A DNA stretch of 64,000 nucleotides, from contig CACKNC010000005.1 in the NCBI GenBank assembly GCA_902601455.1, forward strand, positions 19,908 to 83,907. Reading direction: 5' to 3'. The notes below the pieces were generated by a model, which had not been told where the DNA came from, searched no databases, and saw nothing but the letters and a program-made list of their open reading frames with translations. A program made the translations under genes and the position numbers. Shown piece by piece: positions 1 through 64,000 of the stretch (position 1 is the first letter of the stretch; the number at the start of each line of letters is the position of its first letter). The DNA comes from an uncultured Alphaproteobacteria bacterium. GTDB taxonomy: Bacteria; Pseudomonadota; Alphaproteobacteria; HIMB59; GCA-002718135.

Positions 1-228
1 CAGCCTGATATGACTCATTTTCATCACTTATTACATAAATATAATGTTAATAAATATACTATTCTGACCATTATATCCTTAATTAGCTTATCACTTGGAG
101 TTTTAGGATATATAACAACTGTTTACTTAAATTCTTTAATTAGCTTAATAATATTTATTTTTATAACATTATTTTTTACTTTTTTTTCAATTATGTTTAA
201 CAATTATTTAAAAAAATCTACAAAATAA
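1..228 (+). CDS. C-terminal fragment of a WecA/TagO/MraY-like glycosyl-1-phosphate transferase (truncated at window edge)
   Basis: The frame is open from base 1 (QPDMTHFHHLLHKY...), matching the conserved D-x-x-H-x-H-H-x-L loop before the last TM helices of this family; hydrophobic tail follows. Confidence 0.65.
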   Translation, partial: QPDMTHFHHLLHKYNVNKYTILTIISLISLSLGVLGYITTVYLNSLISLIIFIFITLFFTFFSIMFNNYLKKSTK

Positions 229-232
229 ATAT

Positions 233-979
233 ATGAAAATTAAAATTCCAAAAAAATTAAACAAAACACAAATAAATATATATTTTAAAAAGGTAGGATT
301 AGATTATTTGATAAATCAAAAGAATTTTAATTCAGAACTTCTTAAACCTGATTTAAATGATTTATATTTTTTACATAATTTTATAATTGTTAACAAAAGA
401 ATAAATATTTTAGAAATTGGTACCGGATATTCTTCTTTAGTCATATCTCATGCTCATAAAATGTTGATTGAAAAATATGGAAAAAAGATAAAAAATAATA
501 TTTACTTAACAGCAAATTATACAATATTAGATAATAGTAAAAAATACATAAATATATCAAAAAAAAGAAATAAACTAATAAACAATCCATTACAAAACTT
601 TAAGTTTAGCCAGGTTCAAATGACAGAATTCAATGGTAGATATTGCACTAAATTTATTAATTTCCCCAAAGTTAATCCAGAGTTTATTTATTTGGATGGT
701 CCTAGTCAATATGGGGTAAAAAATAATAATAAATTTTCATTTAATATTGACTCAAAAGATCTTATGCCAATGTCATCTGATATATTAAAAATTGAAAATT
801 TTTTTTCTTCTGGGACAATCATAATTTCAGATGGAAGAAGGGCAAATATTAATTTTTTAATGAATAATTTTCAGAGAAATTGGAAAATTAAAAATATTGA
901 AGATAGAAGTATTTTAATTTTAGTTGATGAACCATTGGGAAAAAAAAATAAAAAAAAACTAGAGTTTTATAAGTTTTAA
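233..979 (+). CDS. SAM-dependent methyltransferase-like protein
   Basis: 248 aa; ILEIGTGYSSLVISHA resembles a class I SAM-binding motif I; directly follows the transferase fragment. Confidence 0.45.
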   Translation: MKIKIPKKLNKTQINIYFKKVGLDYLINQKNFNSELLKPDLNDLYFLHNFIIVNKRINILEIGTGYSSLVISHAHKMLIEKYGKKIKNNIYLTANYTILDNSKKYINISKKRNKLINNPLQNFKFSQVQMTEFNGRYCTKFINFPKVNPEFIYLDGPSQYGVKNNNKFSFNIDSKDLMPMSSDILKIENFFSSGTIIISDGRRANINFLMNNFQRNWKIKNIEDRSILILVDEPLGKKNKKKLEFYKF

Positions 980-981
980 AA

Positions 982-1911
982 GTGCAAGATAAATTAAATA
1001 TTATAACTTACCATTATGTAAGAGATAGATCAAAAGATTTTCCTTTCTTAAATATTTTAAAGATTAAACACTTTAAACAACAGATAAAATATCTTTACAA
1101 AAATAAAAAAGTTTTATCACCAGAGGAAATTCACTATAGATTAAATAAAAAAATAAAGTTTAAATCAAGTGAGTACTGGTTAACTTTTGATGATGGATAC
1201 AAAGAGCATTCTGAAATAGTATTAAATATTTTGCAACATTATAAATTAAATGCATCTTTTTATCCAATGAATTTAATTAAAAGAAAAAATGTAATGAAAG
1301 TAAATAAAATACAATTTATTCTATCAAAATTTAAAATTAGAGATAAATTATTATTGGAGATTAAAAAAAATTATTATGAATTTTTTAAGTCTAACAAACC
1401 TCCACTATTTGAAAAATACATAAAACAAAAAAATATATTTAATGTTCGTGATGATCACGTTACAAGAAATATTAAATCCCTTCTAACTAGCGAATTACCA
1501 ATAAAAATTTCTGATAAAATAGTTGATAAACTTTTTAAAAAATATGTATCTAAAAATGAAAATGAGTTTGCCAAAAGATTATATTTGAATTTAAATGAAT
1601 TAAAAAAAATTAAAAAATTTGGTAATGAAATTGGTGCTCATGGATTAACACACAAGAAACTAGAATTTTTATCATTTGAAAAGCAATATAAAGAAATTTC
1701 TAATTCTAAAAATTTTTTAAATCAAAAAAAACTCTTAAATGAAAACTATTGGTCATTTTGCTATCCTCATGGAAGTTATAATAAAAGTTCAATAAAAATT
1801 TTAAAAGAACTAAACTGCAACTGCGCTCTAACCATCCAAAAAGCATCTTTTGATAGAAAGTATCCTTTTGAATTTCCAAGAATAGATACAAATAATTTAG
1901 TTTATAAGTAA
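982..1911 (+). CDS. Polysaccharide deacetylase family protein (NodB-like)
   Basis: TFDDGY motif, GAHGLTHKKL and CYPHGSYN motifs; GTG start. Confidence 0.8.
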   Translation: MQDKLNIITYHYVRDRSKDFPFLNILKIKHFKQQIKYLYKNKKVLSPEEIHYRLNKKIKFKSSEYWLTFDDGYKEHSEIVLNILQHYKLNASFYPMNLIKRKNVMKVNKIQFILSKFKIRDKLLLEIKKNYYEFFKSNKPPLFEKYIKQKNIFNVRDDHVTRNIKSLLTSELPIKISDKIVDKLFKKYVSKNENEFAKRLYLNLNELKKIKKFGNEIGAHGLTHKKLEFLSFEKQYKEISNSKNFLNQKKLLNENYWSFCYPHGSYNKSSIKILKELNCNCALTIQKASFDRKYPFEFPRIDTNNLVYK

Positions 1912-2892
1912 ATTTGGTCTGTCACTATCGGCATCACCTTTATGTAATTCATATTCATTTCTTGATTTAAAGCAAAAATATAAAGGTTGGTTAGTAACTC
2001 CTTCAAACGGCTCAAAATGATTAGGGATTACTTTTATTCCTTTTTTTAAATTGAAACCATTATTTTCTATATATTTCTCACTTCTACCTTTGTACAAAAA
2101 ATCAATATATTCAGAATTTTCTTTATATAACAAATTTCTAATTAGAATGCCTATATCCTCAGCTTTTTCCCAGTAACCAAAACTATCAATTATCCTCAGA
2201 ATAGATGTATCGAATAAAAAAATTTTTCTAAAAACTATTAGAAGTATATCTTCACCTCTTTTTTTTATATTTATAAACTTGTAATTATAGTATGGATGAT
2301 TTTCGTATCTATATTTAAAATAATTATAATTTTTAAAACTTTTTTTCTTTAAACTAAAAATATTTTTATTAATTCTATCTGTAACCTCTAAAGTATTTTT
2401 TTTTACTTTTTTAAACTTTTTGTTTACTAAATATTTTGATAATTTTGCTTTATGTATTTTATCATTTTTTATAAAATAATGCCTCATTTCACCAGTGTTA
2501 AATTCAAGTTTATTGTACAATTGCATAATATCTTTTGTTAATCCAATACCCCCAATTGAAATATTATCAGTGTTATTTAAAAAAAAATATATTAATTTTA
2601 ATCCATAAATTTTATTAATTTCTTTACTTACACACCATATGCCCAGCCATATATTATCATCTTTTTTTTTTATTTTTTTATATGCATTAATTGAAATAAA
2701 ACCAATTAATCCTAAAATCTTTTTTGTTTTATTTTCTAAAACTGCAAAAGAAATTTTATTTTTTTTGTTTGAAATATGCTGCCATTTAAGTAGCTTTTTA
2801 TCTTTTGATAAAATGTGATTTTTTTTCCAATTATTATCTAAAAAATTACAAATCTTATTAATATCTTTTTGATCTGCAATTCTTACATTCAT
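1897..2892 (-). CDS. GNAT-like acyltransferase family protein
   Basis: 331 aa with N-terminal GNAT-like pattern (VRIADQKDINKICNFLDNNW...); last gene of the 7516-to-1897 minus-strand operon. Confidence 0.45.
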   Translation of the reverse strand: MNVRIADQKDINKICNFLDNNWKKNHILSKDKKLLKWQHISNKKNKISFAVLENKTKKILGLIGFISINAYKKIKKKDDNIWLGIWCVSKEINKIYGLKLIYFFLNNTDNISIGGIGLTKDIMQLYNKLEFNTGEMRHYFIKNDKIHKAKLSKYLVNKKFKKVKKNTLEVTDRINKNIFSLKKKSFKNYNYFKYRYENHPYYNYKFINIKKRGEDILLIVFRKIFLFDTSILRIIDSFGYWEKAEDIGILIRNLLYKENSEYIDFLYKGRSEKYIENNGFNLKKGIKVIPNHFEPFEGVTNQPLYFCFKSRNEYELHKGDADSDRPNLLIN

Positions 2893-3572
2893 TACATATA
2901 CCCGCCATCAACATTTATGATTGATCCTGTAGTATATTTAGAATTAATTATAAATTTAATTGCATTTGATAATGATTTGTAATCGCCTAAACTTCTTGTG
3001 TCCGTATTTCTGATGATATTTTTGTAATCTCTATCTTTTACTTCTTTTAAAAGATTCGTGTCAAATAATCCAAGGCTTAAATAGTTAGAAGTAATTCCAA
3101 ATTTTCCATATTCTTTTGATATACTTTTAGAATAACCTAAAGAAGCATATTTACTTATCATATAACCGCTTATTCCTGAGTCACCTTTTAAAGCTCTAGA
3201 GGAGCCTATAAAAATAATCCTACCCCAGTTATTTTTTATCATAATTGGCAATACTGATTTTACTATTTCATGGGATTTAAGAACTCCTTCATCTAATTCT
3301 TTGAGAATTTCTTTTCTTGACTTGTTAATAATTAAACTATCAATTGATACAGAATTAAAAAAAATTAATGTTATTTTATTAAATTTGGTTTCTAATATTT
3401 TTTTAACTTCACTTGTATTTTTATATTTAATTAATTTATATTCACTTATTTTGTGCTTTGAAGTAAAAGATGAAAATGGGTATATTTCATAGTTTTTAAA
3501 TTGATTTTTAAAAGTGTTTCTCGCAATCTGAGAACCAGCTCCAAATATACATATGCAAGGTTTTATTGCCAT
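2892..3572 (-). CDS. Short-chain dehydrogenase/reductase (FabG-like)
   Basis: GAGSQIA nucleotide-binding motif, YMISK catalytic motif, C-terminal INVDGGYM. Confidence 0.8.
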   Translation of the reverse strand: MAIKPCICIFGAGSQIARNTFKNQFKNYEIYPFSSFTSKHKISEYKLIKYKNTSEVKKILETKFNKITLIFFNSVSIDSLIINKSRKEILKELDEGVLKSHEIVKSVLPIMIKNNWGRIIFIGSSRALKGDSGISGYMISKYASLGYSKSISKEYGKFGITSNYLSLGLFDTNLLKEVKDRDYKNIIRNTDTRSLGDYKSLSNAIKFIINSKYTTGSIINVDGGYM

Positions 3573-4513
3573 TTAAATAATAAGCTCCCCCAAGATAATC
3601 CAACTCCAAAACCGCTTAAACATACGATACTTTTTTTTTTAATTTCATTGTTTCTTTGATAATAACTTATCAAGAATGGTATTGAGCTAGAAACTAAATT
3701 TCCAGTTAAATTAAAATAATTTGGAACTCTTTTTTCATCAATGTTTAATTTATCAATAATATTATTTATTACTATTTTACTAGCCTGATGTAAAAAAAAT
3801 AAATTTGCATTTTCTAATCCTACGCTTTTGGTAATTTTTTTTATACTTTTTGGTATTTTGTTTATAGTAAATTGAAAAACATCATTCCCCTTCATTTTTA
3901 AAGTGGGTTTTTTGAGGAGATCTGACTCAATTAAAATATTATTTAAGGAAATTTTGTCATAATTATTTCCATCATGCCCAAAATCATAAGATATTAAATT
4001 TTCATTATTTTTTTTTAAAATTAAACTTGCACTTGCCCCGTCACTAAATATCAGGTTAGTTGACTGGTCATTTTTATTAATATATTTTGAGTAAGTCTCT
4101 GATGTTACTATTATTGCTGATTTATATTTAGTGGAATTAAAAAGAGAATTAATAATGAAAAGTGCATATGGATAACCTGAGCAAGACATTGATAAAGTTG
4201 TAACAAACGTATCAGAATTTAAATTTAGCTCTGAGGCTAATTTTTCTGCAAAGCTTGGTATGTTATTGTTAGAGTCTTGAGTTATAAAAATTAATATTTC
4301 TGGCTTAATTTTACTTTTTTTTATGACTCTTTTTGATACAATAAAAGCTAATTCTTTAAAATCTCTTTTTTTTTCTCTGTGAACAAATTTGAAACCAGTT
4401 TTCTCAAGTACTTTATTACTTCTGTCTTTTCCATATTTATTTGAAAGAACATTTTTTAAATTTATTCTATCCTTACCAATTTCAGTTTCTATGCTATCTA
4501 TGCAAAACCCCAT
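3563..4513 (-). CDS. 3-oxoacyl-ACP synthase III-like (KAS III)
   Basis: Cys in SMSCSGYPYAL, His in FLHQASK, Asn in NLTGNLVSSSIP: the Cys-His-Asn catalytic triad appears intact. Confidence 0.8.
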   Translation of the reverse strand: MGFCIDSIETEIGKDRINLKNVLSNKYGKDRSNKVLEKTGFKFVHREKKRDFKELAFIVSKRVIKKSKIKPEILIFITQDSNNNIPSFAEKLASELNLNSDTFVTTLSMSCSGYPYALFIINSLFNSTKYKSAIIVTSETYSKYINKNDQSTNLIFSDGASASLILKKNNENLISYDFGHDGNNYDKISLNNILIESDLLKKPTLKMKGNDVFQFTINKIPKSIKKITKSVGLENANLFFLHQASKIVINNIIDKLNIDEKRVPNYFNLTGNLVSSSIPFLISYYQRNNEIKKKSIVCLSGFGVGLSWGSLLFKWQ

Positions 4514-4517
4514 TTAT

Positions 4518-4739
4518 TTAGAGCTTTTCAATTTCTTCAACTATTTCTCTAACTGTAAACATTTCACTTAAGCCATTTATGCTCGATGCTTTACCATTTG
4601 TTTCTTTATCTAGTGCACTAAGGATTGACAGTTGCCCCAGTGAGTCCCATTCTTCAATATTATCAGAAGAGTCATCAATACTTAATGAATCAATCTCAAG
4701 TGCAATTCTAATTATTTCTATAATATTTTCTTTATTCAT
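4518..4739 (-). CDS. Acyl carrier protein
   Basis: 73 aa with phosphopantetheine attachment motif EEWDSLGQLSIL. Confidence 0.85.
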   Translation of the reverse strand: MNKENIIEIIRIALEIDSLSIDDSSDNIEEWDSLGQLSILSALDKETNGKASSINGLSEMFTVREIVEEIEKL

Positions 4740-5547
4740 AAGGTATTTTTATACTATTTAAATCTCTGTCACCATATTTATTTTGATCATGTCTCGTAAA
4801 TAATGGATTAAAATATTTCTCACAACCTTCAAAATGATAATGAGTAACTTGGCTTAATCTAGATTTGCTTTTGTCTTTTATTTCACCAGCTCCATGAAGA
4901 ATATTTGCCGACCAAATCAAAAAATCACCTTTCATTAATTTTGGGGTATAAATTTCAAATTTTTTGTCGAGCATTACTTTTTTTATATACTCTTCATACT
5001 TTGTATAATTATTTTTAATATCTTTTTTATTTTTTGGAATATCTAAGCCTAAAGTATCTAACCATACATAAGGCAGTTTATTACTACCCGGAACTATTGA
5101 AAGGGGTCCTGAAGATTCATCTATGTCTTCTAAAGCTGTCCAAACTCCTGCGAGATAGCCATCAGGCTTTGTTGCAAAATGAAAGTAATCACTATGTAAA
5201 GGCTGTTCTGTCCCTTTTAAGAAATTAATTGTAGAAAACGGTATCGGCTTTCGAGAATAAAGAGATTTAAGTAAAAAAATAACATCTTCGTTTATTGCTA
5301 ATTTTTTTACCGAATCTATCTCTTTCCATATTTCTACTATTCTTGGACTTTCATTGTAATGGAAAATCTTTGGATTAGTTTTTATATCTCTCTTAGAATT
5401 TAAATGATTTTGAATCTTTAAATTTATATCATCAATTAATTTGTTGTCATTAATACTAGAAATTAAATAACCGTTATCTTCATAAAATTTAATAGCTTTA
5501 TCAAGATAAACTTTGTCATTTTTTATATTATTTAAATTTATTTTCAT
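4732..5547 (-). CDS. Phytanoyl-CoA dioxygenase (PhyH)-family Fe(II)/2OG oxygenase
   Basis: HSDYFHFATKPDGYLAGVWTALEDIDESSGPLSIVPGSNKLP and distal LIWSANILHGAGEI are typical PhyH features. Confidence 0.85.
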   Translation of the reverse strand: MKINLNNIKNDKVYLDKAIKFYEDNGYLISSINDNKLIDDINLKIQNHLNSKRDIKTNPKIFHYNESPRIVEIWKEIDSVKKLAINEDVIFLLKSLYSRKPIPFSTINFLKGTEQPLHSDYFHFATKPDGYLAGVWTALEDIDESSGPLSIVPGSNKLPYVWLDTLGLDIPKNKKDIKNNYTKYEEYIKKVMLDKKFEIYTPKLMKGDFLIWSANILHGAGEIKDKSKSRLSQVTHYHFEGCEKYFNPLFTRHDQNKYGDRDLNSIKIPYE

Positions 5548-6263
5548 TTTTGATTAGCCATATATACAGAAGTCCAAAAAAAAATCGATCCGAATTTTTC
5601 TTCAAAATCAATAATATTATCTTTTCTTAATTTTGACAAATAGTCAAATTTATTTTGCAAATTTATAGGTGCAGGCCAAAATGATTTACCAATAAGTTTT
5701 ATATTAAATATCTTATTTGCATAATCTAGAGCTTTCTTGTGATTACTTACTGAGAGTATTGGGAAAAAAATAACACCATTACTGTTTAAGTGATTTTTGG
5801 AATCATTTAAAAATCTTTTTAATAATTCAAATCCATCCTTATCCTCACTTGGAATGGAGTTGTTGAACCAATCAGTTTCTTCTGTCAAATATGAGGATAC
5901 TCCAGATATATCATTAATTATTAAATCAAATTTTTCTTTACGTTTCAACCACTCATCAAAGATATTTGATTTATAAATATTAATATTTAAATTAAAATTA
6001 TCGAAATTTTCTTTACTGTCTAATAATGCTCCTTCATCCAAATCAGATGCATAAAATGTGTTGTTTGGAAATTTTTGATTTAATAATATTGTTAAAATAC
6101 CACAACCGCATCCAAGATCTAAAATTTTTTTCTTCTTTAAATTATCTGAATTTAAAAGTTCTTTAATAATACTTGAGTACATTACTCTTGAAGTTTCAGT
6201 TGGTTTAAATGAATTTTTAAAATTTATTTTACTTAAAATGTTCTTATACTCTTTCAAGCTCAT
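5544..6263 (-). CDS. Class I SAM-dependent methyltransferase (PrmC/HemK-like fold, NPPY replaced by NDIS)
   Basis: ILDLGCGCGILTILL motif I; FDLIINDISGVS at the position of NPPY. Confidence 0.75.
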   Translation of the reverse strand: MSLKEYKNILSKINFKNSFKPTETSRVMYSSIIKELLNSDNLKKKKILDLGCGCGILTILLNQKFPNNTFYASDLDEGALLDSKENFDNFNLNINIYKSNIFDEWLKRKEKFDLIINDISGVSSYLTEETDWFNNSIPSEDKDGFELLKRFLNDSKNHLNSNGVIFFPILSVSNHKKALDYANKIFNIKLIGKSFWPAPINLQNKFDYLSKLRKDNIIDFEEKFGSIFFWTSVYMANQK

Positions 6264-6268
6264 CTATA

Positions 6269-7516
6269 TTAAATCTTTTTTAAGGCTTTTATTAATTTAT
6301 TTACTTCATCCATACTATTGTAATGAACAATACTAATTCTTACAACACCATCTTCATCATCAATACCAAGTGCTTTAAGGCATCTCCAAGCATAAAAGTT
6401 ATCGTTTCTTGTAGCTATATTATTTGAGACAAGTATTTTACTAACTTCTTTTGAGGATTTATTTTTTGAAATAAAAGATATTGTGGGCGCTCTGTCTTTG
6501 TCGATAATTTTATTTTTTCCTATCAATCGCAAATCATTTCTCTGTGTTATGAATTCAAGTATAGGGTTAGCTAAATCTTTTTCATGTAGTGAAATTAAAT
6601 TATTAATTTTTCCAATTTTTTCACGCAAGGAGATTTTTTCATCATTAAAATGGTGATCATATAAATTCATTAAATAATCATAAATTCCAGAAAGGGATGC
6701 TAATTCTTCATGATTAGATCCACCTGGATTTAAAGTGTAAGGGTAATCACCTTCTAAAAATTCATGATTTTGATTAGGTAAACTTTTCGTTATGTTTTCA
6801 TTGCAATATAATAATCCAAGGTGAGGCCCATAAGTTTTATATAAACTAAATGAGTAAAAATCTACTCCTAACTCTTTAACGTCAGGAAATCCATGAGGAG
6901 CATAAGAAACGCCATCACCTATCAAAATAGCATTATATTTTTTTGATATAGAACTGATTTTTTTTAAATTATTTACAGATCCAACGATATTGGAACAATG
7001 TGTCACTGCAACTATTTTAGTTTTCTTAGAAATCAATCTTTCAAAATCTTCTATGTCAAGCTCTCCACTTATTTTGTTTATTTTCCATTCTTTTATTATA
7101 GCTCCATTTTCTTTAAGGCGTCTCCAAGGGCTTATATTAGCTTCATGATCTTGATTTGTAACTATTACTTCATCTCCCTGACTGATTATTGATTTTAATG
7201 CATTTGATAAAACATACAAATTTGCAGATGTTGAATCTCCTATAAGAATTTCATTATTTTTTGCATTGATTATTTTTGCAAATAATTCAGTGGCTTTATC
7301 CATTTCATCCCCAGCTTTTTTAGACATTGCATACTCTGCATATGGTTGAACCTTTGTAGAAATCATGAATTCATTAAGTTTGCTAATCACCTCTTGAGGA
7401 ACATAGCTTCCACCAGCATTTTCAAAAAAAGACCAATTTTTACATATTGGGTCTTTAAAAGCTGGAAATTGTGATCTAACAAAATCAATATCAAGTTTTG
7501 TATTACTAAAGCTCAA
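6269..7516 (-). CDS. Class-V aminotransferase-fold PLP enzyme (cysteine desulfurase-like)
   Basis: Typical N-terminus (FENAGGSYVPQEV), GDGVSYAPHGF, PLP-Lys region FYSFSLYKTYGPHLG. Confidence 0.8.
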   Translation of the reverse strand: MSFSNTKLDIDFVRSQFPAFKDPICKNWSFFENAGGSYVPQEVISKLNEFMISTKVQPYAEYAMSKKAGDEMDKATELFAKIINAKNNEILIGDSTSANLYVLSNALKSIISQGDEVIVTNQDHEANISPWRRLKENGAIIKEWKINKISGELDIEDFERLISKKTKIVAVTHCSNIVGSVNNLKKISSISKKYNAILIGDGVSYAPHGFPDVKELGVDFYSFSLYKTYGPHLGLLYCNENITKSLPNQNHEFLEGDYPYTLNPGGSNHEELASLSGIYDYLMNLYDHHFNDEKISLREKIGKINNLISLHEKDLANPILEFITQRNDLRLIGKNKIIDKDRAPTISFISKNKSSKEVSKILVSNNIATRNDNFYAWRCLKALGIDDEDGVVRISIVHYNSMDEVNKLIKALKKI

Positions 7517-7561
7517 AAAAATACTCCTCTTTTATGAATATTTATTTTATACATTTTTTTA

Positions 7562-8305
7562 ATGAAAATTAATAAATATTTTGATGATGAAGAGCTTAAA
7601 AACAGATGTGATTTAGCAGCAGCCTACCATCTTGCTGATATATATGGATTTAGCGATATCATTTGGAACCATATTACTTGCAAAACTTCTTCAAAAAAAA
7701 ATACATTTTTAATAAATAAATTTGGATTAAGGTACGATGAGATAACTGCATCTAATTTAATAGAGGTTGATTTAAATGGAAACATTGTCTTTGGTGAAGG
7801 AGATATAAATTATACAGGTTTTGTAATTCATGGAGCTATTCATAAAAATAGACAAGATCTTGAATGTGTTATGCATTCACATTCTAGATCAGGTTTAGCA
7901 GTGTCTTGTTTAGAGACTGGATTGGATATTTTAATTCAAGATTCAGCAATGTTTCACAACAGTGTTAGCTATCATGATTGGCAAGGTATGTCGACAAGCA
8001 CTGAAGAATGTAAGAGTCTTTTAGGAGATCTAGGTAATAATAATGTTATGATTTTGAGAAATCATGGACTTTTGACAGCTGGAAAAACAATAAGTGAGGC
8101 ATTTATGCTTATGTACTATCTTGACAGAGCTTGTAAGGTTCAAATTGATTTATTAAACACTAACCAAAATATTATTAAACCATCTGAGAATTTATTAGAA
8201 TTTGCAGCTGGTCAATATAATGATTCTAAATATAAACTTGGTAAACATGAGTGGCCTGCTCTAAAAAGGATGCTTAAAAAAAATAATAGTATATATGATC
8301 AATAA
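7562..8305 (+). CDS. Class II aldolase/adducin family protein
   Basis: Zn-ligand-type motifs MHSHSRSG and LRNHGLL; 247 aa. Confidence 0.85.
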   Translation: MKINKYFDDEELKNRCDLAAAYHLADIYGFSDIIWNHITCKTSSKKNTFLINKFGLRYDEITASNLIEVDLNGNIVFGEGDINYTGFVIHGAIHKNRQDLECVMHSHSRSGLAVSCLETGLDILIQDSAMFHNSVSYHDWQGMSTSTEECKSLLGDLGNNNVMILRNHGLLTAGKTISEAFMLMYYLDRACKVQIDLLNTNQNIIKPSENLLEFAAGQYNDSKYKLGKHEWPALKRMLKKNNSIYDQ

Positions 8306-9801
8306 TGACTTTAAGTTTTCAGTTAGTTAAAGAACAAAAATTAAAATTACAATTTCCTTCAGATTTATTTATTAATGGAAATTATCAGAAATCTATATCA
8401 GAAAAATTTTTTGATAATATTTCTCCTATTGACGGAAAAAAAATTAACCAGATTTCTTTTGCTCAGCAAGCTGACATAGATAAAGCTGTTAGTTCTGCAA
8501 AAGAAGTATTTCAAAAAGGTTATTGGTCTAATTTACCTCCAGGACAAAGAAAAAAAATTCTTTTAAAATTTGCAGAATTATTAGAGCGTGATCGATTAGA
8601 GTTATCTCTATTAGATACTATAGATATGGGTAAAACTATTAATGATACCTATAATGCTGATTTACCAACCAGTATTGATAACATTGAATGGTATGCTGAA
8701 ATTATTGATAAATTGTTTGATGATATATCCCCCAGTTCAAAAGATTATATGGGTTTAGTTACTAAAGAACCAATAGGGGTTGTAGCAGCAATTGTCCCCT
8801 GGAATTATCCTTTATGGATGGCTATTTGGAAAATTGCACCAGCCTTAATTACAGGTAATTCAGTGATATTAAAACCAGCTGAACAATCCCCTATGAGTGC
8901 TATTAAAATTGGTTCTTTGTTGTCTGAAGCTGGAGTTCCAGATGGTGTTTTTTCTGTTTTGCCTGGTGATGGACCTATAACAGGCAAATCTTTGTGTCTT
9001 CATAAAGATGTTGATTGCGTTGCATTTACAGGTTCTGGAGAAGTTGGTAAATTGGTATTACAATATTCTGGCCAATCAAATATGAAAAGAGTTCAACTTG
9101 AGTGTGGAGGAAAATCTCCTAATATAATATTTGCTGATTGTCATGATCTTGATGCAGCTGCTGAAGCATCAGCATACGCTATATTTGGAAATCAAGGAGA
9201 GGTTTGTTCGGCAGGCTCAAGACTAATAGTTCAAAAAGAAATTGAAGATGATTTTATAGATAAAGTAGCAGAAAAAAGTAAAAACATGCAGCCGGCTAAT
9301 CCATTTGATCCAAATTCATTTGCAGGAGCAATAGTAAATAAAGAACAGCTTGATAAAATTAATAACTATGTAAATATTGGTAGGGAAGAGGGCGCAGATA
9401 TAAAAGTAGGAGGAAATATTGCTATGCAAGAAACAGGAGGTTGTTATTTTGAGCCAACAATATTTAAAAATGTAAAGAATAATATGAAAATTGCTCAAGA
9501 GGAAATCTTTGGCCCTGTACTTACAGCACTCTCTTTTTCAAGCTTTGAGGAAGCAATTTCTATGGCTAATGATACTGAATACGGACTTGCTGCAGGTGTG
9601 TGGACAAAAGATATTAATAAAGCAATAAAGGCATCAAGAGAAATTAGAGCTGGTACAGTTTATATAAATAATTACGAGGAAGGTGTTGACTCTACTATAC
9701 CACTTGGTGGATATAAACAATCTGGTATAGGTCGTGATAATGGCTATCAAGCTCTGGATAATTATTTGCAGACCAAATCAACATGGATAAAAGTTTCTTA
9801 A
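8305..9801 (+). CDS. NAD(P)-dependent aldehyde dehydrogenase, PuuC-like
   Basis: VPWNYPLW, FTGSGEVGK, LECGGKSPN, NQGEVCSAGSR, PLGGYKQSGIGRD; overall closest to PuuC-type (gamma-glutamyl)aminobutyraldehyde dehydrogenases by recalled pattern. Confidence 0.85.
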   Translation: MTLSFQLVKEQKLKLQFPSDLFINGNYQKSISEKFFDNISPIDGKKINQISFAQQADIDKAVSSAKEVFQKGYWSNLPPGQRKKILLKFAELLERDRLELSLLDTIDMGKTINDTYNADLPTSIDNIEWYAEIIDKLFDDISPSSKDYMGLVTKEPIGVVAAIVPWNYPLWMAIWKIAPALITGNSVILKPAEQSPMSAIKIGSLLSEAGVPDGVFSVLPGDGPITGKSLCLHKDVDCVAFTGSGEVGKLVLQYSGQSNMKRVQLECGGKSPNIIFADCHDLDAAAEASAYAIFGNQGEVCSAGSRLIVQKEIEDDFIDKVAEKSKNMQPANPFDPNSFAGAIVNKEQLDKINNYVNIGREEGADIKVGGNIAMQETGGCYFEPTIFKNVKNNMKIAQEEIFGPVLTALSFSSFEEAISMANDTEYGLAAGVWTKDINKAIKASREIRAGTVYINNYEEGVDSTIPLGGYKQSGIGRDNGYQALDNYLQTKSTWIKVS

Positions 9802-10937
9802 AATTTTACCTTAATCAGATAGTTTAGTTTAGATTTTATTTCATCTCTTTCAATATAATAACCCTGTAGATGTCTATTTCCAGAATTTGGATCAAATTTT
9901 TTTCTTCCATGTAAGATTCTACGATTATCAAAACAAAAAATATCACCTGTTTTGAGTTTAAATTCTATTTGAAATTTTTTACTATGAAGTTGCTTGTAAA
10001 AAAGAGTATAGGCTTCATAAAAATTATTCATAATTTTAGGATTGATATCTAAAGTGCCCATCGCCCCTAAATTAATTCTTACTTCTTCAATATCATTATT
10101 TTTGTTAGTTTTTATTATTGGAGATTTTTGAATTCTTATATTTTTTTGTGTGTAATCGTTATCCTTGAACACTACATCATTATTTGTAAGCAATTTAAAT
10201 TTTTTTAAATAATTTTTTTTAAAAAAATCTGCAACTGCAAAACCATCAACTGCCGTAGAACTTCCACCCTCTGCTTCATTAATTAAGCAATGCAAAAATT
10301 GATATCCGGGGACATATTCGTAATAGGGAAGGTCAGTATGATTAACTAGAGCATCAGCTGTATATGCTTGATTATTAGGTTTGGGAATATTGATAACTTC
10401 AAAAGGTGTTTTAAAGAAAGTTTCACGATATTGTCCAATCAGATCTAAAATTTTGAAAGCAGATTTTTTTTCAGTTGGTGCGTTAGAAACTATTGTTATT
10501 CCAAATGAATATAATGTGTTTAGCCATTTTAAAAATATTTTTTCATCTGAAATAATTTTTTTATAATCAAATGTAAGTGTTTTAATATTCGAAATTTTTT
10601 TTTTATTCCATAAGGTGTATGGTGAACTATAAGATTTTGAATTAATTTCAATATAACAATTATCTCTAAGCCATTTTAAGTCATAAGTTGAATGATGATT
10701 ATTTTCTGACCAATTAATATTTATATTTTTTGATGAAAAATTATATTTAATTGGTCTTATTTTTTTTGTAACTGAGAGAATATTAAAACTTCTCATCCTT
10801 GTATCTTTATGAAATGCAGTGGGGCAATTGTCTCTGAGCCATAAAAAATGATATTTACTTACATGTTTATCCTGCCAATAAACTTCAAGGTATTTAGTTT
10901 TTAGTGATATTTTTTTAACTTTATATTTATTTTGCAT
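9798..10937 (-). CDS. Gamma-butyrobetaine hydroxylase/TmpA-like Fe(II)/2OG dioxygenase
   Basis: DUF971-like N-terminus with WLRDNCPTAFHKDTRMRS; TauD-type ligands HTD (ALVNHTDLPYYE) and distal ILHGRKKF with R in GNRHLQGYY. Confidence 0.8.
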   Translation of the reverse strand: MQNKYKVKKISLKTKYLEVYWQDKHVSKYHFLWLRDNCPTAFHKDTRMRSFNILSVTKKIRPIKYNFSSKNININWSENNHHSTYDLKWLRDNCYIEINSKSYSSPYTLWNKKKISNIKTLTFDYKKIISDEKIFLKWLNTLYSFGITIVSNAPTEKKSAFKILDLIGQYRETFFKTPFEVINIPKPNNQAYTADALVNHTDLPYYEYVPGYQFLHCLINEAEGGSSTAVDGFAVADFFKKNYLKKFKLLTNNDVVFKDNDYTQKNIRIQKSPIIKTNKNNDIEEVRINLGAMGTLDINPKIMNNFYEAYTLFYKQLHSKKFQIEFKLKTGDIFCFDNRRILHGRKKFDPNSGNRHLQGYYIERDEIKSKLNYLIKVKF

Positions 10938-10994
10938 TTGAAATAATTTTAGTATTCGCTAACATATTTTTAGTTTTTAATTAAAGATTTTTTT

Positions 10995-11849
10995 ATGAAT
11001 AAAAATTTACTAGGGATATTATTAATGACTCTAGGTATGTTTTGTCTAAGCGTTAATGATATGACATATAAAAATTTAACCATGAATTTCCCTGTTTGGG
11101 AGGCAGTATTTTTTAGAGCATTAAGTGGATCAATAATATCTTTAGTTATGGTTTATAATACAGGCATAAGTTCAATAAAAACACAAAAACCAGTTAGGCA
11201 TTTTGTAAGAGCTTTTTCAGCAGTTGGGTGTGTTGTACTTTATATTTTTGGAATAAAATACTTGTTACTTTCAGAAAATATTGCCATTGCTCATAGTGCA
11301 CCAATAATAGCAGCTTTATTGGCACTACCTATTCTTGGGGAGAAAATAGGTATTCATAGAGTAGCGGCAATAGTTATTGGGTTTATTGGTGTGCTAATTA
11401 TTGTAAAACCGGGTACTGATTTATTTCAACTTAAATCATTATTTCCAATTGGCTCAGCTTTATTTATGGCTTCGGTATACCTTTCAACCAGATCTCTTAT
11501 GAATACAGAATCAAGTACATCAATTGTATTTTATTATTCTTTTGCATTACTATTTACTTCAGTAATTTTTTTTCCTTCTGATTTTATAATTCCAGATACT
11601 TTTAATCTTATACTGGCTCTAAGTCTTGGTATTATGGGTTCTTTGGGTCATTATTTTATGTCACAGGCCGCTAAGAATGCAGATGTTGCTGTAACATCTC
11701 CTTTTGAATATACTTCTTTTGTATTTGTAGGTGTTATGGGATTTATATTTTTTAATGAAATACCTAGTAATTCTGTTGTCTTTGGAGGTATGCTTATCAT
11801 AATAAGCGGTATATATGTTGCTTATAGAGAGAGAAAAAATAATATGTAA
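10995..11849 (+). CDS. EamA/DMT-family permease
   Basis: Ten-TM hydrophobic pattern with two EamA-like halves (ILGEKIGIHRVAAIVIGFIGVLIIVKPG). Confidence 0.85.
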   Translation: MNKNLLGILLMTLGMFCLSVNDMTYKNLTMNFPVWEAVFFRALSGSIISLVMVYNTGISSIKTQKPVRHFVRAFSAVGCVVLYIFGIKYLLLSENIAIAHSAPIIAALLALPILGEKIGIHRVAAIVIGFIGVLIIVKPGTDLFQLKSLFPIGSALFMASVYLSTRSLMNTESSTSIVFYYSFALLFTSVIFFPSDFIIPDTFNLILALSLGIMGSLGHYFMSQAAKNADVAVTSPFEYTSFVFVGVMGFIFFNEIPSNSVVFGGMLIIISGIYVAYRERKNNM

Positions 11850-11939
11850 TTTCCCATTAAATCTCTTATATTAAAAGAAATAAAAGTTGTTTATGGCTAA
11901 ATAACCGATATAAAATCTATATAATTAGGAGGAAAGAAT

Positions 11940-12962
11940 ATGAAATTTATTAAAAAATCATTTCTAGTTCTATCTCTTTTGTCTGCTTTCTCCCTTAGCT
12001 CTTTAAGTGCAAATGCTTGTACTGTTAAAGTAGGAGATTTTGACTGGGATAGTGCTAACATTCACACAGCCATCGGTTCTTATATTATGGAGCATGGTTA
12101 TGGATGTGATGTTGAGGTAACAAAAGGAAGTACAAATCCTATATTGGCTGCTTTAATTGATAATCAGCTTGATATTATTTTTGAACACTGGACTGACAAC
12201 AATGTTGCTTTAATTGACCCGGAATTAGCTTCTGGTAATTTAGTTGATCTTGGAATTAACACGCCTGCATCTGAGCAAGCGTTTTTTGTTGATAGAGCAA
12301 CTTCTGAGGCTCATGGAATTACAAGTGTAGCTGATTTGAAAAAACCAGGTATTTGGGAATTATTTAAAGATCCTGAAGATCCATCTAAAGGAAGAATTAC
12401 AAGCTGTATTTCTGGATGGACTTGTTACACTATCAATCTTGTTAAAATAATGGAATATGGTTTGGGTGACTTGTACACAAACTTTGACCCAGGTTCTGGT
12501 GGAGCGTTAGATGCCGCTATAGCTGGCGCATTTGCAAAAGGACAACCAATTGTCACATATTATTGGACTCCAACAAGTTTAATGGGAAAACCTGAAATTG
12601 ATATGGTTCGTCTAACTGAGCCAGCTTATGATAAAGCTTGCTGGGATAAAATGATGGTAGTTGTAAATAAAATTAAAGCTGATGGACCTGATGCTTATGA
12701 GCCTTCTTGCGCTAATGAGTATAAGGATATGGCTTTAACTAAGCTTGCGACTGGAAAATTTGCTGCTGATAATGCAGATATTATTGCCTTCGCTGATGCA
12801 TATACAATCACAACTTCTGTTGTTAACAATATGTTAGCATATTACGTTGATGAATCAGGTGGTGACATGGAAGCAACTGCAATGCATTACTTAGAAAATC
12901 ATTCTGAGTGGGAATCTTGGGTTCCAGCTGATGTAGCTGCTAAAGTTAAAAGTTCACTATAA
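11940..12962 (+). CDS. Glycine betaine/proline-type ABC transporter substrate-binding protein (ProX/OpuAC-like)
   Basis: Signal peptide, then VKVGDFDWDSANIHTAIGSYIMEHGYGCDVE; aromatic-rich binding motifs; upstream GGAGG RBS; followed by permease and ATPase. Confidence 0.9.
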   Translation: MKFIKKSFLVLSLLSAFSLSSLSANACTVKVGDFDWDSANIHTAIGSYIMEHGYGCDVEVTKGSTNPILAALIDNQLDIIFEHWTDNNVALIDPELASGNLVDLGINTPASEQAFFVDRATSEAHGITSVADLKKPGIWELFKDPEDPSKGRITSCISGWTCYTINLVKIMEYGLGDLYTNFDPGSGGALDAAIAGAFAKGQPIVTYYWTPTSLMGKPEIDMVRLTEPAYDKACWDKMMVVVNKIKADGPDAYEPSCANEYKDMALTKLATGKFAADNADIIAFADAYTITTSVVNNMLAYYVDESGGDMEATAMHYLENHSEWESWVPADVAAKVKSSL

Positions 12963-12972
12963 TATTAATTTA

Positions 12973-13000
12973 TTTACCAGGGTCTTAAGGCCCTGGTAAA
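12973..13000 (+). other. Intercistronic stem-loop between substrate-binding protein and permease genes
   Basis: TTTACCAGGG-TCTTAAGG-CCCTGGTAAA perfect 10-bp stem; no U-tract follows on the + strand. Confidence 0.7.
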
Positions 13001-13008
13001 AAAATCTT

Positions 13009-14025
13009 ATGAAAAAAATTTCTAAAAACATAATTTATTTAATTTATTTAATTCTTTTCGGAGTTTTGATTGTTGTAAGTTATAATTCTTCTAAAAGAAA
13101 GCCGGATAGTGTCTCCGAGTTGTATACAGATTTTACTTGGTTAATTAATTGGCCTAAGTGGCTTGATACTCCATTTATGCACTGGATTAATACAGGGTGG
13201 AGAAGTTTTATAGCTGATTATGGTTTGATATTTGATGCTATAGGTTATGGTCTACTTAGAGGTTACACAGAATTAAAAAATATAATCGTTCAGGCTCCAT
13301 GGCCTGTCGTCATTTTAGGTGTTATTGGAATTACTTATGTAATCAGTGGAAGAAAATTGGGAACAACTATATTTGTAGGTTTTTGCACATTTTTTATAGG
13401 TTTTTTAAATCCTCGTTTTTGGGATAAGGCAATAGAAACAACTACTATGGTTGTTATAGGAATAGCTATATGTGTTGTCATAGGAATTCCTATAGGAATA
13501 GCTATGTCCAGAAGCGAAAGAGTAAGAAATATTATTTTGCCTATTTTAGACACAATGCAAGTTATTCCTGCATTCTGTTATTTAATTCCTGGTATTATTC
13601 TTTTTGGCTTAGGTGCAATACCTGCAATTATTTCTATATTTATTTATGCCTGCCCTCCATTGATAAGATTAACAGATCTTGGCATAAGATTAGTTGACAA
13701 AGAAATAATTGAAGCAGCAGAGTCATTTGGAGCAAGTAAGAAACAAAAACTTTGGGGAGTGCAGATACCTTTAGCTCTTCCAAATATTATGCAAGGTATT
13801 AATCAATGCACAATGATGGCGTTAGCCATGGTTGTTATTGCCTCTATGATTGGAACACGTGGCTTAGGGGATGAAGTTCTTTTAGGTTTACAACAATTGA
13901 ATGTTGGGGCTGCGTTAGAAGCTGGTTTGGCAATTGTTTTATTGGCTATTGTTTTAGATAGAATGACTCAGGCCTATGGAGAAAAAATTCAAGAACGAAC
14001 TCAACCTCAAAAAAAGAAAAATTAA
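13009..14025 (+). CDS. Glycine betaine/proline-type ABC transporter permease (ProW-like)
   Basis: BPD-type permease with EAAESFGASKKQKLWGVQIPLALPNIMQGINQ. Confidence 0.9.
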   Translation: MKKISKNIIYLIYLILFGVLIVVSYNSSKRKPDSVSELYTDFTWLINWPKWLDTPFMHWINTGWRSFIADYGLIFDAIGYGLLRGYTELKNIIVQAPWPVVILGVIGITYVISGRKLGTTIFVGFCTFFIGFLNPRFWDKAIETTTMVVIGIAICVVIGIPIGIAMSRSERVRNIILPILDTMQVIPAFCYLIPGIILFGLGAIPAIISIFIYACPPLIRLTDLGIRLVDKEIIEAAESFGASKKQKLWGVQIPLALPNIMQGINQCTMMALAMVVIASMIGTRGLGDEVLLGLQQLNVGAALEAGLAIVLLAIVLDRMTQAYGEKIQERTQPQKKKN

Positions 14026-14031
14026 TTCAAA

Positions 14032-15078
14032 ATGCCAAAAATTGAAATAAAAAATGTATATAAAATTTTTGGAAGTAATCCAGAGACAGTTTTACCTATT
14101 GTTAAGGAAGGAGCATCAAAAGAAGATGTTTTGGAAAGAACAGGACACACTGTTGGATTAGATAATGTATCTATCAATATAGAGGAAGGTGAAACCTTTG
14201 TTTGTATGGGATTATCAGGCTCTGGTAAATCAACTTTAATAAGGCATTTAAATAGGCTTATTGATCCAACTGATGGAGATATTATTGTTGATGGAACGAA
14301 TGTTATGGAATTAAATGAAAAACAACTCATAGAGTTTAGAAAACATGAAATGAGTATGGTATTTCAACGCTTTGGATTATTTCCTCATAAAACTGTATTA
14401 GAGAATGTTGGTTATGGATTAGAAATTCAAGGTAAAGAGCCTGAAGAAAGAAAAAAACTAGCTATGATACAAGTTGAGTCTGTGGGTTTACAGGGTTTTG
14501 AAAATCAATATCCAAGTCAACTTTCAGGAGGAATGCAACAACGAGTGGGTTTAGCTAGAGCTTTGGCAACTAATCCTCAAATACTTTTAATGGATGAGGC
14601 TTTTAGTGCATTAGATCCTTTAATAAGAAGTGATATGCAAAATCAGTTAATTGAGCTTCAAGCAAAATTGAAGAAAACAATTGTTTTTATTACGCATGAC
14701 TTAGATGAATCATTAAGGTTGGGCGATCACATAGGAATTTTAAATGGTGGAAGATTAGTTCAAGCTGGCACACCAGAGGAAATTATTATGAGTCCAGCTG
14801 ATGATTATGTAGAAGCATTTGTAAAGGATGTTAACAGGGCAAAAGTGCTGAGAGCCAAAACAGTTATGATTAAGGCAAATGAATTTAATTCCAGTGATTT
14901 AAAACTTGCCGATGTGTATAAAGTTGATGAAGGATCATATATTGAGCAATTTTTACCTAAAGTATTAGCTGATAGATGTACAGTTATGGTTGTAGACAAA
15001 ATGGGGGATACAAAAGGTTATATAACTGAAAAAGAATTAGCTATTTCTCTTAGTAAAGATGGTTATAATTTAAAATAA
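14032..15078 (+). CDS. Glycine betaine/proline-type ABC transporter ATPase (ProV-like)
   Basis: Walker A GLSGSGKST, signature LSGGMQQRVGLARAL, Walker B ILLMDEAFSALD; C-terminal CBS-like region. Confidence 0.92.
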   Translation: MPKIEIKNVYKIFGSNPETVLPIVKEGASKEDVLERTGHTVGLDNVSINIEEGETFVCMGLSGSGKSTLIRHLNRLIDPTDGDIIVDGTNVMELNEKQLIEFRKHEMSMVFQRFGLFPHKTVLENVGYGLEIQGKEPEERKKLAMIQVESVGLQGFENQYPSQLSGGMQQRVGLARALATNPQILLMDEAFSALDPLIRSDMQNQLIELQAKLKKTIVFITHDLDESLRLGDHIGILNGGRLVQAGTPEEIIMSPADDYVEAFVKDVNRAKVLRAKTVMIKANEFNSSDLKLADVYKVDEGSYIEQFLPKVLADRCTVMVVDKMGDTKGYITEKELAISLSKDGYNLK

Positions 15079-15095
15079 TTTTTTTTTTAAAATTA

Positions 15096-15872
15096 ATGAT
15101 TTTAAAAAATAAAAAATTTATAATCTCTGCAGCAGGTGATGGCATTGGTTTTTCAATTTCAAAATTAATTGTTCAAAATGGTGGCAAAGTTTATTTAACG
15201 GACATAGATCCAAAAAAAATAAATAAGATAAATCGTAATAATAAATTTAAAAATAAAATATTTGCAAATCAGCTTGATGCAAATAATCATAATCAGGTTA
15301 AGCAATACTTTAAATCTCTTTCAAATTTAAAAAAGATTGATGGTTTGATTAATAATGTCGGTATCGCTGGTCCTACAAAATATATAGAAAAAATTACTAA
15401 AGAGGAGTGGCAAAATACAATTGAGACAAACCTTAATAGCCATTTCTCTTTTATAAAATTTGCTATCCCACTTTTAAAAAAAAATAAATCTGGATCTATA
15501 ATTAATTTATCATCCACAGCCGGTTTATTTGGTTTTCCTCAAAGAACTCCATATGCAGCAAGTAAATGGGCTATTATTGGATTGACCAAAAGTTTAGCGA
15601 TGGAGCTTGGTAAGTTCAAAATTAGAGTAAATGCTATCTGTCCTGGTTCAGTAGAGGGTGACAGAATGAAAAGAGTAATAAGTGCGAAAGCAAAGCTACT
15701 AAAAGTAAATTCTAATAAAATACAACAAGAATTTGAATCGATGACTTCTATTAAATCTTTTGTTAACAAAGAAGATATAGCCTCAATGGCTGTTTATCTT
15801 TTAAGTGATAACTCTATCAATATTTCAGGCCAAGCTATAGCTATAGATGGTCATACTGAGAGAATGAATTAG
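15096..15872 (+). CDS. SDR family oxidoreductase
   Basis: GDGIGFSIS motif, NNVGIAGP, YAASKWA, INISGQAIAIDGH. Confidence 0.88.
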   Translation: MILKNKKFIISAAGDGIGFSISKLIVQNGGKVYLTDIDPKKINKINRNNKFKNKIFANQLDANNHNQVKQYFKSLSNLKKIDGLINNVGIAGPTKYIEKITKEEWQNTIETNLNSHFSFIKFAIPLLKKNKSGSIINLSSTAGLFGFPQRTPYAASKWAIIGLTKSLAMELGKFKIRVNAICPGSVEGDRMKRVISAKAKLLKVNSNKIQQEFESMTSIKSFVNKEDIASMAVYLLSDNSINISGQAIAIDGHTERMN

Positions 15873-17500
15873 TGAAAAAAACGTTTGATTATTTAATCAT
15901 TGGCGCTGGATCAGCGGGGTGTGTTCTTGCGAATAGACTTTCAAAAGATAAAAAAACATCTGTTTGCTTGCTTGAGTCAGGACCTAAAAGTGATACTTGG
16001 AAAGTGGATATGCCCAGTGCTTTGCTTTATACAATGCATGATCCGAAATATAATTGGAAGTATTATTCTGAGCCAGAACCCTACTTAAATAATAGAAGAA
16101 TATTTTGCCCAAGGGGAAAAATGTTAGGTGGCTGTTCTTCTCATAATGGTATGGTATTTGTTCGAGGCAATCCTTTAGATTTTGAAAGATGGGCATCTTA
16201 TGACTTACCAAAATGGAGTTATAAAAATGTTTTACCTTATTTTAAAAAATTGGAGTCTTGGTCGGGAGGAGAAAATTTATATAGAGGAGGGAGTGGCCCT
16301 CTTAAGGTAAATAGATCAAAAATAGATAATGCATTTCCTTTAGCAAAATCACTTATAAAAGCAGCCACGGAAGCTGGATATGATACTTTTGAAGATTCAA
16401 ATGGATTTAAGCAAGATGGTTTTGGAACATTTGATGTAACAATTGATAATGGTAAAAGACAAGGTGTATCAAGAGCTTATCTAAACGAAATTAAAGGATA
16501 CAAAAATCTTACGATAGAACATAATACAGATGTTTCAAAAATAATTTTTAAGGAAAAAAAAGCAATTGGTGTAGAAATTAAAAGGAATAATCATTCTGAG
16601 ATATATTATTGTAATAAAGAGGTAATACTCTCATCAGGTTCTATTAATTCTCCAAAAATATTACAATTATCTGGCATAGGTGATGAAAAGGTACTTAATC
16701 AAAATGGAATTGATATTATTAATCATTTGCCTGGGGTTGGAAAAAATTTACAAGATCATCTTGAGATTTATATTCAACATAAATCTAAAACTAAGGACAC
16801 TTTATATAACTTATCAACAAATTATTTTACCCAAGCTATAGAAGGAGCTAAGTGGTTTTTATTAAAAAAAGGAATGCTAACTTATTCTCATCTTGAAGTT
16901 GGTGGTTTTGTTAAGACATCTGAAAAATATAAGCATCCTAATATACAATTACATTTTTTTCCTTCTTTGGTAATTAATCATGGATTAACTAATCCCTCAT
17001 TTGATGGTTTCCAGTTTCATGCAAGTCCAAATCGCCCTAAAAGTAGAGGTTTTGTCGAAATAAAATCGAATAATTATTTAGATCATCCAAAAATACAATT
17101 TAATTATCTAGAGCATGAAGAAGATCTTCAGCAAATGAGGGATAGCGTAAAGATAGCAAATAAAATTTTTAAACAAGAAAGTATGAAAAAATATTTAGGT
17201 GATCAATTAAGGCCTGGATATAATGCTTCTGATAATGAATTAGATGAGATAATAAGAAATACAGCAGATACAGCTTATCATCCATCTTGTACTAATAAAA
17301 TGGGAATGGACAGTATGTCTGTTGTAGATGAGGAAACGAAAGTTTATGGTGTAGAAAACTTGAGGGTAATTGACTCTTCAATTATGCCAGATATTTTGAG
17401 TGGCAACTTAAACGCAGGTACAATTATGATTGCAGAGAAGGCCGCTGATATGATACTTGGAAAGCAAGAAGCTCCTATTGAAGCAAATTATTATAGTTAA
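15872..17500 (+). CDS. GMC-family oxidoreductase, choline dehydrogenase (BetA)-like
   Basis: FDYLIIGAGSAGCVLANRLS, RGKMLGGCSSHNGMVFVRGN, C-terminal HPSCTNKMG / LRVIDSSIMPDILSGNLNAGTIMIAEKAAD; GTG start. Confidence 0.85.
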   Translation: MKKTFDYLIIGAGSAGCVLANRLSKDKKTSVCLLESGPKSDTWKVDMPSALLYTMHDPKYNWKYYSEPEPYLNNRRIFCPRGKMLGGCSSHNGMVFVRGNPLDFERWASYDLPKWSYKNVLPYFKKLESWSGGENLYRGGSGPLKVNRSKIDNAFPLAKSLIKAATEAGYDTFEDSNGFKQDGFGTFDVTIDNGKRQGVSRAYLNEIKGYKNLTIEHNTDVSKIIFKEKKAIGVEIKRNNHSEIYYCNKEVILSSGSINSPKILQLSGIGDEKVLNQNGIDIINHLPGVGKNLQDHLEIYIQHKSKTKDTLYNLSTNYFTQAIEGAKWFLLKKGMLTYSHLEVGGFVKTSEKYKHPNIQLHFFPSLVINHGLTNPSFDGFQFHASPNRPKSRGFVEIKSNNYLDHPKIQFNYLEHEEDLQQMRDSVKIANKIFKQESMKKYLGDQLRPGYNASDNELDEIIRNTADTAYHPSCTNKMGMDSMSVVDEETKVYGVENLRVIDSSIMPDILSGNLNAGTIMIAEKAADMILGKQEAPIEANYYS

Positions 17501-18522
17501 TTCTTACTAGAGGCAGACCACAAATTGATGTCCTCATCTTTTGCAAACTTATCAATTAGTTTTAATTCATTTTTATTAAAATTTAGATTATTTAAACTAT
17601 CAAGGCATTCATCTAATTGTTTCAGTGTTCTTGCACCAATTAAAGCAGAAGTTACTTCTTTGTGTCTTAAAACCCAAGATAATGCCATTTGGCTAATTGT
17701 CTGGTTTCTTTTATTGGCTATTTTTTTTAAATTAATAATCTTTTCTTTATAACTTTTTGTTATTAATTGTGGACTTAATGATGAATCTTCATTTGCTCGA
17801 GAAATTTTAGGTATTTTATTAATATATTTCTCTGAGAGCATTCCTTGTGCAAGAGGGGAAAAAGCAATACAACCCATTCCGAGCTTTTTTAAAGTTTTTA
17901 ATAAATTTTTTTCTACCCATCTATTGATCATTGAATAAGAAGGTTGATGAATTAAGCAAGTTATATCTCTCTGCTTTAAAAGCTTATACATTTTAATTGT
18001 TTGTTTTGATGAATAAGAGGATATCCCTATATAGAGAGCTTTGCCTTGATAAACTGCTCGATGTAAAGCATCTGCAGTCTCCTCTAAAGGTGTATTAGGG
18101 TCAAATCTATGAGAGTAAAAAATATCTACATAATCTAAATTCATTCTTTTAAGGCTTTGATCAAGACTCGCTATTATGTATTTTTTTGAACCCCATTCTC
18201 CATAAGGTCCTGGCCACATATCGTAACCCGCTTTTGAGGATATTAATATTTCATCTCTATATTGTTTTAGCTCCTTTGATATAATTTTCCCAAAATTGTA
18301 CTCTGCAGAACCAGGTGGTGGCCCATAATTATTAGCTAGATCAAAATGAGTTACCCCTCTATCGAAAGCTCTAAAAATCATTTTTTTAGATTCTTGCTTA
18401 ATAGACTTGCCACCAAAATTATGCCAAAGTCCAAGCGTAATTTGTGGTAAATCTAAACCACTATTTCCACATCTTTTAAAATTATTGTATGAATATCTAT
18501 TTGAGCTAGGAACATAAGACAT
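17497..18522 (-). CDS. Aldo/keto reductase (YghZ/Gpr-like)
   Basis: GLDLPQITLGLWHNFG, FDLANNYGPPPGSAE, GAR near C-terminus. Confidence 0.88.
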   Translation of the reverse strand: MSYVPSSNRYSYNNFKRCGNSGLDLPQITLGLWHNFGGKSIKQESKKMIFRAFDRGVTHFDLANNYGPPPGSAEYNFGKIISKELKQYRDEILISSKAGYDMWPGPYGEWGSKKYIIASLDQSLKRMNLDYVDIFYSHRFDPNTPLEETADALHRAVYQGKALYIGISSYSSKQTIKMYKLLKQRDITCLIHQPSYSMINRWVEKNLLKTLKKLGMGCIAFSPLAQGMLSEKYINKIPKISRANEDSSLSPQLITKSYKEKIINLKKIANKRNQTISQMALSWVLRHKEVTSALIGARTLKQLDECLDSLNNLNFNKNELKLIDKFAKDEDINLWSASSKN

Positions 18523-18565
18523 TTGACTTATGTTAATTAAATTAAAAATTAGCTATTTAGAAGTG

Positions 18566-18739
18566 CTAATTTTTTCTTAAAGTCCAACCGTATCTTTCAG
18601 AGTAGTAGGCATTTGAATTATCAATTGCATCAAAATTAATTTGTGCATCTAATGATTTTTCAATAACCTTATTCTCTAAAGATTTACTATCGTGACTTGA
18701 AATATACTCTTCGTTAATATTTTTTTCATTTTTATTCAT
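18566..18739 (-). CDS. Small hypothetical protein (57 aa), not in supplied ORF track
   Basis: Read manually on minus strand: MNKNEKNINEEYISSHDSKSLENKVIEKSLDAQINFDAIDNSNAYYSERYGWTLRKN-stop; divergent from the regulator at 18852. Confidence 0.4.
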   Translation of the reverse strand: MNKNEKNINEEYISSHDSKSLENKVIEKSLDAQINFDAIDNSNAYYSERYGWTLRKN

Positions 18740-18851
18740 AATTTACATATTTTACAATAAGCAGAATAAATCAAGAAAATACTGGAAAATTAGGGTAAAT
18801 CTTGTAAAAAAAGTATTTATGTAATATGTAAATTTGTAAATTTTGTAAATT
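18740..18851. promoter_or_regulatory. Divergent promoter region with repeated TTTGTAAA/TATGCAAA-type half-sites (putative RamB/ScfR-family operator)
   Basis: ATATGTAAATTTGTAAATTTTGTAAATTATGCAAAT immediately before the regulator, plus TTTACATATTTTACAA nearer the opposite gene. Confidence 0.45.
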
Positions 18852-20291
18852 ATGCAAATAAACGAATTATCAAATATTGGCTCAAAAATAAGAAAAGAAA
18901 GACGTACTCGCGGATTTTCTCAATCTGAATTATCTAAAAAATTAGATATTTCAGCTAGTTATTTAAATTTATTAGAAAGTGGTCGCAGAACTATAACAGT
19001 TCCACTTTTAATAAAAGTTGGGAACGAATTAGGTTTATCACTCAAGGATTTAACTTTGGAGAGCAATCAAAGAATCTTATCCGACGTTATGGATGTTTTA
19101 AGTAATGAGATGTTTGAAGATTTAGATATAACAAATCAAGAAACAACAGAATTTATAAGCTCCAATCCAAGCATAGCTAAGGCACTTTTAGCTCTTAACG
19201 ATGCACATAAATCTTTTAAAGAAGATATGCAAAATAGACTAGAGTCGATGGATGTTAATTCTTCAGTAGTCGAAAGTCCTAGCCGTCTTCCCGTTGAAGT
19301 GGTTTCTGATTTTTTACAAGATAATAAAAATTATTTTCATCAAATAGAACTAGCCTCTGAAATTATTAGGAAGCAAGCAGGTTTAAATGATGGGCATAAT
19401 ATTGGATCGGGTTTAAAATTAACTAATTATTTAAAAGAAAAACATTTAATTAATGTTCAAATAGTTCCTGCAAGTGAAGAATTAAAGTCAGTGAGAAAAT
19501 TTGATAAAGAAAAAAAATTATTTCAGCTTTCTGAAATGCTCACATATACCTCGAGAAACTTTCATTTAGCTTATCAAGTAGCATATCTTGAGTCAGAAGA
19601 TATAATAGATGAAATTATAAACACTAATAATATTGAATCTGAGGAAGTAAGACCTTTATTAAAGATTTCTCTATTAAATTATTTCGCTTCATCGATGCTT
19701 ATGCCATATGATGATTTTCTCATTAATGCAAAAAAAAATAAATATGATGTTGAGATTTTAATGCATCATTATGCTTGTAGTTTTGAACAAGTTACTCACA
19801 GACTAACCAATTTACAAAAACCAGGTAATGAAGGTGTCCCATTTCATTTTTTAAAAACTGACATAGCAGGGAATGTATCTAAAAGATTTTCATTATCTGG
19901 AATCCATATACCTAGGCATGGAGGCTCATGTCCAAGATGGAATGTTTATATTGCATTTTTAAATCCTGGAAAAATACACCCTCAAATATCCAGAATGCCA
20001 GACGGTAAAGTATATTTTTGCATTGCGCGTGCCTTTGAAAAAGGAATTGAGAAACACGGTATGCCTAAAAGTTTTGTATCTATTGGATTAGGATGTGATG
20101 TTAAATATGCAAAAGATTTAATATATTCTGAGGGTATGGATATTGAAAATAAAAAATTACAAACGCCAATTGGCGTTTCCTGCAGAATATGCCCACGTAT
20201 TGAGTGCCAACAAAGAGCTTTTCCTCCAATAGATAAAGAATTAAAATTAGATATAAATTTTAGAGGCACTTCTCCTTACGTAACACTCTAA
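18852..20291 (+). CDS. XRE-family regulator with short-chain acyl-CoA regulator (ScfR/RamB/PccR-like) architecture
   Basis: N-terminal HTH (RGFSQSELSKKLDISASYLNLLESGRR) and C-terminal signature GVSCRICPRIECQQRAFPP. Confidence 0.85.
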   Translation: MQINELSNIGSKIRKERRTRGFSQSELSKKLDISASYLNLLESGRRTITVPLLIKVGNELGLSLKDLTLESNQRILSDVMDVLSNEMFEDLDITNQETTEFISSNPSIAKALLALNDAHKSFKEDMQNRLESMDVNSSVVESPSRLPVEVVSDFLQDNKNYFHQIELASEIIRKQAGLNDGHNIGSGLKLTNYLKEKHLINVQIVPASEELKSVRKFDKEKKLFQLSEMLTYTSRNFHLAYQVAYLESEDIIDEIINTNNIESEEVRPLLKISLLNYFASSMLMPYDDFLINAKKNKYDVEILMHHYACSFEQVTHRLTNLQKPGNEGVPFHFLKTDIAGNVSKRFSLSGIHIPRHGGSCPRWNVYIAFLNPGKIHPQISRMPDGKVYFCIARAFEKGIEKHGMPKSFVSIGLGCDVKYAKDLIYSEGMDIENKKLQTPIGVSCRICPRIECQQRAFPPIDKELKLDINFRGTSPYVTL

Positions 20292-21223
20292 ATTTTATAT
20301 TTTAATAATAAATTTTGCAAATCTATTAAAAAATTATCTCTACGGTTTGATAAACTATTTATAGATTTATTTTTTGATTGGGCTTTAGTTCCCTCTATAA
20401 TTTTCTTTTTAAGACTTTTACTTAGTGTCGGTGCTTTAAGTTTTGTCCAAGGTAATTTTAATGCAGGACCAAATTGTTCTAGCATATGCTCCATACCCAT
20501 TTTTCCACCTGCTAAATGAAAAGTTAAAAAAGTTCCCATCAAAGACCATCTTAATCCAGGACCATAAATTATTGCATCATCTAAATCTTTTGTTGTTGCG
20601 TAACCTTCGTTTATAATATGTAATGACTCTCTCCACATAGACTCCTGTAATCTGTCGGAGAGATATCCAGGTAATTCTTTCTTTAAAATTAATGTTTTCA
20701 TTCCAATATTCGAATAAAATTTATCTGCCTTATTGATAAATCTTTTATCTGTTTTTTTGCCTGGCACTAATTCAACTAAAGGTAAAAGATAAACAGGATT
20801 AAATGGATGTGCAATGATTAATCTTTTAGGATTAAGACATTGTGATTGAATTTTGCTTGGTAAAAGTCCTGAGGAGCTTGATGCAATTATTGTATTTTTT
20901 TTTGCATACTTACTTATTTCCTTAACAATTTTTATCTTTAAAATTTCATTTTCTGGAGCATTTTCTTGTATCAAGTCTGCATTTTTGACTGCTTCTTGTA
21001 TAGATTTACAAAATTTAAGCTGTTTTGATAAATTAATATTTTTTTTGTAAATTTTTTTTAATATGGGTTTAGCTCTTTTAATCTCATTTTCTAAAAATTT
21101 TTTTTGTTTTAATTGCGGATCGTAAACACAAATTGTTTTTTGATTAAATAAAAACCTTATTATCCATCCAGCCCCAATTACGCCAGTGCCAATAACTGCA
21201 ATGTTTTCTATTGGCTGTTTCAC
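20288..21223 (-). CDS. lcdH: L-carnitine dehydrogenase (3-hydroxyacyl-CoA dehydrogenase family)
   Basis: IAVIGTGVIGAGW; IAHPFNPVYLLPLVELVPG; YGPGLRWSLMGTFLTFHLAGGKMGMEHMLEQFGPALKLPWTKL; neighbours BKACE and thioesterase. Confidence 0.85.
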   Translation of the reverse strand: MKQPIENIAVIGTGVIGAGWIIRFLFNQKTICVYDPQLKQKKFLENEIKRAKPILKKIYKKNINLSKQLKFCKSIQEAVKNADLIQENAPENEILKIKIVKEISKYAKKNTIIASSSSGLLPSKIQSQCLNPKRLIIAHPFNPVYLLPLVELVPGKKTDKRFINKADKFYSNIGMKTLILKKELPGYLSDRLQESMWRESLHIINEGYATTKDLDDAIIYGPGLRWSLMGTFLTFHLAGGKMGMEHMLEQFGPALKLPWTKLKAPTLSKSLKKKIIEGTKAQSKNKSINSLSNRRDNFLIDLQNLLLKYKI

Positions 21224-21228
21224 TTAAC

Positions 21229-22119
21229 TTAAAAGTGCTTTTTCAGATTTAATTTAACTCTAGCTTCTTTAGGAGTAAGAATTTTTGCACCTAGATCACT
21301 AATAATTCTAGATGATTTCTCTACTAACTGAGCATTTGAAGCTAGTACGCCTTTTTCCAAATATAAATTATCCTCAAGTCCAACTCTTACATTTCCACCA
21401 AGTATAACTGATTGAGCAACCATAGGCATTTGATGCCTTCCTATACCAAAGCCTGCCCAATTAGCTTCATCTGGAACCATATCTGCCATTACTTTCATAG
21501 AGGCTGTAGTTGCTGGAGACCCCCATGGAATACCTAAGCATATTTGATATAAAGGAGGGGAGTCTACTAAACCCTCTTTATATAGTTGATTAGCGAACCA
21601 TAGGTGACCCATTTCGAAAGCTTCCATTTCTGGTTTAATTCCTAGCTCTTGCATTTTTTTTGCAGCTGCTCTTAATTGAACAGGGGTATGTATAAAAGTC
21701 ATATTTGAGTCGCCAAAATTTAATGATCCGCAGTCTAAAGTGCAAATTTCTGGTAATAATTCTTCAACGTGCTCAAGTCTATCAAGTGCGTGGATCATGT
21801 CAGTATTAGGACCAACTGGATTAAGTGGATCTTTTCCTTCACCAACTTCAAAATCGCCGCCCATTCCAGTTGTAAAATTAATAATTACATCTGTATCTGA
21901 AGATCGAATACGATCTGCTACTTCTTTATAATATTTAAGTTTTCTACTTGGCTTCCCATCAGGTTCTCTTACATGTATATGTGCAACAGCTGCTCCTGCT
22001 TTAGCAGCTTCTATAGAAGCTTCGGCTATTTGTTTTGGCGTTATTGGAAGATCAGGGTGTTTGCTTACACTGTCTCCCGATCCAGTGACCGCACAACTAA
22101 TTACAACTTCATTATTCAT
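21229..22119 (-). CDS. BKACE-family beta-keto acid cleavage enzyme (likely 3-dehydrocarnitine cleavage)
   Basis: [44 protein letters not shown]; adjacent to lcdH. Confidence 0.88.
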
Positions 22120-22162
22120 TTTTCTTAAAAAATGATGTATCTTAGATAATTAAATTAAACAA

Positions 22163-22630
22163 GTGTCTATGTATCTAAAAACAGGAAAAGTTTTACCAGA
22201 ATGGACTGACTATAATGGTCACATGAATTTGGCTTTTTATATTCATCTTTTTGACTCTTCCTGGGAAGTTCTATTAGAAAAATTTAACATTGGAGAAAAT
22301 TCTGCCAAAAATGAAAAAAGAACTACATTTGCAGTAGAGTCCCATACTACTTATGACATGGAAGTTAAGGTTGATGATGAGGTAGATATGAATTTAGTTT
22401 TTTTAGATTTTGATAAAAAAAGATTAGTTTATAAACTTGAGATGATACATAAAAAAGAAAAATACCTTGCCTCAACAACAGAAGTTTGTTCTTTGTATGT
22501 TGATTTAAGTACTAGAAAAGTAACTGAATTTGAGGATAGTAAAAGAGATTTAATTCAAGGTTTTATAAATTCAAATAAAGATAATTTTAATTCAGATAAC
22601 TTACATCTCATAGATAAGCTTAAAAAATAG
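22163..22630 (+). CDS. 4HBT-family thioesterase (likely betainyl-CoA thioesterase)
   Basis: VLPEWTDYNGHMNLAFYIHLFDSSWE hot-dog motif; divergent from the BKACE-lcdH pair. Confidence 0.75.
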   Translation: MSMYLKTGKVLPEWTDYNGHMNLAFYIHLFDSSWEVLLEKFNIGENSAKNEKRTTFAVESHTTYDMEVKVDDEVDMNLVFLDFDKKRLVYKLEMIHKKEKYLASTTEVCSLYVDLSTRKVTEFEDSKRDLIQGFINSNKDNFNSDNLHLIDKLKK

Positions 22631-22631
22631 T

Positions 22632-23201
22632 TTAAAGACCTAAATAAACGTGTTTGTGTGGCTCTCTGTCAAATATTCTATGAACCATCGGTATAAACTC
22701 TTCTAGTTTAATTGTATTATAAACTGGATCAAATGAGTTTTGATCATATGTTTCACAAAATTTAATTGTATCATTATAAAAAGGATGTCCTTTATATTTA
22801 TCTCTTAAATTTCTATCATGTCCATAATGATGGTTATAATAGTAGGCTTGAAAAAGTCCATGTTGCTGAACTATCCAATGAGTTTTTTCTGAAACGAATG
22901 GCCTCAAAACTGCGGCTGAAATTTCTGAGTGATTTAATGGGGCTATTTCATCACCAATATCATGAAGAAGAGAAGCCACAATCATCTCTTCATCTGCATT
23001 ATCCCGTAAGGCTCTTGATGCTGCTTGTAAAGAATGTTCCAGTCGAGATACCTGATAGCCACCTAAAGAGGAATCAAGATTTTTTAAAATACGAATTACT
23101 CTTTCAGCAGTGCCCTCAATGTATTTATCTTCAAAATTGGCAAGAAGTTCGTAATCTTCTTTATCGCCATACTGCATTTCTGTAAATTTTACTTTGTCCA
23201 T
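22632..23201 (-). CDS. HD-domain protein of PhnZ/TmpB-like mixed-valence diiron oxygenase type
   Basis: GGYQVSRLEHSLQAASRA, LLHDIGDEIAPLNHSE, VQQHGLFQAYYY, CETYDQNSFD; matches the HD-type His/Asp ligand order. Confidence 0.65.
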   Translation of the reverse strand: MDKVKFTEMQYGDKEDYELLANFEDKYIEGTAERVIRILKNLDSSLGGYQVSRLEHSLQAASRALRDNADEEMIVASLLHDIGDEIAPLNHSEISAAVLRPFVSEKTHWIVQQHGLFQAYYYNHHYGHDRNLRDKYKGHPFYNDTIKFCETYDQNSFDPVYNTIKLEEFIPMVHRIFDREPHKHVYLGL

Positions 23202-23207
23202 AATTAT

Positions 23208-23654
23208 TTATAATTCAAGAAAGTAATTATAATATTCTTTGTCTCTTTTGTAATCAAGAGATTCGTAAAGTGACTGTGCTTTTTTGTTATTTTTGGCAGT
23301 AGATAGTTCAATATTTTGGATTTTTTTAAATTTTGCTAATTTTTTAGCCTTATCCATTAATTTCCTACCAATTCCATTTTTTCTATATTTTTTATCTACA
23401 TATAGGTCATACAGAATTAATTTTTTATTAATATTAAGAGAGTCAAATGTTTCATAAAGCTGCACAAAACCAGCAGGTTCCTTTTTATAGAAGCATATAA
23501 AAATAAATGACTCATTTTGATTAATTCTATCTTTAATGTACTTAGTAGAGGCTTTAAGATTAGTTTTATACTTGTAAAATTGTCTATATAAATCAAATAA
23601 AGCACCAATATCTTTATAATGCTCCTTGGTTGCTCTAGTAATTACTATGCTCAT
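23208..23654 (-). CDS. GNAT-family N-acetyltransferase
   Basis: LYDLYVDKKYRKNGIGRKLMDKAKKLA motif A and ELSTAKNNKKAQSLYESLDY. Confidence 0.88.
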   Translation of the reverse strand: MSIVITRATKEHYKDIGALFDLYRQFYKYKTNLKASTKYIKDRINQNESFIFICFYKKEPAGFVQLYETFDSLNINKKLILYDLYVDKKYRKNGIGRKLMDKAKKLAKFKKIQNIELSTAKNNKKAQSLYESLDYKRDKEYYNYFLEL

Positions 23655-24829
23655 TTTTTATGAAATAATGATCTAAAAATTCCAAAAATTATAATAAAAA
23701 ATGCAAAAATTAACAAAGTATTTGTGAAGCCTGCGTTTCCAAAAAAATTCATATTAAATCCGACAATTATTGGCCCTATATATTCACCTATTTCATATAT
23801 TATTATAAAAAGAGATGTAGCAAAGGCAATGTCTGACACATTAATCCTTTCTCCAAGATAAGCAAGAGTCACTGTATACAAACTTGTTGAAGCAAAACCA
23901 CTTATCATCAAAGCTATTACAATTAATATTTCATTTGAATTTGAAAATTTTAATAAAATTAACCAACTAACGTGAGCTAGCAGTAATGCAAATACCAAAA
24001 GACGTTTATTAAAATGATCAGATAGGGCCCCTACAAAAGGTTGGCAAAGAACTCCGAATATTCCTCCTACAAAAATATAAATACCAATTTGTTTCTCTGA
24101 AAAAAAATCATTAATCATAAAAGCTGGAAATAAAGATAAAAAAGCTGAGTCTTCTATACCCGCAAAAAAAATTGCTAGAAAAATAAAAGGTGAAATAAAA
24201 ATTATTGAAAATTTCATCTTTGTTGATTGATCAGGAATAGAAACTTGATTAACATATTTTTTAATACTGATTAAAACCCCAATTTTAAGAAAGATAAGTA
24301 ATAAGCAAATAATTAAGGGACCTCTATCGGAGATACCAAAAAGACCTACTATTAAAGGGCCCATAGCTAAGCCAGTGGTAACTGATGAATTATAAATCCC
24401 AATAGATTTACCTCTGTTAGAATTGTTTGAAACAACATTTACCCATGTGTCCATTGTCATCCATGTTAATCCACCCATCATCCCAAGAATAAAAAACCAA
24501 AAAGCTAAATTAATGGGATTTAAAAATTCTAGCATTATTGCAATACAGAAACCTTGTATAGAAGTTGCAATAAAAATAATTTTGTAAAAACCAAACTTTT
24601 TTAAGAGTTTTGTGGTAAAAAAACCTGAAAATATTAGCCCCAATGGCCCAAATGAAGCAACAACACCAATAGTAAATTCTGAATAACCTGAATATTTTTG
24701 AATAATTACTAAAACTGTATAAAAATAGCTTAAAATTATTCCTGTAAAAAAAGCAACTAATGATAAATATTTTACACTGGAGTTAACAACATTAAAATCT
24801 AAATAGTTTTTAATACTATTTAGAATCAT
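23651..24829 (-). CDS. MFS transporter
   Basis: Twelve-TM-like profile; MFS A-like loop FVGALSDHFNKRLLVF. Confidence 0.85.
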   Translation of the reverse strand: MILNSIKNYLDFNVVNSSVKYLSLVAFFTGIILSYFYTVLVIIQKYSGYSEFTIGVVASFGPLGLIFSGFFTTKLLKKFGFYKIIFIATSIQGFCIAIMLEFLNPINLAFWFFILGMMGGLTWMTMDTWVNVVSNNSNRGKSIGIYNSSVTTGLAMGPLIVGLFGISDRGPLIICLLLIFLKIGVLISIKKYVNQVSIPDQSTKMKFSIIFISPFIFLAIFFAGIEDSAFLSLFPAFMINDFFSEKQIGIYIFVGGIFGVLCQPFVGALSDHFNKRLLVFALLLAHVSWLILLKFSNSNEILIVIALMISGFASTSLYTVTLAYLGERINVSDIAFATSLFIIIYEIGEYIGPIIVGFNMNFFGNAGFTNTLLIFAFFIIIFGIFRSLFHKK

Positions 24830-26208
24830 TTATTTTGAGACCAAAGACCCTCTGTTTGAAGTTGATCAATAGTATTTGAAATAGCCTGATATAACTTTTC
24901 AGTTAGTTCATCTATTTGACTTCTATTAATGATTAAAGCAGGAGAAAGAACACATATATGATATAATGGTCTGATTATAAGCCCCAACTTTATAGACTCT
25001 TCATCAATTCTTGAACCAATAGCTTTATCTAAAACTAATGCTTCTTTGCTATCTTTATTTATGACACATTCAATACCGGCCATCATTCCCTTGCCTCTGA
25101 TATCTCCCACAATTGGAAGTTCATAAAGTTTATTTAATTTTTCAAAAAAATAAGGCTCAATTTCACGAACATGTTCTAAAATTTTGTCTCTTTTAAGTAT
25201 TTCTATATTTTTTAATGCAGCAGCACAGCATGCAGGGTGACCAGAGTAGGTATATCCATGAAAAAATAATGATGAATCATTTTTTAAATCAGCTATTAAT
25301 TTATTTGAAAATAAAACTGCTCCCAAAGGTAAATAACCTGAGGTAATTCCTTTAGCGCAAGTAATAATATCTGGCACAACTCCAAAAATTTCTTCTGAAG
25401 AAAAAAAATGTCCAAGTCGGCCAAATCCAGTTACTACTTCATCAGCAATAAATATAATTTCATTTTTTTTACATATATCATAAATTTTTTTAAAATATCC
25501 TTCTGGAGGAACTATGCAACCTCCTGAAGCTAAAATAGGTTCAGCGATAAACGCGGCTACATTTTCAGCACCCAATTCATCAATTTTGTCTTCAAATTCT
25601 TTTACAAGATCTCTACAAAACTCATCAATTGTTTGTTCTTTTTTTCTTCTATATGGAAGAGGGGAGCTTAGATGATGAATAAAGTTTTTTTCAAAATCAA
25701 AATTATTTTTTTCTCTATCTTTTCCAGTTATGGAACCTGTTAAGTATGTACTACCATGATAAGCTTTATCTCTTGTAATTATATGTTTTTTATTAGGTCT
25801 GCCTAAGATGTTATTATAAAACATAACAAATCTTAAAGCTGTTTCATTTGCTGTCGATCCATCAGAGGTAAAAAATACTGTGTTTAAGTCACCCGGAGAA
25901 AGATCAGCCAATACTGATGCTAATTCTGCAGATACTTCTGTTGATTCGGAAAATGGACTGCAATAATCCATTTTTTCAATTTGATTTTTTATTGCCTCAC
26001 CAATTTCTTTATTACCATGACCGATGTTATTACACCACATTCCTCCTGGGCCATCGATGTACTTATTGCCGTTCTCATCATATAAATAAATATTATCAGA
26101 TTTAGTTATTAACTTTCTATTATATGTACCTCTGCTATTAAAATCTTCATATGGATGAAGTACTAGTTTGTCCTTTTCAAAAATTTCAGAGATATAATCA
26201 TTTTTCAT
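24826..26208 (-). CDS. Class-III aminotransferase (SpuC/omega-aminotransferase-like)
   Basis: FTSDGSTANETALRF, AYHGSTYLTGS, IADEVVTGFGRLG, PLP Lys in ITCAKGITSGYLPLGAV. Confidence 0.88.
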   Translation of the reverse strand: MKNDYISEIFEKDKLVLHPYEDFNSRGTYNRKLITKSDNIYLYDENGNKYIDGPGGMWCNNIGHGNKEIGEAIKNQIEKMDYCSPFSESTEVSAELASVLADLSPGDLNTVFFTSDGSTANETALRFVMFYNNILGRPNKKHIITRDKAYHGSTYLTGSITGKDREKNNFDFEKNFIHHLSSPLPYRRKKEQTIDEFCRDLVKEFEDKIDELGAENVAAFIAEPILASGGCIVPPEGYFKKIYDICKKNEIIFIADEVVTGFGRLGHFFSSEEIFGVVPDIITCAKGITSGYLPLGAVLFSNKLIADLKNDSSLFFHGYTYSGHPACCAAALKNIEILKRDKILEHVREIEPYFFEKLNKLYELPIVGDIRGKGMMAGIECVINKDSKEALVLDKAIGSRIDEESIKLGLIIRPLYHICVLSPALIINRSQIDELTEKLYQAISNTIDQLQTEGLWSQNK

Positions 26209-26229
26209 ATAAGTTTTACATTATCATTC

Positions 26230-26247
26230 GCTGAATAAGCATTCAAT
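26230..26247. promoter_or_regulatory. Palindromic putative TetR/BetI-type operator, site A
   Basis: GCTGAATAAGCATTCAAT; reverse complement matches site C (45461-45478) at 16 of 18 bases; 22 nt upstream of the aminotransferase start. Confidence 0.65.
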
Positions 26248-26264
26248 GAAAATTAATTATTTTA

Positions 26265-27041
26265 TTACTTATCTTGCCATTTAGGGTCAGTTTTTTTTAT
26301 AAAAGAAGATGCGCCTTCTTTTAAATCCTGACTTCCATAGACTTTTTTAACAGTTTCTAAAGATCTTAATATTCTAAAAGAAGTAATTTCTTTTTCATTT
26401 TCTGTCTCACGTAAAACTTCCTTTATTGATGAATAGATTAAGTTAGGACCATTTGAAATTTTTTCAGCTACTTCCCATGCCCTTTTTAGTAAATCCTTTT
26501 TATTGACTACTTCATTTACTAAGCCCCAATGTTTAGCTTCTTTAGTGTTCATCCACCTTCCAGTCATTAAAAACTCAACAGCTACATGATAAGGAATTCT
26601 CCTTCTTAATTTTATTGTAGCTGCATCTGCAACTACCCCTACATTAATTTCTGGTAAAGCAAATGTTGCATGTTCGGATGCTATAATAATATCTGCTGAA
26701 ATCATTATTTCAAAACCACCACCACAAGCGATACCATTTATGGCAGCAATAATAGGTTTGTTCATATTTGGTAATTCTTGCAAACCACCAAATCCTCCAA
26801 CGCCATAATCAGCATCTGCTGCTTCTCCTTCGTTAACAGCTTTTAGATCCCATCCTGCTGAAAAAAATTTTTCTCCACCACCAGTAATAATAGCTACTTT
26901 AAGATTAGGGTTATCTCTAAAATCAGAGAATATATTGCCTAAAATTATGCTTGTTTTAGCATCAATAGCATTAGCTTTTGGTCTATCAATTGTAACTTCA
27001 AGAATCGAGTTTACAATTTTAGTTTTGATTGGCTCACTCAT
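26265..27041 (-). CDS. Enoyl-CoA hydratase family, carnitinyl-CoA dehydratase (CaiD)-like
   Basis: ILEVTIDRPKANAIDAKTS, AIITGGGEKFFSAGWDLKAVNEGEAADADYGVGGFGGL, INGIACGGGFEIMISADIIIA: strong recalled similarity to CaiD. Confidence 0.8.
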   Translation of the reverse strand: MSEPIKTKIVNSILEVTIDRPKANAIDAKTSIILGNIFSDFRDNPNLKVAIITGGGEKFFSAGWDLKAVNEGEAADADYGVGGFGGLQELPNMNKPIIAAINGIACGGGFEIMISADIIIASEHATFALPEINVGVVADAATIKLRRRIPYHVAVEFLMTGRWMNTKEAKHWGLVNEVVNKKDLLKRAWEVAEKISNGPNLIYSSIKEVLRETENEKEITSFRILRSLETVKKVYGSQDLKEGASSFIKKTDPKWQDK

Positions 27042-29092
27042 AATTCTTCAAAATAGTGTATTAGTGCATCTACTGCAAACACACCTTTATTTTTTTTACA
27101 AACTATTAGTGGATTAATTTCTATTTCATGCAATTTATTAATATTTTTTTCAGCAAATTTAGATAATGAAAGGATTGTTTTAATTAAACTATCTATATCT
27201 GCTCTATCTTGATTTCTGTATCCAAATAATATCTTACCTATTTTCATATTTTTTAGTTCATTCTGAATATCTTTTTTAGTTAATGGCAATAATAATGTTT
27301 TGGTTTCTCTAATAAGCTCTGTGTAAATTCCTCCAGCACCAATGACTATTACAGGACCAAATTCGTCATCAATTTTAATTCCGATTAAAATTTCTACTAG
27401 TGAATCTTTGACCATTTTCTCTAATAAAATTTGATTTTTAAATGTTTTTGTTTTGGAAATTAATTCATTAAAATTTTTAATATTAGTTTTAACACCATTA
27501 TGCTCAGATTTATGAAAAATCATGTTTGAGTGAATTTTAGCAACTAATGGATATCCAATTTTAGCACTATCTTTTTTTAATTTAATTTTATCTGAAATTA
27601 TTCCCTTAGGAATTCTAATTCCAATTTTTTTTAGAATTTTTTTTGATTCAAATTCAGAGTAAGTTTTAATATTTTTATTTTGCCTCTTTACTTTATAGTT
27701 TTTTACCGCAGACTCGTTCTTCCAAATACTTCCGATTTCTATAGCTTTTTTAATTGTGAATAGAGCTTCTTTCATTCCTTGAAGAGGTGAAATGCCATTA
27801 TTAATACATTTATCTCTAATGTGTTTTGGCATTGTGTCTGATAATGATGAAATGAGGCTTCCATTTTTATATTTTTTTGCAACTTTTATAAATTTGTTAA
27901 CTATTGCATCCCACTCATCAGTATCACATTTTTCCATATTTGGAAAATCAAGCATTAAGCTTATTGAGCTAAAATTATTTTTAAAAAAAATTTTGAATGT
28001 TTTTTCAATATCATCAGGATCATTCCAATTGTATGTTTGCATATCGAAAGGATTAGAAACTATTACGCCGGGATGATTTACTTTTTTAAGATCATTTTTA
28101 ATTTGTGGCTTAATTTTTCCAAATTTTAAATTTAAAGTTTCAGCAGCATCTCCTAGCATTGCCATATCTCCACCCGATGGACCCATAATTGATATTTGAT
28201 CATTTGAGATAACCCCATGAGTATGAAAATATTTAAGTAATTCTGTAAGTTCAGACAAAGTTTCACATCTGGCAACTCCCATTCTTTTAAATAATGCATC
28301 ATAAATGTTTTCTTTGCCACTTAATGAACCTGTGTGAGTTAAAATTGTCTTGGATGCAACTTTAGATCTGCCAACTTTTACTATTGCAATTGGGATTTTT
28401 TTTTCTTTAGAAATTTTTAAAACTCTAATTAGTTTATTAATACTAGTGAAACCCTCAGCATATATACCTATTGCAGTAACTCTTTTATCTTTAAGAGCAT
28501 ATTCAATTGTATCTTCAATGCCTATTTTAGCCTGATTGCCCAATGATATGATGTATCCTATTGGAAGAGATCTGTGATTAAAGCTAATGGTGTTTCCAAT
28601 TGTGCCACTTTGACAAATAATAGCTACACCTTTTTTTGTTTGATTCCCCGCAACTTGATCTGACCATACTGAAACTCTATCGAAGTAATTAATAAATCCA
28701 TAACAATTAGGACCTAAAAAAGGAGTTTTTCCAGAATTATCAATTAATTTTTTTGTTTTTTCTTTGCCTTCTGAAGTATTTAATTCTGAAAATCTTGAAG
28801 CTAAGCATACCGCTCCTCCAGCACCAATATCAGAAACATCTTTCATTAATTTAATTGTTAAATCATTTGAAACTGCAATATAAACACAATCAGGAATTGA
28901 TGGTAAGTCAGCTAAACTTTTATAATATTTCTTTTTTTTTGTAGTACTTCTTTTAGGGTTTATGTGCCAAATTTTTCCTTTAAAGCCAATCTTTATATTT
29001 TCATCATAAACAAAATCAGCCCAGTAACCACCAATTATTGCAAGTTTTGTTGGTCTAAATAATTTATTTAAGTTCACAAAATTAAGCCCCAA
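27038..29092 (-). CDS. NDP-forming acyl-CoA synthetase (fused alpha-beta)
   Basis: N-terminal CoA-binding domain (FRPTKLAIIGGYW...), ICQSGTIGNTI, HTGSLSGKENIYDALFKRMGV, C-terminal ATP-grasp (GPVIVIGAGGIYTELI... EINPLIV). Confidence 0.85.
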   Translation of the reverse strand: MGLNFVNLNKLFRPTKLAIIGGYWADFVYDENIKIGFKGKIWHINPKRSTTKKKKYYKSLADLPSIPDCVYIAVSNDLTIKLMKDVSDIGAGGAVCLASRFSELNTSEGKEKTKKLIDNSGKTPFLGPNCYGFINYFDRVSVWSDQVAGNQTKKGVAIICQSGTIGNTISFNHRSLPIGYIISLGNQAKIGIEDTIEYALKDKRVTAIGIYAEGFTSINKLIRVLKISKEKKIPIAIVKVGRSKVASKTILTHTGSLSGKENIYDALFKRMGVARCETLSELTELLKYFHTHGVISNDQISIMGPSGGDMAMLGDAAETLNLKFGKIKPQIKNDLKKVNHPGVIVSNPFDMQTYNWNDPDDIEKTFKIFFKNNFSSISLMLDFPNMEKCDTDEWDAIVNKFIKVAKKYKNGSLISSLSDTMPKHIRDKCINNGISPLQGMKEALFTIKKAIEIGSIWKNESAVKNYKVKRQNKNIKTYSEFESKKILKKIGIRIPKGIISDKIKLKKDSAKIGYPLVAKIHSNMIFHKSEHNGVKTNIKNFNELISKTKTFKNQILLEKMVKDSLVEILIGIKIDDEFGPVIVIGAGGIYTELIRETKTLLLPLTKKDIQNELKNMKIGKILFGYRNQDRADIDSLIKTILSLSKFAEKNINKLHEIEINPLIVCKKNKGVFAVDALIHYFEEL

Positions 29093-30233
29093 GAGGTCTT
29101 AATAAAGATCTTGAGATGATATGCCTTTGGATCTCACTTGTTCCCTCCCAGATTCTTTCTATTCGGGCATCACGCCAGATTCTTTCTAATGGTATATCAG
29201 CCATTAAACCCATTCCGCCACATATCTGGATTGCTTCATCTGATACTTTACCAAGCATTTCAGTGCAAAATAATTTTGTCATTGCAGCATCTTGGGATGA
29301 AAGAGTTTTTTGATCAATCTTCCATGCTGATTCAAGTAACATTAGGTTTGCAGCTTTAATATTTGTAGCCATATCTGCTAATTTAAATGAAACACCTTGA
29401 AATTTTCCTATTACTTTTCCAAATTGTTTTCTATTAGCTGACCAGTCAAGTGCAATATCAAATGCTCTTTCTGCTCTTGATACAGAAGTTGCTGCTACTG
29501 TTAATCTAGTTGCTTCTAACCAAACATTCATCAATTCAAAACCTTTGTCTTTTTCACCTAAAATATTTTTCCCAGGTATTCTGCAGTCATTAAAATTGAT
29601 AACATTATTTACATATCCTCTATGAGAAACACAGTCGTAACCCTTAGCTACTTCAACACCTTTTTGATGAAGGTCCACCAAGAAGCATGATAATAAATTT
29701 CTTCCATGCTCATCTGTTCCAGTTGAGGCGAATAAAACTACAAAGTCTGAAATATGAGCATTTGAAATAAAATGTTTGGTTCCATTGATTATCCAATCAT
29801 CACCATCTTTTTTTGCATTTGTTTTCATTCCTCTAAGATCGGAACCAGCCTCAGGCTCAGTCATCGCAATACAATCTTTTCTTTCGCCGGTAATGGCAGG
29901 TTTTAAGTATTGATCAATTAATTCCCCTTCACAGGCCATTAAGATATTTTGTGGACGCCATGCAATTTCAGCTAACGCAAGGGATGCAAAACCTAAATGT
30001 TTTTCAACTAAAGTTAAATCAAAAGCATTTAAACCACTTCCGCCGTATTCAACTGGCATATTGCATGCATATAAACCGGCATCAATGCTTTTTTTCTTAA
30101 TTTCATCATATAATTCTCTAGGAAGATTATTTGTTTTTTCTAAAAGCTCTTCATGTTGTAGTAGTTCTGTTTTAACAAAAGCTTTAGTTGTATTTATTAA
30201 AAGATTTTGTTCTTCTGTAAGATTAAATTCCAT
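29082..30233 (-). CDS. Acyl-CoA dehydrogenase
   Basis: CIAMTEPEAGSDLRGMKT, QICGGMGLMADIPLERIWRDARIERIWEGTSEIQR. Confidence 0.9.
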   Translation of the reverse strand: MEFNLTEEQNLLINTTKAFVKTELLQHEELLEKTNNLPRELYDEIKKKSIDAGLYACNMPVEYGGSGLNAFDLTLVEKHLGFASLALAEIAWRPQNILMACEGELIDQYLKPAITGERKDCIAMTEPEAGSDLRGMKTNAKKDGDDWIINGTKHFISNAHISDFVVLFASTGTDEHGRNLLSCFLVDLHQKGVEVAKGYDCVSHRGYVNNVINFNDCRIPGKNILGEKDKGFELMNVWLEATRLTVAATSVSRAERAFDIALDWSANRKQFGKVIGKFQGVSFKLADMATNIKAANLMLLESAWKIDQKTLSSQDAAMTKLFCTEMLGKVSDEAIQICGGMGLMADIPLERIWRDARIERIWEGTSEIQRHIISRSLLRPLGA

Positions 30234-30234
30234 T

Positions 30235-31422
30235 TTATATATCAGCAGGTACCTTATGCCGTCTTGGCGGATTAAAAAACTGTTTTTTCACAACTAAACA
30301 TTCAGCCCATATTTTTTTATACTCCAATTCTTCAGGATGATATATTTCAGCAAAAACTTTTGATCCAATTTTCATATGGTCTTTATCAACATAACCAAAA
30401 GCAATATTTGATTTTAAGCTTGGTGACCACATACCAGCTGTCACAATACCAATTTCTTTTTTATTTTTATCATACAAAACTGAACCAATAGCAGGTTTGT
30501 CACCTTGAATATCTAGCCCAACTAATTTTTTAGTTAAAGATTTGTTTTTCAAATTAATAAGAGATTTTTTTCCTGTAAAATAGTTTTTATTTAAATCAAC
30601 TAGCCATCCCATACCTAGTTCAAACGGAGTCCTCATTCTATTTGGTCGTAATGCTTGTTCTGCAGACATAAAATCTGCATTTGGCTGAATAAAACCTGCC
30701 TCAATTCTAACCATTTCTAGCGCGTTCATACCTGCAGGTAAAACCTTATAGTCTCTATTAAATTTGAATAGTGAGTCCCAAACATTTAACGCATCTTGAG
30801 GGTTACACCAGATTTCGTAGCCCAAATCTCCAGAAAATCCAGTTCTAGATATAGTAACATTTGAGCCATTAAGGTCAAAACTATCAAAGAAAAATGGCTT
30901 TAGGTGTTCTATGTTCTTAACATTTAATAAATGTAAAATTTTACAAGAGAGAGGTCCTTGAAATGCTAAAGCAGCAATAGAGTCACTGACATCGTTCACT
31001 TCTGCATCAAAACCAATAGCTGTATCGCAAAACCAATTCAAATTTCTTTCTGCACAAAATATTCGCAAATGATTTGTATTAAAACAAAAAACAGTACCAT
31101 CATCGATAACATTTCCATCTTCATTGCACCAAATAATATACATCACTTGATTAGGTTTAATTTGTGTTACATCTCGTGTGACTAATTTATCTACAAATTT
31201 TATAGCGTCTTTTCCTTTGATATCATATTTATGCATTGGTGTTATATCTAAAACCCCCGCTGTATTTCGCATTGAGGTGTACTCTAGTTCTGTATTAGAA
31301 TACTCTCTTGCAATTTTATATCCAGCCCAACGATACCAATCATTATTATAACAAGCTTCAAAAGTTCTTTTATGAAAAGGTGTTTCCAGAAGAGGTTTTG
31401 TAAATGAAAGTGTATTATCCAT
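30235..31422 (-). CDS. GcvT/DmdA-superfamily aminomethyltransferase (THF-dependent demethylase-like)
   Basis: LDITPMHKYDIKGKDAIKFVDKLVTRDV, ALAFQGPLS, SRTGFSGDLGYEIWC, C-terminal GcvT barrel. Confidence 0.82.
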   Translation of the reverse strand: MDNTLSFTKPLLETPFHKRTFEACYNNDWYRWAGYKIAREYSNTELEYTSMRNTAGVLDITPMHKYDIKGKDAIKFVDKLVTRDVTQIKPNQVMYIIWCNEDGNVIDDGTVFCFNTNHLRIFCAERNLNWFCDTAIGFDAEVNDVSDSIAALAFQGPLSCKILHLLNVKNIEHLKPFFFDSFDLNGSNVTISRTGFSGDLGYEIWCNPQDALNVWDSLFKFNRDYKVLPAGMNALEMVRIEAGFIQPNADFMSAEQALRPNRMRTPFELGMGWLVDLNKNYFTGKKSLINLKNKSLTKKLVGLDIQGDKPAIGSVLYDKNKKEIGIVTAGMWSPSLKSNIAFGYVDKDHMKIGSKVFAEIYHPEELEYKKIWAECLVVKKQFFNPPRRHKVPADI

Positions 31423-32893
31423 TACCTTTATCCTTTAATAATTGTTTTGCAGCATTAACTCCATTAATACCAGTAATACCGCCTCCAGGATGGGTACCTG
31501 CACTACATAGATATAAGCCATTAATTGGGGTAGAATATTGAGAAGAGCCATAAAATGGACGCATCATTAAAAGTTGATCAATCTCCAAATCTCCATGACT
31601 CCAGTGACCACCATTAATATTATATTTACTTTCAATATCATTTGGAGTTTCAATTAATGAAGATAGAATTTGATTTTCTTCAATAAATTTATCTAAAATT
31701 AATTTAATATTTTTTAATATTTGCTCTTTATCATGTGAAGATTTTTTTAAATAAGGTATGAAGTAGACATTAGCAGATATTTTATTTTTATTTATATAAA
31801 ATTCCAAACAAGGATTTGATGTTAATTTATTATATTTATTGGCATTAAAAGCATGTTCTATATATTTTATATTTGGAGCATAAACAAATTTACCTGATAA
31901 ATATTTTGATTCTAAATTTTTAATTTTGATATCATTTTTAAATTCAATATTGACTTTAGCTACTGTACCTCTGGAGCGATAATTATTTGTTCTTCTTATA
32001 AAGTCTGTATCTAAATTAGAAGCTCCAACTAATTCCAAATAAGTAGTTTTAGGGTCTGAATTTGAGATTATCGCAGACGTTTCAATTTGCTCTCCCGTAT
32101 TAAGCAAAACTGAATTAACACTTTGGTTTGAAATATTAATTTTTTCTACTTTTTTATTTGTTTGAATCTCAACATTATTTTTTTTACAAATATCCTCAAT
32201 AGATTTTAAGAATGAGTTTGTATTAAATTTATTAATTCTAAAGAATGAGTTGTTAGTAGCTTGATTGTACAATAGATTTAATATTGATCCAGGGGATCTT
32301 GCACCAAGATTTGTTCCAATTACAGCCTCATTAGATATTAATCCCTTTAAACAATCACTTTCAATATTGTCCTCTAAGTCATCCGCAATATTTAAACCAA
32401 TTACGCGTAATAATTCTCGCATGTTTTTTTTACCAAGAAGTCTGACTTTAAAACCCATTGTAAATAATTGCCAAATATCAGATCTGGAACCTGATTTGAC
32501 TCTTGGTGGTTTTTTAAACATAAATGATCTTAAGGTTCTTGCAAATAAATCATATTTATTAATTAAGTTAATAAAACTTTTTTGATCAGAGTCACTTGCA
32601 CTTGTTTGTAAAAATTGAACATTTTTACTTCCATTTATTTGGAGCACAGTATGATTTAAATCTTCCGACAAAGCGGACACAAAATTATCACTTGTATTTT
32701 TTTCAACAGTAATATTTAATTCTTTTAAAACTTCTTGGGAGATATTGCTTAAGTATTCAGAATAATTAGCAAGGCCACCTAATTTTTCATTCTTTTCTAT
32801 TACTAAAACTTTATTTCCATTTTTTGATAAAACACAGGCAGCAACTAAACCATTATGCCCTCCACCAATAATTATGACATCAAATTTTTTCAT
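31415..32893 (-). CDS. Phytoene desaturase/PYROXD2-like FAD oxidoreductase (paralog 1, divergent)
   Basis: DVIIIGGGHNGLVAACVLSKNGNKVLVIEKN; C-terminal NGLYLCSAGTHPGGGITGINGVNAAKQLL. Confidence 0.82.
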   Translation of the reverse strand: MKKFDVIIIGGGHNGLVAACVLSKNGNKVLVIEKNEKLGGLANYSEYLSNISQEVLKELNITVEKNTSDNFVSALSEDLNHTVLQINGSKNVQFLQTSASDSDQKSFINLINKYDLFARTLRSFMFKKPPRVKSGSRSDIWQLFTMGFKVRLLGKKNMRELLRVIGLNIADDLEDNIESDCLKGLISNEAVIGTNLGARSPGSILNLLYNQATNNSFFRINKFNTNSFLKSIEDICKKNNVEIQTNKKVEKINISNQSVNSVLLNTGEQIETSAIISNSDPKTTYLELVGASNLDTDFIRRTNNYRSRGTVAKVNIEFKNDIKIKNLESKYLSGKFVYAPNIKYIEHAFNANKYNKLTSNPCLEFYINKNKISANVYFIPYLKKSSHDKEQILKNIKLILDKFIEENQILSSLIETPNDIESKYNINGGHWSHGDLEIDQLLMMRPFYGSSQYSTPINGLYLCSAGTHPGGGITGINGVNAAKQLLKDKGNG

Positions 32894-34530
32894 ATATAAT
32901 GTGTGTTAATCTGTTTCTTTAAATCTATTAAAATTTCTCTTGCTGCATTTGCTCCAGGTGCGCCCATAACTCCCCCACCTGGATGAGTGCTAGATCCACA
33001 CATGTATAGATTTTTAATTGGAGTTTTGTACTGAGCATAACCTGGTATAGGTCTGTTAAACATTAACTGATCCATGGTAAGTTCTCCTTGGAAGATATTG
33101 CCTTCAGTTAATCCAACTTCTTCTTCTAGCTCTTTTGGTGTTCTTATTTCAGCATGTTTTATTATGTCATTAAAATTTTCAGAATATGCTCCAATTCTAT
33201 TCATAACATGCTTCCCAAACTCTAATCTTTTTTCTTCAGTCCATCCACCATCTGCAAGATTGTATGGAACGTACTGAACAAATACTGACATATAATGTTT
33301 TCCTTGTGGAGCCATTGTGGGATCATTAATACTTGGAATACACATATCTACATAAGGTAATTTAGACCATCTGCCATCTTTCCAATCATCGTAAGCACTT
33401 TCCATTTCTTCTATACTCTGTGTAATGTGAAGATCTCCTGTTCCCGCAGGATCTCCCTCCGGTATGCTTTTCCAAATAGGTAAATCATCAAGAGCTATAT
33501 TCAATTTTCCTGAAGATCCTCTTATTTTAAAATTTTTAACTGCATTATAAAAATCATCAGGTATATTTTCTTTTTCTACAACCTTAAGAAAAGTTCTTTT
33601 TACATCTAGATTGGAAACTAGTTTATCAGCAAATATTTCATCACCATTTTCTAGAACAACACCATGGCTACGATTATTTTTAATTAATATTTTAGTTACT
33701 GGTGATCCTGCAATAATATCGCCACCACTTGCTTTTAGAGAAGCGGCCATAGCTCTCGTTATTGAGCCCATTCCTCCCCGTGAATACCCCCATGCACCAA
33801 CTGTTCCATCTACTTCCCCCATATAATGGTGTAGTAATACATAGGCTGAACCAGGAGAATAGGGCCCTAAAGCAGTACCAATTATTGCTGATCCTGCCAT
33901 ATGAGCCTTTACAACTTCTGACTCAAAATATTCTTCCAAATAATCACGTACACTCATCGTCCAAAAACGAATAGTGTCATAAATTTCTTTTTCACCCAGT
34001 CCGCCTAATTCATCTTTTGCGGCAAAAAATTTTGCAAAATCTAAAAGACCCATAATATCTTTTGGTCTAAATGAGGTTGGATCTGGAGGGGTCATCTTTA
34101 ACAATGGTTTTATTATTTTACATTGCCTCATTACATCTTTACTAAACCTCTCGTAAGCTTCAGCATCTTTTTTAGAAAATTTTGCAATAGAGCGATAATT
34201 AAGATCATGATCGCTGTAATGTGCATAAAATCGTCCATCATCAAGCATTGTAGCACTACCTTCATATGGAATGATCTGGAGGCCATACTTAGAAAGTTCT
34301 AAATCTCTAAAAATCTCAGGTCTTAGTAGGCTACATACATATGAGCAATTGGAATAGGTCCATCCTGGGTGAAGTTCTCTACTTACGGCTGCTCCACCAA
34401 CATAACTATGACGTTCAATTACTGCTACTTTTAAACCAGCTTTAGCTAAATAGCAGGCAGTTGTTAGTCCATTATGACCACCGCCTATAATAGCTACATC
34501 ATATTTAGTTTTTGACATTTTTGATTTCAT
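32890..34530 (-). CDS. Phytoene desaturase/PYROXD2-like FAD oxidoreductase (paralog 2; start reassigned from 34632)
   Basis: KYDVAIIGGGHNGLTTACYLAKAGLKVAVIERHSYVGGAA; C-terminal NLYMCGSSTHPGGGVMGAPGANAAREIL. Extra N-terminus of the 34632 ORF would overlap the TetR gene and site B; likely starts at 34530 or 34518. Confidence 0.82.
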   Translation of the reverse strand: MKSKMSKTKYDVAIIGGGHNGLTTACYLAKAGLKVAVIERHSYVGGAAVSRELHPGWTYSNCSYVCSLLRPEIFRDLELSKYGLQIIPYEGSATMLDDGRFYAHYSDHDLNYRSIAKFSKKDAEAYERFSKDVMRQCKIIKPLLKMTPPDPTSFRPKDIMGLLDFAKFFAAKDELGGLGEKEIYDTIRFWTMSVRDYLEEYFESEVVKAHMAGSAIIGTALGPYSPGSAYVLLHHYMGEVDGTVGAWGYSRGGMGSITRAMAASLKASGGDIIAGSPVTKILIKNNRSHGVVLENGDEIFADKLVSNLDVKRTFLKVVEKENIPDDFYNAVKNFKIRGSSGKLNIALDDLPIWKSIPEGDPAGTGDLHITQSIEEMESAYDDWKDGRWSKLPYVDMCIPSINDPTMAPQGKHYMSVFVQYVPYNLADGGWTEEKRLEFGKHVMNRIGAYSENFNDIIKHAEIRTPKELEEEVGLTEGNIFQGELTMDQLMFNRPIPGYAQYKTPIKNLYMCGSSTHPGGGVMGAPGANAAREILIDLKKQINTHYI

Positions 34531-34537
34531 ATATTTC

Positions 34538-34555
34538 TTTGAATGAGCATTCAAC
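34538..34555. promoter_or_regulatory. Palindromic putative TetR/BetI-type operator, site B
   Basis: TTTGAATGAGCATTCAAC; TTGAATG-AG-CATTCAA is a perfect 7-bp inverted repeat, in the divergent gap before the TetR gene. Confidence 0.7.
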
Positions 34556-34614
34556 CAAATTTCTTGTAAAAACAGTAATTTTATGAAAAAATCACTTTTT
34601 TTTAGAGGATTTAA

Positions 34615-35238
34615 ATGGCTAATAAAAATCAAAGAACAGAAAATAAAAAAAATAGTAATTTAAGACTTATATCTTCTACGATTAAAAACTTATCAAAAAA
34701 AGGAATAAATGAACTTACTATGAATGATGTCTCCCAAGGAGCAGGATTATCACAAGGCATAGTAAATTTTCATTTTAAAAGTAAAGAATTACTTTTAATT
34801 GAGACACTAAAATTTATATCGAATGAATACCTCACTTCATTTGATAAATATTTAAAAAAAGCAGGAGATGATCCAAAATTAAAAATAATAAATATGATAG
34901 AAAATGATTTTAGTTCTAAAATTTGCTCACCAGAAAAAATTTCTGTTTGGTTTACTTTCTTTAGTGAAATTAAATTTAAACCTGCTTATAGGCAGATTTG
35001 CAGAGAAAGAGATTTATATTATCATAACGTGACAGAGGATATTTTTTCTGAATTAATTAAGAGAGAAAAAAATGAATTATCAAAAAAAAGTTTATCTATA
35101 GCTTTTCAATCTTTAATAATGGGTTTATGGCTAAATCAGTTAGATGAACCATCTAAATTTTCAAAATCTGAGTCAAAAAAAATATGTATCGATTATTTGA
35201 AAACTCATTTCCCTAATCAGTTTAGCAGGTACTCTTAA
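34615..35238 (+). CDS. TetR-family regulator, BetI-like
   Basis: LTMNDVSQGAGLSQGIVNFHFKSKELLLIETLKFISNEY is the BetI-type HTH. Confidence 0.85.
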   Translation: MANKNQRTENKKNSNLRLISSTIKNLSKKGINELTMNDVSQGAGLSQGIVNFHFKSKELLLIETLKFISNEYLTSFDKYLKKAGDDPKLKIINMIENDFSSKICSPEKISVWFTFFSEIKFKPAYRQICRERDLYYHNVTEDIFSELIKREKNELSKKSLSIAFQSLIMGLWLNQLDEPSKFSKSESKKICIDYLKTHFPNQFSRYS

Positions 35239-36413
35239 TGTATAGTGGAATGACAAAATCAGCATTAGATTGGCAAGTCAAAATAAGAAGTTTTGTTGAT
35301 AAAGAGCTTATACCTTGGGAGGTACATGCTGAAAAAAATGCAGGAAATTTACCACCTGATGTAGAAAAAAAACATTCTCAAATAGCAATTAAGCTTGGAT
35401 TACCTGGTATGGGTATTTCAAAACAGGAAGGCGGGTTAGGACTTTCAATGTTTGAGCAAATGATAATTTGGGAACAGCTTGGAAGAGTAACTAACGCTTT
35501 ATGCTGGTGTTTTTCTGAAGCTCAGGATTGGATGGAAGAAAATTTTACGGACGTTCAGAAAGAAAACTATCTATACCCCTTGTTAAAAGGTGAAAAAAAA
35601 GAATGTTATGCGATAACAGAAAAAGGCTCCGGATCAGATGTTAATGGTTCTGTAAAAGCAACTGCTGAATTTATTGATAACAATTATATTATTAATGGTG
35701 AAAAATGGTATGTTACAAGCGCAAACAAAGCTGACTTCTTTTTTTTGCAAGCAAAATTAAAAAATGGAAAAAATAAAGATCAACATGCTCTTTTCATTGT
35801 TGATAAAAACCTTGATGGTATTGAATTAGTAGATACTCCTGAATTTAGTCATACTTTTTCTCACCATCATTGCATTTATAAATTTATTAATGTTAAAATT
35901 CCCTCAGTTTGCATTATTGGAAAAGAAGATGATGGAATGGCTTATACTCACTCTTGGTTTCGTCATGAAAGATTGGGAATTGCAGCAAGATGTTGCGGAG
36001 CAGCAGAGAGATTAATTGATGAAGCTACTAAATTTGCAATGAACAGAGAAGCTAGTGGTAACAAAATAAAAGATTATCAATTAATTCAATCAATGCTGGC
36101 CGATAGTGTTACAGAGCTCGCTGCCACTAGAGTTCTGCTTTACGAAATATGTAAAGATCATGATAATAAAAGTGATGTTAAAATTTTACATGCCAAATGC
36201 TCAATGATAAAACTCTATGCATCAGAAATGGCAAATAGAGTAGCTGACCGTGCTGTTCAAATTTTTGGTGGAAGAGGGTATATGAGAGAAAATATTGCAG
36301 AGAGATTCTTTAGAGAATTAAGAGCTGATAGGATTTGGGAAGGTACAAGTGAGATTCAACGTATAATTATTGCTAATTCACTATATAAAAGAGGCTTGGA
36401 AAATTTAATTTAA
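35238..36413 (+). CDS. Acyl-CoA dehydrogenase
   Basis: CYAITEKGSGSDVNGS, QIFGGRGYMRENIAERFFRELRADRIWEGTSEIQR. Confidence 0.9.
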   Translation: MYSGMTKSALDWQVKIRSFVDKELIPWEVHAEKNAGNLPPDVEKKHSQIAIKLGLPGMGISKQEGGLGLSMFEQMIIWEQLGRVTNALCWCFSEAQDWMEENFTDVQKENYLYPLLKGEKKECYAITEKGSGSDVNGSVKATAEFIDNNYIINGEKWYVTSANKADFFFLQAKLKNGKNKDQHALFIVDKNLDGIELVDTPEFSHTFSHHHCIYKFINVKIPSVCIIGKEDDGMAYTHSWFRHERLGIAARCCGAAERLIDEATKFAMNREASGNKIKDYQLIQSMLADSVTELAATRVLLYEICKDHDNKSDVKILHAKCSMIKLYASEMANRVADRAVQIFGGRGYMRENIAERFFRELRADRIWEGTSEIQRIIIANSLYKRGLENLI

Positions 36414-36417
36414 TACT

Positions 36418-37302
36418 ATGATTTCTGCACTTCAAAAAATTTATGTTAAAAATGATCAGCTAAAAGCTTATACTTTATTATCTCCAGCATTAATTTTAAT
36501 TATTATTGCAATGGCAGCCCCCATGCTTGTAATGATTATCACAAGTTTTAATACACAAATATCAATGGTGGAAATTGATAGAACTTTTACTTTTGATAGA
36601 TATGAAGATTTTTTTTCAAAGCCAATATTTTCAATGCTTTTATTTAGGTCGCTTAAAATATCTTTCTTAGTAACTGTTTTAACTCTTCTGACTACATACC
36701 CACTTGCTTACTATATTGCTTTTTACGTGAAAAAAAATAAGATGCTTTGGATCATTTTGATGACTTTACCATTTTGGACTAGTTATCTATTAAGAGTTTT
36801 TTCTTGGAAAGTTATTTTAGGAAACAAGGGAGTGATTAATTCTGCGCTTGTTGGATCAGGTTTAATTGATGAGCCTCTTGGCTTTTTACTCTATAATCAA
36901 GGTGCTGTAGTTTTGACTCTCGCTCATGCATGGGCAGCATTTGCTATTTTACCTCTTTATGTATCCTTAGATAAGATAGATAAATCTTTGCTTGAAGCTT
37001 CTTATGATTTGGGTAACTCAAAATTTGAAACTTTTATACGTGTTACATTACCTTTATCTTTACCAGGAATAATTGGAGCCATTCTTATTATTTTTATACC
37101 TACTGTTGGAGATTATGTAACTCCTCAAATGGTTGGTGGAACTGATGGTAGAATGCTCTCAAATATGATTCAAAGTTTATTTGGTAGAGCTAATAATTTT
37201 CCATTAGGTGCAGCATCAGCAGTTTTAATGCTGTCATCTGTTTGTATTATTGCTGGTATAGTTACTTATATTACTAAAAAATTAACTTTGAGAATGTCCT
37301 AA
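36418..37302 (+). CDS. ABC transporter permease (PotB-like)
   Basis: EASYDLGNSKFETFIRVTLPLSLPGIIGA EAA loop; polyamine-type arrangement. Confidence 0.88.
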   Translation: MISALQKIYVKNDQLKAYTLLSPALILIIIAMAAPMLVMIITSFNTQISMVEIDRTFTFDRYEDFFSKPIFSMLLFRSLKISFLVTVLTLLTTYPLAYYIAFYVKKNKMLWIILMTLPFWTSYLLRVFSWKVILGNKGVINSALVGSGLIDEPLGFLLYNQGAVVLTLAHAWAAFAILPLYVSLDKIDKSLLEASYDLGNSKFETFIRVTLPLSLPGIIGAILIIFIPTVGDYVTPQMVGGTDGRMLSNMIQSLFGRANNFPLGAASAVLMLSSVCIIAGIVTYITKKLTLRMS

Positions 37303-38105
37303 TGTACAAAAAAAATAATTCATTATTAGTTTACTGTATTTTTTATTTTTTATTTTTATACATTCCAGTGTTTTTATTGCCAATTTTTTCTTTTAATGAC
37401 TCCTTTCACATGGTTTTCCCTCTCAAAGGTTTTACTTTTGATTGGTATATAGAGATGTGGAATAAAGCTAGACTGCATAAAGCTCTATGGAATAGTATTA
37501 AAGTTGGTGTGATAACTGCTATTATTAGTACATTCATTGCTCTGTTCGCAGCAAAGGCTTTTACAAGATATAGAGTTAAATATAGTGGTTTATCTTATGG
37601 AGCATTACTTCTACCTTTTATAATTCCAGAAATTATAATTGCCGTAGCTTTCATAGTAATTTGGACAAGTATGGGATTAAAACTAGGATTAATACCTATT
37701 ACTATCTCTCATATATTATATTGCACCCCTTTTTGTTTATTAATATTAATTTCTAGAATGGATGGGTTTGATAAAAGTTTAGAGGAAGCCTCTATGGATT
37801 TAGGAGAGAATATATTTGGTACTTTTTGGAGAGTCACTTTCCCATTATTACTTCCAGGAATTATTGCATCATTATTACTATCTTTTGTCATTTCTTTTGA
37901 TGAATTTATTTTAGCTTTCTTTTTAAGTTCTAGTGATCAAACTCTTCCTATTTATATGTGGAGTCAATTGAGATTTCCAAAAAAACTTCCACATGTATTA
38001 GCATTGGGTGCTATAATTATTGTGGCAACTTCTTTTATTGTAATGTTATCATATTGGTTTAGAAATCTTGGACAATCAAATAATAATAGAGGATCTCATA
38101 TATAA
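37302..38105 (+). CDS. ABC transporter permease (PotC-like)
   Basis: EASMDLGENIFGTFWRVTFPLLLPGIIASLLLSFVISFDEFILAFFLS. Confidence 0.88.
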   Translation: MYKKNNSLLVYCIFYFLFLYIPVFLLPIFSFNDSFHMVFPLKGFTFDWYIEMWNKARLHKALWNSIKVGVITAIISTFIALFAAKAFTRYRVKYSGLSYGALLLPFIIPEIIIAVAFIVIWTSMGLKLGLIPITISHILYCTPFCLLILISRMDGFDKSLEEASMDLGENIFGTFWRVTFPLLLPGIIASLLLSFVISFDEFILAFFLSSSDQTLPIYMWSQLRFPKKLPHVLALGAIIIVATSFIVMLSYWFRNLGQSNNNRGSHI

Positions 38106-39187
38106 TGGTTAATAATGATTTTATAAAATTAAGAAATATTTCAAAGAAATTTGATGATGTAATAGCTGTAGACTCTCTTGATTTAGATATAAGTGAGGGT
38201 GAATTTTTCTCTCTTCTGGGCCCATCTGGTTGCGGAAAAACAACTTTATTAAGAATTTTAGCTGGTTTTGAATACCCAACTACAGGTAGTGTTTTTATTG
38301 ATAATAGTGATGTTACCAATCAAACACCAAATTTAAGACCTTCAAATATGGTTTTTCAAAATTACGCTATATTCCCTCATATAAATGTTCAAAGAAATAT
38401 AGAATTTGGATTACGCAAAGAAAAACTTAGCAGAGAGGAATTAAATTTAAGAGTTAAAGAGTCTTTAAAAATGGTTCAGTTGGAAGGCTATGAGGAAAGA
38501 TTCTCCAATCAATTGTCTGGAGGCCAAAGGCAGCGTGTAGCTCTTGCAAGAGCTTTAGTTAAAAGACCAAAAGTATTATTACTAGATGAACCATTAGGAG
38601 CTCTTGATAAAAAACTAAGAGAAGAAATGCAAATTGAATTAAGAAACCTTCAAAAAGAACTTGGAATTACATTTATATTTGTAACCCATGATCAAGAGGA
38701 AGCTATGACTATGTCTGACCGTGTTGCAGTTATGAATGAAGGCAAAATATTACAAATATCACCTCCTAAAGAATTATATAATAAGCCAGTAAATAAATTT
38801 GTTAGTGAATTTATTGGAAATATAAATTTATTGGAAACATCTATAATTGATGAAAATGATAAAAACTTAACTCTTGATATTTTAAATATTGGTAAACAAG
38901 ATTTTAACAAAAATATTTTTAATTCCAAATTATCAGAAAATATATTTGTTGCATTAAGACCTGAGGATATTTCAATTAAAAAAGAAAAAATAGAAACTGC
39001 AGATATAAATATAAAAGGAATTGTAAAAAATGTATCATTTTATGGTGAGAGTACTTATTTTTATGTAAAGGTAGAAGGAATTAATAAATTATTAATGGTG
39101 TCAAATTTTGTTGATCAGGTATCAATTAATGAAAATGATGAATGTAGTTTAGGTATTAATTTAGAGAATATAAAATTAGTTTCTTGA
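38105..39187 (+). CDS. ABC transporter ATPase (PotA-like)
   Basis: GPSGCGKTTLLRILAGFE, LSGGQRQRVALARAL, VLLLDEPLGALD; C-terminal TOBE region. Confidence 0.92.
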   Translation: MVNNDFIKLRNISKKFDDVIAVDSLDLDISEGEFFSLLGPSGCGKTTLLRILAGFEYPTTGSVFIDNSDVTNQTPNLRPSNMVFQNYAIFPHINVQRNIEFGLRKEKLSREELNLRVKESLKMVQLEGYEERFSNQLSGGQRQRVALARALVKRPKVLLLDEPLGALDKKLREEMQIELRNLQKELGITFIFVTHDQEEAMTMSDRVAVMNEGKILQISPPKELYNKPVNKFVSEFIGNINLLETSIIDENDKNLTLDILNIGKQDFNKNIFNSKLSENIFVALRPEDISIKKEKIETADINIKGIVKNVSFYGESTYFYVKVEGINKLLMVSNFVDQVSINENDECSLGINLENIKLVS

Positions 39188-39192
39188 TAAAA

Positions 39193-39218
39193 AAAACCCG
39201 CGAGTTATCGCGGGTTTT
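39193..39218. terminator. Bidirectional intrinsic terminator between convergent genes
   Basis: AAAACCCGCGA-GTTA-TCGCGGGTTTT, perfect 11-bp stem with A/T-tracts on both sides. Confidence 0.88.
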
Positions 39219-39231
39219 AAAACAATTTTAA

Positions 39232-40344
39232 TTAACCACCCATAGAGTAATTTGCCCATTGCATTTCAATATAATCGTTTATTTCATCGCTTGGACTATT
39301 ATTGAAGTTACCATTTGCAAGGTGACTAATTGGATCTTGAGCAACTCCTCTTTCAGCAAGTGCTTCTGTAGATATAGTTTCAAATCCTCTTTTATTTGAA
39401 TGACCATATCCCCATTCGCTAAGCATATAAGCGGATGACTCAAAACTTATAGCTGAGTCTATCAAGTCATAAGCTAAATCAAGATTTGGAGCATCCTTAT
39501 GGAGAACTAAACCACAAGACCAAGTTAGAGTTCCTTCTTTTGGACTCATCATTGGAAATCCTGTATTCCAAGATGACTCATTCCAAGCTAAAGCAGCCCA
39601 AACTTCTTCATCAAGAAGAGCTTGTTCCATACTGGCAGTGTCAGTAGTAAATAATTTAACATTATCTCTCCATCCAGCGGCTGCAGAATAGACCGCATCG
39701 ACATCAGCTTTGGTAATATTTTCCATTTTTTTAACATCGTAACCTAATGCTATTGCATAACAATACCATGAGTCAGCAGCTGAGTCTAAAATAGCAAATT
39801 TACCTTTCATGCGCTCATCCCATAATAGTTCCCAACTAGCATTATTAGGATCAATCCAATCAATTTTTTCTGGATTATATATTATTGAAGTATCACCCCA
39901 GTCAACAGGTGCCATCCAATAATTACCATCAAAGTTTATTGTAGACATGTTAATTAATTCAGGAAATAAATCATTCCAGTTACTTAAGCGACTAGTATCC
40001 AGAGGTTGTATAACGCCTGCTTTATTCCACCTTGGTGGATCAGAGTGACATGGATGAGCTAGATCTACAACATAACCTGAACGTAGTTTTTGTAAACCTT
40101 CTTCGGCGTCACCAAAAATTGAGTACTCAGGGTCACCACCATGTTTTTCAATATAACTAGCATATAAGCCCGGGTCGTCGTAACCACCCCAAGTAAATAG
40201 TTGAGCTTGTTGTTTGGCAAATGCAGTTTTTGGTAACATTGGTATTGTAGTAGATAGAACACCAGCAGCCCCAAGACCTTTAAGCATTTGCCTTCTTGTT
40301 AACTCACCATTTACAATTCGTTTTGATAAATCGTATTTAGGCAT
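39232..40344 (-). CDS. ABC transporter substrate-binding protein (PotD-like) with Tat-type signal peptide
   Basis: LTRRQMLKGLGAAGVLSTTIPMLPKTAFA twin-Arg leader, then polyamine-type SBP sequence (LFTWGGYDDPGLYASYIEKHGG). Confidence 0.85.
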   Translation of the reverse strand: MPKYDLSKRIVNGELTRRQMLKGLGAAGVLSTTIPMLPKTAFAKQQAQLFTWGGYDDPGLYASYIEKHGGDPEYSIFGDAEEGLQKLRSGYVVDLAHPCHSDPPRWNKAGVIQPLDTSRLSNWNDLFPELINMSTINFDGNYWMAPVDWGDTSIIYNPEKIDWIDPNNASWELLWDERMKGKFAILDSAADSWYCYAIALGYDVKKMENITKADVDAVYSAAAGWRDNVKLFTTDTASMEQALLDEEVWAALAWNESSWNTGFPMMSPKEGTLTWSCGLVLHKDAPNLDLAYDLIDSAISFESSAYMLSEWGYGHSNKRGFETISTEALAERGVAQDPISHLANGNFNNSPSDEINDYIEMQWANYSMGG

Positions 40345-40469
40345 AAAATTTTTCCTTCCAAATTATATGTTCATAACAACAAAAAAATTGCTTTTTTTCA
40401 ACACTTTTTTTTAAAATTATATAAATTAACTTTCATTTATCGCCTAAAACGCTTAGTTAAATTTATTTT

Positions 40470-41852
40470 ATGAAATCTAAGTACAAAAAAGTAGAACTTG
40501 CCACCATTAAAGAATTTAACGATTTTAAAAAAAAACATAAAAAAATTAAATACCTTGATGTAATTTTGGGTGATTTATCAGGTATCATTAGAGGTAAAAG
40601 AATTCCTATTTCTGATGCAGATAAAATTTTTATAACTGGTGTACAGTTTTGTTATTCAACCTTTTTACTCGATACATCAGGGTACTGTCCAGATGCAGAG
40701 GGAAGGGGATTCACTGACGGTGATCCTGATGCAAATTATTATCCGGTTAAAAATACACTATCTATTATACCTTGGCATAAAGATAATATAGCTCAAGTAC
40801 TAATTACAATTCAAGATGAGTCACGTTATTCTTCTATTATGGATCCAAGAAATGTTTTAGCTAAAGTGTGGGATAATTTTTCAAAATTAAAATTACATCC
40901 AAGAGTAGCTTTTGAGCTGGAGTTTTATTTAATAAAGAGGAGAAAGAAGCTTGATGAAAATCCAACACCCCCAGTATCTAAAAGAAACAACAGGCAAGCA
41001 GAAGGAACACAAGTTTATGGAATGAGTGAGCTCGATGATTTTTATAATTTTTTAGAAGAAATTAATAATTTTTGTAAAATTCAAAATATACCAGCTTCAA
41101 CTGCATCTTCTGAATTTGCTCCTGGGCAATTTGAAATTAATTTAAACAGTACCACAAATTTATTAAAAGCAGCAGATGACTCAGTTTTATTGAGAAGGCT
41201 TGTAAAGGAAACAGCAATTAAGCATGGTTATGAAGCTACATTTCTATCAAAACCATACCTAAGTGAAGCAGGAAGTGGCATGCATTTACATTTAAGTTTA
41301 TATGATAAAAATAAAAAAAATGTTTTTTCTAAAAATAAATTAAAAAATAAAAATTTACTCCACGCAATTGGAGGTCTCCAAAAAACAATGTATGAATGTA
41401 TGGCTATTTTTGCACCAAACATTAATTCATATAGAAGATTTTTACCTGATCAATTTGTTCCAGTTAATTCTAGCTGGGGGCCAAATAATAGATCTGTGGC
41501 TTTTAGAATTCCAGTTAGTAATGAAGAAGCGACAAGAATAGAACATAGAGTTGCTGGAGCAGAAGCTAACGCTTATTTAGTACTATCTTCAATCTTAACT
41601 GGAATTATGTATGGTTTAAAAAATAAAATCATTCCTGATAAACCACGTATAGATAACGCTTGTGATAATCCAGATAAAGAGATGCCTTTAAATATTGATG
41701 ACGCACTTACAAAATTAAAAAGCTCAAAAGTGATGAACAAATACCTCACCAAAGAGTATGTTAAAATTTATGTTGATCTAAAAAGAAAAGAACAAGTATC
41801 TTTTCATTCAGAAATTTCAAATACAGAACTTAAGTGGTATCTTAATCTTTAG
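40470..41852 (+). CDS. Glutamine synthetase family, gamma-glutamylpolyamine synthetase (PuuA)-like, copy 1
   Basis: LGDLSGIIRGKRIP, AFELEFYLI, EAGSGMHLHLSL, NSYRRFLPDQFVP, EHRVAGAEANAYLVL. Confidence 0.85.
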   Translation: MKSKYKKVELATIKEFNDFKKKHKKIKYLDVILGDLSGIIRGKRIPISDADKIFITGVQFCYSTFLLDTSGYCPDAEGRGFTDGDPDANYYPVKNTLSIIPWHKDNIAQVLITIQDESRYSSIMDPRNVLAKVWDNFSKLKLHPRVAFELEFYLIKRRKKLDENPTPPVSKRNNRQAEGTQVYGMSELDDFYNFLEEINNFCKIQNIPASTASSEFAPGQFEINLNSTTNLLKAADDSVLLRRLVKETAIKHGYEATFLSKPYLSEAGSGMHLHLSLYDKNKKNVFSKNKLKNKNLLHAIGGLQKTMYECMAIFAPNINSYRRFLPDQFVPVNSSWGPNNRSVAFRIPVSNEEATRIEHRVAGAEANAYLVLSSILTGIMYGLKNKIIPDKPRIDNACDNPDKEMPLNIDDALTKLKSSKVMNKYLTKEYVKIYVDLKRKEQVSFHSEISNTELKWYLNL

Positions 41853-42711
41853 TCTCTCCATTAAGACTGAGTATTTCTTCATATAATTCAGGCCTTCTGT
41901 CTCTAAATAGTCCCCAATTTCTTCTGAAGAGATGATTTTCTTCAGTGTCTATTTCTGCAATTATTACTTCTTCTATATCTTTTGAAGCTTCAGCAATTAT
42001 TTTACCAGATCTATTACAAATAAATGATTTTCCATAAAAACCATTAACTTGCCCCTTAACAGATTCTGAACCAATTCTATTTGACGCAACAACTGGCATT
42101 ATGTTTGCAGCAGCATGACCTTGCATTACTGTTTGCCAAGCATCAGAGCTATCATATGTACTCATTATCTCATCACCAATAGCCGTGGGGTAAAACAAAA
42201 CTTCAGCACCTTTTAAGGCCATTATACGAGCAGCTTCAGGAAACCATTGATCCCAACAAATTCCAATACCAATCTTTCCAAACTTTGTATTCCAAACTTT
42301 AAAACCAGTATCACCAGGATTAAAATAATATTTTTCAAGATATCCTGCACCATCTGGAATATGGGATTTTCGATATTTGCCAAGTATTTTACCATCAGAG
42401 TCAATTACAGCTATTGAATTGAAATATGCATTATTATCTTTTTCAAAAAAACTTATTGGTAAGACAACTTTATTTTTTTTTGCAACTTCACTCATTTCTT
42501 TTATTAAAGTATTATTTTCAAAAGGTTGAGCCAACTTAAAAATTTCCTCGTCATATTGAATACAAAAATATGGAGTTTGAAATAATTCTTGAAGCAAAAC
42601 TATATTTGCACCCTGTTGAGCGGCTTTTTCAATTAAATGAATAGATTTTTTTATATTATTGTCAATTTCCCAATCACAACTCATTTGAGTTGCAGCTACT
42701 TTAATCTTCAT
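41842..42711 (-). CDS. aguB: Carbon-nitrogen hydrolase, N-carbamoylputrescine amidase
   Basis: Catalytic Glu (LLQELFQTPYF), Lys (YRKSHIPDG), Cys (GIGICWDQWFPEAARIMALKGAEV); adjacent to agmatine deiminase. Confidence 0.88.
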   Translation of the reverse strand: MKIKVAATQMSCDWEIDNNIKKSIHLIEKAAQQGANIVLLQELFQTPYFCIQYDEEIFKLAQPFENNTLIKEMSEVAKKNKVVLPISFFEKDNNAYFNSIAVIDSDGKILGKYRKSHIPDGAGYLEKYYFNPGDTGFKVWNTKFGKIGIGICWDQWFPEAARIMALKGAEVLFYPTAIGDEIMSTYDSSDAWQTVMQGHAAANIMPVVASNRIGSESVKGQVNGFYGKSFICNRSGKIIAEASKDIEEVIIAEIDTEENHLFRRNWGLFRDRRPELYEEILSLNGETKD

Positions 42712-42925
42712 TTTTTATCCTCTTTTTTTCTTCAAGGTAGTTATGTAAGCTTATTATTTTTTTACTTGCATTTGTTTGGAATACAGATGGTATGATTGAG
42801 TGAATAAATGCCATAACAGAGGCTTTAAATAAATCAAAAGATATTTTTTGAGCTACAGACATGTGTTGAAAGTAGCTTTCATTAGCATCGGTACAATGTT
42901 TTTTTGATTTTTTAAGAAAATTCAT
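42701..42925 (-). CDS. DUF6356-like small protein (start reassigned from 42961)
   Basis: HCTDANESYFQHMSVAQKISFDLFKASVMAFIHSIIPSVFQTNASKKI matches my recollection of DUF6356; in-frame ATG at 42925 lies just after the aguA stop. Confidence 0.55.
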   Translation of the reverse strand: MNFLKKSKKHCTDANESYFQHMSVAQKISFDLFKASVMAFIHSIIPSVFQTNASKKIISLHNYLEEKKRIKNED

Positions 42926-42927
42926 TA

Positions 42928-43971
42928 TTAAAGGCTTAATGGTTGTTGTTGGGTTATGCAATGAATATTTCCTCCACCAAGTGAAATATCAATTCCATTA
43001 ATAGCTATTACTTTTCTATTAGGAAATACTGATTGAATTATTTTTTGCGCATTTTTATCAGCTTTTTCATCTTCGAAACTAGGCATTATGATCCCATCAT
43101 TTGCTATGTAGAAATTAATATACGAACTTGGCTCATCATCATTTGGTATAAGTCTTTTATAAGACATTTCAATTTCAATAACTTCTAACGAACGACCTTT
43201 AGCATCAACTGAAGTTTTTAATATTTCTAAATTTTCATTTAATTTTTCATAAAAAGGGTCCTGTTTATCACTGCAAGATAAAGCTAGAACCTTTCTCTCA
43301 TTTGCAAAACAAGCAATATTGTCAATATGCCCATCAGTTCCTTCATCTGTGCCATGTTTAAGCCAAATAATCTTTTCAATATTTAAATATTTTTTTATGT
43401 TTTCTTCTATTTCTCCTTTTGTAAGTTTCGGGTTTCTGTTTTTATTTAAGAGACATTGTTCAGTTGTAATTAATGTACCTGCTCCATCGACATGTATTGA
43501 TCCTCCTTCGAGAACCATTTGTGATTTAAAATATGTTGCAGAACTTTTATCTATCATAAACTTAGCAATTTTATTATCAGAGTCATGTGGTGTGAATTTC
43601 CCCCACCCATTAAACTCCCAATCAACTCCTCCTAATTTTTTTTTATCATTTAAAAGGAATGTAGCTCCAGAATCTCTTGCCCAACAATCATCATTTTGAA
43701 ATTCATAAATATTTATTGATTTATCAAGTAATTTATTGGCAATTTCTATATCTTGAGGATTAACAATCATATTTACTTTTTCAAAATTTGATATTGCTTT
43801 AGCGACTTCTGCCCATTTATATCTACCTTTTTCAAAATTAAAATGAGACCAACTTTCAATTTCTTTATATGAATTCTTATTATCAAACTCATGAGGCCAT
43901 TGCATCCAACAACATTTATGAGGATACCACTCAGGAGGCATAAAAAAATTTTGTTGCTTTGGATCTGTCAT
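42928..43971 (-). CDS. aguA: Agmatine deiminase
   Basis: MPPEWYPHKCCWMQWPH, NDDCWARDSGATFLL, EGGSIHVDGAGTLITTEQCLLNKNRN, GTDGHIDNIACF, LGGGNIHCITQQ. Confidence 0.93.
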   Translation of the reverse strand: MTDPKQQNFFMPPEWYPHKCCWMQWPHEFDNKNSYKEIESWSHFNFEKGRYKWAEVAKAISNFEKVNMIVNPQDIEIANKLLDKSINIYEFQNDDCWARDSGATFLLNDKKKLGGVDWEFNGWGKFTPHDSDNKIAKFMIDKSSATYFKSQMVLEGGSIHVDGAGTLITTEQCLLNKNRNPKLTKGEIEENIKKYLNIEKIIWLKHGTDEGTDGHIDNIACFANERKVLALSCSDKQDPFYEKLNENLEILKTSVDAKGRSLEVIEIEMSYKRLIPNDDEPSSYINFYIANDGIIMPSFEDEKADKNAQKIIQSVFPNRKVIAINGIDISLGGGNIHCITQQQPLSL

Positions 43972-44106
43972 TTAATCATTAATTTTGCAGTTTGTGCATT
44001 TTCTAAATGTGAAGTCGCCTTTTTTACCTTTTTTTAAAGGTGAATCATTACAACCAACTAAAAAAATAAAAGAAAATAATATTACAAAGCTTAACATTTT
44101 TTTCAT
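43972..44106 (-). CDS. Small putative lipoprotein (44 aa), not in supplied ORF track
   Basis: Read manually: MKKMLSFVILFSFIFLVGCNDSPLKKGKKGDFTFRKCTNCKIND-stop; lipobox LVGC; start overlaps the upstream gene stop. Confidence 0.55.
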   Translation of the reverse strand: MKKMLSFVILFSFIFLVGCNDSPLKKGKKGDFTFRKCTNCKIND

Positions 44107-45443
44107 TAATACTTATCCTTAAATTTATAGTAAGCAAGTGCTACCCTTAAGTAAAATAATCTTAGTTTAGGAAATGGAAATTTACTTGGTAATCCTTTGT
44201 AAATTTTAGAAATATTTAAATCTTTACTATTAGATACAATTAATTTTGTAAGTTCGTTACCTGCCCAGGGTGCTGTGTTAACTCCATTTGCTTGATACCC
44301 AAAACTGTAATATATTTCATCATCATCAAGCTTTCCTATTGATGGAGAAAATTTGGTTGTAACAGCAACTAAACCTCTCCAATGAAAATCTATATTTACA
44401 TCACTCCAATTGGGAAACACATTTTTCATTTGTTTCTCCATTTGTTTTGATTTTTCTAATGAAGACTCTTCACTACCAATTAAATCTCCTCTTGCTCCAA
44501 ATAAAAACCTCTTATCCTTTAATAATCTGTAATAAAATAATAGATTTCTAATATTTAAAACTGGATTATTAGTTATAAAATTATGAGATTGTATTTCATC
44601 ATCCGTTAATGGTCGTGTGATAATTATATTAGATATAACGGGTAAAATCATATTATTTAATTTAGGAAATATATCATCTTTATAAAAACCATTAGTGGCC
44701 ATTACTATTTTATTTGTATTTATAATTTGGTTATTTGAAATAATTTTATACTTACCATTTACTTTTTCTATTTTTGTAACTTTGCTTTTTTGAAAAATTT
44801 TTACTCCAGCTTGATTTGCAGTTTTTGCTAAACCTATTAAAAACTTAAGCGGATTTATTGCAAATCCAGGCTTATAAGACATAGCTCCAAACTGCTCATT
44901 ACCGCCGTGACCAATTTCATTAAATTCTTCTCTTGTAAAAACTTTTGTTTCTATGCCGAATTCTTTTTTGTATTTTTCAGCTTCTTCTTTAATATTCTCG
45001 AAATAACTTGGGTGTGGAGCTACTTCAAAATTACTATCACCAGTTAAATCACAATCAATATTATACTCTTTAATTATAGATTTTGTAAAATTAGAACCTT
45101 CTATAGTATTTTGAAAAAATTTTTTTGTTTCTGTTCTTCCATATTTTTTGAACATTTTTTTTACAGACATTTTTGCAGGTGGTATACAGCAAAAACCAGC
45201 ATTTCTTCCTGAGGAACCCCATCCTATATGACCAGCCTCAAGTAGAACGACATCTTCGTTATGTTTTTTTACTAATGATAAAGCGCAAGAAAGTCCTGTA
45301 TAACCTCCACCAATAACAACAATATTTGCATTAAAATTAGTATCTAGAGTTTTATAGTTATTATCAGTATCAATAGTTGACTCCCAGTAACTTTTTACTG
45401 GTTTTTCAAATTTATAGATATCCTCATGATAAAGATTGGTCAT
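44106..45443 (-). CDS. FAD-dependent oxidoreductase, PuuB-like, copy 1
   Basis: ANIVVIGGGYTGLSCALSLVKKH, GHIGWGSSGRNAGFCCIPP, YSFGYQANGVNTAPWAG. Confidence 0.85.
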   Translation of the reverse strand: MTNLYHEDIYKFEKPVKSYWESTIDTDNNYKTLDTNFNANIVVIGGGYTGLSCALSLVKKHNEDVVLLEAGHIGWGSSGRNAGFCCIPPAKMSVKKMFKKYGRTETKKFFQNTIEGSNFTKSIIKEYNIDCDLTGDSNFEVAPHPSYFENIKEEAEKYKKEFGIETKVFTREEFNEIGHGGNEQFGAMSYKPGFAINPLKFLIGLAKTANQAGVKIFQKSKVTKIEKVNGKYKIISNNQIINTNKIVMATNGFYKDDIFPKLNNMILPVISNIIITRPLTDDEIQSHNFITNNPVLNIRNLLFYYRLLKDKRFLFGARGDLIGSEESSLEKSKQMEKQMKNVFPNWSDVNIDFHWRGLVAVTTKFSPSIGKLDDDEIYYSFGYQANGVNTAPWAGNELTKLIVSNSKDLNISKIYKGLPSKFPFPKLRLFYLRVALAYYKFKDKY

Positions 45444-45460
45444 AAGATAGTATAAATTTC

Positions 45461-45478
45461 ATTGAATGCTTATTCAAT
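45461..45478. promoter_or_regulatory. Palindromic putative TetR/BetI-type operator, site C
   Basis: ATTGAAT-GCTT-ATTCAAT, perfect 7-bp inverted arms, centred in the 53-nt divergent gap between the PuuB-like and Rieske genes. Confidence 0.7.
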
Positions 45479-45496
45479 CAATATTATAATAATTAT

Positions 45497-46729
45497 ATGA
45501 ATAATTCAGAGTTAAAAAAATTGATTAATAAGCAAAAAACTAATTATTCACTTGATCAAGAATTCTATGTTGATCAGCATATTTTTGATCTTGACGTCAA
45601 AAATATTTTTTCAAAACAATGGGTTTTTGTTGGTCATGTTTCAAGAATACCTAATTATGGTGATTATTTTCTTTTTAACATAGGAAAAGAATCAATAATT
45701 ATCGTAAGGGACAAAGATAATGAAGTTCACGCTCATTATAATGTATGTCGTCATCGTGGATCACATATTTGTTTAGAAAATGAGGGAAATTCTAGAGTTT
45801 TAATATGCCCTTATCATGCGTGGACATACAATCTTGATGGTTCATTAAGAGGGGCAAGATTGATGGATAAAGATTTTAATAAAAATGATTGGCACTTACA
45901 TAAATGTAATTCCAAAATTTTTGAGGGATTAATTTTTATAAATTTATCAGAGTATCCAAATGATTTTGAAGAGTTTATTGCGCCCACAAAAAAGTTTATT
46001 GAATTTCACGGTCTAGCTGATGCTAAAATAGCTCATAGGCAATATTACCCAACAGATGGAAACTGGAAACTCACTTTAGATAACTTTCATGAATGTTATC
46101 ATTGTCAACCTTCTCACCCTGAGTATTGTCAGGTTCATGATAAGGATTATATTATTGCTTATGGTGCAGGTAGTAACACAGGACCAGCATCAGAAAAATT
46201 TGATAATATTTTAGTTGAATGGAATAAAAAAGTTGAAAAAATGGGTCACCTTACTGGTGAATACTCAGAAACTGAATTTAATGATTATTCAAGAAGTGCA
46301 GAAAGAACACCATTAAAAGAAGGTATGTTTACAGAAACAAAAACAGGCAAACCTATTTCTAAATTAATGGGACAATTCACAGATTATGATTGTGGCTATA
46401 CATCTGTTGGAACATCGCCTTTTAATAGCCTTCTAATGTGCAACGATTTTGCTACACTCTTTACATTTATACCTGTTTCTCCTCTTTATACTCAAGTAGA
46501 ATTGATGTGGTTAGTTCATAAAGATGCTGAAGAAGGAAAAGATTATAACCTTGATGAAATGAAATGGATGTGGGACGTAACTACCATTGCAGATAAAAGG
46601 ATTATAGAAGATAATCAAAAGGGAGTTCTCTCAAAAAAATATGTACCAGGCCCTTTATCTCAAATGGAAAAAGGTTTAGAAAAATTTAAATCTTGGTACT
46701 TAAAGCATTTAGAAAATAGTTTAACATAA
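45497..46729 (+). CDS. Rieske non-heme iron oxygenase, glycine-betaine monooxygenase (GbcA)/stachydrine demethylase-like
   Basis: Rieske motif CRHRGSHICLE...CPYHAWTYNLDG; mononuclear Fe site region DNFHECYHCQPSHPEYC. Confidence 0.87.
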   Translation: MNNSELKKLINKQKTNYSLDQEFYVDQHIFDLDVKNIFSKQWVFVGHVSRIPNYGDYFLFNIGKESIIIVRDKDNEVHAHYNVCRHRGSHICLENEGNSRVLICPYHAWTYNLDGSLRGARLMDKDFNKNDWHLHKCNSKIFEGLIFINLSEYPNDFEEFIAPTKKFIEFHGLADAKIAHRQYYPTDGNWKLTLDNFHECYHCQPSHPEYCQVHDKDYIIAYGAGSNTGPASEKFDNILVEWNKKVEKMGHLTGEYSETEFNDYSRSAERTPLKEGMFTETKTGKPISKLMGQFTDYDCGYTSVGTSPFNSLLMCNDFATLFTFIPVSPLYTQVELMWLVHKDAEEGKDYNLDEMKWMWDVTTIADKRIIEDNQKGVLSKKYVPGPLSQMEKGLEKFKSWYLKHLENSLT

Positions 46730-46755
46730 AACTAAGATATAATCCCGGTTTCTTA

Positions 46756-48792
46756 ATGAATGAAAAATATAAAATACTTTTTGATCCAATAAAAATTGGT
46801 CCAGTAACATCAAAAAATAGATTTTATCAAGTACCCCATTGTACTGGAATGGGCTGGCAAAGACCAAACATGTTGGCATCAATGAGAGAAGTAAAAGCTG
46901 AAGGCGGCTGGGGAGTTGTTAATACAGAGTATTGTTCGATTCATCCAAGTTCTGATGATCTTCCCCATGCTTATGCATCTTTATGGGATAAGTCAGATAT
47001 CAAAGCTCACCATAAAATGACTACTAAAGTTCATAATCACGGAGCACTGGCAGGTGTGGAACTATGGTATAGTGGTGCAAATGCCTCAAGTCAGTATACA
47101 AGACTTGCACCTTTGGATGTAAATTCTAGACCTAATCTTAAAGGACTGCCTTTTCAATCACGAAAAATGGATAAACAAGATTTTAGTGATTTGCGTAGAT
47201 GGTTTAAGCAGGCAGCTATTAGAGCAAGAGAAGCTGAATTTGACATTATTTACGCATATGCAAATCACTCTTACTTACTCCACAACTTTCAAAGATCAGA
47301 TATTAATGACAGGAATGACGCTTATGGTGGAAACACAAAAGGAAGATCAAAATTTTTAAAGGAAATAATTGAAATATTAAAAGAAGAAGCTGGAAGCCAA
47401 ATGGGAGTGGCAATAAGATTTTCACCTGATGAGGATAATCAAAATGATCCTAATGAAACATTAGATTTTTTTAACGAAATTTCCGAAATGCCTGATTTGT
47501 GGGATCTTACACCTTCTAATTGGGATATTGAGCTTGGATCCTCTAGATTCACTGATGAAGGAGATAATTTACAATTTATAGATCATATAAAAAAAATTAC
47601 TACAAAACCGGTAGTAGCTGTTGGACGTTTTACATCTGTCGACGCAATGGTTAGTATAATAAAAAAAGAATTAGTAGATATAATTGGTGCCGCTAGACCA
47701 TCAATAGCAGATCCATTTTTACCAAAAAAAATTGAAGAAGATAGAATAGAGGATATTAGAGAATGTATTGGTTGTAATATTTGTTATACCGGTGATCAAC
47801 TCGGAGTGCCAATAAGATGCACACAAAATCCTACAATGGGTGAAGAATGGCGAAGAGGATGGCATCCTGAAATATTACCTCCAAAAAAAACGAATGACTC
47901 AATATTAGTTATTGGTTGTGGTCCTTCAGGACTTGAAGCTGCACATTCCCTCGGTAAAAGAGATTTCACTGTACTTGCTGCTGAGGCAAAAAATACAACT
48001 GGAGGAAGAGTTGTTTCAGAGTCGAATTTACCATCTCTAAATGCGTGGATACGAGTTAAAGATTATCGAGAACAACAATTTTTAAAACTTCCAAATGTTG
48101 ATATTTTTCTTAATAGTAAAATGAATGTAAAAGATATTATTGACTCTGAGGTAGAGCATGTAGTTTTTGCAACTGGCTCTGATTGGAGATCAGATGGTTT
48201 TGGAAGGTCAAATACTCGCCCAATTAAACATTTGCTTGAAAATACAAATGTTTTTAACCCTGATGATATTATGAAGGGTGACTTACCATCTGGTAATGTA
48301 GTAGTATTTGATGATGATTATTATTATCTAGCTCCTATTATTTCAGAGATGCTTCAAAAAAAAGGTTGTAAAGTAACTTATGTAACAACCTCAAGCGTTG
48401 TTTGTGAATTTGGAAATTACACTTCTGAGCAATATAATTATCAAAAATCACTTTTAAATTCTGGGGTGAAACTAATTTTCTCCAAGAACATACTTTCTTA
48501 TTCTGATAAAGAAATTGAATTATCATGTATGTATTCTAATAAAATATCTACTATCAATGCTGATGCTTTAGTTATGATAACTTCAAGATTGCCAAATGAT
48601 TCCCTTTATTATGAATTGTGTAATGAATACGATACTAGAAGTAAATTTAAATCAGTTAAAAGAATAGGAGATTGCTTAGCCCCAGCCACTATCGCATCAG
48701 CTATTTACGATGGTAGAAAGTATGCAATGGAACTTCAAGATGAATTTTCTGAGAATTATTTGTTTAAAAGAGATTCTAATTTAAACATTTAA
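46756..48792 (+). CDS. OYE-like FMN/4Fe-4S/FAD enzyme, dimethylglycine demethylase (DgcA)-like
   Basis: FDPIKIGPVTSKNRFYQVPHCTGMG, ECIGCNICYTGDQLGVPIRCTQNP Fe-S motif, VIGCGPSGLEAAHSLGKR. Confidence 0.87.
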   Translation: MNEKYKILFDPIKIGPVTSKNRFYQVPHCTGMGWQRPNMLASMREVKAEGGWGVVNTEYCSIHPSSDDLPHAYASLWDKSDIKAHHKMTTKVHNHGALAGVELWYSGANASSQYTRLAPLDVNSRPNLKGLPFQSRKMDKQDFSDLRRWFKQAAIRAREAEFDIIYAYANHSYLLHNFQRSDINDRNDAYGGNTKGRSKFLKEIIEILKEEAGSQMGVAIRFSPDEDNQNDPNETLDFFNEISEMPDLWDLTPSNWDIELGSSRFTDEGDNLQFIDHIKKITTKPVVAVGRFTSVDAMVSIIKKELVDIIGAARPSIADPFLPKKIEEDRIEDIRECIGCNICYTGDQLGVPIRCTQNPTMGEEWRRGWHPEILPPKKTNDSILVIGCGPSGLEAAHSLGKRDFTVLAAEAKNTTGGRVVSESNLPSLNAWIRVKDYREQQFLKLPNVDIFLNSKMNVKDIIDSEVEHVVFATGSDWRSDGFGRSNTRPIKHLLENTNVFNPDDIMKGDLPSGNVVVFDDDYYYLAPIISEMLQKKGCKVTYVTTSSVVCEFGNYTSEQYNYQKSLLNSGVKLIFSKNILSYSDKEIELSCMYSNKISTINADALVMITSRLPNDSLYYELCNEYDTRSKFKSVKRIGDCLAPATIASAIYDGRKYAMELQDEFSENYLFKRDSNLNI

Positions 48793-50145
48793 AAGTAAAA
48801 ATTCTCTCTCCCAAGAACTTATTACTTTAAGGTACGCTTGATTTTCTACTCTTCTAATAGCAGCAATTGTTCTAACAAATTTTTGATTAAAAACTTCGTT
48901 AATTTGATCATCATTTTCAAATAATGATACAGCTTCTTCAACATTTCTAGGAAGCATACTTTTATCTTTTCCAAACACACTCTTTTTCATTTCTTCAGTT
49001 GGCTTTAATTTATTTTTTATACCTAAATATCCAGCTGCTAAATTTGCAGCAAAAACAAGATATGGATTAGTATCAGATCCTGATATTCTATTTTCTATTC
49101 TCATACTATGTTCTTCATTTGATGGTATTCTAAAACCACAAGATCTATTGCCTAAACCCCAATAAGTGTTTTTAGGCGCATCCCAAGTTGCGAATAATCT
49201 TCGGTAAGAATTTATATTTGGTGCGTGTATTGGCATCAATTTAGGTGTGTATGTTTGTAGTCCAGCTATGTAGTTTTTCATAATATTTGAAATTGTACTT
49301 GTTTTACTAAAAAAAACGTTCTTTTTATTTTTCTTTTTAATTAATGACTGGTGTAAATGCAAAGAACTACCTGGCTGATTTTCCATTGGCTTGGCCATAA
49401 AGGTTGCATATAACTTATGCTTTAAAGCTGCTTGTCTTAATGTTCTTTTAAATAAAAAAACTTGATCAGCTAACTCTAATGGATCACCATGTTGAAAATT
49501 AATTTCCATTTGTGCTGAACCACTCTCATGATTAATTGTGTCGATTTCAATATTTTGTTGTTCACAAAAATTATAAACATCTTCAAATAAATTATCAAAT
49601 TCATTTACAGCATCTATACCAAAAGCCTGTTTACCAGTTTCTTCTCTTCCAGATTGACCTAAGGGTACTTCAAGAGGATAGTCAGAATCTGGGTTAGGCT
49701 TAACTAAATAGAATTCTACTTCAGGAGAAACTATTGGCTGAAACCCTATTTCATCAAAAAGTTTTAAAACTTTTTTTAAAACTGATCTGCTTGAATTGAT
49801 TACGTTAGTTCCATTAAGATTAACAGCATCACAAATTACTTGTGCTGTTGGGTCTTGATACCAAGGTACATTTCTTATAGTGTTTAAGTCTGGCCTTAAT
49901 ATTACATCAATATCAGTTGGATTATAGACATCTACAGGTAATTCTTCATCCTCAGTTGCGTACCCTCCAGAAATTGTTTGGATAAACACTGATTGAGGCA
50001 ATCTATGACTATCATTTTCTAAGCCTTGAATAAATTTTTTAGTAGGCAGAATTTTTCCTCTAGCAATACCTCCTAAATCAGGAACAAGACACTCTACTTC
50101 AGTAATAGAATTGTCATTAAGCCATTTTTCAAAATTTTCTTTCAT
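48781..50145 (-). CDS. Glutamine synthetase family, PuuA-like, copy 2
   Basis: VPDLGGIARGKILP, SPEVEFYLV, QPGSSLHLHQSL, NSYRRLFATWDAP, ENRISGSDTNPYLVF. Confidence 0.87.
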   Translation of the reverse strand: MKENFEKWLNDNSITEVECLVPDLGGIARGKILPTKKFIQGLENDSHRLPQSVFIQTISGGYATEDEELPVDVYNPTDIDVILRPDLNTIRNVPWYQDPTAQVICDAVNLNGTNVINSSRSVLKKVLKLFDEIGFQPIVSPEVEFYLVKPNPDSDYPLEVPLGQSGREETGKQAFGIDAVNEFDNLFEDVYNFCEQQNIEIDTINHESGSAQMEINFQHGDPLELADQVFLFKRTLRQAALKHKLYATFMAKPMENQPGSSLHLHQSLIKKKNKKNVFFSKTSTISNIMKNYIAGLQTYTPKLMPIHAPNINSYRRLFATWDAPKNTYWGLGNRSCGFRIPSNEEHSMRIENRISGSDTNPYLVFAANLAAGYLGIKNKLKPTEEMKKSVFGKDKSMLPRNVEEAVSLFENDDQINEVFNQKFVRTIAAIRRVENQAYLKVISSWEREFLLLNV

Positions 50146-50212
50146 TTGATAATTAAATTAGAGTTACTCTTGTTTAGAGAAATAAAATAGATAAAAACAT
50201 AATTGATTTTTT

Positions 50213-51529
50213 ATGTTTAACAAAAATAAAACCTATGAACAACATGATAATGAAAAAATAAGTTATTATAGGAGTTCCATTGACGACCTGAATTCTCAAG
50301 ATAATTTAAGCTCAACAGTTGATGTTGATATTTGTGTAATCGGTGGCGGTTTAACAGGCATATCTAGTGCTCTTAATCTAAATAATAAGGGGTTTTCAGT
50401 CGCATTATGTGAAGCTAGAAAAATTGGCTGGGGTGCTTCTGGAAGAAATGGTGGTCAACTTGGTATTGGTATGAGGAAAGATCAATATACAATTGAAAAA
50501 AAATTAGGTTTTAGTCATGCCAAAGAACTATGGAATTTAGGACTTGAGTCTGTAAGTGATGTTAAAAACTTAATAAACATACACAATATTAATTGTCATC
50601 TTGTAAATGGCGTTATGTCTACTGCCTGTTTTGAAAAAGACATTGATGAATATAAATTTGAAATTGATCATATGTCTAAAAATTATAATTTTGAAGAATA
50701 TAAGTTTTTTAATAAATCTGAAATTAGAGAAGAAATAAATTCTGAAATGTATTTATCAGGATTATTAAACTCAGGAAGTTATCACTTAAATCCTCTTAAG
50801 TTAACAATTGGTCTCGCAAAAATAATACAGCAAAATGGAGTTAAGGTTTTTGAAAATACTCCAGTTAAAAATATTTATGAAAAAGGTGACAGAGTAGAAG
50901 TAATTACAAATAAAGGAATTATCAAAGCAAATAAAGTTGTTGTAGCCTGTAATGGTTATTTAGATAGTCTTTTAGGATCAAAAAAAAATAAATTTATTCC
51001 AATTAATAATTATATTGTTGCTACAGAACCTTTGGGTGAAAAAACAGCCAAGGAAATTATAAAAAATAATTATGCTGTATGTGATACTAGGTTTATAATT
51101 GATTATTATAGATTCTCTGAAGATTGGCGAATGATATTTGGTGGTGGTGAAACCTTTACTTCTAAGTTTGTAAAAAATTCTCAATCTTTTGTCCATAAAA
51201 GAATGAGTAAAGTATTTCCACAACTGAAAAATGTTAAGATTGATTATTCATGGGGTGGAACATTAGCAATAACAATTAACAGACTTCCACATTTTGGAGC
51301 TTTAATGAATAACAAATTAATATATGCTTTTGGTTATTCTGGACACGGATTAGCTCTTAGCGTTCTTGCAGGTAAATTAATTTCTGAATATTTAAATGGA
51401 GACAATCAAAGGTTTAAATTTTTTAGTGATATAAGTCATATGTCTATACCAATGGGCAGTGTATTTAGAAGGCCCATATATTCAAGTGCAATTTTATATT
51501 ATAAATTTAGAGATTATCTAAATAGTTAG
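50213..51529 (+). CDS. FAD-dependent oxidoreductase, PuuB-like, copy 2
   Basis: VDICVIGGGLTGISSALNLNNKG, ARKIGWGASGRNGGQLGIG, YAFGYSGHGLALSVLAGKL. Confidence 0.87.
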   Translation: MFNKNKTYEQHDNEKISYYRSSIDDLNSQDNLSSTVDVDICVIGGGLTGISSALNLNNKGFSVALCEARKIGWGASGRNGGQLGIGMRKDQYTIEKKLGFSHAKELWNLGLESVSDVKNLINIHNINCHLVNGVMSTACFEKDIDEYKFEIDHMSKNYNFEEYKFFNKSEIREEINSEMYLSGLLNSGSYHLNPLKLTIGLAKIIQQNGVKVFENTPVKNIYEKGDRVEVITNKGIIKANKVVVACNGYLDSLLGSKKNKFIPINNYIVATEPLGEKTAKEIIKNNYAVCDTRFIIDYYRFSEDWRMIFGGGETFTSKFVKNSQSFVHKRMSKVFPQLKNVKIDYSWGGTLAITINRLPHFGALMNNKLIYAFGYSGHGLALSVLAGKLISEYLNGDNQRFKFFSDISHMSIPMGSVFRRPIYSSAILYYKFRDYLNS

Positions 51530-51530
51530 A

Positions 51531-52943
51531 TTAAAGGTCAAATATCTTACCTGGATTTAAAATATTTCTTGGATCAAAAATTTTTTTTAAACTTTTCATT
51601 AAATTTATTTCATTCTTAGATTTAAATTTTAATAAGCTTTTTTTCTTTATTTGACCTATTCCATGTTCAGCACTAAAGCTACCACCAAACTCTTCAACCA
51701 AATTATTAATATAGTGGTATATTTGATCCCTTAAACTCTCATATAAGTCATCAGAATTTGTATTCGGTAAGATCATATTATAGTGAATATTACCATCCCC
51801 AATATGTCCAAAAGGATGTAAAATTATTTTTGAGTTTATTTTTTTTATTTCATTTCCGGCAGTATTGAAGAATTCTTCCATTTTATTAAGTGGTATAGAT
51901 ATATCGTTAGTAATAATCTTACCTTCCATTTTATAGGCCTCAACTAAATTATCTCTAAATTGCCATATTTTATTCTCTTTTTCTATGGAGTTAGGAATAA
52001 TGGTATCAACAATATTATTTGAAATTAAATAAAAATTTTTTTCAAAATTATTTTGAAATGTATCCTTATTCTCATATAGATTTAAACGATAGATTACATA
52101 AAAAGGCATTTTGTTGTTAAAAAAATGTTCTTTTAAAAAATTATTTTTAATACAAACTTCAAAAGATAAATTTGGAATTAGCTCAGCGCTTTCAAGTTTA
52201 TCATAATATAAATTTCTAATTTCATTGAATGATTTAATGCATGATCCAAGATCGTGATAAGATGAAAAAAAAGTAAAATTATCAATGGGCTTTGGGTATA
52301 TTTTAAGTAATGCCTTTGATATTAAGCCAAGTGTTCCCTCTGAATTGCAGATTATTGATTTTAAATCATACCCTGTGTTATTTTTTTTCATTTTAGATAA
52401 GGATGAAAGAATTTTCCCTTCACCAGTTACGATCTCAATACCAATGATATTATCCTTCATACTTCCATACTTAAGTGCATTAATACCACCCGCATTTGTT
52501 GCTATATTCCCACCTATCATGCAAGATCCAGATGATGACAAATCAATTGGAAAATATAAATTTTCTTTATCTAAATATTGTTTTAGGTCACTTAATATTA
52601 ATCCAGACTCTACCAATACTGTTAAATTACTTTTATCAATTTCTAAAATTTTATTCATCTTAGAAAAATTAATTATTATTTCTTGGTTATTATAAGTTGG
52701 AACTGAAGCTCCGGTCAAACTAGTATTTCCTCCCTGAGGTACTATTTTAATATTTTTCTCAAAACAATATTTTGTAATTTTTTTTAGGATTTCTGAATTT
52801 TCAGGAAATAAAATACCTAAACTTTTATTATTATAAAAACCTCTCCAATCTTTATTATATTTTTCTAAATCTTTTGAATTTGTTATAACATTTTTAATGC
52901 CAACAATTGATATAAAATCTTCTAATATTTTCTCATTCATCAT
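51531..52943 (-). CDS. FAD-binding oxidase (GlcD/D-2-hydroxyacid dehydrogenase-like)
   Basis: VPQGGNTSLTGASVP, GGNIATNAGGINALKYG, HPFGHIGDGNIHYNMI, EHGIGQIKK. Confidence 0.88.
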   Translation of the reverse strand: MMNEKILEDFISIVGIKNVITNSKDLEKYNKDWRGFYNNKSLGILFPENSEILKKITKYCFEKNIKIVPQGGNTSLTGASVPTYNNQEIIINFSKMNKILEIDKSNLTVLVESGLILSDLKQYLDKENLYFPIDLSSSGSCMIGGNIATNAGGINALKYGSMKDNIIGIEIVTGEGKILSSLSKMKKNNTGYDLKSIICNSEGTLGLISKALLKIYPKPIDNFTFFSSYHDLGSCIKSFNEIRNLYYDKLESAELIPNLSFEVCIKNNFLKEHFFNNKMPFYVIYRLNLYENKDTFQNNFEKNFYLISNNIVDTIIPNSIEKENKIWQFRDNLVEAYKMEGKIITNDISIPLNKMEEFFNTAGNEIKKINSKIILHPFGHIGDGNIHYNMILPNTNSDDLYESLRDQIYHYINNLVEEFGGSFSAEHGIGQIKKKSLLKFKSKNEINLMKSLKKIFDPRNILNPGKIFDL

Positions 52944-53859
52944 TATGTGAAGCTCTTTTTAATCTATCATTTATTGTTTTACCTAATCCATGATTCGGTA
53001 TTGAAACAACTGCTATAGTATTGCATTCAGTTTGATCTAAAATATTTATATAATTATAAAAATTATGACTAGCTTCAACTAAATCACTTTTTGTACTTAA
53101 ATTAAGACTTTTAATATTAGAGGTTAAATTATTTTTTCCAAAATTTAACAAAGCTTCATTTTTTTTTACATCTGATGCATTTATTCTGATTTTTTTATTA
53201 GGTGAATAATGTTTTTTTTGACTTCCTGGAGAAATTTTTGAATTAATAATTTCAATGACGTAATCATTAAATTTATTCTTGATTCGTTCAATCGTAAGAC
53301 TTCCTAATCTTAATATGTCACATCCTCTTTCGTTTGTTTTTAAAACTGTTGACTCCAATCCAAGTACAGAGGAGCCGCCATCAATATAAAAAATATTTTT
53401 TAAATTCATATCTAAATCTTTAATTGAAGTTATCGAAGTTTTTGTGGCAATATTTGCACTTGGTGCAGCTATAGGAAAATCTAATTGTGACAAAAGACTC
53501 AAAGCTATATTATTATTTGGTATTCTACATCCTACAAAATTCTGATGATTAGAAAGTAAGGAAGTTATTTTAGAATTTTTATTTTTTTCTAATATAAGAG
53601 TCATAGGTCCAGGCCAAAAAGTATTTGCTAATTCATAATCTTTATCTTTAAGTATAAAGTTTTTCTCTATTTCTTTAATATTAGCAAAATGGCATATTAG
53701 TGGGTTGTTAATGGGTCTATTTTTAGTTTTATAAATTAGCTCTATTGATTTGTGATTATTTGCATTTCCACCTATCCCATAAACAGTTTCAGTGGGAAAA
53801 ATAACAAGTTCACCTCTAAAAAGGCGTTTTTTTGCTTCTTCTATACTTTTTTGATACAT
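52933..53859 (-). CDS. Threonylcarbamoyl-AMP synthase (Sua5/TsaC type, two-domain)
   Basis: VIFPTETVYGIGGNA, NRPINNPLICH, FPIAAPSANIATKTS, SPGSQKKHYSPNKKI; 308 aa. Confidence 0.92.
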   Translation of the reverse strand: MYQKSIEEAKKRLFRGELVIFPTETVYGIGGNANNHKSIELIYKTKNRPINNPLICHFANIKEIEKNFILKDKDYELANTFWPGPMTLILEKNKNSKITSLLSNHQNFVGCRIPNNNIALSLLSQLDFPIAAPSANIATKTSITSIKDLDMNLKNIFYIDGGSSVLGLESTVLKTNERGCDILRLGSLTIERIKNKFNDYVIEIINSKISPGSQKKHYSPNKKIRINASDVKKNEALLNFGKNNLTSNIKSLNLSTKSDLVEASHNFYNYINILDQTECNTIAVVSIPNHGLGKTINDRLKRASHNDE

Positions 53860-53922
53860 ATTTTTTTTAAATTATGTTTCATATAGTATTAAAATTGTTA
53901 TTATCTTAGGAAAAATTGTACC

Positions 53923-54555
53923 ATGGGCAAAGTTATAACATTTTCTAATCAAAAAGGGGGCTCAGGAAAATCAACCCTCTCAGCAAATTTGGCCGTATTA
54001 TGGAGTAACAGTGGTTACAAAGTTGCTGTAATTGATGCGGATCCTCAAAAAAGTCTAACATACTGGTTATCGGAAAGAAAAAAATATTATGGTGATGATG
54101 ATATTGGAATCAATTTTTATAATTTTGATATTAGAAATTTAACTGAAGAAGTTAAAAAAATAAAAAGAAAATATGATTTTATAATTATTGATAGTCCTCC
54201 AGCAATTACTTTTGAAACATTACAAATTATAAAAGCATCAAATGGTGTATTTGTTCCTGTGCAACCAAGCCCACTTGACTTAATGGCCACTTTACCTTTT
54301 TTACAAATTGCCAGAGAAGAGAGAAAAAAACCATTAATTATTTTAAACAGGGTGATGCCAAGAGCAAAATTAACTGACGCTATGATTTTACGTTTAAGAT
54401 ATTCAGGAGCAAAAATTGCTCGTTCTAGAGTTTCAAGCAAGGTTATTTTTGCAGAATCATTTGCTGTCGGTAGAGGTGTAATAGATATCAATGTAACATC
54501 GGATGCCGCAAAAGAAATTATTAATGTTGGTAATGAGATTCTAAGAAATCTCTAA
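53923..54555 (+). CDS. ParA-family ATPase (orphan)
   Basis: ITFSNQKGGSGKSTLSANLA deviant Walker A, IIIDSPPA; no ParB-like gene adjacent. Confidence 0.9.
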   Translation: MGKVITFSNQKGGSGKSTLSANLAVLWSNSGYKVAVIDADPQKSLTYWLSERKKYYGDDDIGINFYNFDIRNLTEEVKKIKRKYDFIIIDSPPAITFETLQIIKASNGVFVPVQPSPLDLMATLPFLQIAREERKKPLIILNRVMPRAKLTDAMILRLRYSGAKIARSRVSSKVIFAESFAVGRGVIDINVTSDAAKEIINVGNEILRNL

Positions 54556-54560
54556 ATCTA

Positions 54561-55838
54561 ATGAAAAATATTACAACCGTAATTTTAGCAGCAGGAAGAA
54601 GCACACGTTTTATTTCAAGTAAATCAAAACTTACTCATGAGTTGGCAGGTTATCCAATAATTAGTCATGTTTTTGATACTGCTAAGAAAATTTCTGAGAA
54701 AAATATTGTAGTAGTTTGTAATAAGGATAACTATGCAGAGTTAAAAAATATTTTAATTGGGTGTAAACTTGTTATTCAAAAAAATCAAAAAGGCACAGCT
54801 GATGCAATTGAAATAGCAAAACAACATATAAAAACTGAAAACTTTATTATACTATTTGGAGATGTGCCATTGATAACAGGTAAATCTCTAAAAAAACTAA
54901 TAAGAATTTTTAAAAAAAATAATACAGGTAGTATGATAGCTTTTAAAACTCATAAACCAAAAGGTTATGGAAGAGTTGTCTTAAATAATAATAAAGTCAC
55001 TAAGGTTGTTGAAGAAATAAATACTTCAGCTAAAGAAAAAATTATACAATTATGTAACTCTGGCATAATGCTTGTAAAAAAATCTATTTTTTATAAAAAT
55101 TTAAAATTAATTAAATTTAATAAAAAGAAAAATGAGAGATATTTAACAGATATTTTTGAAATTTATTTTAAAAAAAATATTCCATTTTCATTTGTGGTAT
55201 CTTCTGAAGATGAAATGAGCGGAGTAAATAATTTAACTGATTTTAATAAAGTTGATAGTTTACTTCAAAATAGACTTGTTAATAAGTTTTTAGAGAAGGG
55301 GGTATTAATTAAGAGACCCGAAACGTCTTACTTTGGTTTCAATACAAAAATAGCAAAAAAAGTTGTTATTGAGTCAAATGTAGTTGTTAGGAATAATGTA
55401 TCTATAAAATCTGGATCAATAATAAAAAGTTATTCAGATTTGGATGGTGTGTTAGTTGATGAAAACTGCTCTATTGGACCTCATGCTAGAATAAGACCTC
55501 ATTCAATAATTAATAAAAATTCTAAAATTGGAAATTATGTTGAGATTAAAAACTCATCTATTGGAAAAAACACCTCAATTAGCCACTTAACATACATAGG
55601 AGATAGTAAGATTGGAAATAAAGTTAATATCGGCGCTGGATGTATTACCTGTAATTATGATGGAGTTAAAAAAAGTAAAACTATTATAGGAGATAATTCA
55701 TTTATTGGATCTAATACCTCACTTATAGCACCTGTAAAGATAGGTAATAATGTTAAAATTGGAGCTGGAAGTGTAATAAATAGAGATATTTCTTCAAATA
55801 AACTCGCTATTAGGCGATCTAAGCTCAAAATTTACTAA
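54561..55838 (+). CDS. glmU: Bifunctional UDP-GlcNAc pyrophosphorylase/glucosamine-1-P N-acetyltransferase
   Basis: VILAAGRSTRF, QKGTADAIEIAK, left-handed beta-helix repeats, GAGCITCNYDGVKKSKTIIGDNSFIGSNTSLIAPV. Confidence 0.93.
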   Translation: MKNITTVILAAGRSTRFISSKSKLTHELAGYPIISHVFDTAKKISEKNIVVVCNKDNYAELKNILIGCKLVIQKNQKGTADAIEIAKQHIKTENFIILFGDVPLITGKSLKKLIRIFKKNNTGSMIAFKTHKPKGYGRVVLNNNKVTKVVEEINTSAKEKIIQLCNSGIMLVKKSIFYKNLKLIKFNKKKNERYLTDIFEIYFKKNIPFSFVVSSEDEMSGVNNLTDFNKVDSLLQNRLVNKFLEKGVLIKRPETSYFGFNTKIAKKVVIESNVVVRNNVSIKSGSIIKSYSDLDGVLVDENCSIGPHARIRPHSIINKNSKIGNYVEIKNSSIGKNTSISHLTYIGDSKIGNKVNIGAGCITCNYDGVKKSKTIIGDNSFIGSNTSLIAPVKIGNNVKIGAGSVINRDISSNKLAIRRSKLKIY

Positions 55839-55905
55839 TTTCTTAACGCCATTCATATATTAACCTTGTTTAGAGATTCTATTGAGTTTATTAGCCTAAA
55901 ATAAT

Positions 55906-57279
55906 ATGAGTTTACAATGGTCACCTAATTCTTGGCGGTCTAAACCAGCCAAACATTTGCCTATTTATAGTGATGATTTTTTATTAAAAAAATCATTAGA
56001 TAAAATTAGAGACTTTCCACCATTAGTTTTTGCAGGTGAGGCGAGATCTTTAAAATCACAACTAGCTGAAGTATCAAAGGGAAATGCTTTTTTATTACAA
56101 GGAGGAGACTGTGCTGAGAGTTTTGTAGATTTTCATCCTGATAATATTAAAAATTCATTTAAAGTAATTCTGCAAATGGCAGTTGTTTTAACTTTTGGCG
56201 CTTCATGTCCCGTTGTTAAAGTAGGAAGAATAGCAGGACAGTTTGCTAAGCCTCGATCTTCAGATAAAGAGACTATAAATGGAATTGAACTTGAGTCATA
56301 CAAGGGTGATATAATTAATGGAATAGGTTTTACTGAAAATGAAAGAGTTCCAGATCCATCAAGACTTATTCAAGCCTACAATCAATCAGCTTCTACATTA
56401 AATTTGCTTAGAGCTTTTTCTCAAGGAGGGTACGCAAATCTTAATAAGATTCATCAGTGGAACTTAAATTTTGTTGAAGAAGAAAACGCAAATAAATTCT
56501 CTGAAATAGCAGATAGAATAGATGAGTGTTTAGGATTTATGAAAGCTTGTGGAATAAATGATGGTAATGCTAGACAAATAAATGAAACTGAATTCTTTAC
56601 CAGCCACGAAGCTCTTTTGCTTGATTATGAAGAGGCTCTTACTAGAATAGATAGCACATCAGGTAAATGGTATGATGTCTCAGCTCATATGTTGTGGGTA
56701 GGGGATAGAACTCGTCAATTAGATGGTGCTCATATTGAATTTGTAAGAGGTATTGAAAATCCAATTGGTATTAAGGTTGGCCCTACCACAAATGAAGAGG
56801 AGCTAGTAAAAATACTTGATTATATAAATCCTGAAAATGAGGCTGGTAAAATAACTTTAATATGTCGTATGGGGGCTGATAAAATTGATAGTCATTTACC
56901 TAAAATTATACAAAAAATAATTAAAGAGGGAAAAAATGTAGTGTGGGCATGCGACCCAATGCATGGAAATACTATTAAATCAAATACTGGATACAAAACT
57001 AGACCCGTCAGTAGTATTTTTTCAGAAATTCAAAAATTTTTTGCAATACATAGATCTTTAGGATCTTACCCAGGTGGTGTTCATTTAGAAATGACAGGAT
57101 CAGATGTGACTGAATGTATGGGAGGACTTCAGGAAATAACTGATGAAGATCTAAAAAATAGATACCATACTTTTTGTGATCCAAGATTAAATGCATCTCA
57201 GTCTTTAGAAATAGCTTTTCTAATTTCTGAGTATTTAAAAGATGAAAAATTTTTATCTTTAAAGTCTTCTCAAATTTAA
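55906..57279 (+). CDS. aroG: Class II 3-deoxy-7-phosphoheptulonate synthase
   Basis: [57 protein letters not shown]. Confidence 0.93.
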
Positions 57280-57300
57280 TTTTAGATATAAATTAATATT

Positions 57301-58041
57301 ATGAATTCTCTTAAAAAAATTGATTATATATCTGGCTGGATAAAAGAGTATGCAACCTCTCTAAGTTTTCAACCTGTTAGCCTTGTAATAGGTGTCTCTG
57401 GAGGTATTGACTCTGCTGTTACAAGTGCTCTTTGTGCAAAAACAGGTTTTAAAACTATAGCTATTTCAATGCCTATTAAACAAAATTTAAATCAACACGA
57501 CCTAAGTCTCAAACATTTAGATTGGTTAAAGAGTAACTTTGATAATGTAGAAACAAAAATTATCGAGTTGGATAGCGTTTTTGAATCTTTTGAAAATACA
57601 ATGCAAGATTTTAACAATAGTCTTGCTTTTGCAAATTCAAGATCTAGGTTGCGTATGGTTACTTTATATCAAATTGCACAAGCTAATAGAGGAATAGTAG
57701 TTGGTACTGGTAACAAAGTTGAGGATTTTGGCGTCGGTTTTTATACAAAGTATGGAGATGGTGGTGTGGATATTTCTCCAATAGCTGATTGCAAAAAAAC
57801 AGATGTATGGAATATTGGAAAATCTCTTGGTGTTGTTAATGAAATTATTGAAGCAGATCCTACTGATGGACTTTGGGACGATAGTCGAAATGATGAAAGT
57901 CAATTAGGACTCTCTTATGAAGAGATCGAAGATGCAATGGAAAATTCTAAAAGTAAACATTTTAAAAGGTATCAAGATATAAGAAAGCCAAATTTACATA
58001 AAATGAAACCAATACCTGTGTGTATTCTTCCTAAAGATTAA
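57301..58041 (+). CDS. nadE: NH3-dependent NAD+ synthetase
   Basis: VIGVSGGIDSAVTSALCAK, GTGNKVEDFGVGFYTKYGDGGVDISPI; no glutaminase domain. Confidence 0.92.
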   Translation: MNSLKKIDYISGWIKEYATSLSFQPVSLVIGVSGGIDSAVTSALCAKTGFKTIAISMPIKQNLNQHDLSLKHLDWLKSNFDNVETKIIELDSVFESFENTMQDFNNSLAFANSRSRLRMVTLYQIAQANRGIVVGTGNKVEDFGVGFYTKYGDGGVDISPIADCKKTDVWNIGKSLGVVNEIIEADPTDGLWDDSRNDESQLGLSYEEIEDAMENSKSKHFKRYQDIRKPNLHKMKPIPVCILPKD

Positions 58042-58042
58042 T

Positions 58043-59377
58043 ATGAAATGTAGATTTGCCCCTAGTCCAACAGGCTTACTTCATGTTGGAAACGCAAGAT
58101 CTGCAGTTTTAAATTGGGCATATGCTAAAAAAAATAATGGAAGCTTTATACTTCGAATTGATGATACAGATCATGTTAGATCAAGTAAAGAATATGAAAA
58201 TAAAATTAAAGAAAATTTATCTTGGCTTGGTCTTAATTGGATTAATACTTTTAATCAATCTGAAAGAACCAGTCTATATAATTCAAACATAGAGAAGCTT
58301 AAAAATGACGCTCGTCTATATCCATGTTTTGAAACAACAGAAGAATTATCTTTAAAAAAGAAATCTTTACTTTCTTCAGGAAAGCCACCTATTTATGACA
58401 GATCTTCATTATATCTTAGTAAGGATGAGATTAATGAAAAGATAAACTCAGGTTTAAAACCACATTGGAGGTTTAAACTCGAGGACAATATAATAAATTG
58501 GAATGATTTAATTAAAGGTCAGGTTAAATTTGAGTCAAAAAATCTCAGTGACCCTATTTTAATAAGAGAAGATGGATCACTTCTTTATCATTTACCCTCA
58601 GTAATAGATGATATTGATGAAGAGATAACTCATATCATTAGGGGAGAAGATCATATATCTAACACTGCATTTCATATTCAAATTTTTAACTCACTAGGTG
58701 CACATCCACCACAGTTTGCGCACCATCCTTTTTTAACTGATCAAGAAGGAAAAGGATTTGGAAAAAGAATAGGCAGTTTGTCTATTGAGAACTTAAGATC
58801 TGAAGGATACGAAGATATTTCCATAATAAACTACTTACTTAATATAGGATCAAGTGAAGATATTAAGGCAGAAACTCAATTAGATAATATTATTAATAAT
58901 TTTGATTTAAAAAATATATCAAGTTCATCTGCTAAGTTTTCAGATAATGTACTAAAATCTCTAAATTCAGATTTATTAAAAATTTATAATTATGAAGATG
59001 TAAAATCAAAACTTCAATCTGTAGATATTAAAGTTGACTTAAAAAAGCTCTGGAAATTTTCACAAAATAATATTGATTATTTAAAAGATATTGAAAATTG
59101 GTTAAAAACAATTGAAATTATTATAGATATAAAAAACTATGAAATTCAAGACACTTTAATCTCCGCTGCGGTAGAATGTATTCCTGAAGATCCATTCACA
59201 TATGAAACATGGGATAGTTGGACTAAAGCTATAAATGCTAAAACGGGATTAAAAGGTAAAGAATTGTATATGCCATTAAGGTTAATTTTAACTGGAAAAG
59301 AAAAGGGGCCTGAGCTGAAAAACTTTCTACCATTACTAGACAAACAGACATTACTTAGGAAATTTGGAAAAATATAG
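58043..59377 (+). CDS. gltX: Glutamyl-tRNA synthetase
   Basis: RFAPSPTGLLHVGNARSAVLNW, FILRIDDTD, IIRGEDHISNTAFHIQIF. Confidence 0.92.
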   Translation: MKCRFAPSPTGLLHVGNARSAVLNWAYAKKNNGSFILRIDDTDHVRSSKEYENKIKENLSWLGLNWINTFNQSERTSLYNSNIEKLKNDARLYPCFETTEELSLKKKSLLSSGKPPIYDRSSLYLSKDEINEKINSGLKPHWRFKLEDNIINWNDLIKGQVKFESKNLSDPILIREDGSLLYHLPSVIDDIDEEITHIIRGEDHISNTAFHIQIFNSLGAHPPQFAHHPFLTDQEGKGFGKRIGSLSIENLRSEGYEDISIINYLLNIGSSEDIKAETQLDNIINNFDLKNISSSSAKFSDNVLKSLNSDLLKIYNYEDVKSKLQSVDIKVDLKKLWKFSQNNIDYLKDIENWLKTIEIIIDIKNYEIQDTLISAAVECIPEDPFTYETWDSWTKAINAKTGLKGKELYMPLRLILTGKEKGPELKNFLPLLDKQTLLRKFGKI

Positions 59378-59413
59378 AAAAAATTATTTATTTGTCTATT
59401 AGCTAATTTTAAT

Positions 59414-61000
59414 ATGAGTGAAGAAAATAAAATTTATATTTTTGATACCACTTTAAGAGATGGTCAGCAAACTACAGGGGTAAATTTTTCTGTAAGTGAT
59501 AAAATGACAATTGCTAAAAGTCTTGATGAATTAGGTGTTGATTATATTGAGGGAGGGTGGCCAGGTGCAAACCCAACAGATAATGATTTCTTCTCCCGTG
59601 ATTTAAATTTTTCCAAATCAAAATTTACTGCATTTGGAATGACGCGGAGACCAGGAAGAAGTGCTGATAATGATCCTGGTTTAAATGCTCTAGTAAATAG
59701 TAATGCTTCTACAATTTGTCTTGTAGGAAAATCATCATCTTTTCAAGTTAAAAGCGCTTTAGGTATTTCTGAAGATGAAAACCTTTTAATGCTCGAAGAT
59801 AGTTTTAATTATTTAAATTCAAAAAATAAAGAGGCGATATATGACGCTGAGCATTTTTTTGACGGTTTTAAAAATAATAAAGAATACGCGTTAAAATGTT
59901 TAAATGCTGCGTATAAATCTTCTGCAAGATGGATTGTACTATGTGATACTAATGGTGGAACGCTGCCAAATGAAATTTCTAATATAATTGAGGAAGTTAA
60001 AAAAACTATCCCTGCAGAAAAATTAGGCATTCATGCTCATAATGATACTGAAAATGGAGTAGCTAATGCTTTAGCTGCAATTAATGCTGGCGTCAGACAT
60101 GTTCAGGGAACAATTAACGGTTTGGGAGAAAGATGTGGAAATACAAATTTAGTATCATTAATTCCTTCATTGGTATTAAAAACAGATTTTCATACAAACA
60201 TTGAAGATAAAAATCTTAAATCTTTAACAAAAATATCAAATACGTTGAGTGAGTTATTAAACGAACCAAAAATTAAGAATGCACCATATGTTGGAGAAAA
60301 TGCATTTTCGCATAAAGGAGGATTGCATGCTTCTGCTGTAGCTAAAGATCCCTCTACCTATGAACATATAGATCCAGATTTAGTTGGAAACTCAAGAAAT
60401 GTAATTATTTCAGATCAGGCGGGAAAGGCTAATTTAATTAGCCAACTAAATAAATTAAAAATTGATATAGACAGTGAAAAGATTAATCAAATACTAGAAC
60501 TAATAAAACAAAAAGAAACTGAGGGTTTTAGCTATGATACTGCATTAGCTAGTTTCGAACTACTTGTTAGAAGGCATGTTGGACAAATAAAAGAATATTT
60601 TAATCTTAATAAATTTAGAGTTACTGATGAAAGAAGATGGAATGCAAAAGGAGAATTAGTTACTGAGTCTGAAGCTACAGTGCAATTAGATGTAAAGAAT
60701 GAAGAAAAATTGACAGTAGGCATTGGAAATGGTCCAGTGAACGCTATTGATAGTGCTTTACGACAAGCTCTAATAGATTTTTACCCATCTTTAAGAGATT
60801 TAACTCTTACAGATTATAAAGTAATGATCTTGTCATCAGAAAAGGGCACAGGAGCAATCACAAGAGTGCATATAGAATCAACTGATGATACTAAAAAGCA
60901 TTGGACTACTGTTGGTGTGTCTACAAATATAATTGATGCTTCTTATAATGCTATCTTTGATAGCATCACTTTTAAATTATTTAATGATTTAAATAAATAA
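59414..61000 (+). CDS. cimA: Citramalate synthase
   Basis: FDTTLRDGQQTTGVNFSVSDKM, EGGWPGANPTDNDFF, IHAHNDTENGVANALAAINAGVRHVQGTINGLGERCGN. Confidence 0.9.
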   Translation: MSEENKIYIFDTTLRDGQQTTGVNFSVSDKMTIAKSLDELGVDYIEGGWPGANPTDNDFFSRDLNFSKSKFTAFGMTRRPGRSADNDPGLNALVNSNASTICLVGKSSSFQVKSALGISEDENLLMLEDSFNYLNSKNKEAIYDAEHFFDGFKNNKEYALKCLNAAYKSSARWIVLCDTNGGTLPNEISNIIEEVKKTIPAEKLGIHAHNDTENGVANALAAINAGVRHVQGTINGLGERCGNTNLVSLIPSLVLKTDFHTNIEDKNLKSLTKISNTLSELLNEPKIKNAPYVGENAFSHKGGLHASAVAKDPSTYEHIDPDLVGNSRNVIISDQAGKANLISQLNKLKIDIDSEKINQILELIKQKETEGFSYDTALASFELLVRRHVGQIKEYFNLNKFRVTDERRWNAKGELVTESEATVQLDVKNEEKLTVGIGNGPVNAIDSALRQALIDFYPSLRDLTLTDYKVMILSSEKGTGAITRVHIESTDDTKKHWTTVGVSTNIIDASYNAIFDSITFKLFNDLNK

Positions 61001-61001
61001 A

Positions 61002-61724
61002 TTGAAAAAAATAAATCCGACTATTATTCTTGTAAGACCTCAACTTTCTGAAAATATTGGAATGGCTGCTAGAGCAATGGATAACTTTGGATTGTCTAAA
61101 TTATTAATTGTTAGTCCTAGAGATGGATGGCCAAGTAAAAAAGCTGAGAGTTCAGCAAAACATGCTGATAAAATAATTAATAGGGCTAAAGTTTATGAAA
61201 GTTTAGAAGATGCTGTTTCTAATTATGATTTAGTAATAGCAACTTCAAATAGAAAACGATTTTTGACAAAAAAAAAATACGATAATTTTAACATATTACA
61301 AAAAAAAATTAGAGATTTTAAAAATACGGCTATATTATTTGGTCCTGAAAATTCAGGTTTGTCAAATCAAGATATTAGATTAGCTAATTTTTTATTTACT
61401 ATTCCTACTTATAATACAAACAAATCACTTAACTTATCTCATGCAGTTTCTATAATGTCTTATGAGTTATTTAAAGCAAGTAATACATTATTCAAAAATA
61501 CCTCAACCTCAAATATTGATAAAATTAGCAAGCTTGAATTTTCTAATTTTATTAATGTTTTAGTCAAAGATCTTGATTCTAGAGGTTTTTTTAAACCAAT
61601 AGAAAAGAAAGTTAGTATGATTGATAATATATATTCTATTTATAATAAAACTGACTTATCTAAAAAAGAACTTCGTATGCTGTGGGGGATACATAAAAAG
61701 CTAAAAAAACAGCCAAAATCATGA
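61002..61724 (+). CDS. SpoU/TrmJ-family RNA methyltransferase
   Basis: IILVRPQLSENIGMAARAMDNFG, LFGPENSGLSNQDI, SLNLSHAVSIMSYEL; TTG start. Confidence 0.88.
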   Translation: MKKINPTIILVRPQLSENIGMAARAMDNFGLSKLLIVSPRDGWPSKKAESSAKHADKIINRAKVYESLEDAVSNYDLVIATSNRKRFLTKKKYDNFNILQKKIRDFKNTAILFGPENSGLSNQDIRLANFLFTIPTYNTNKSLNLSHAVSIMSYELFKASNTLFKNTSTSNIDKISKLEFSNFINVLVKDLDSRGFFKPIEKKVSMIDNIYSIYNKTDLSKKELRMLWGIHKKLKKQPKS

Positions 61725-61774
61725 AATAATGGATTTGACATCAATAAATTAATCTCTATATACCCCATTAATTA

Positions 61775-62395
61775 ATGACAAAAAGAATATCTGCAAAATA
61801 TAAAATTGATAGAAGATTAGGCTGTAACCTATGGGGCAGACCAAAAAGTCCATTTAACAAAAGAAATACAAAACCTGGACAACATGGGGCAATGGCTTTG
61901 CGAAAAAAACAATCTGATTATGGAAATCAGCTCTTTGCTAAACAAAAACTTAAATTTTATTATGGAGATTTAACTGAAAAACAGTTTAGAAGAATTTTTT
62001 CTAAAGCATCAAATATAAAAGGTGACACCAGTCAAATTTTGATCGAACTTCTTGAAAGAAGGTTGGATGCTATAGTTTATAGAATGAAATTTGTACCTAC
62101 AATATTTTCAGCCAGACAACTAGTTAACCATGGTCATGTAAAGGTAAATGGCAAAAGAGTTAATATACCTTCATATTCAGTTAAAGATGGTGATGAGATT
62201 TCTCTTAAAGACGGTAGCAATGAAATAAATATTGTTCAAGAGTCTATTGTTTCTCAAGAAAGAGAAATACCTGAATATATTGAGGTTGATATTAAAGAAT
62301 TTAAAGGTAGGTTTTTAAGAGCCCCATTAATACATGATGTACCATACCCAGTTACAATGGAGCCAAACTTAGTTATCGAATTTTACTCTAGATAA
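61775..62395 (+). CDS. rpsD: 30S ribosomal protein S4
   Basis: [56 protein letters not shown]. Confidence 0.97.
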
Positions 62396-63271
62396 TTTAG
62401 AAGTTAAAACTGCATCATAAATAAATATACTCACCGCTATCCATATTATTATAAAAGCGATCAGTTTTTGTACTTCCATATATTCGTTAAGAATAAATAC
62501 TGATGTGATAAAATGAAAACTTGGTGCAATATAAAATAATACTCCAGCTAAACCCAAGGTGGTATGACGAAGCCCAAGATTAAAAAAAAATAAAGGTATA
62601 ATTGTTACAATTCCTGTAAAAAATAACATAATTGAAATATAGTTAAAATTGAGACTAAAAAAGCCGATATTTTCAAAGTTTAAGTATATTAAGTAAGGTA
62701 CTGCAAACAATGAAATTAAACCAGATTCAAATAAAAGTCCTGTAGCTGGAGAAACTTGAATTTGCTTTCTTAAAAGACCGTATATGCCCCAAGTTGTTCC
62801 TATCAATAAAGCAAGAAAAGGGAAAGTATTTGAAGTCGAAAAAAGTATAAGGCATGCTATTAACATCAATGAAACTGATATGACCTTTTTTAAATTTAAG
62901 TTTTCTTTTAAAATTAAATAACCAAGAGTTATGCTAATCATAGGTGTGAGAAAATAACCTAAAGAGGCATCTTGAACTTTATCGATACTAACAGCGTAAA
63001 TAAAACCCAACCAATTTGTAGCAATTAATAAAGAGGTAATCGTTAGGATTATAATATTTCTTATCGACTTAAATAAATTAATGAAATCAGAAATGCCTTT
63101 TAAAAACAAAAGAGATAAAAAAAGAACAAAAAATGACCAAACCCCCCTATGCATAGCAACTTCCAGTGATGGTATAAATTTAATTTCATTAAAAAAAAGT
63201 GGTTGGGGCATTCCCCACCATATAGCAGCTATACATGCATACAAAATGCCCTTGGTAAAATTACTTTTCAA
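62369..63271 (-). CDS. rarD: RarD-type EamA permease
   Basis: [64 protein letters not shown]. Confidence 0.87.
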
Positions 63272-63272
63272 A

Positions 63273-63620
63273 TTAAGATGGTTTTACTTCTATTCCTCTA
63301 CTATTAAATAATTCAAGCAGCTCACCTGTCTCATGCATTTCTTTAACTATGTCACAACCACCAATAAATTCTTCTTTGACATACAATTGAGGAATAGTTG
63401 GCCAATCTGAAAATTTTTTGATTCCCTCTCTCATTTCATTACTATCTAATACATTTACACTGCTAAACTTCACACCAATATCAGATAGTACTTGAACTGT
63501 AGCAGCTGAAAAACCACACATTGGAAAAACTGGAGTTCCTTTCATAAATAAAACTACATCATTTGATTTAATTTCATTTTTAATATTCTCTGAAACATCA
63601 ACTGTATTATTTTCTTCCAT
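63273..63620 (-). CDS. grxD: Monothiol glutaredoxin (Grx4 family)
   Basis: VVLFMKGTPVFPMCGFSAATVQVL CGFS motif, WPTIPQLYVKEEFIGGCDIV. Confidence 0.95.
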   Translation of the reverse strand: MEENNTVDVSENIKNEIKSNDVVLFMKGTPVFPMCGFSAATVQVLSDIGVKFSSVNVLDSNEMREGIKKFSDWPTIPQLYVKEEFIGGCDIVKEMHETGELLELFNSRGIEVKPS

Positions 63621-63622
63621 TT

Positions 63623-63853
63623 TTACTCCGATCTTGTTTTTAGCATTAATGCATGAAGTTCATTACCCATCTTTCCTTTTAATGAGTCATATACCATTTT
63701 GTGTTGCTCTATTTTTGATTTCCCTTCAAAAGATTTCGATATAACAGTGGCACTATAATGGTCTCCGTCACCTCTCAAATCTTCAATATTTATTTTTGAG
63801 TCAGGAAAGCTATCTTTAATATGTTTTTCTAAATCTTCTTTTGATAATGGCAT
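63623..63853 (-). CDS. BolA-family protein
   Basis: 76 aa, LRGDGDHYSATVISKSFEGKSKIEQHKMVYDSLKGKMGNELHALML; adjacent to Grx4. Confidence 0.92.
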   Translation of the reverse strand: MPLSKEDLEKHIKDSFPDSKINIEDLRGDGDHYSATVISKSFEGKSKIEQHKMVYDSLKGKMGNELHALMLKTRSE

Positions 63854-64000
63854 ATTGTGTAAATAGGTTATTAATTGTAAAAAATAAAGGTTATTTAACT
63901 TTATTTTTAAATATCCAATCTATTTTGTTACTTATTTTGTCAATCTCTAAGATCTGTTTTAGTTCTTGTTTTGTTATTTTTTTTAATAAAGTTTTGTCTT

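Follow-up and report, generated by a model that had tools for sequence, protein, structure and literature searches.

A conserved palindrome as the predicted operator of the only TetR-family regulator in a streamlined marine alphaproteobacterial genome

Introduction

Does a palindrome that recurs in three distant intergenic gaps of an uncultured alphaproteobacterium mark the binding site of a single regulator, and if so of what kind? The initial annotation of the window (the whole stretch of 64,000 nucleotides that was analysed) had proposed a regulon under a BetI-type TetR protein. SAR11-type streamlined marine oligotrophs are described as poor in transcriptional regulators, with carbon oxidation that often proceeds without transcriptional control (PMC13198564, PMC8437039). 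A literature search for a TetR regulon of these genes in SAR11 gave nothing specific. The sites, their conservation, their exclusivity genome-wide, the number of TetR genes and the recurrence of the operator beside distant homologs were computed. The palindrome proved to be real, and the observation stronger than first described.

Results

Distribution and conservation of the palindrome

Read in a common orientation, the sites are TTGAATGCTTATTCAG (site A, 26231–26246, minus strand, 22 bp upstream of the ATG of an aminotransferase gene), TTGAATGCTCATTCAA (site B, 34539–34554, between the TetR gene on the plus strand and the FAD1 gene on the minus strand) and TTGAATGCTTATTCAA (site C, 45462–45477, between the DAO gene on the minus strand and the Rieske gene on the plus strand). 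The initial annotation had located all three correctly and had seen that they share TTGAAT-N4-ATTCAA, which is exact at sites B and C and has one mismatch, at an outer base, in site A. Their consensus is a 16 bp, 7-2-7 palindrome, TTGAATG-NN-YATTCAR, which is perfect at site B (TTGAATG-AG-CATTCAA). When the sites are oriented alike the central four bases read GCTT, GCTC and GCTT, so the N4 is also common to all three.

Two exact copies of TTGAAT-N4-ATTCAA, those at B and C, were found in the window against 0.03–0.08 expected, and three copies of TGAATN4ATTCA against 0.24–0.49. The whole genome (1.42 Mb) contains three exact copies of the former, the third within a gene, and TTGAATGNNYATTCAR occurs only at sites A, B and C. 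A comparison of genes with gaps genome-wide, suggested as a check on the annotation, found TTGAATG-NN-YATTCAR confined to the same three gaps, and looser matches fell within genes or ORFs. With up to two mismatches allowed, the motif was not enriched in the window (17 matches versus 25 expected), and the loose form therefore proves nothing. An Rfam search found no elements.

Conservation upstream of orthologs, a second suggested check, was clear. Site B is kept in 21 of 21 relatives with 100 % identical arms, site A is exact in 16 relatives and has one substitution in a 17th, and site C is kept in all eight relatives that hold a close Rieske ortholog. Identity across relatives was 97–100 % in the arms (1.00 at B, 0.97 at A), 0.73 (B) and 0.64 (A) at the central NN, and approximately 0.6 in the distal flanks. 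Among genomes the motif co-occurred with the TetR gene (9/9 versus 2/52, Fisher 3e-9), a figure that we do not accept as independent proof, given that one island carries both the sites and the TetR gene. A candidate fourth site, TTAAATAGACATTCAA, precedes a glutamine-synthetase-like gene in nine relatives as a weak motif. It is tentative only, as the left arm is lost in other relatives and the site is absent from the window.

Promoter geometry

Site C carries a pair of divergent promoters in which each TTGAAT arm coincides with a −35 box. The spacing is 17 bp to TATAAT on the plus strand and 17 bp to TATACT on the minus strand, and the start codons follow the −10 boxes after 5–7 bases on both sides (DAO start 5 nt, Rieske start 6 nt). 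The TTGAAT arm of site A (26246–26241) is −35-like and lies 17 bp from TAATGT, with a TG just before it, and on the FAD1 side of site B the arm is 15 bp from a −10. The sites had been described as standing just upstream of start codons. This holds: the distance is 18–22 bp at A, for FAD1 at B and for both genes at C, and 60 bp for the TetR gene, with the FAD1 start moved from the TTG at 34632 to the conserved ATG at 34518. The arrangement at C makes occlusion of the promoters of near-leaderless genes likely; near-leaderless transcripts would follow from these distances.

The same geometry could be read as nothing but divergent −35 elements, TTGAAT on each strand, which are kept to serve RNA polymerase and not a regulator. 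In favour of this, TTGAAT makes a fair −35 and good −10 boxes stand on either strand at C, and some of the arm conservation could indeed be promoter conservation. We nevertheless consider this reading very unlikely. Both arms are conserved at A, although a gene follows on one strand alone; on the TetR side of B no −10 stands at the usual distance from the arm; conservation extends past the hexamer; the pattern is missing from the rest of the genome; and the N6 spacing within TTGAA-N6-TTCAA recurs beside TetR homologs in distant high-GC bacteria (see below).

The TetR-family regulator beside site B

The gene on the plus strand beside site B (34615–35238) encodes a 207 aa protein with the recognition helix LSQGIVNFHFKSKE. 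It is the only PF00440 protein in the genome, though at 86 % completeness the assembly could lack a second TetR. The protein scores 34.8 bits to PF00440 (cut-off 24) and 37.3 bits to PF13977, the BetI-type C-terminal domain (cut-off 27). Its AlphaFold model (pLDDT 93.5) is all-helical and matches TetR structures. A TetR_N helix-turn-helix joined to an all-helical ligand domain, and a palindrome in the gene's own promoter gap in 21 of 21 orthologs, place it in the TetR family, and the initial annotation was right to put site B in that gap.

The further implication, that the regulator is a true choline-responsive BetI, was rejected, and we regard it as extremely improbable. BetI is the best-scoring NCBIfam model for the protein, the Pfam BetI-type C-terminal domain is present and TTGAA arms are common to both operators. 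However, the score of 94.9 bits is far below the TIGR03384 equivalog cut-off of 201.3, a level reached by no protein in the genome, and the protein splits from BetI-like sequences in the tree with 90/95 support. The recognition helix carries NFHFKSKE where BetI has HYF. The BetI box, of the TTGAA-N2-TTCAA or ATTGACGCGTCAAT type, is not found at the sites, which have N6 spacing.

The distinction extends beyond this lineage. TTGAA-N6-TTCAA was found upstream of 10 of 20 distant TetR homologs of the NF[HY]F type (0.17 expected), including a perfect TTGAATGGACATTCAA in a locus of 69 % GC; the other ten had no recognisable N6 site within 250 bp. TTGAA-N2-TTCAA was found at 9 of 15 BetI-like sequences versus 1 of 20 in the NF[HY]F clade. 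Genome-wide scans of the distant genomes recovered perfect N6 arms beside the TetR gene in a few (e.g. G222 and G359), but the background in AT-richer genomes was too high to define whole regulons. Gene order is also shared with distant bacteria: in locus L137, and also in L043 and L138, TetR, ACAD2, Pot, Rieske and OYE genes lie opposite FAD1-FAD2-GcvT.

Genes downstream of the sites

On the plus strand the TetR gene heads an operon with an acyl-CoA dehydrogenase gene (35238–36413) and genes for a PotB-PotC-PotA-like amine ABC transporter (36418–39187). A gene for a PotD-like substrate-binding protein (39232–40344, minus strand) adjoins the regulon and has no motif upstream. The opposite side of site B leads into FAD1, a CrtO/amine-oxidase-like flavoprotein gene (32890–34518), followed on the minus strand by FAD2, a second of the same kind (31415–32893), a GcvT-type aminomethyltransferase gene (30235–31422) whose product is close to GcvT, the C-terminal part of TMAO demethylase and DMGDH, and genes for an acyl-CoA dehydrogenase, an ADP-forming CoA ligase and a CaiD-like hydratase (26265–30233).

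Site A precedes a class III omega-aminotransferase gene (24826–26208, minus strand; PRK07036 above cut-off), behind which an MFS transporter gene and two small genes overlap or abut (22632–24829, minus strand). The aminotransferase is related to putrescine aminotransferases. At site C the plus strand carries the Rieske oxygenase gene (45497–46729) and a histamine/trimethylamine-dehydrogenase-like flavoprotein (OYE) gene (46756–48792). The nearest solved relative of the Rieske oxygenase is 3vca (275 bits), which we take to be Stc2, the stachydrine demethylase; its score to the GbcA model NF058607 is 340.9 bits, below the cut-off of 670. On the minus strand is a DAO-family (PuuB-like) amine oxidase gene (44106–45443), with agmatine deiminase-like and N-carbamoylputrescine amidase genes (41842–43971, minus strand) packed behind it with two small ORFs and probably in the same operon. 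The amidase scores 438 bits, above its cut-off.

The same predicted operator thus stands before several transcription units, is conserved at orthologs and is rare elsewhere, as expected of a co-regulated regulon. Together with the sole TetR gene at site B, this upholds the proposal of a single TetR regulon whose operons are marked by the one palindrome.

Discussion

The comparative evidence argues strongly that the palindrome is the docking site of the only TetR of this genome, and if so one protein probably switches the amine uptake and breakdown genes together. We think it very probable that the protein binds all three sites and keeps five transcription units repressed by occluding −35 elements until an amine releases it. 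A TetR dimer would occupy the 16 bp palindrome at each place, acting as a repressor, as we infer, rather than an activator. The repressed units would be its own operon with the acyl-CoA dehydrogenase and PotBCA, the FAD1-FAD2-GcvT-ACAD-CoA ligase-CaiD operon, the operon of the aminotransferase and MFS genes and, on either side of site C, Rieske-OYE and the DAO unit, which probably includes AguA/AguB. The DNA would then be freed of repressor by an amine, either a substrate or an intermediate.

The genes of the predicted regulon combine functions in the demethylation of methylated amines and in acyl-CoA steps with a PotABCD-type transporter and with enzymes for agmatine and polyamines. A methylated-amine regulon, with a methylated amine as inducer, is plausible from the Stc2-like Rieske oxygenase, the TMADH/histamine-dehydrogenase-like enzyme and the GcvT-type demethylase. 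The same sites probably also govern PotBCA and the DAO-family oxidase and, again probably, the agmatine and N-carbamoylputrescine enzymes. This view of the ligand draws on the neighbouring enzymes and on structures of approximately 16 % identity. The nearest ligand-bound TetR structures include complexes with choline and trimethylamine, and those from Saccharomonospora viridis with small amines (4KWA/4NEL/4JNN; choline, trimethylamine and benzamidine) are among the nearest folds and profile matches. Of the conserved aromatics W112, F115, Y125 and W172, only W112 clearly aligns with the choline-bound structure, and a choline-type cage was not adopted.

A competing view of the ligand, which leaves the operator untouched, is that the regulon is chiefly for polyamines (putrescine or agmatine), the demethylases acting on N-methylated polyamines or another substrate. 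PotBCA, the PotD-like protein, DAO, the agmatine deiminase-like protein, the amidase and the relationship of the aminotransferase point this way, as does the weak motif before the glutamine-synthetase-like gene in nine relatives. The closest relatives of the Rieske, TMADH-like and GcvT proteins instead indicate N-methyl groups, and in the distant clusters with this TetR demethylase and Pot genes were found, but nothing that matched the agmatine genes. We regard a chiefly polyamine regulon as rather unlikely.

The predicted local regulon is new and of an already known kind. BetI (choline-responsive; R. pomeroyi BetI1/BetI2, PMC12442346) is likewise a TetR protein of amine catabolism with a BetI-type C-terminal domain, and its autoregulatory palindrome has TTGA/TCAA ends and overlaps the −35 box (BetI1 box ATTGACG*CGTCAAT), the differences being those of score, clade, helix and spacing set out above. 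AcuR of Rhodobacter sphaeroides (PMC3017554) is also a TetR repressor whose inverted repeat overlaps a promoter, in that case one of a leaderless operon that serves to break down a marine osmolyte, but the repeat is TAATAGAC-N6-GTCTATTA, the ligand is acrylate and a single operon is controlled. PA3973 of Pseudomonas aeruginosa (PMC9736018) also heads an operon with an acyl-CoA dehydrogenase, whereas its palindrome, TGAATCCGGATTCA, has no central spacer and other inner bases, with hundreds of ChIP sites and unrelated neighbours. Stc2-type stachydrine and GbcA-type glycine betaine demethylation resemble the Rieske gene and its adjoining TMADH-like flavoprotein, and differ in the GbcA score, the type of regulator and the extra CoA and polyamine genes found here.

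More widely, though we hold this a little short of an even chance, a previously undefined TetR subfamily with the NF[HY]F helix and the code TTGAA-N6-TTCAA may switch an undescribed route across Alphaproteobacteria, in which a methylated cationic amine would enter through a PotABCD-type transporter, be demethylated by Rieske, TMADH-like, FAD and GcvT enzymes and then undergo acyl-CoA-type breakdown; the streamlined marine lineage would have kept this regulator as its only TetR. The operator code is set apart from that of BetI, which annotation pipelines would otherwise blur. As the regulon groups genes of one amine pathway, the identity of the inducer would go far toward that of the substrate. 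With three conserved predicted operators over approximately 20 genes for catabolism and transport, a sole TetR stands as a clear exception to the SAR11-type picture.

Sequence and distribution of the palindrome

Once oriented alike, sites A (26231–26246, TTGAATGCTTATTCAG), B (34539–34554, TTGAATGCTCATTCAA) and C (45462–45477, TTGAATGCTTATTCAA) have in common the 7-2-7 palindrome TTGAATG-NN-YATTCAR. The TTGAAT-N4-ATTCAA reported in the initial annotation is present, but the shared sequence is in fact longer. Two exact copies of TTGAATN4ATTCAA were found in the window (0.03–0.08 expected), and TGAATN4ATTCA was found three times, precisely at A, B and C (0.24–0.49 expected); under loose matching (two mismatches) the motif was not enriched in the window. 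The genome containing the window (1.42 Mb, 39 contigs, 86% complete) includes three exact copies of TTGAATN4ATTCAA, the third within a gene. Genome-wide, TTGAATGNNYATTCAR was found only in the gaps at A, B and C, and the remaining near matches examined were all within ORFs. Exactly one TetR_N protein is encoded in this genome, and its gene (34615–35238, + strand) adjoins site B.

Conservation in relatives

TetR orthologs (65–96% identical) were compared at 21 loci in records titled Pelagibacterales, Pelagibacteraceae or uncultured Alphaproteobacteria, the order being taken from titles only. Site B was found at all 21 loci. Site A was exact in 16, with one substitution in a 17th, and its region was missing or rearranged in the other four. 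Site C was found in all eight relatives carrying a close Rieske ortholog. Mean pairwise identity was 1.00 (B) and 0.97 (A) in the arms but fell to 0.73 (B) and 0.64 (A) at the central pair of bases and to about 0.6 in the distal flanks. Conserved arms around a variable centre, with variable distal flanks, are what a protein-binding palindrome characteristically shows. The whole of site C is conserved (0.99), and the bases adjoining B and C on one side are also well conserved (0.88–0.93), as expected of a promoter. Given the restriction of TTGAATGNNYATTCAR to the three sites, the conservation of the sites in relatives and the position of the only TetR_N gene, the single-palindrome TetR regulon proposed initially is very probably real.

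TetR was found in nine of 61 genomes searched, all nine holding two or more sites, and the sites were absent from 50 of the 52 genomes without it, though this co-occurrence is confounded because the sites occupy the same gene island as TetR. The cluster is mosaic: at four loci from other genomes (L030, L035, L038, L040), neighbouring genes alternate between 91–97% and 48–77% identity to the window, which suggests recombination within the island. A weaker copy, TTAAATAGACATTCAA, is found in nine relatives, though not in the window, upstream of a glutamine-synthetase-like gene (L031:17324, L032:17327, L035:16092, L036:17330, L038:16090 and four more).

Genes and promoters at the sites

The genes flanking the three sites are the predicted targets of the regulator. 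Site A is followed by genes for an omega-aminotransferase, an MFS protein and two small proteins; the gene at 22632–23201 had no Pfam match, leaving its earlier designation as an HD oxygenase unconfirmed. FAD1-FAD2-GcvT-ACAD-CoA ligase-CaiD lie on one side of site B and TetR-ACAD-PotB-PotC-PotA on the other. The start of FAD1 was moved to the ATG at 34518 on the basis of its conservation, as the TTG (34632) chosen by the ORF caller overlaps the TetR gene. On one side of site C are genes for a Rieske protein (nearest 3vca, which is Stc2, 275 bits) and a histamine/trimethylamine-dehydrogenase-like flavoprotein. On the other side, the genes for DAO, an agmatine deiminase-like protein (AguA) and N-carbamoylputrescine amidase (AguB) form one tightly packed run, the DAO-AguA gap being filled by an ORF for a lipoprotein-like peptide of ~43 aa (43971–44105) and the AguA-AguB gap by one for an unnamed short protein (42712–42927).

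The 53-bp gap at 45443–45497 contains a pair of divergent promoters, each with one arm of a single palindrome as its -35 box. At site C, TTGAAT is followed after 17 bp by TATAAT on the + strand and by TATACT on the - strand, with start codons 6 and 5 nt past the -10, respectively. This distance is 5–7 nt in all relatives, and in some the better + strand -10 is displaced by 2 bp. As each start codon is so close to its -10, two leaderless mRNAs are probably made from this gap, and we infer near-leaderless transcripts. A leaderless catabolic operon controlled by a TetR family protein, AcuR, is known (PMC3017554). At site A, 17 bp separate TTGAAT from TAATGT/TACTAT, which has TG in front, and on the FAD1 side of site B the spacing between TTGAAT and TATATG/TATAAG is 15 bp; no clear -10 at normal spacing was seen on the TetR side of B. 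From these spacings the operator overlies the -35 element, so that a bound TetR dimer would block polymerase, and at C a single palindrome would shut both divergent promoters together.

Relationship to BetI

TetR homologs as distant as 29–38% identity have one recognition helix in common, NF[HY]F. When the 250 bp upstream of the TetR in 20 NF[HY]F loci outside this lineage were searched (match of at least 9/10 bases), 10 of the loci had TTGAA-N6-TTCAA, where shuffled sequence would give 0.17, and other spacings were found in 0–2. The N2 spacing was found in nine of 15 BetI-like loci (0.09 expected) but in only one of the 20 NF[HY]F loci, and this is the diagnostic difference because N6 also scores in eight BetI-like loci, mostly via the longer TTGATTGAACGTTCAATCAA. 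An exception is L100 (genome G076), where an NF-type TetR lies below a perfect 20-bp BetI-like palindrome, TTGATTGAACGTTCAATCAA, an operator of the other class; FAD1-FAD1-GcvT genes are nearby. A tree separated the NF[HY]F-type TetRs from the BetI-like group (90/95), and no BetI equivalog was found in this genome (86% complete). Judged by these sequence comparisons, the TetR, initially described as having a BetI-type HTH, is not a BetI. A published BetI1 box, ATTGACG*CGTCAAT, likewise overlies the -35 (PMC12442346).

Distant bacteria have similar sets of genes around their TetR homologs. One such locus, L137, includes TetR-ACAD2-Pot genes-Rieske-OYE and, opposite these, FAD1-FAD2-GcvT and an aminotransferase. 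The tandem pair of CrtO/amine-oxidase-like flavoproteins with a GcvT-type protein after it (31415–34518 here) is a combination that recurs across distant bacteria (L043, L132, L137 and L138), possibly as a split demethylase system.

Ligand and significance

Among the closest ligand-bound structures by fold and by profile is a Saccharomonospora TetR (16% identity) in complex with choline, trimethylamine or benzamidine. Together with the demethylases, this match favours a methylated or quaternary amine, but polyamines may equally be considered, given the Pot transporter and the agmatine genes. The regulon adds a new case to the local TetR regulons already known, and one of this sort would be unusual in the streamlined genome of a marine bacterium (PMC13198564, PMC8437039).
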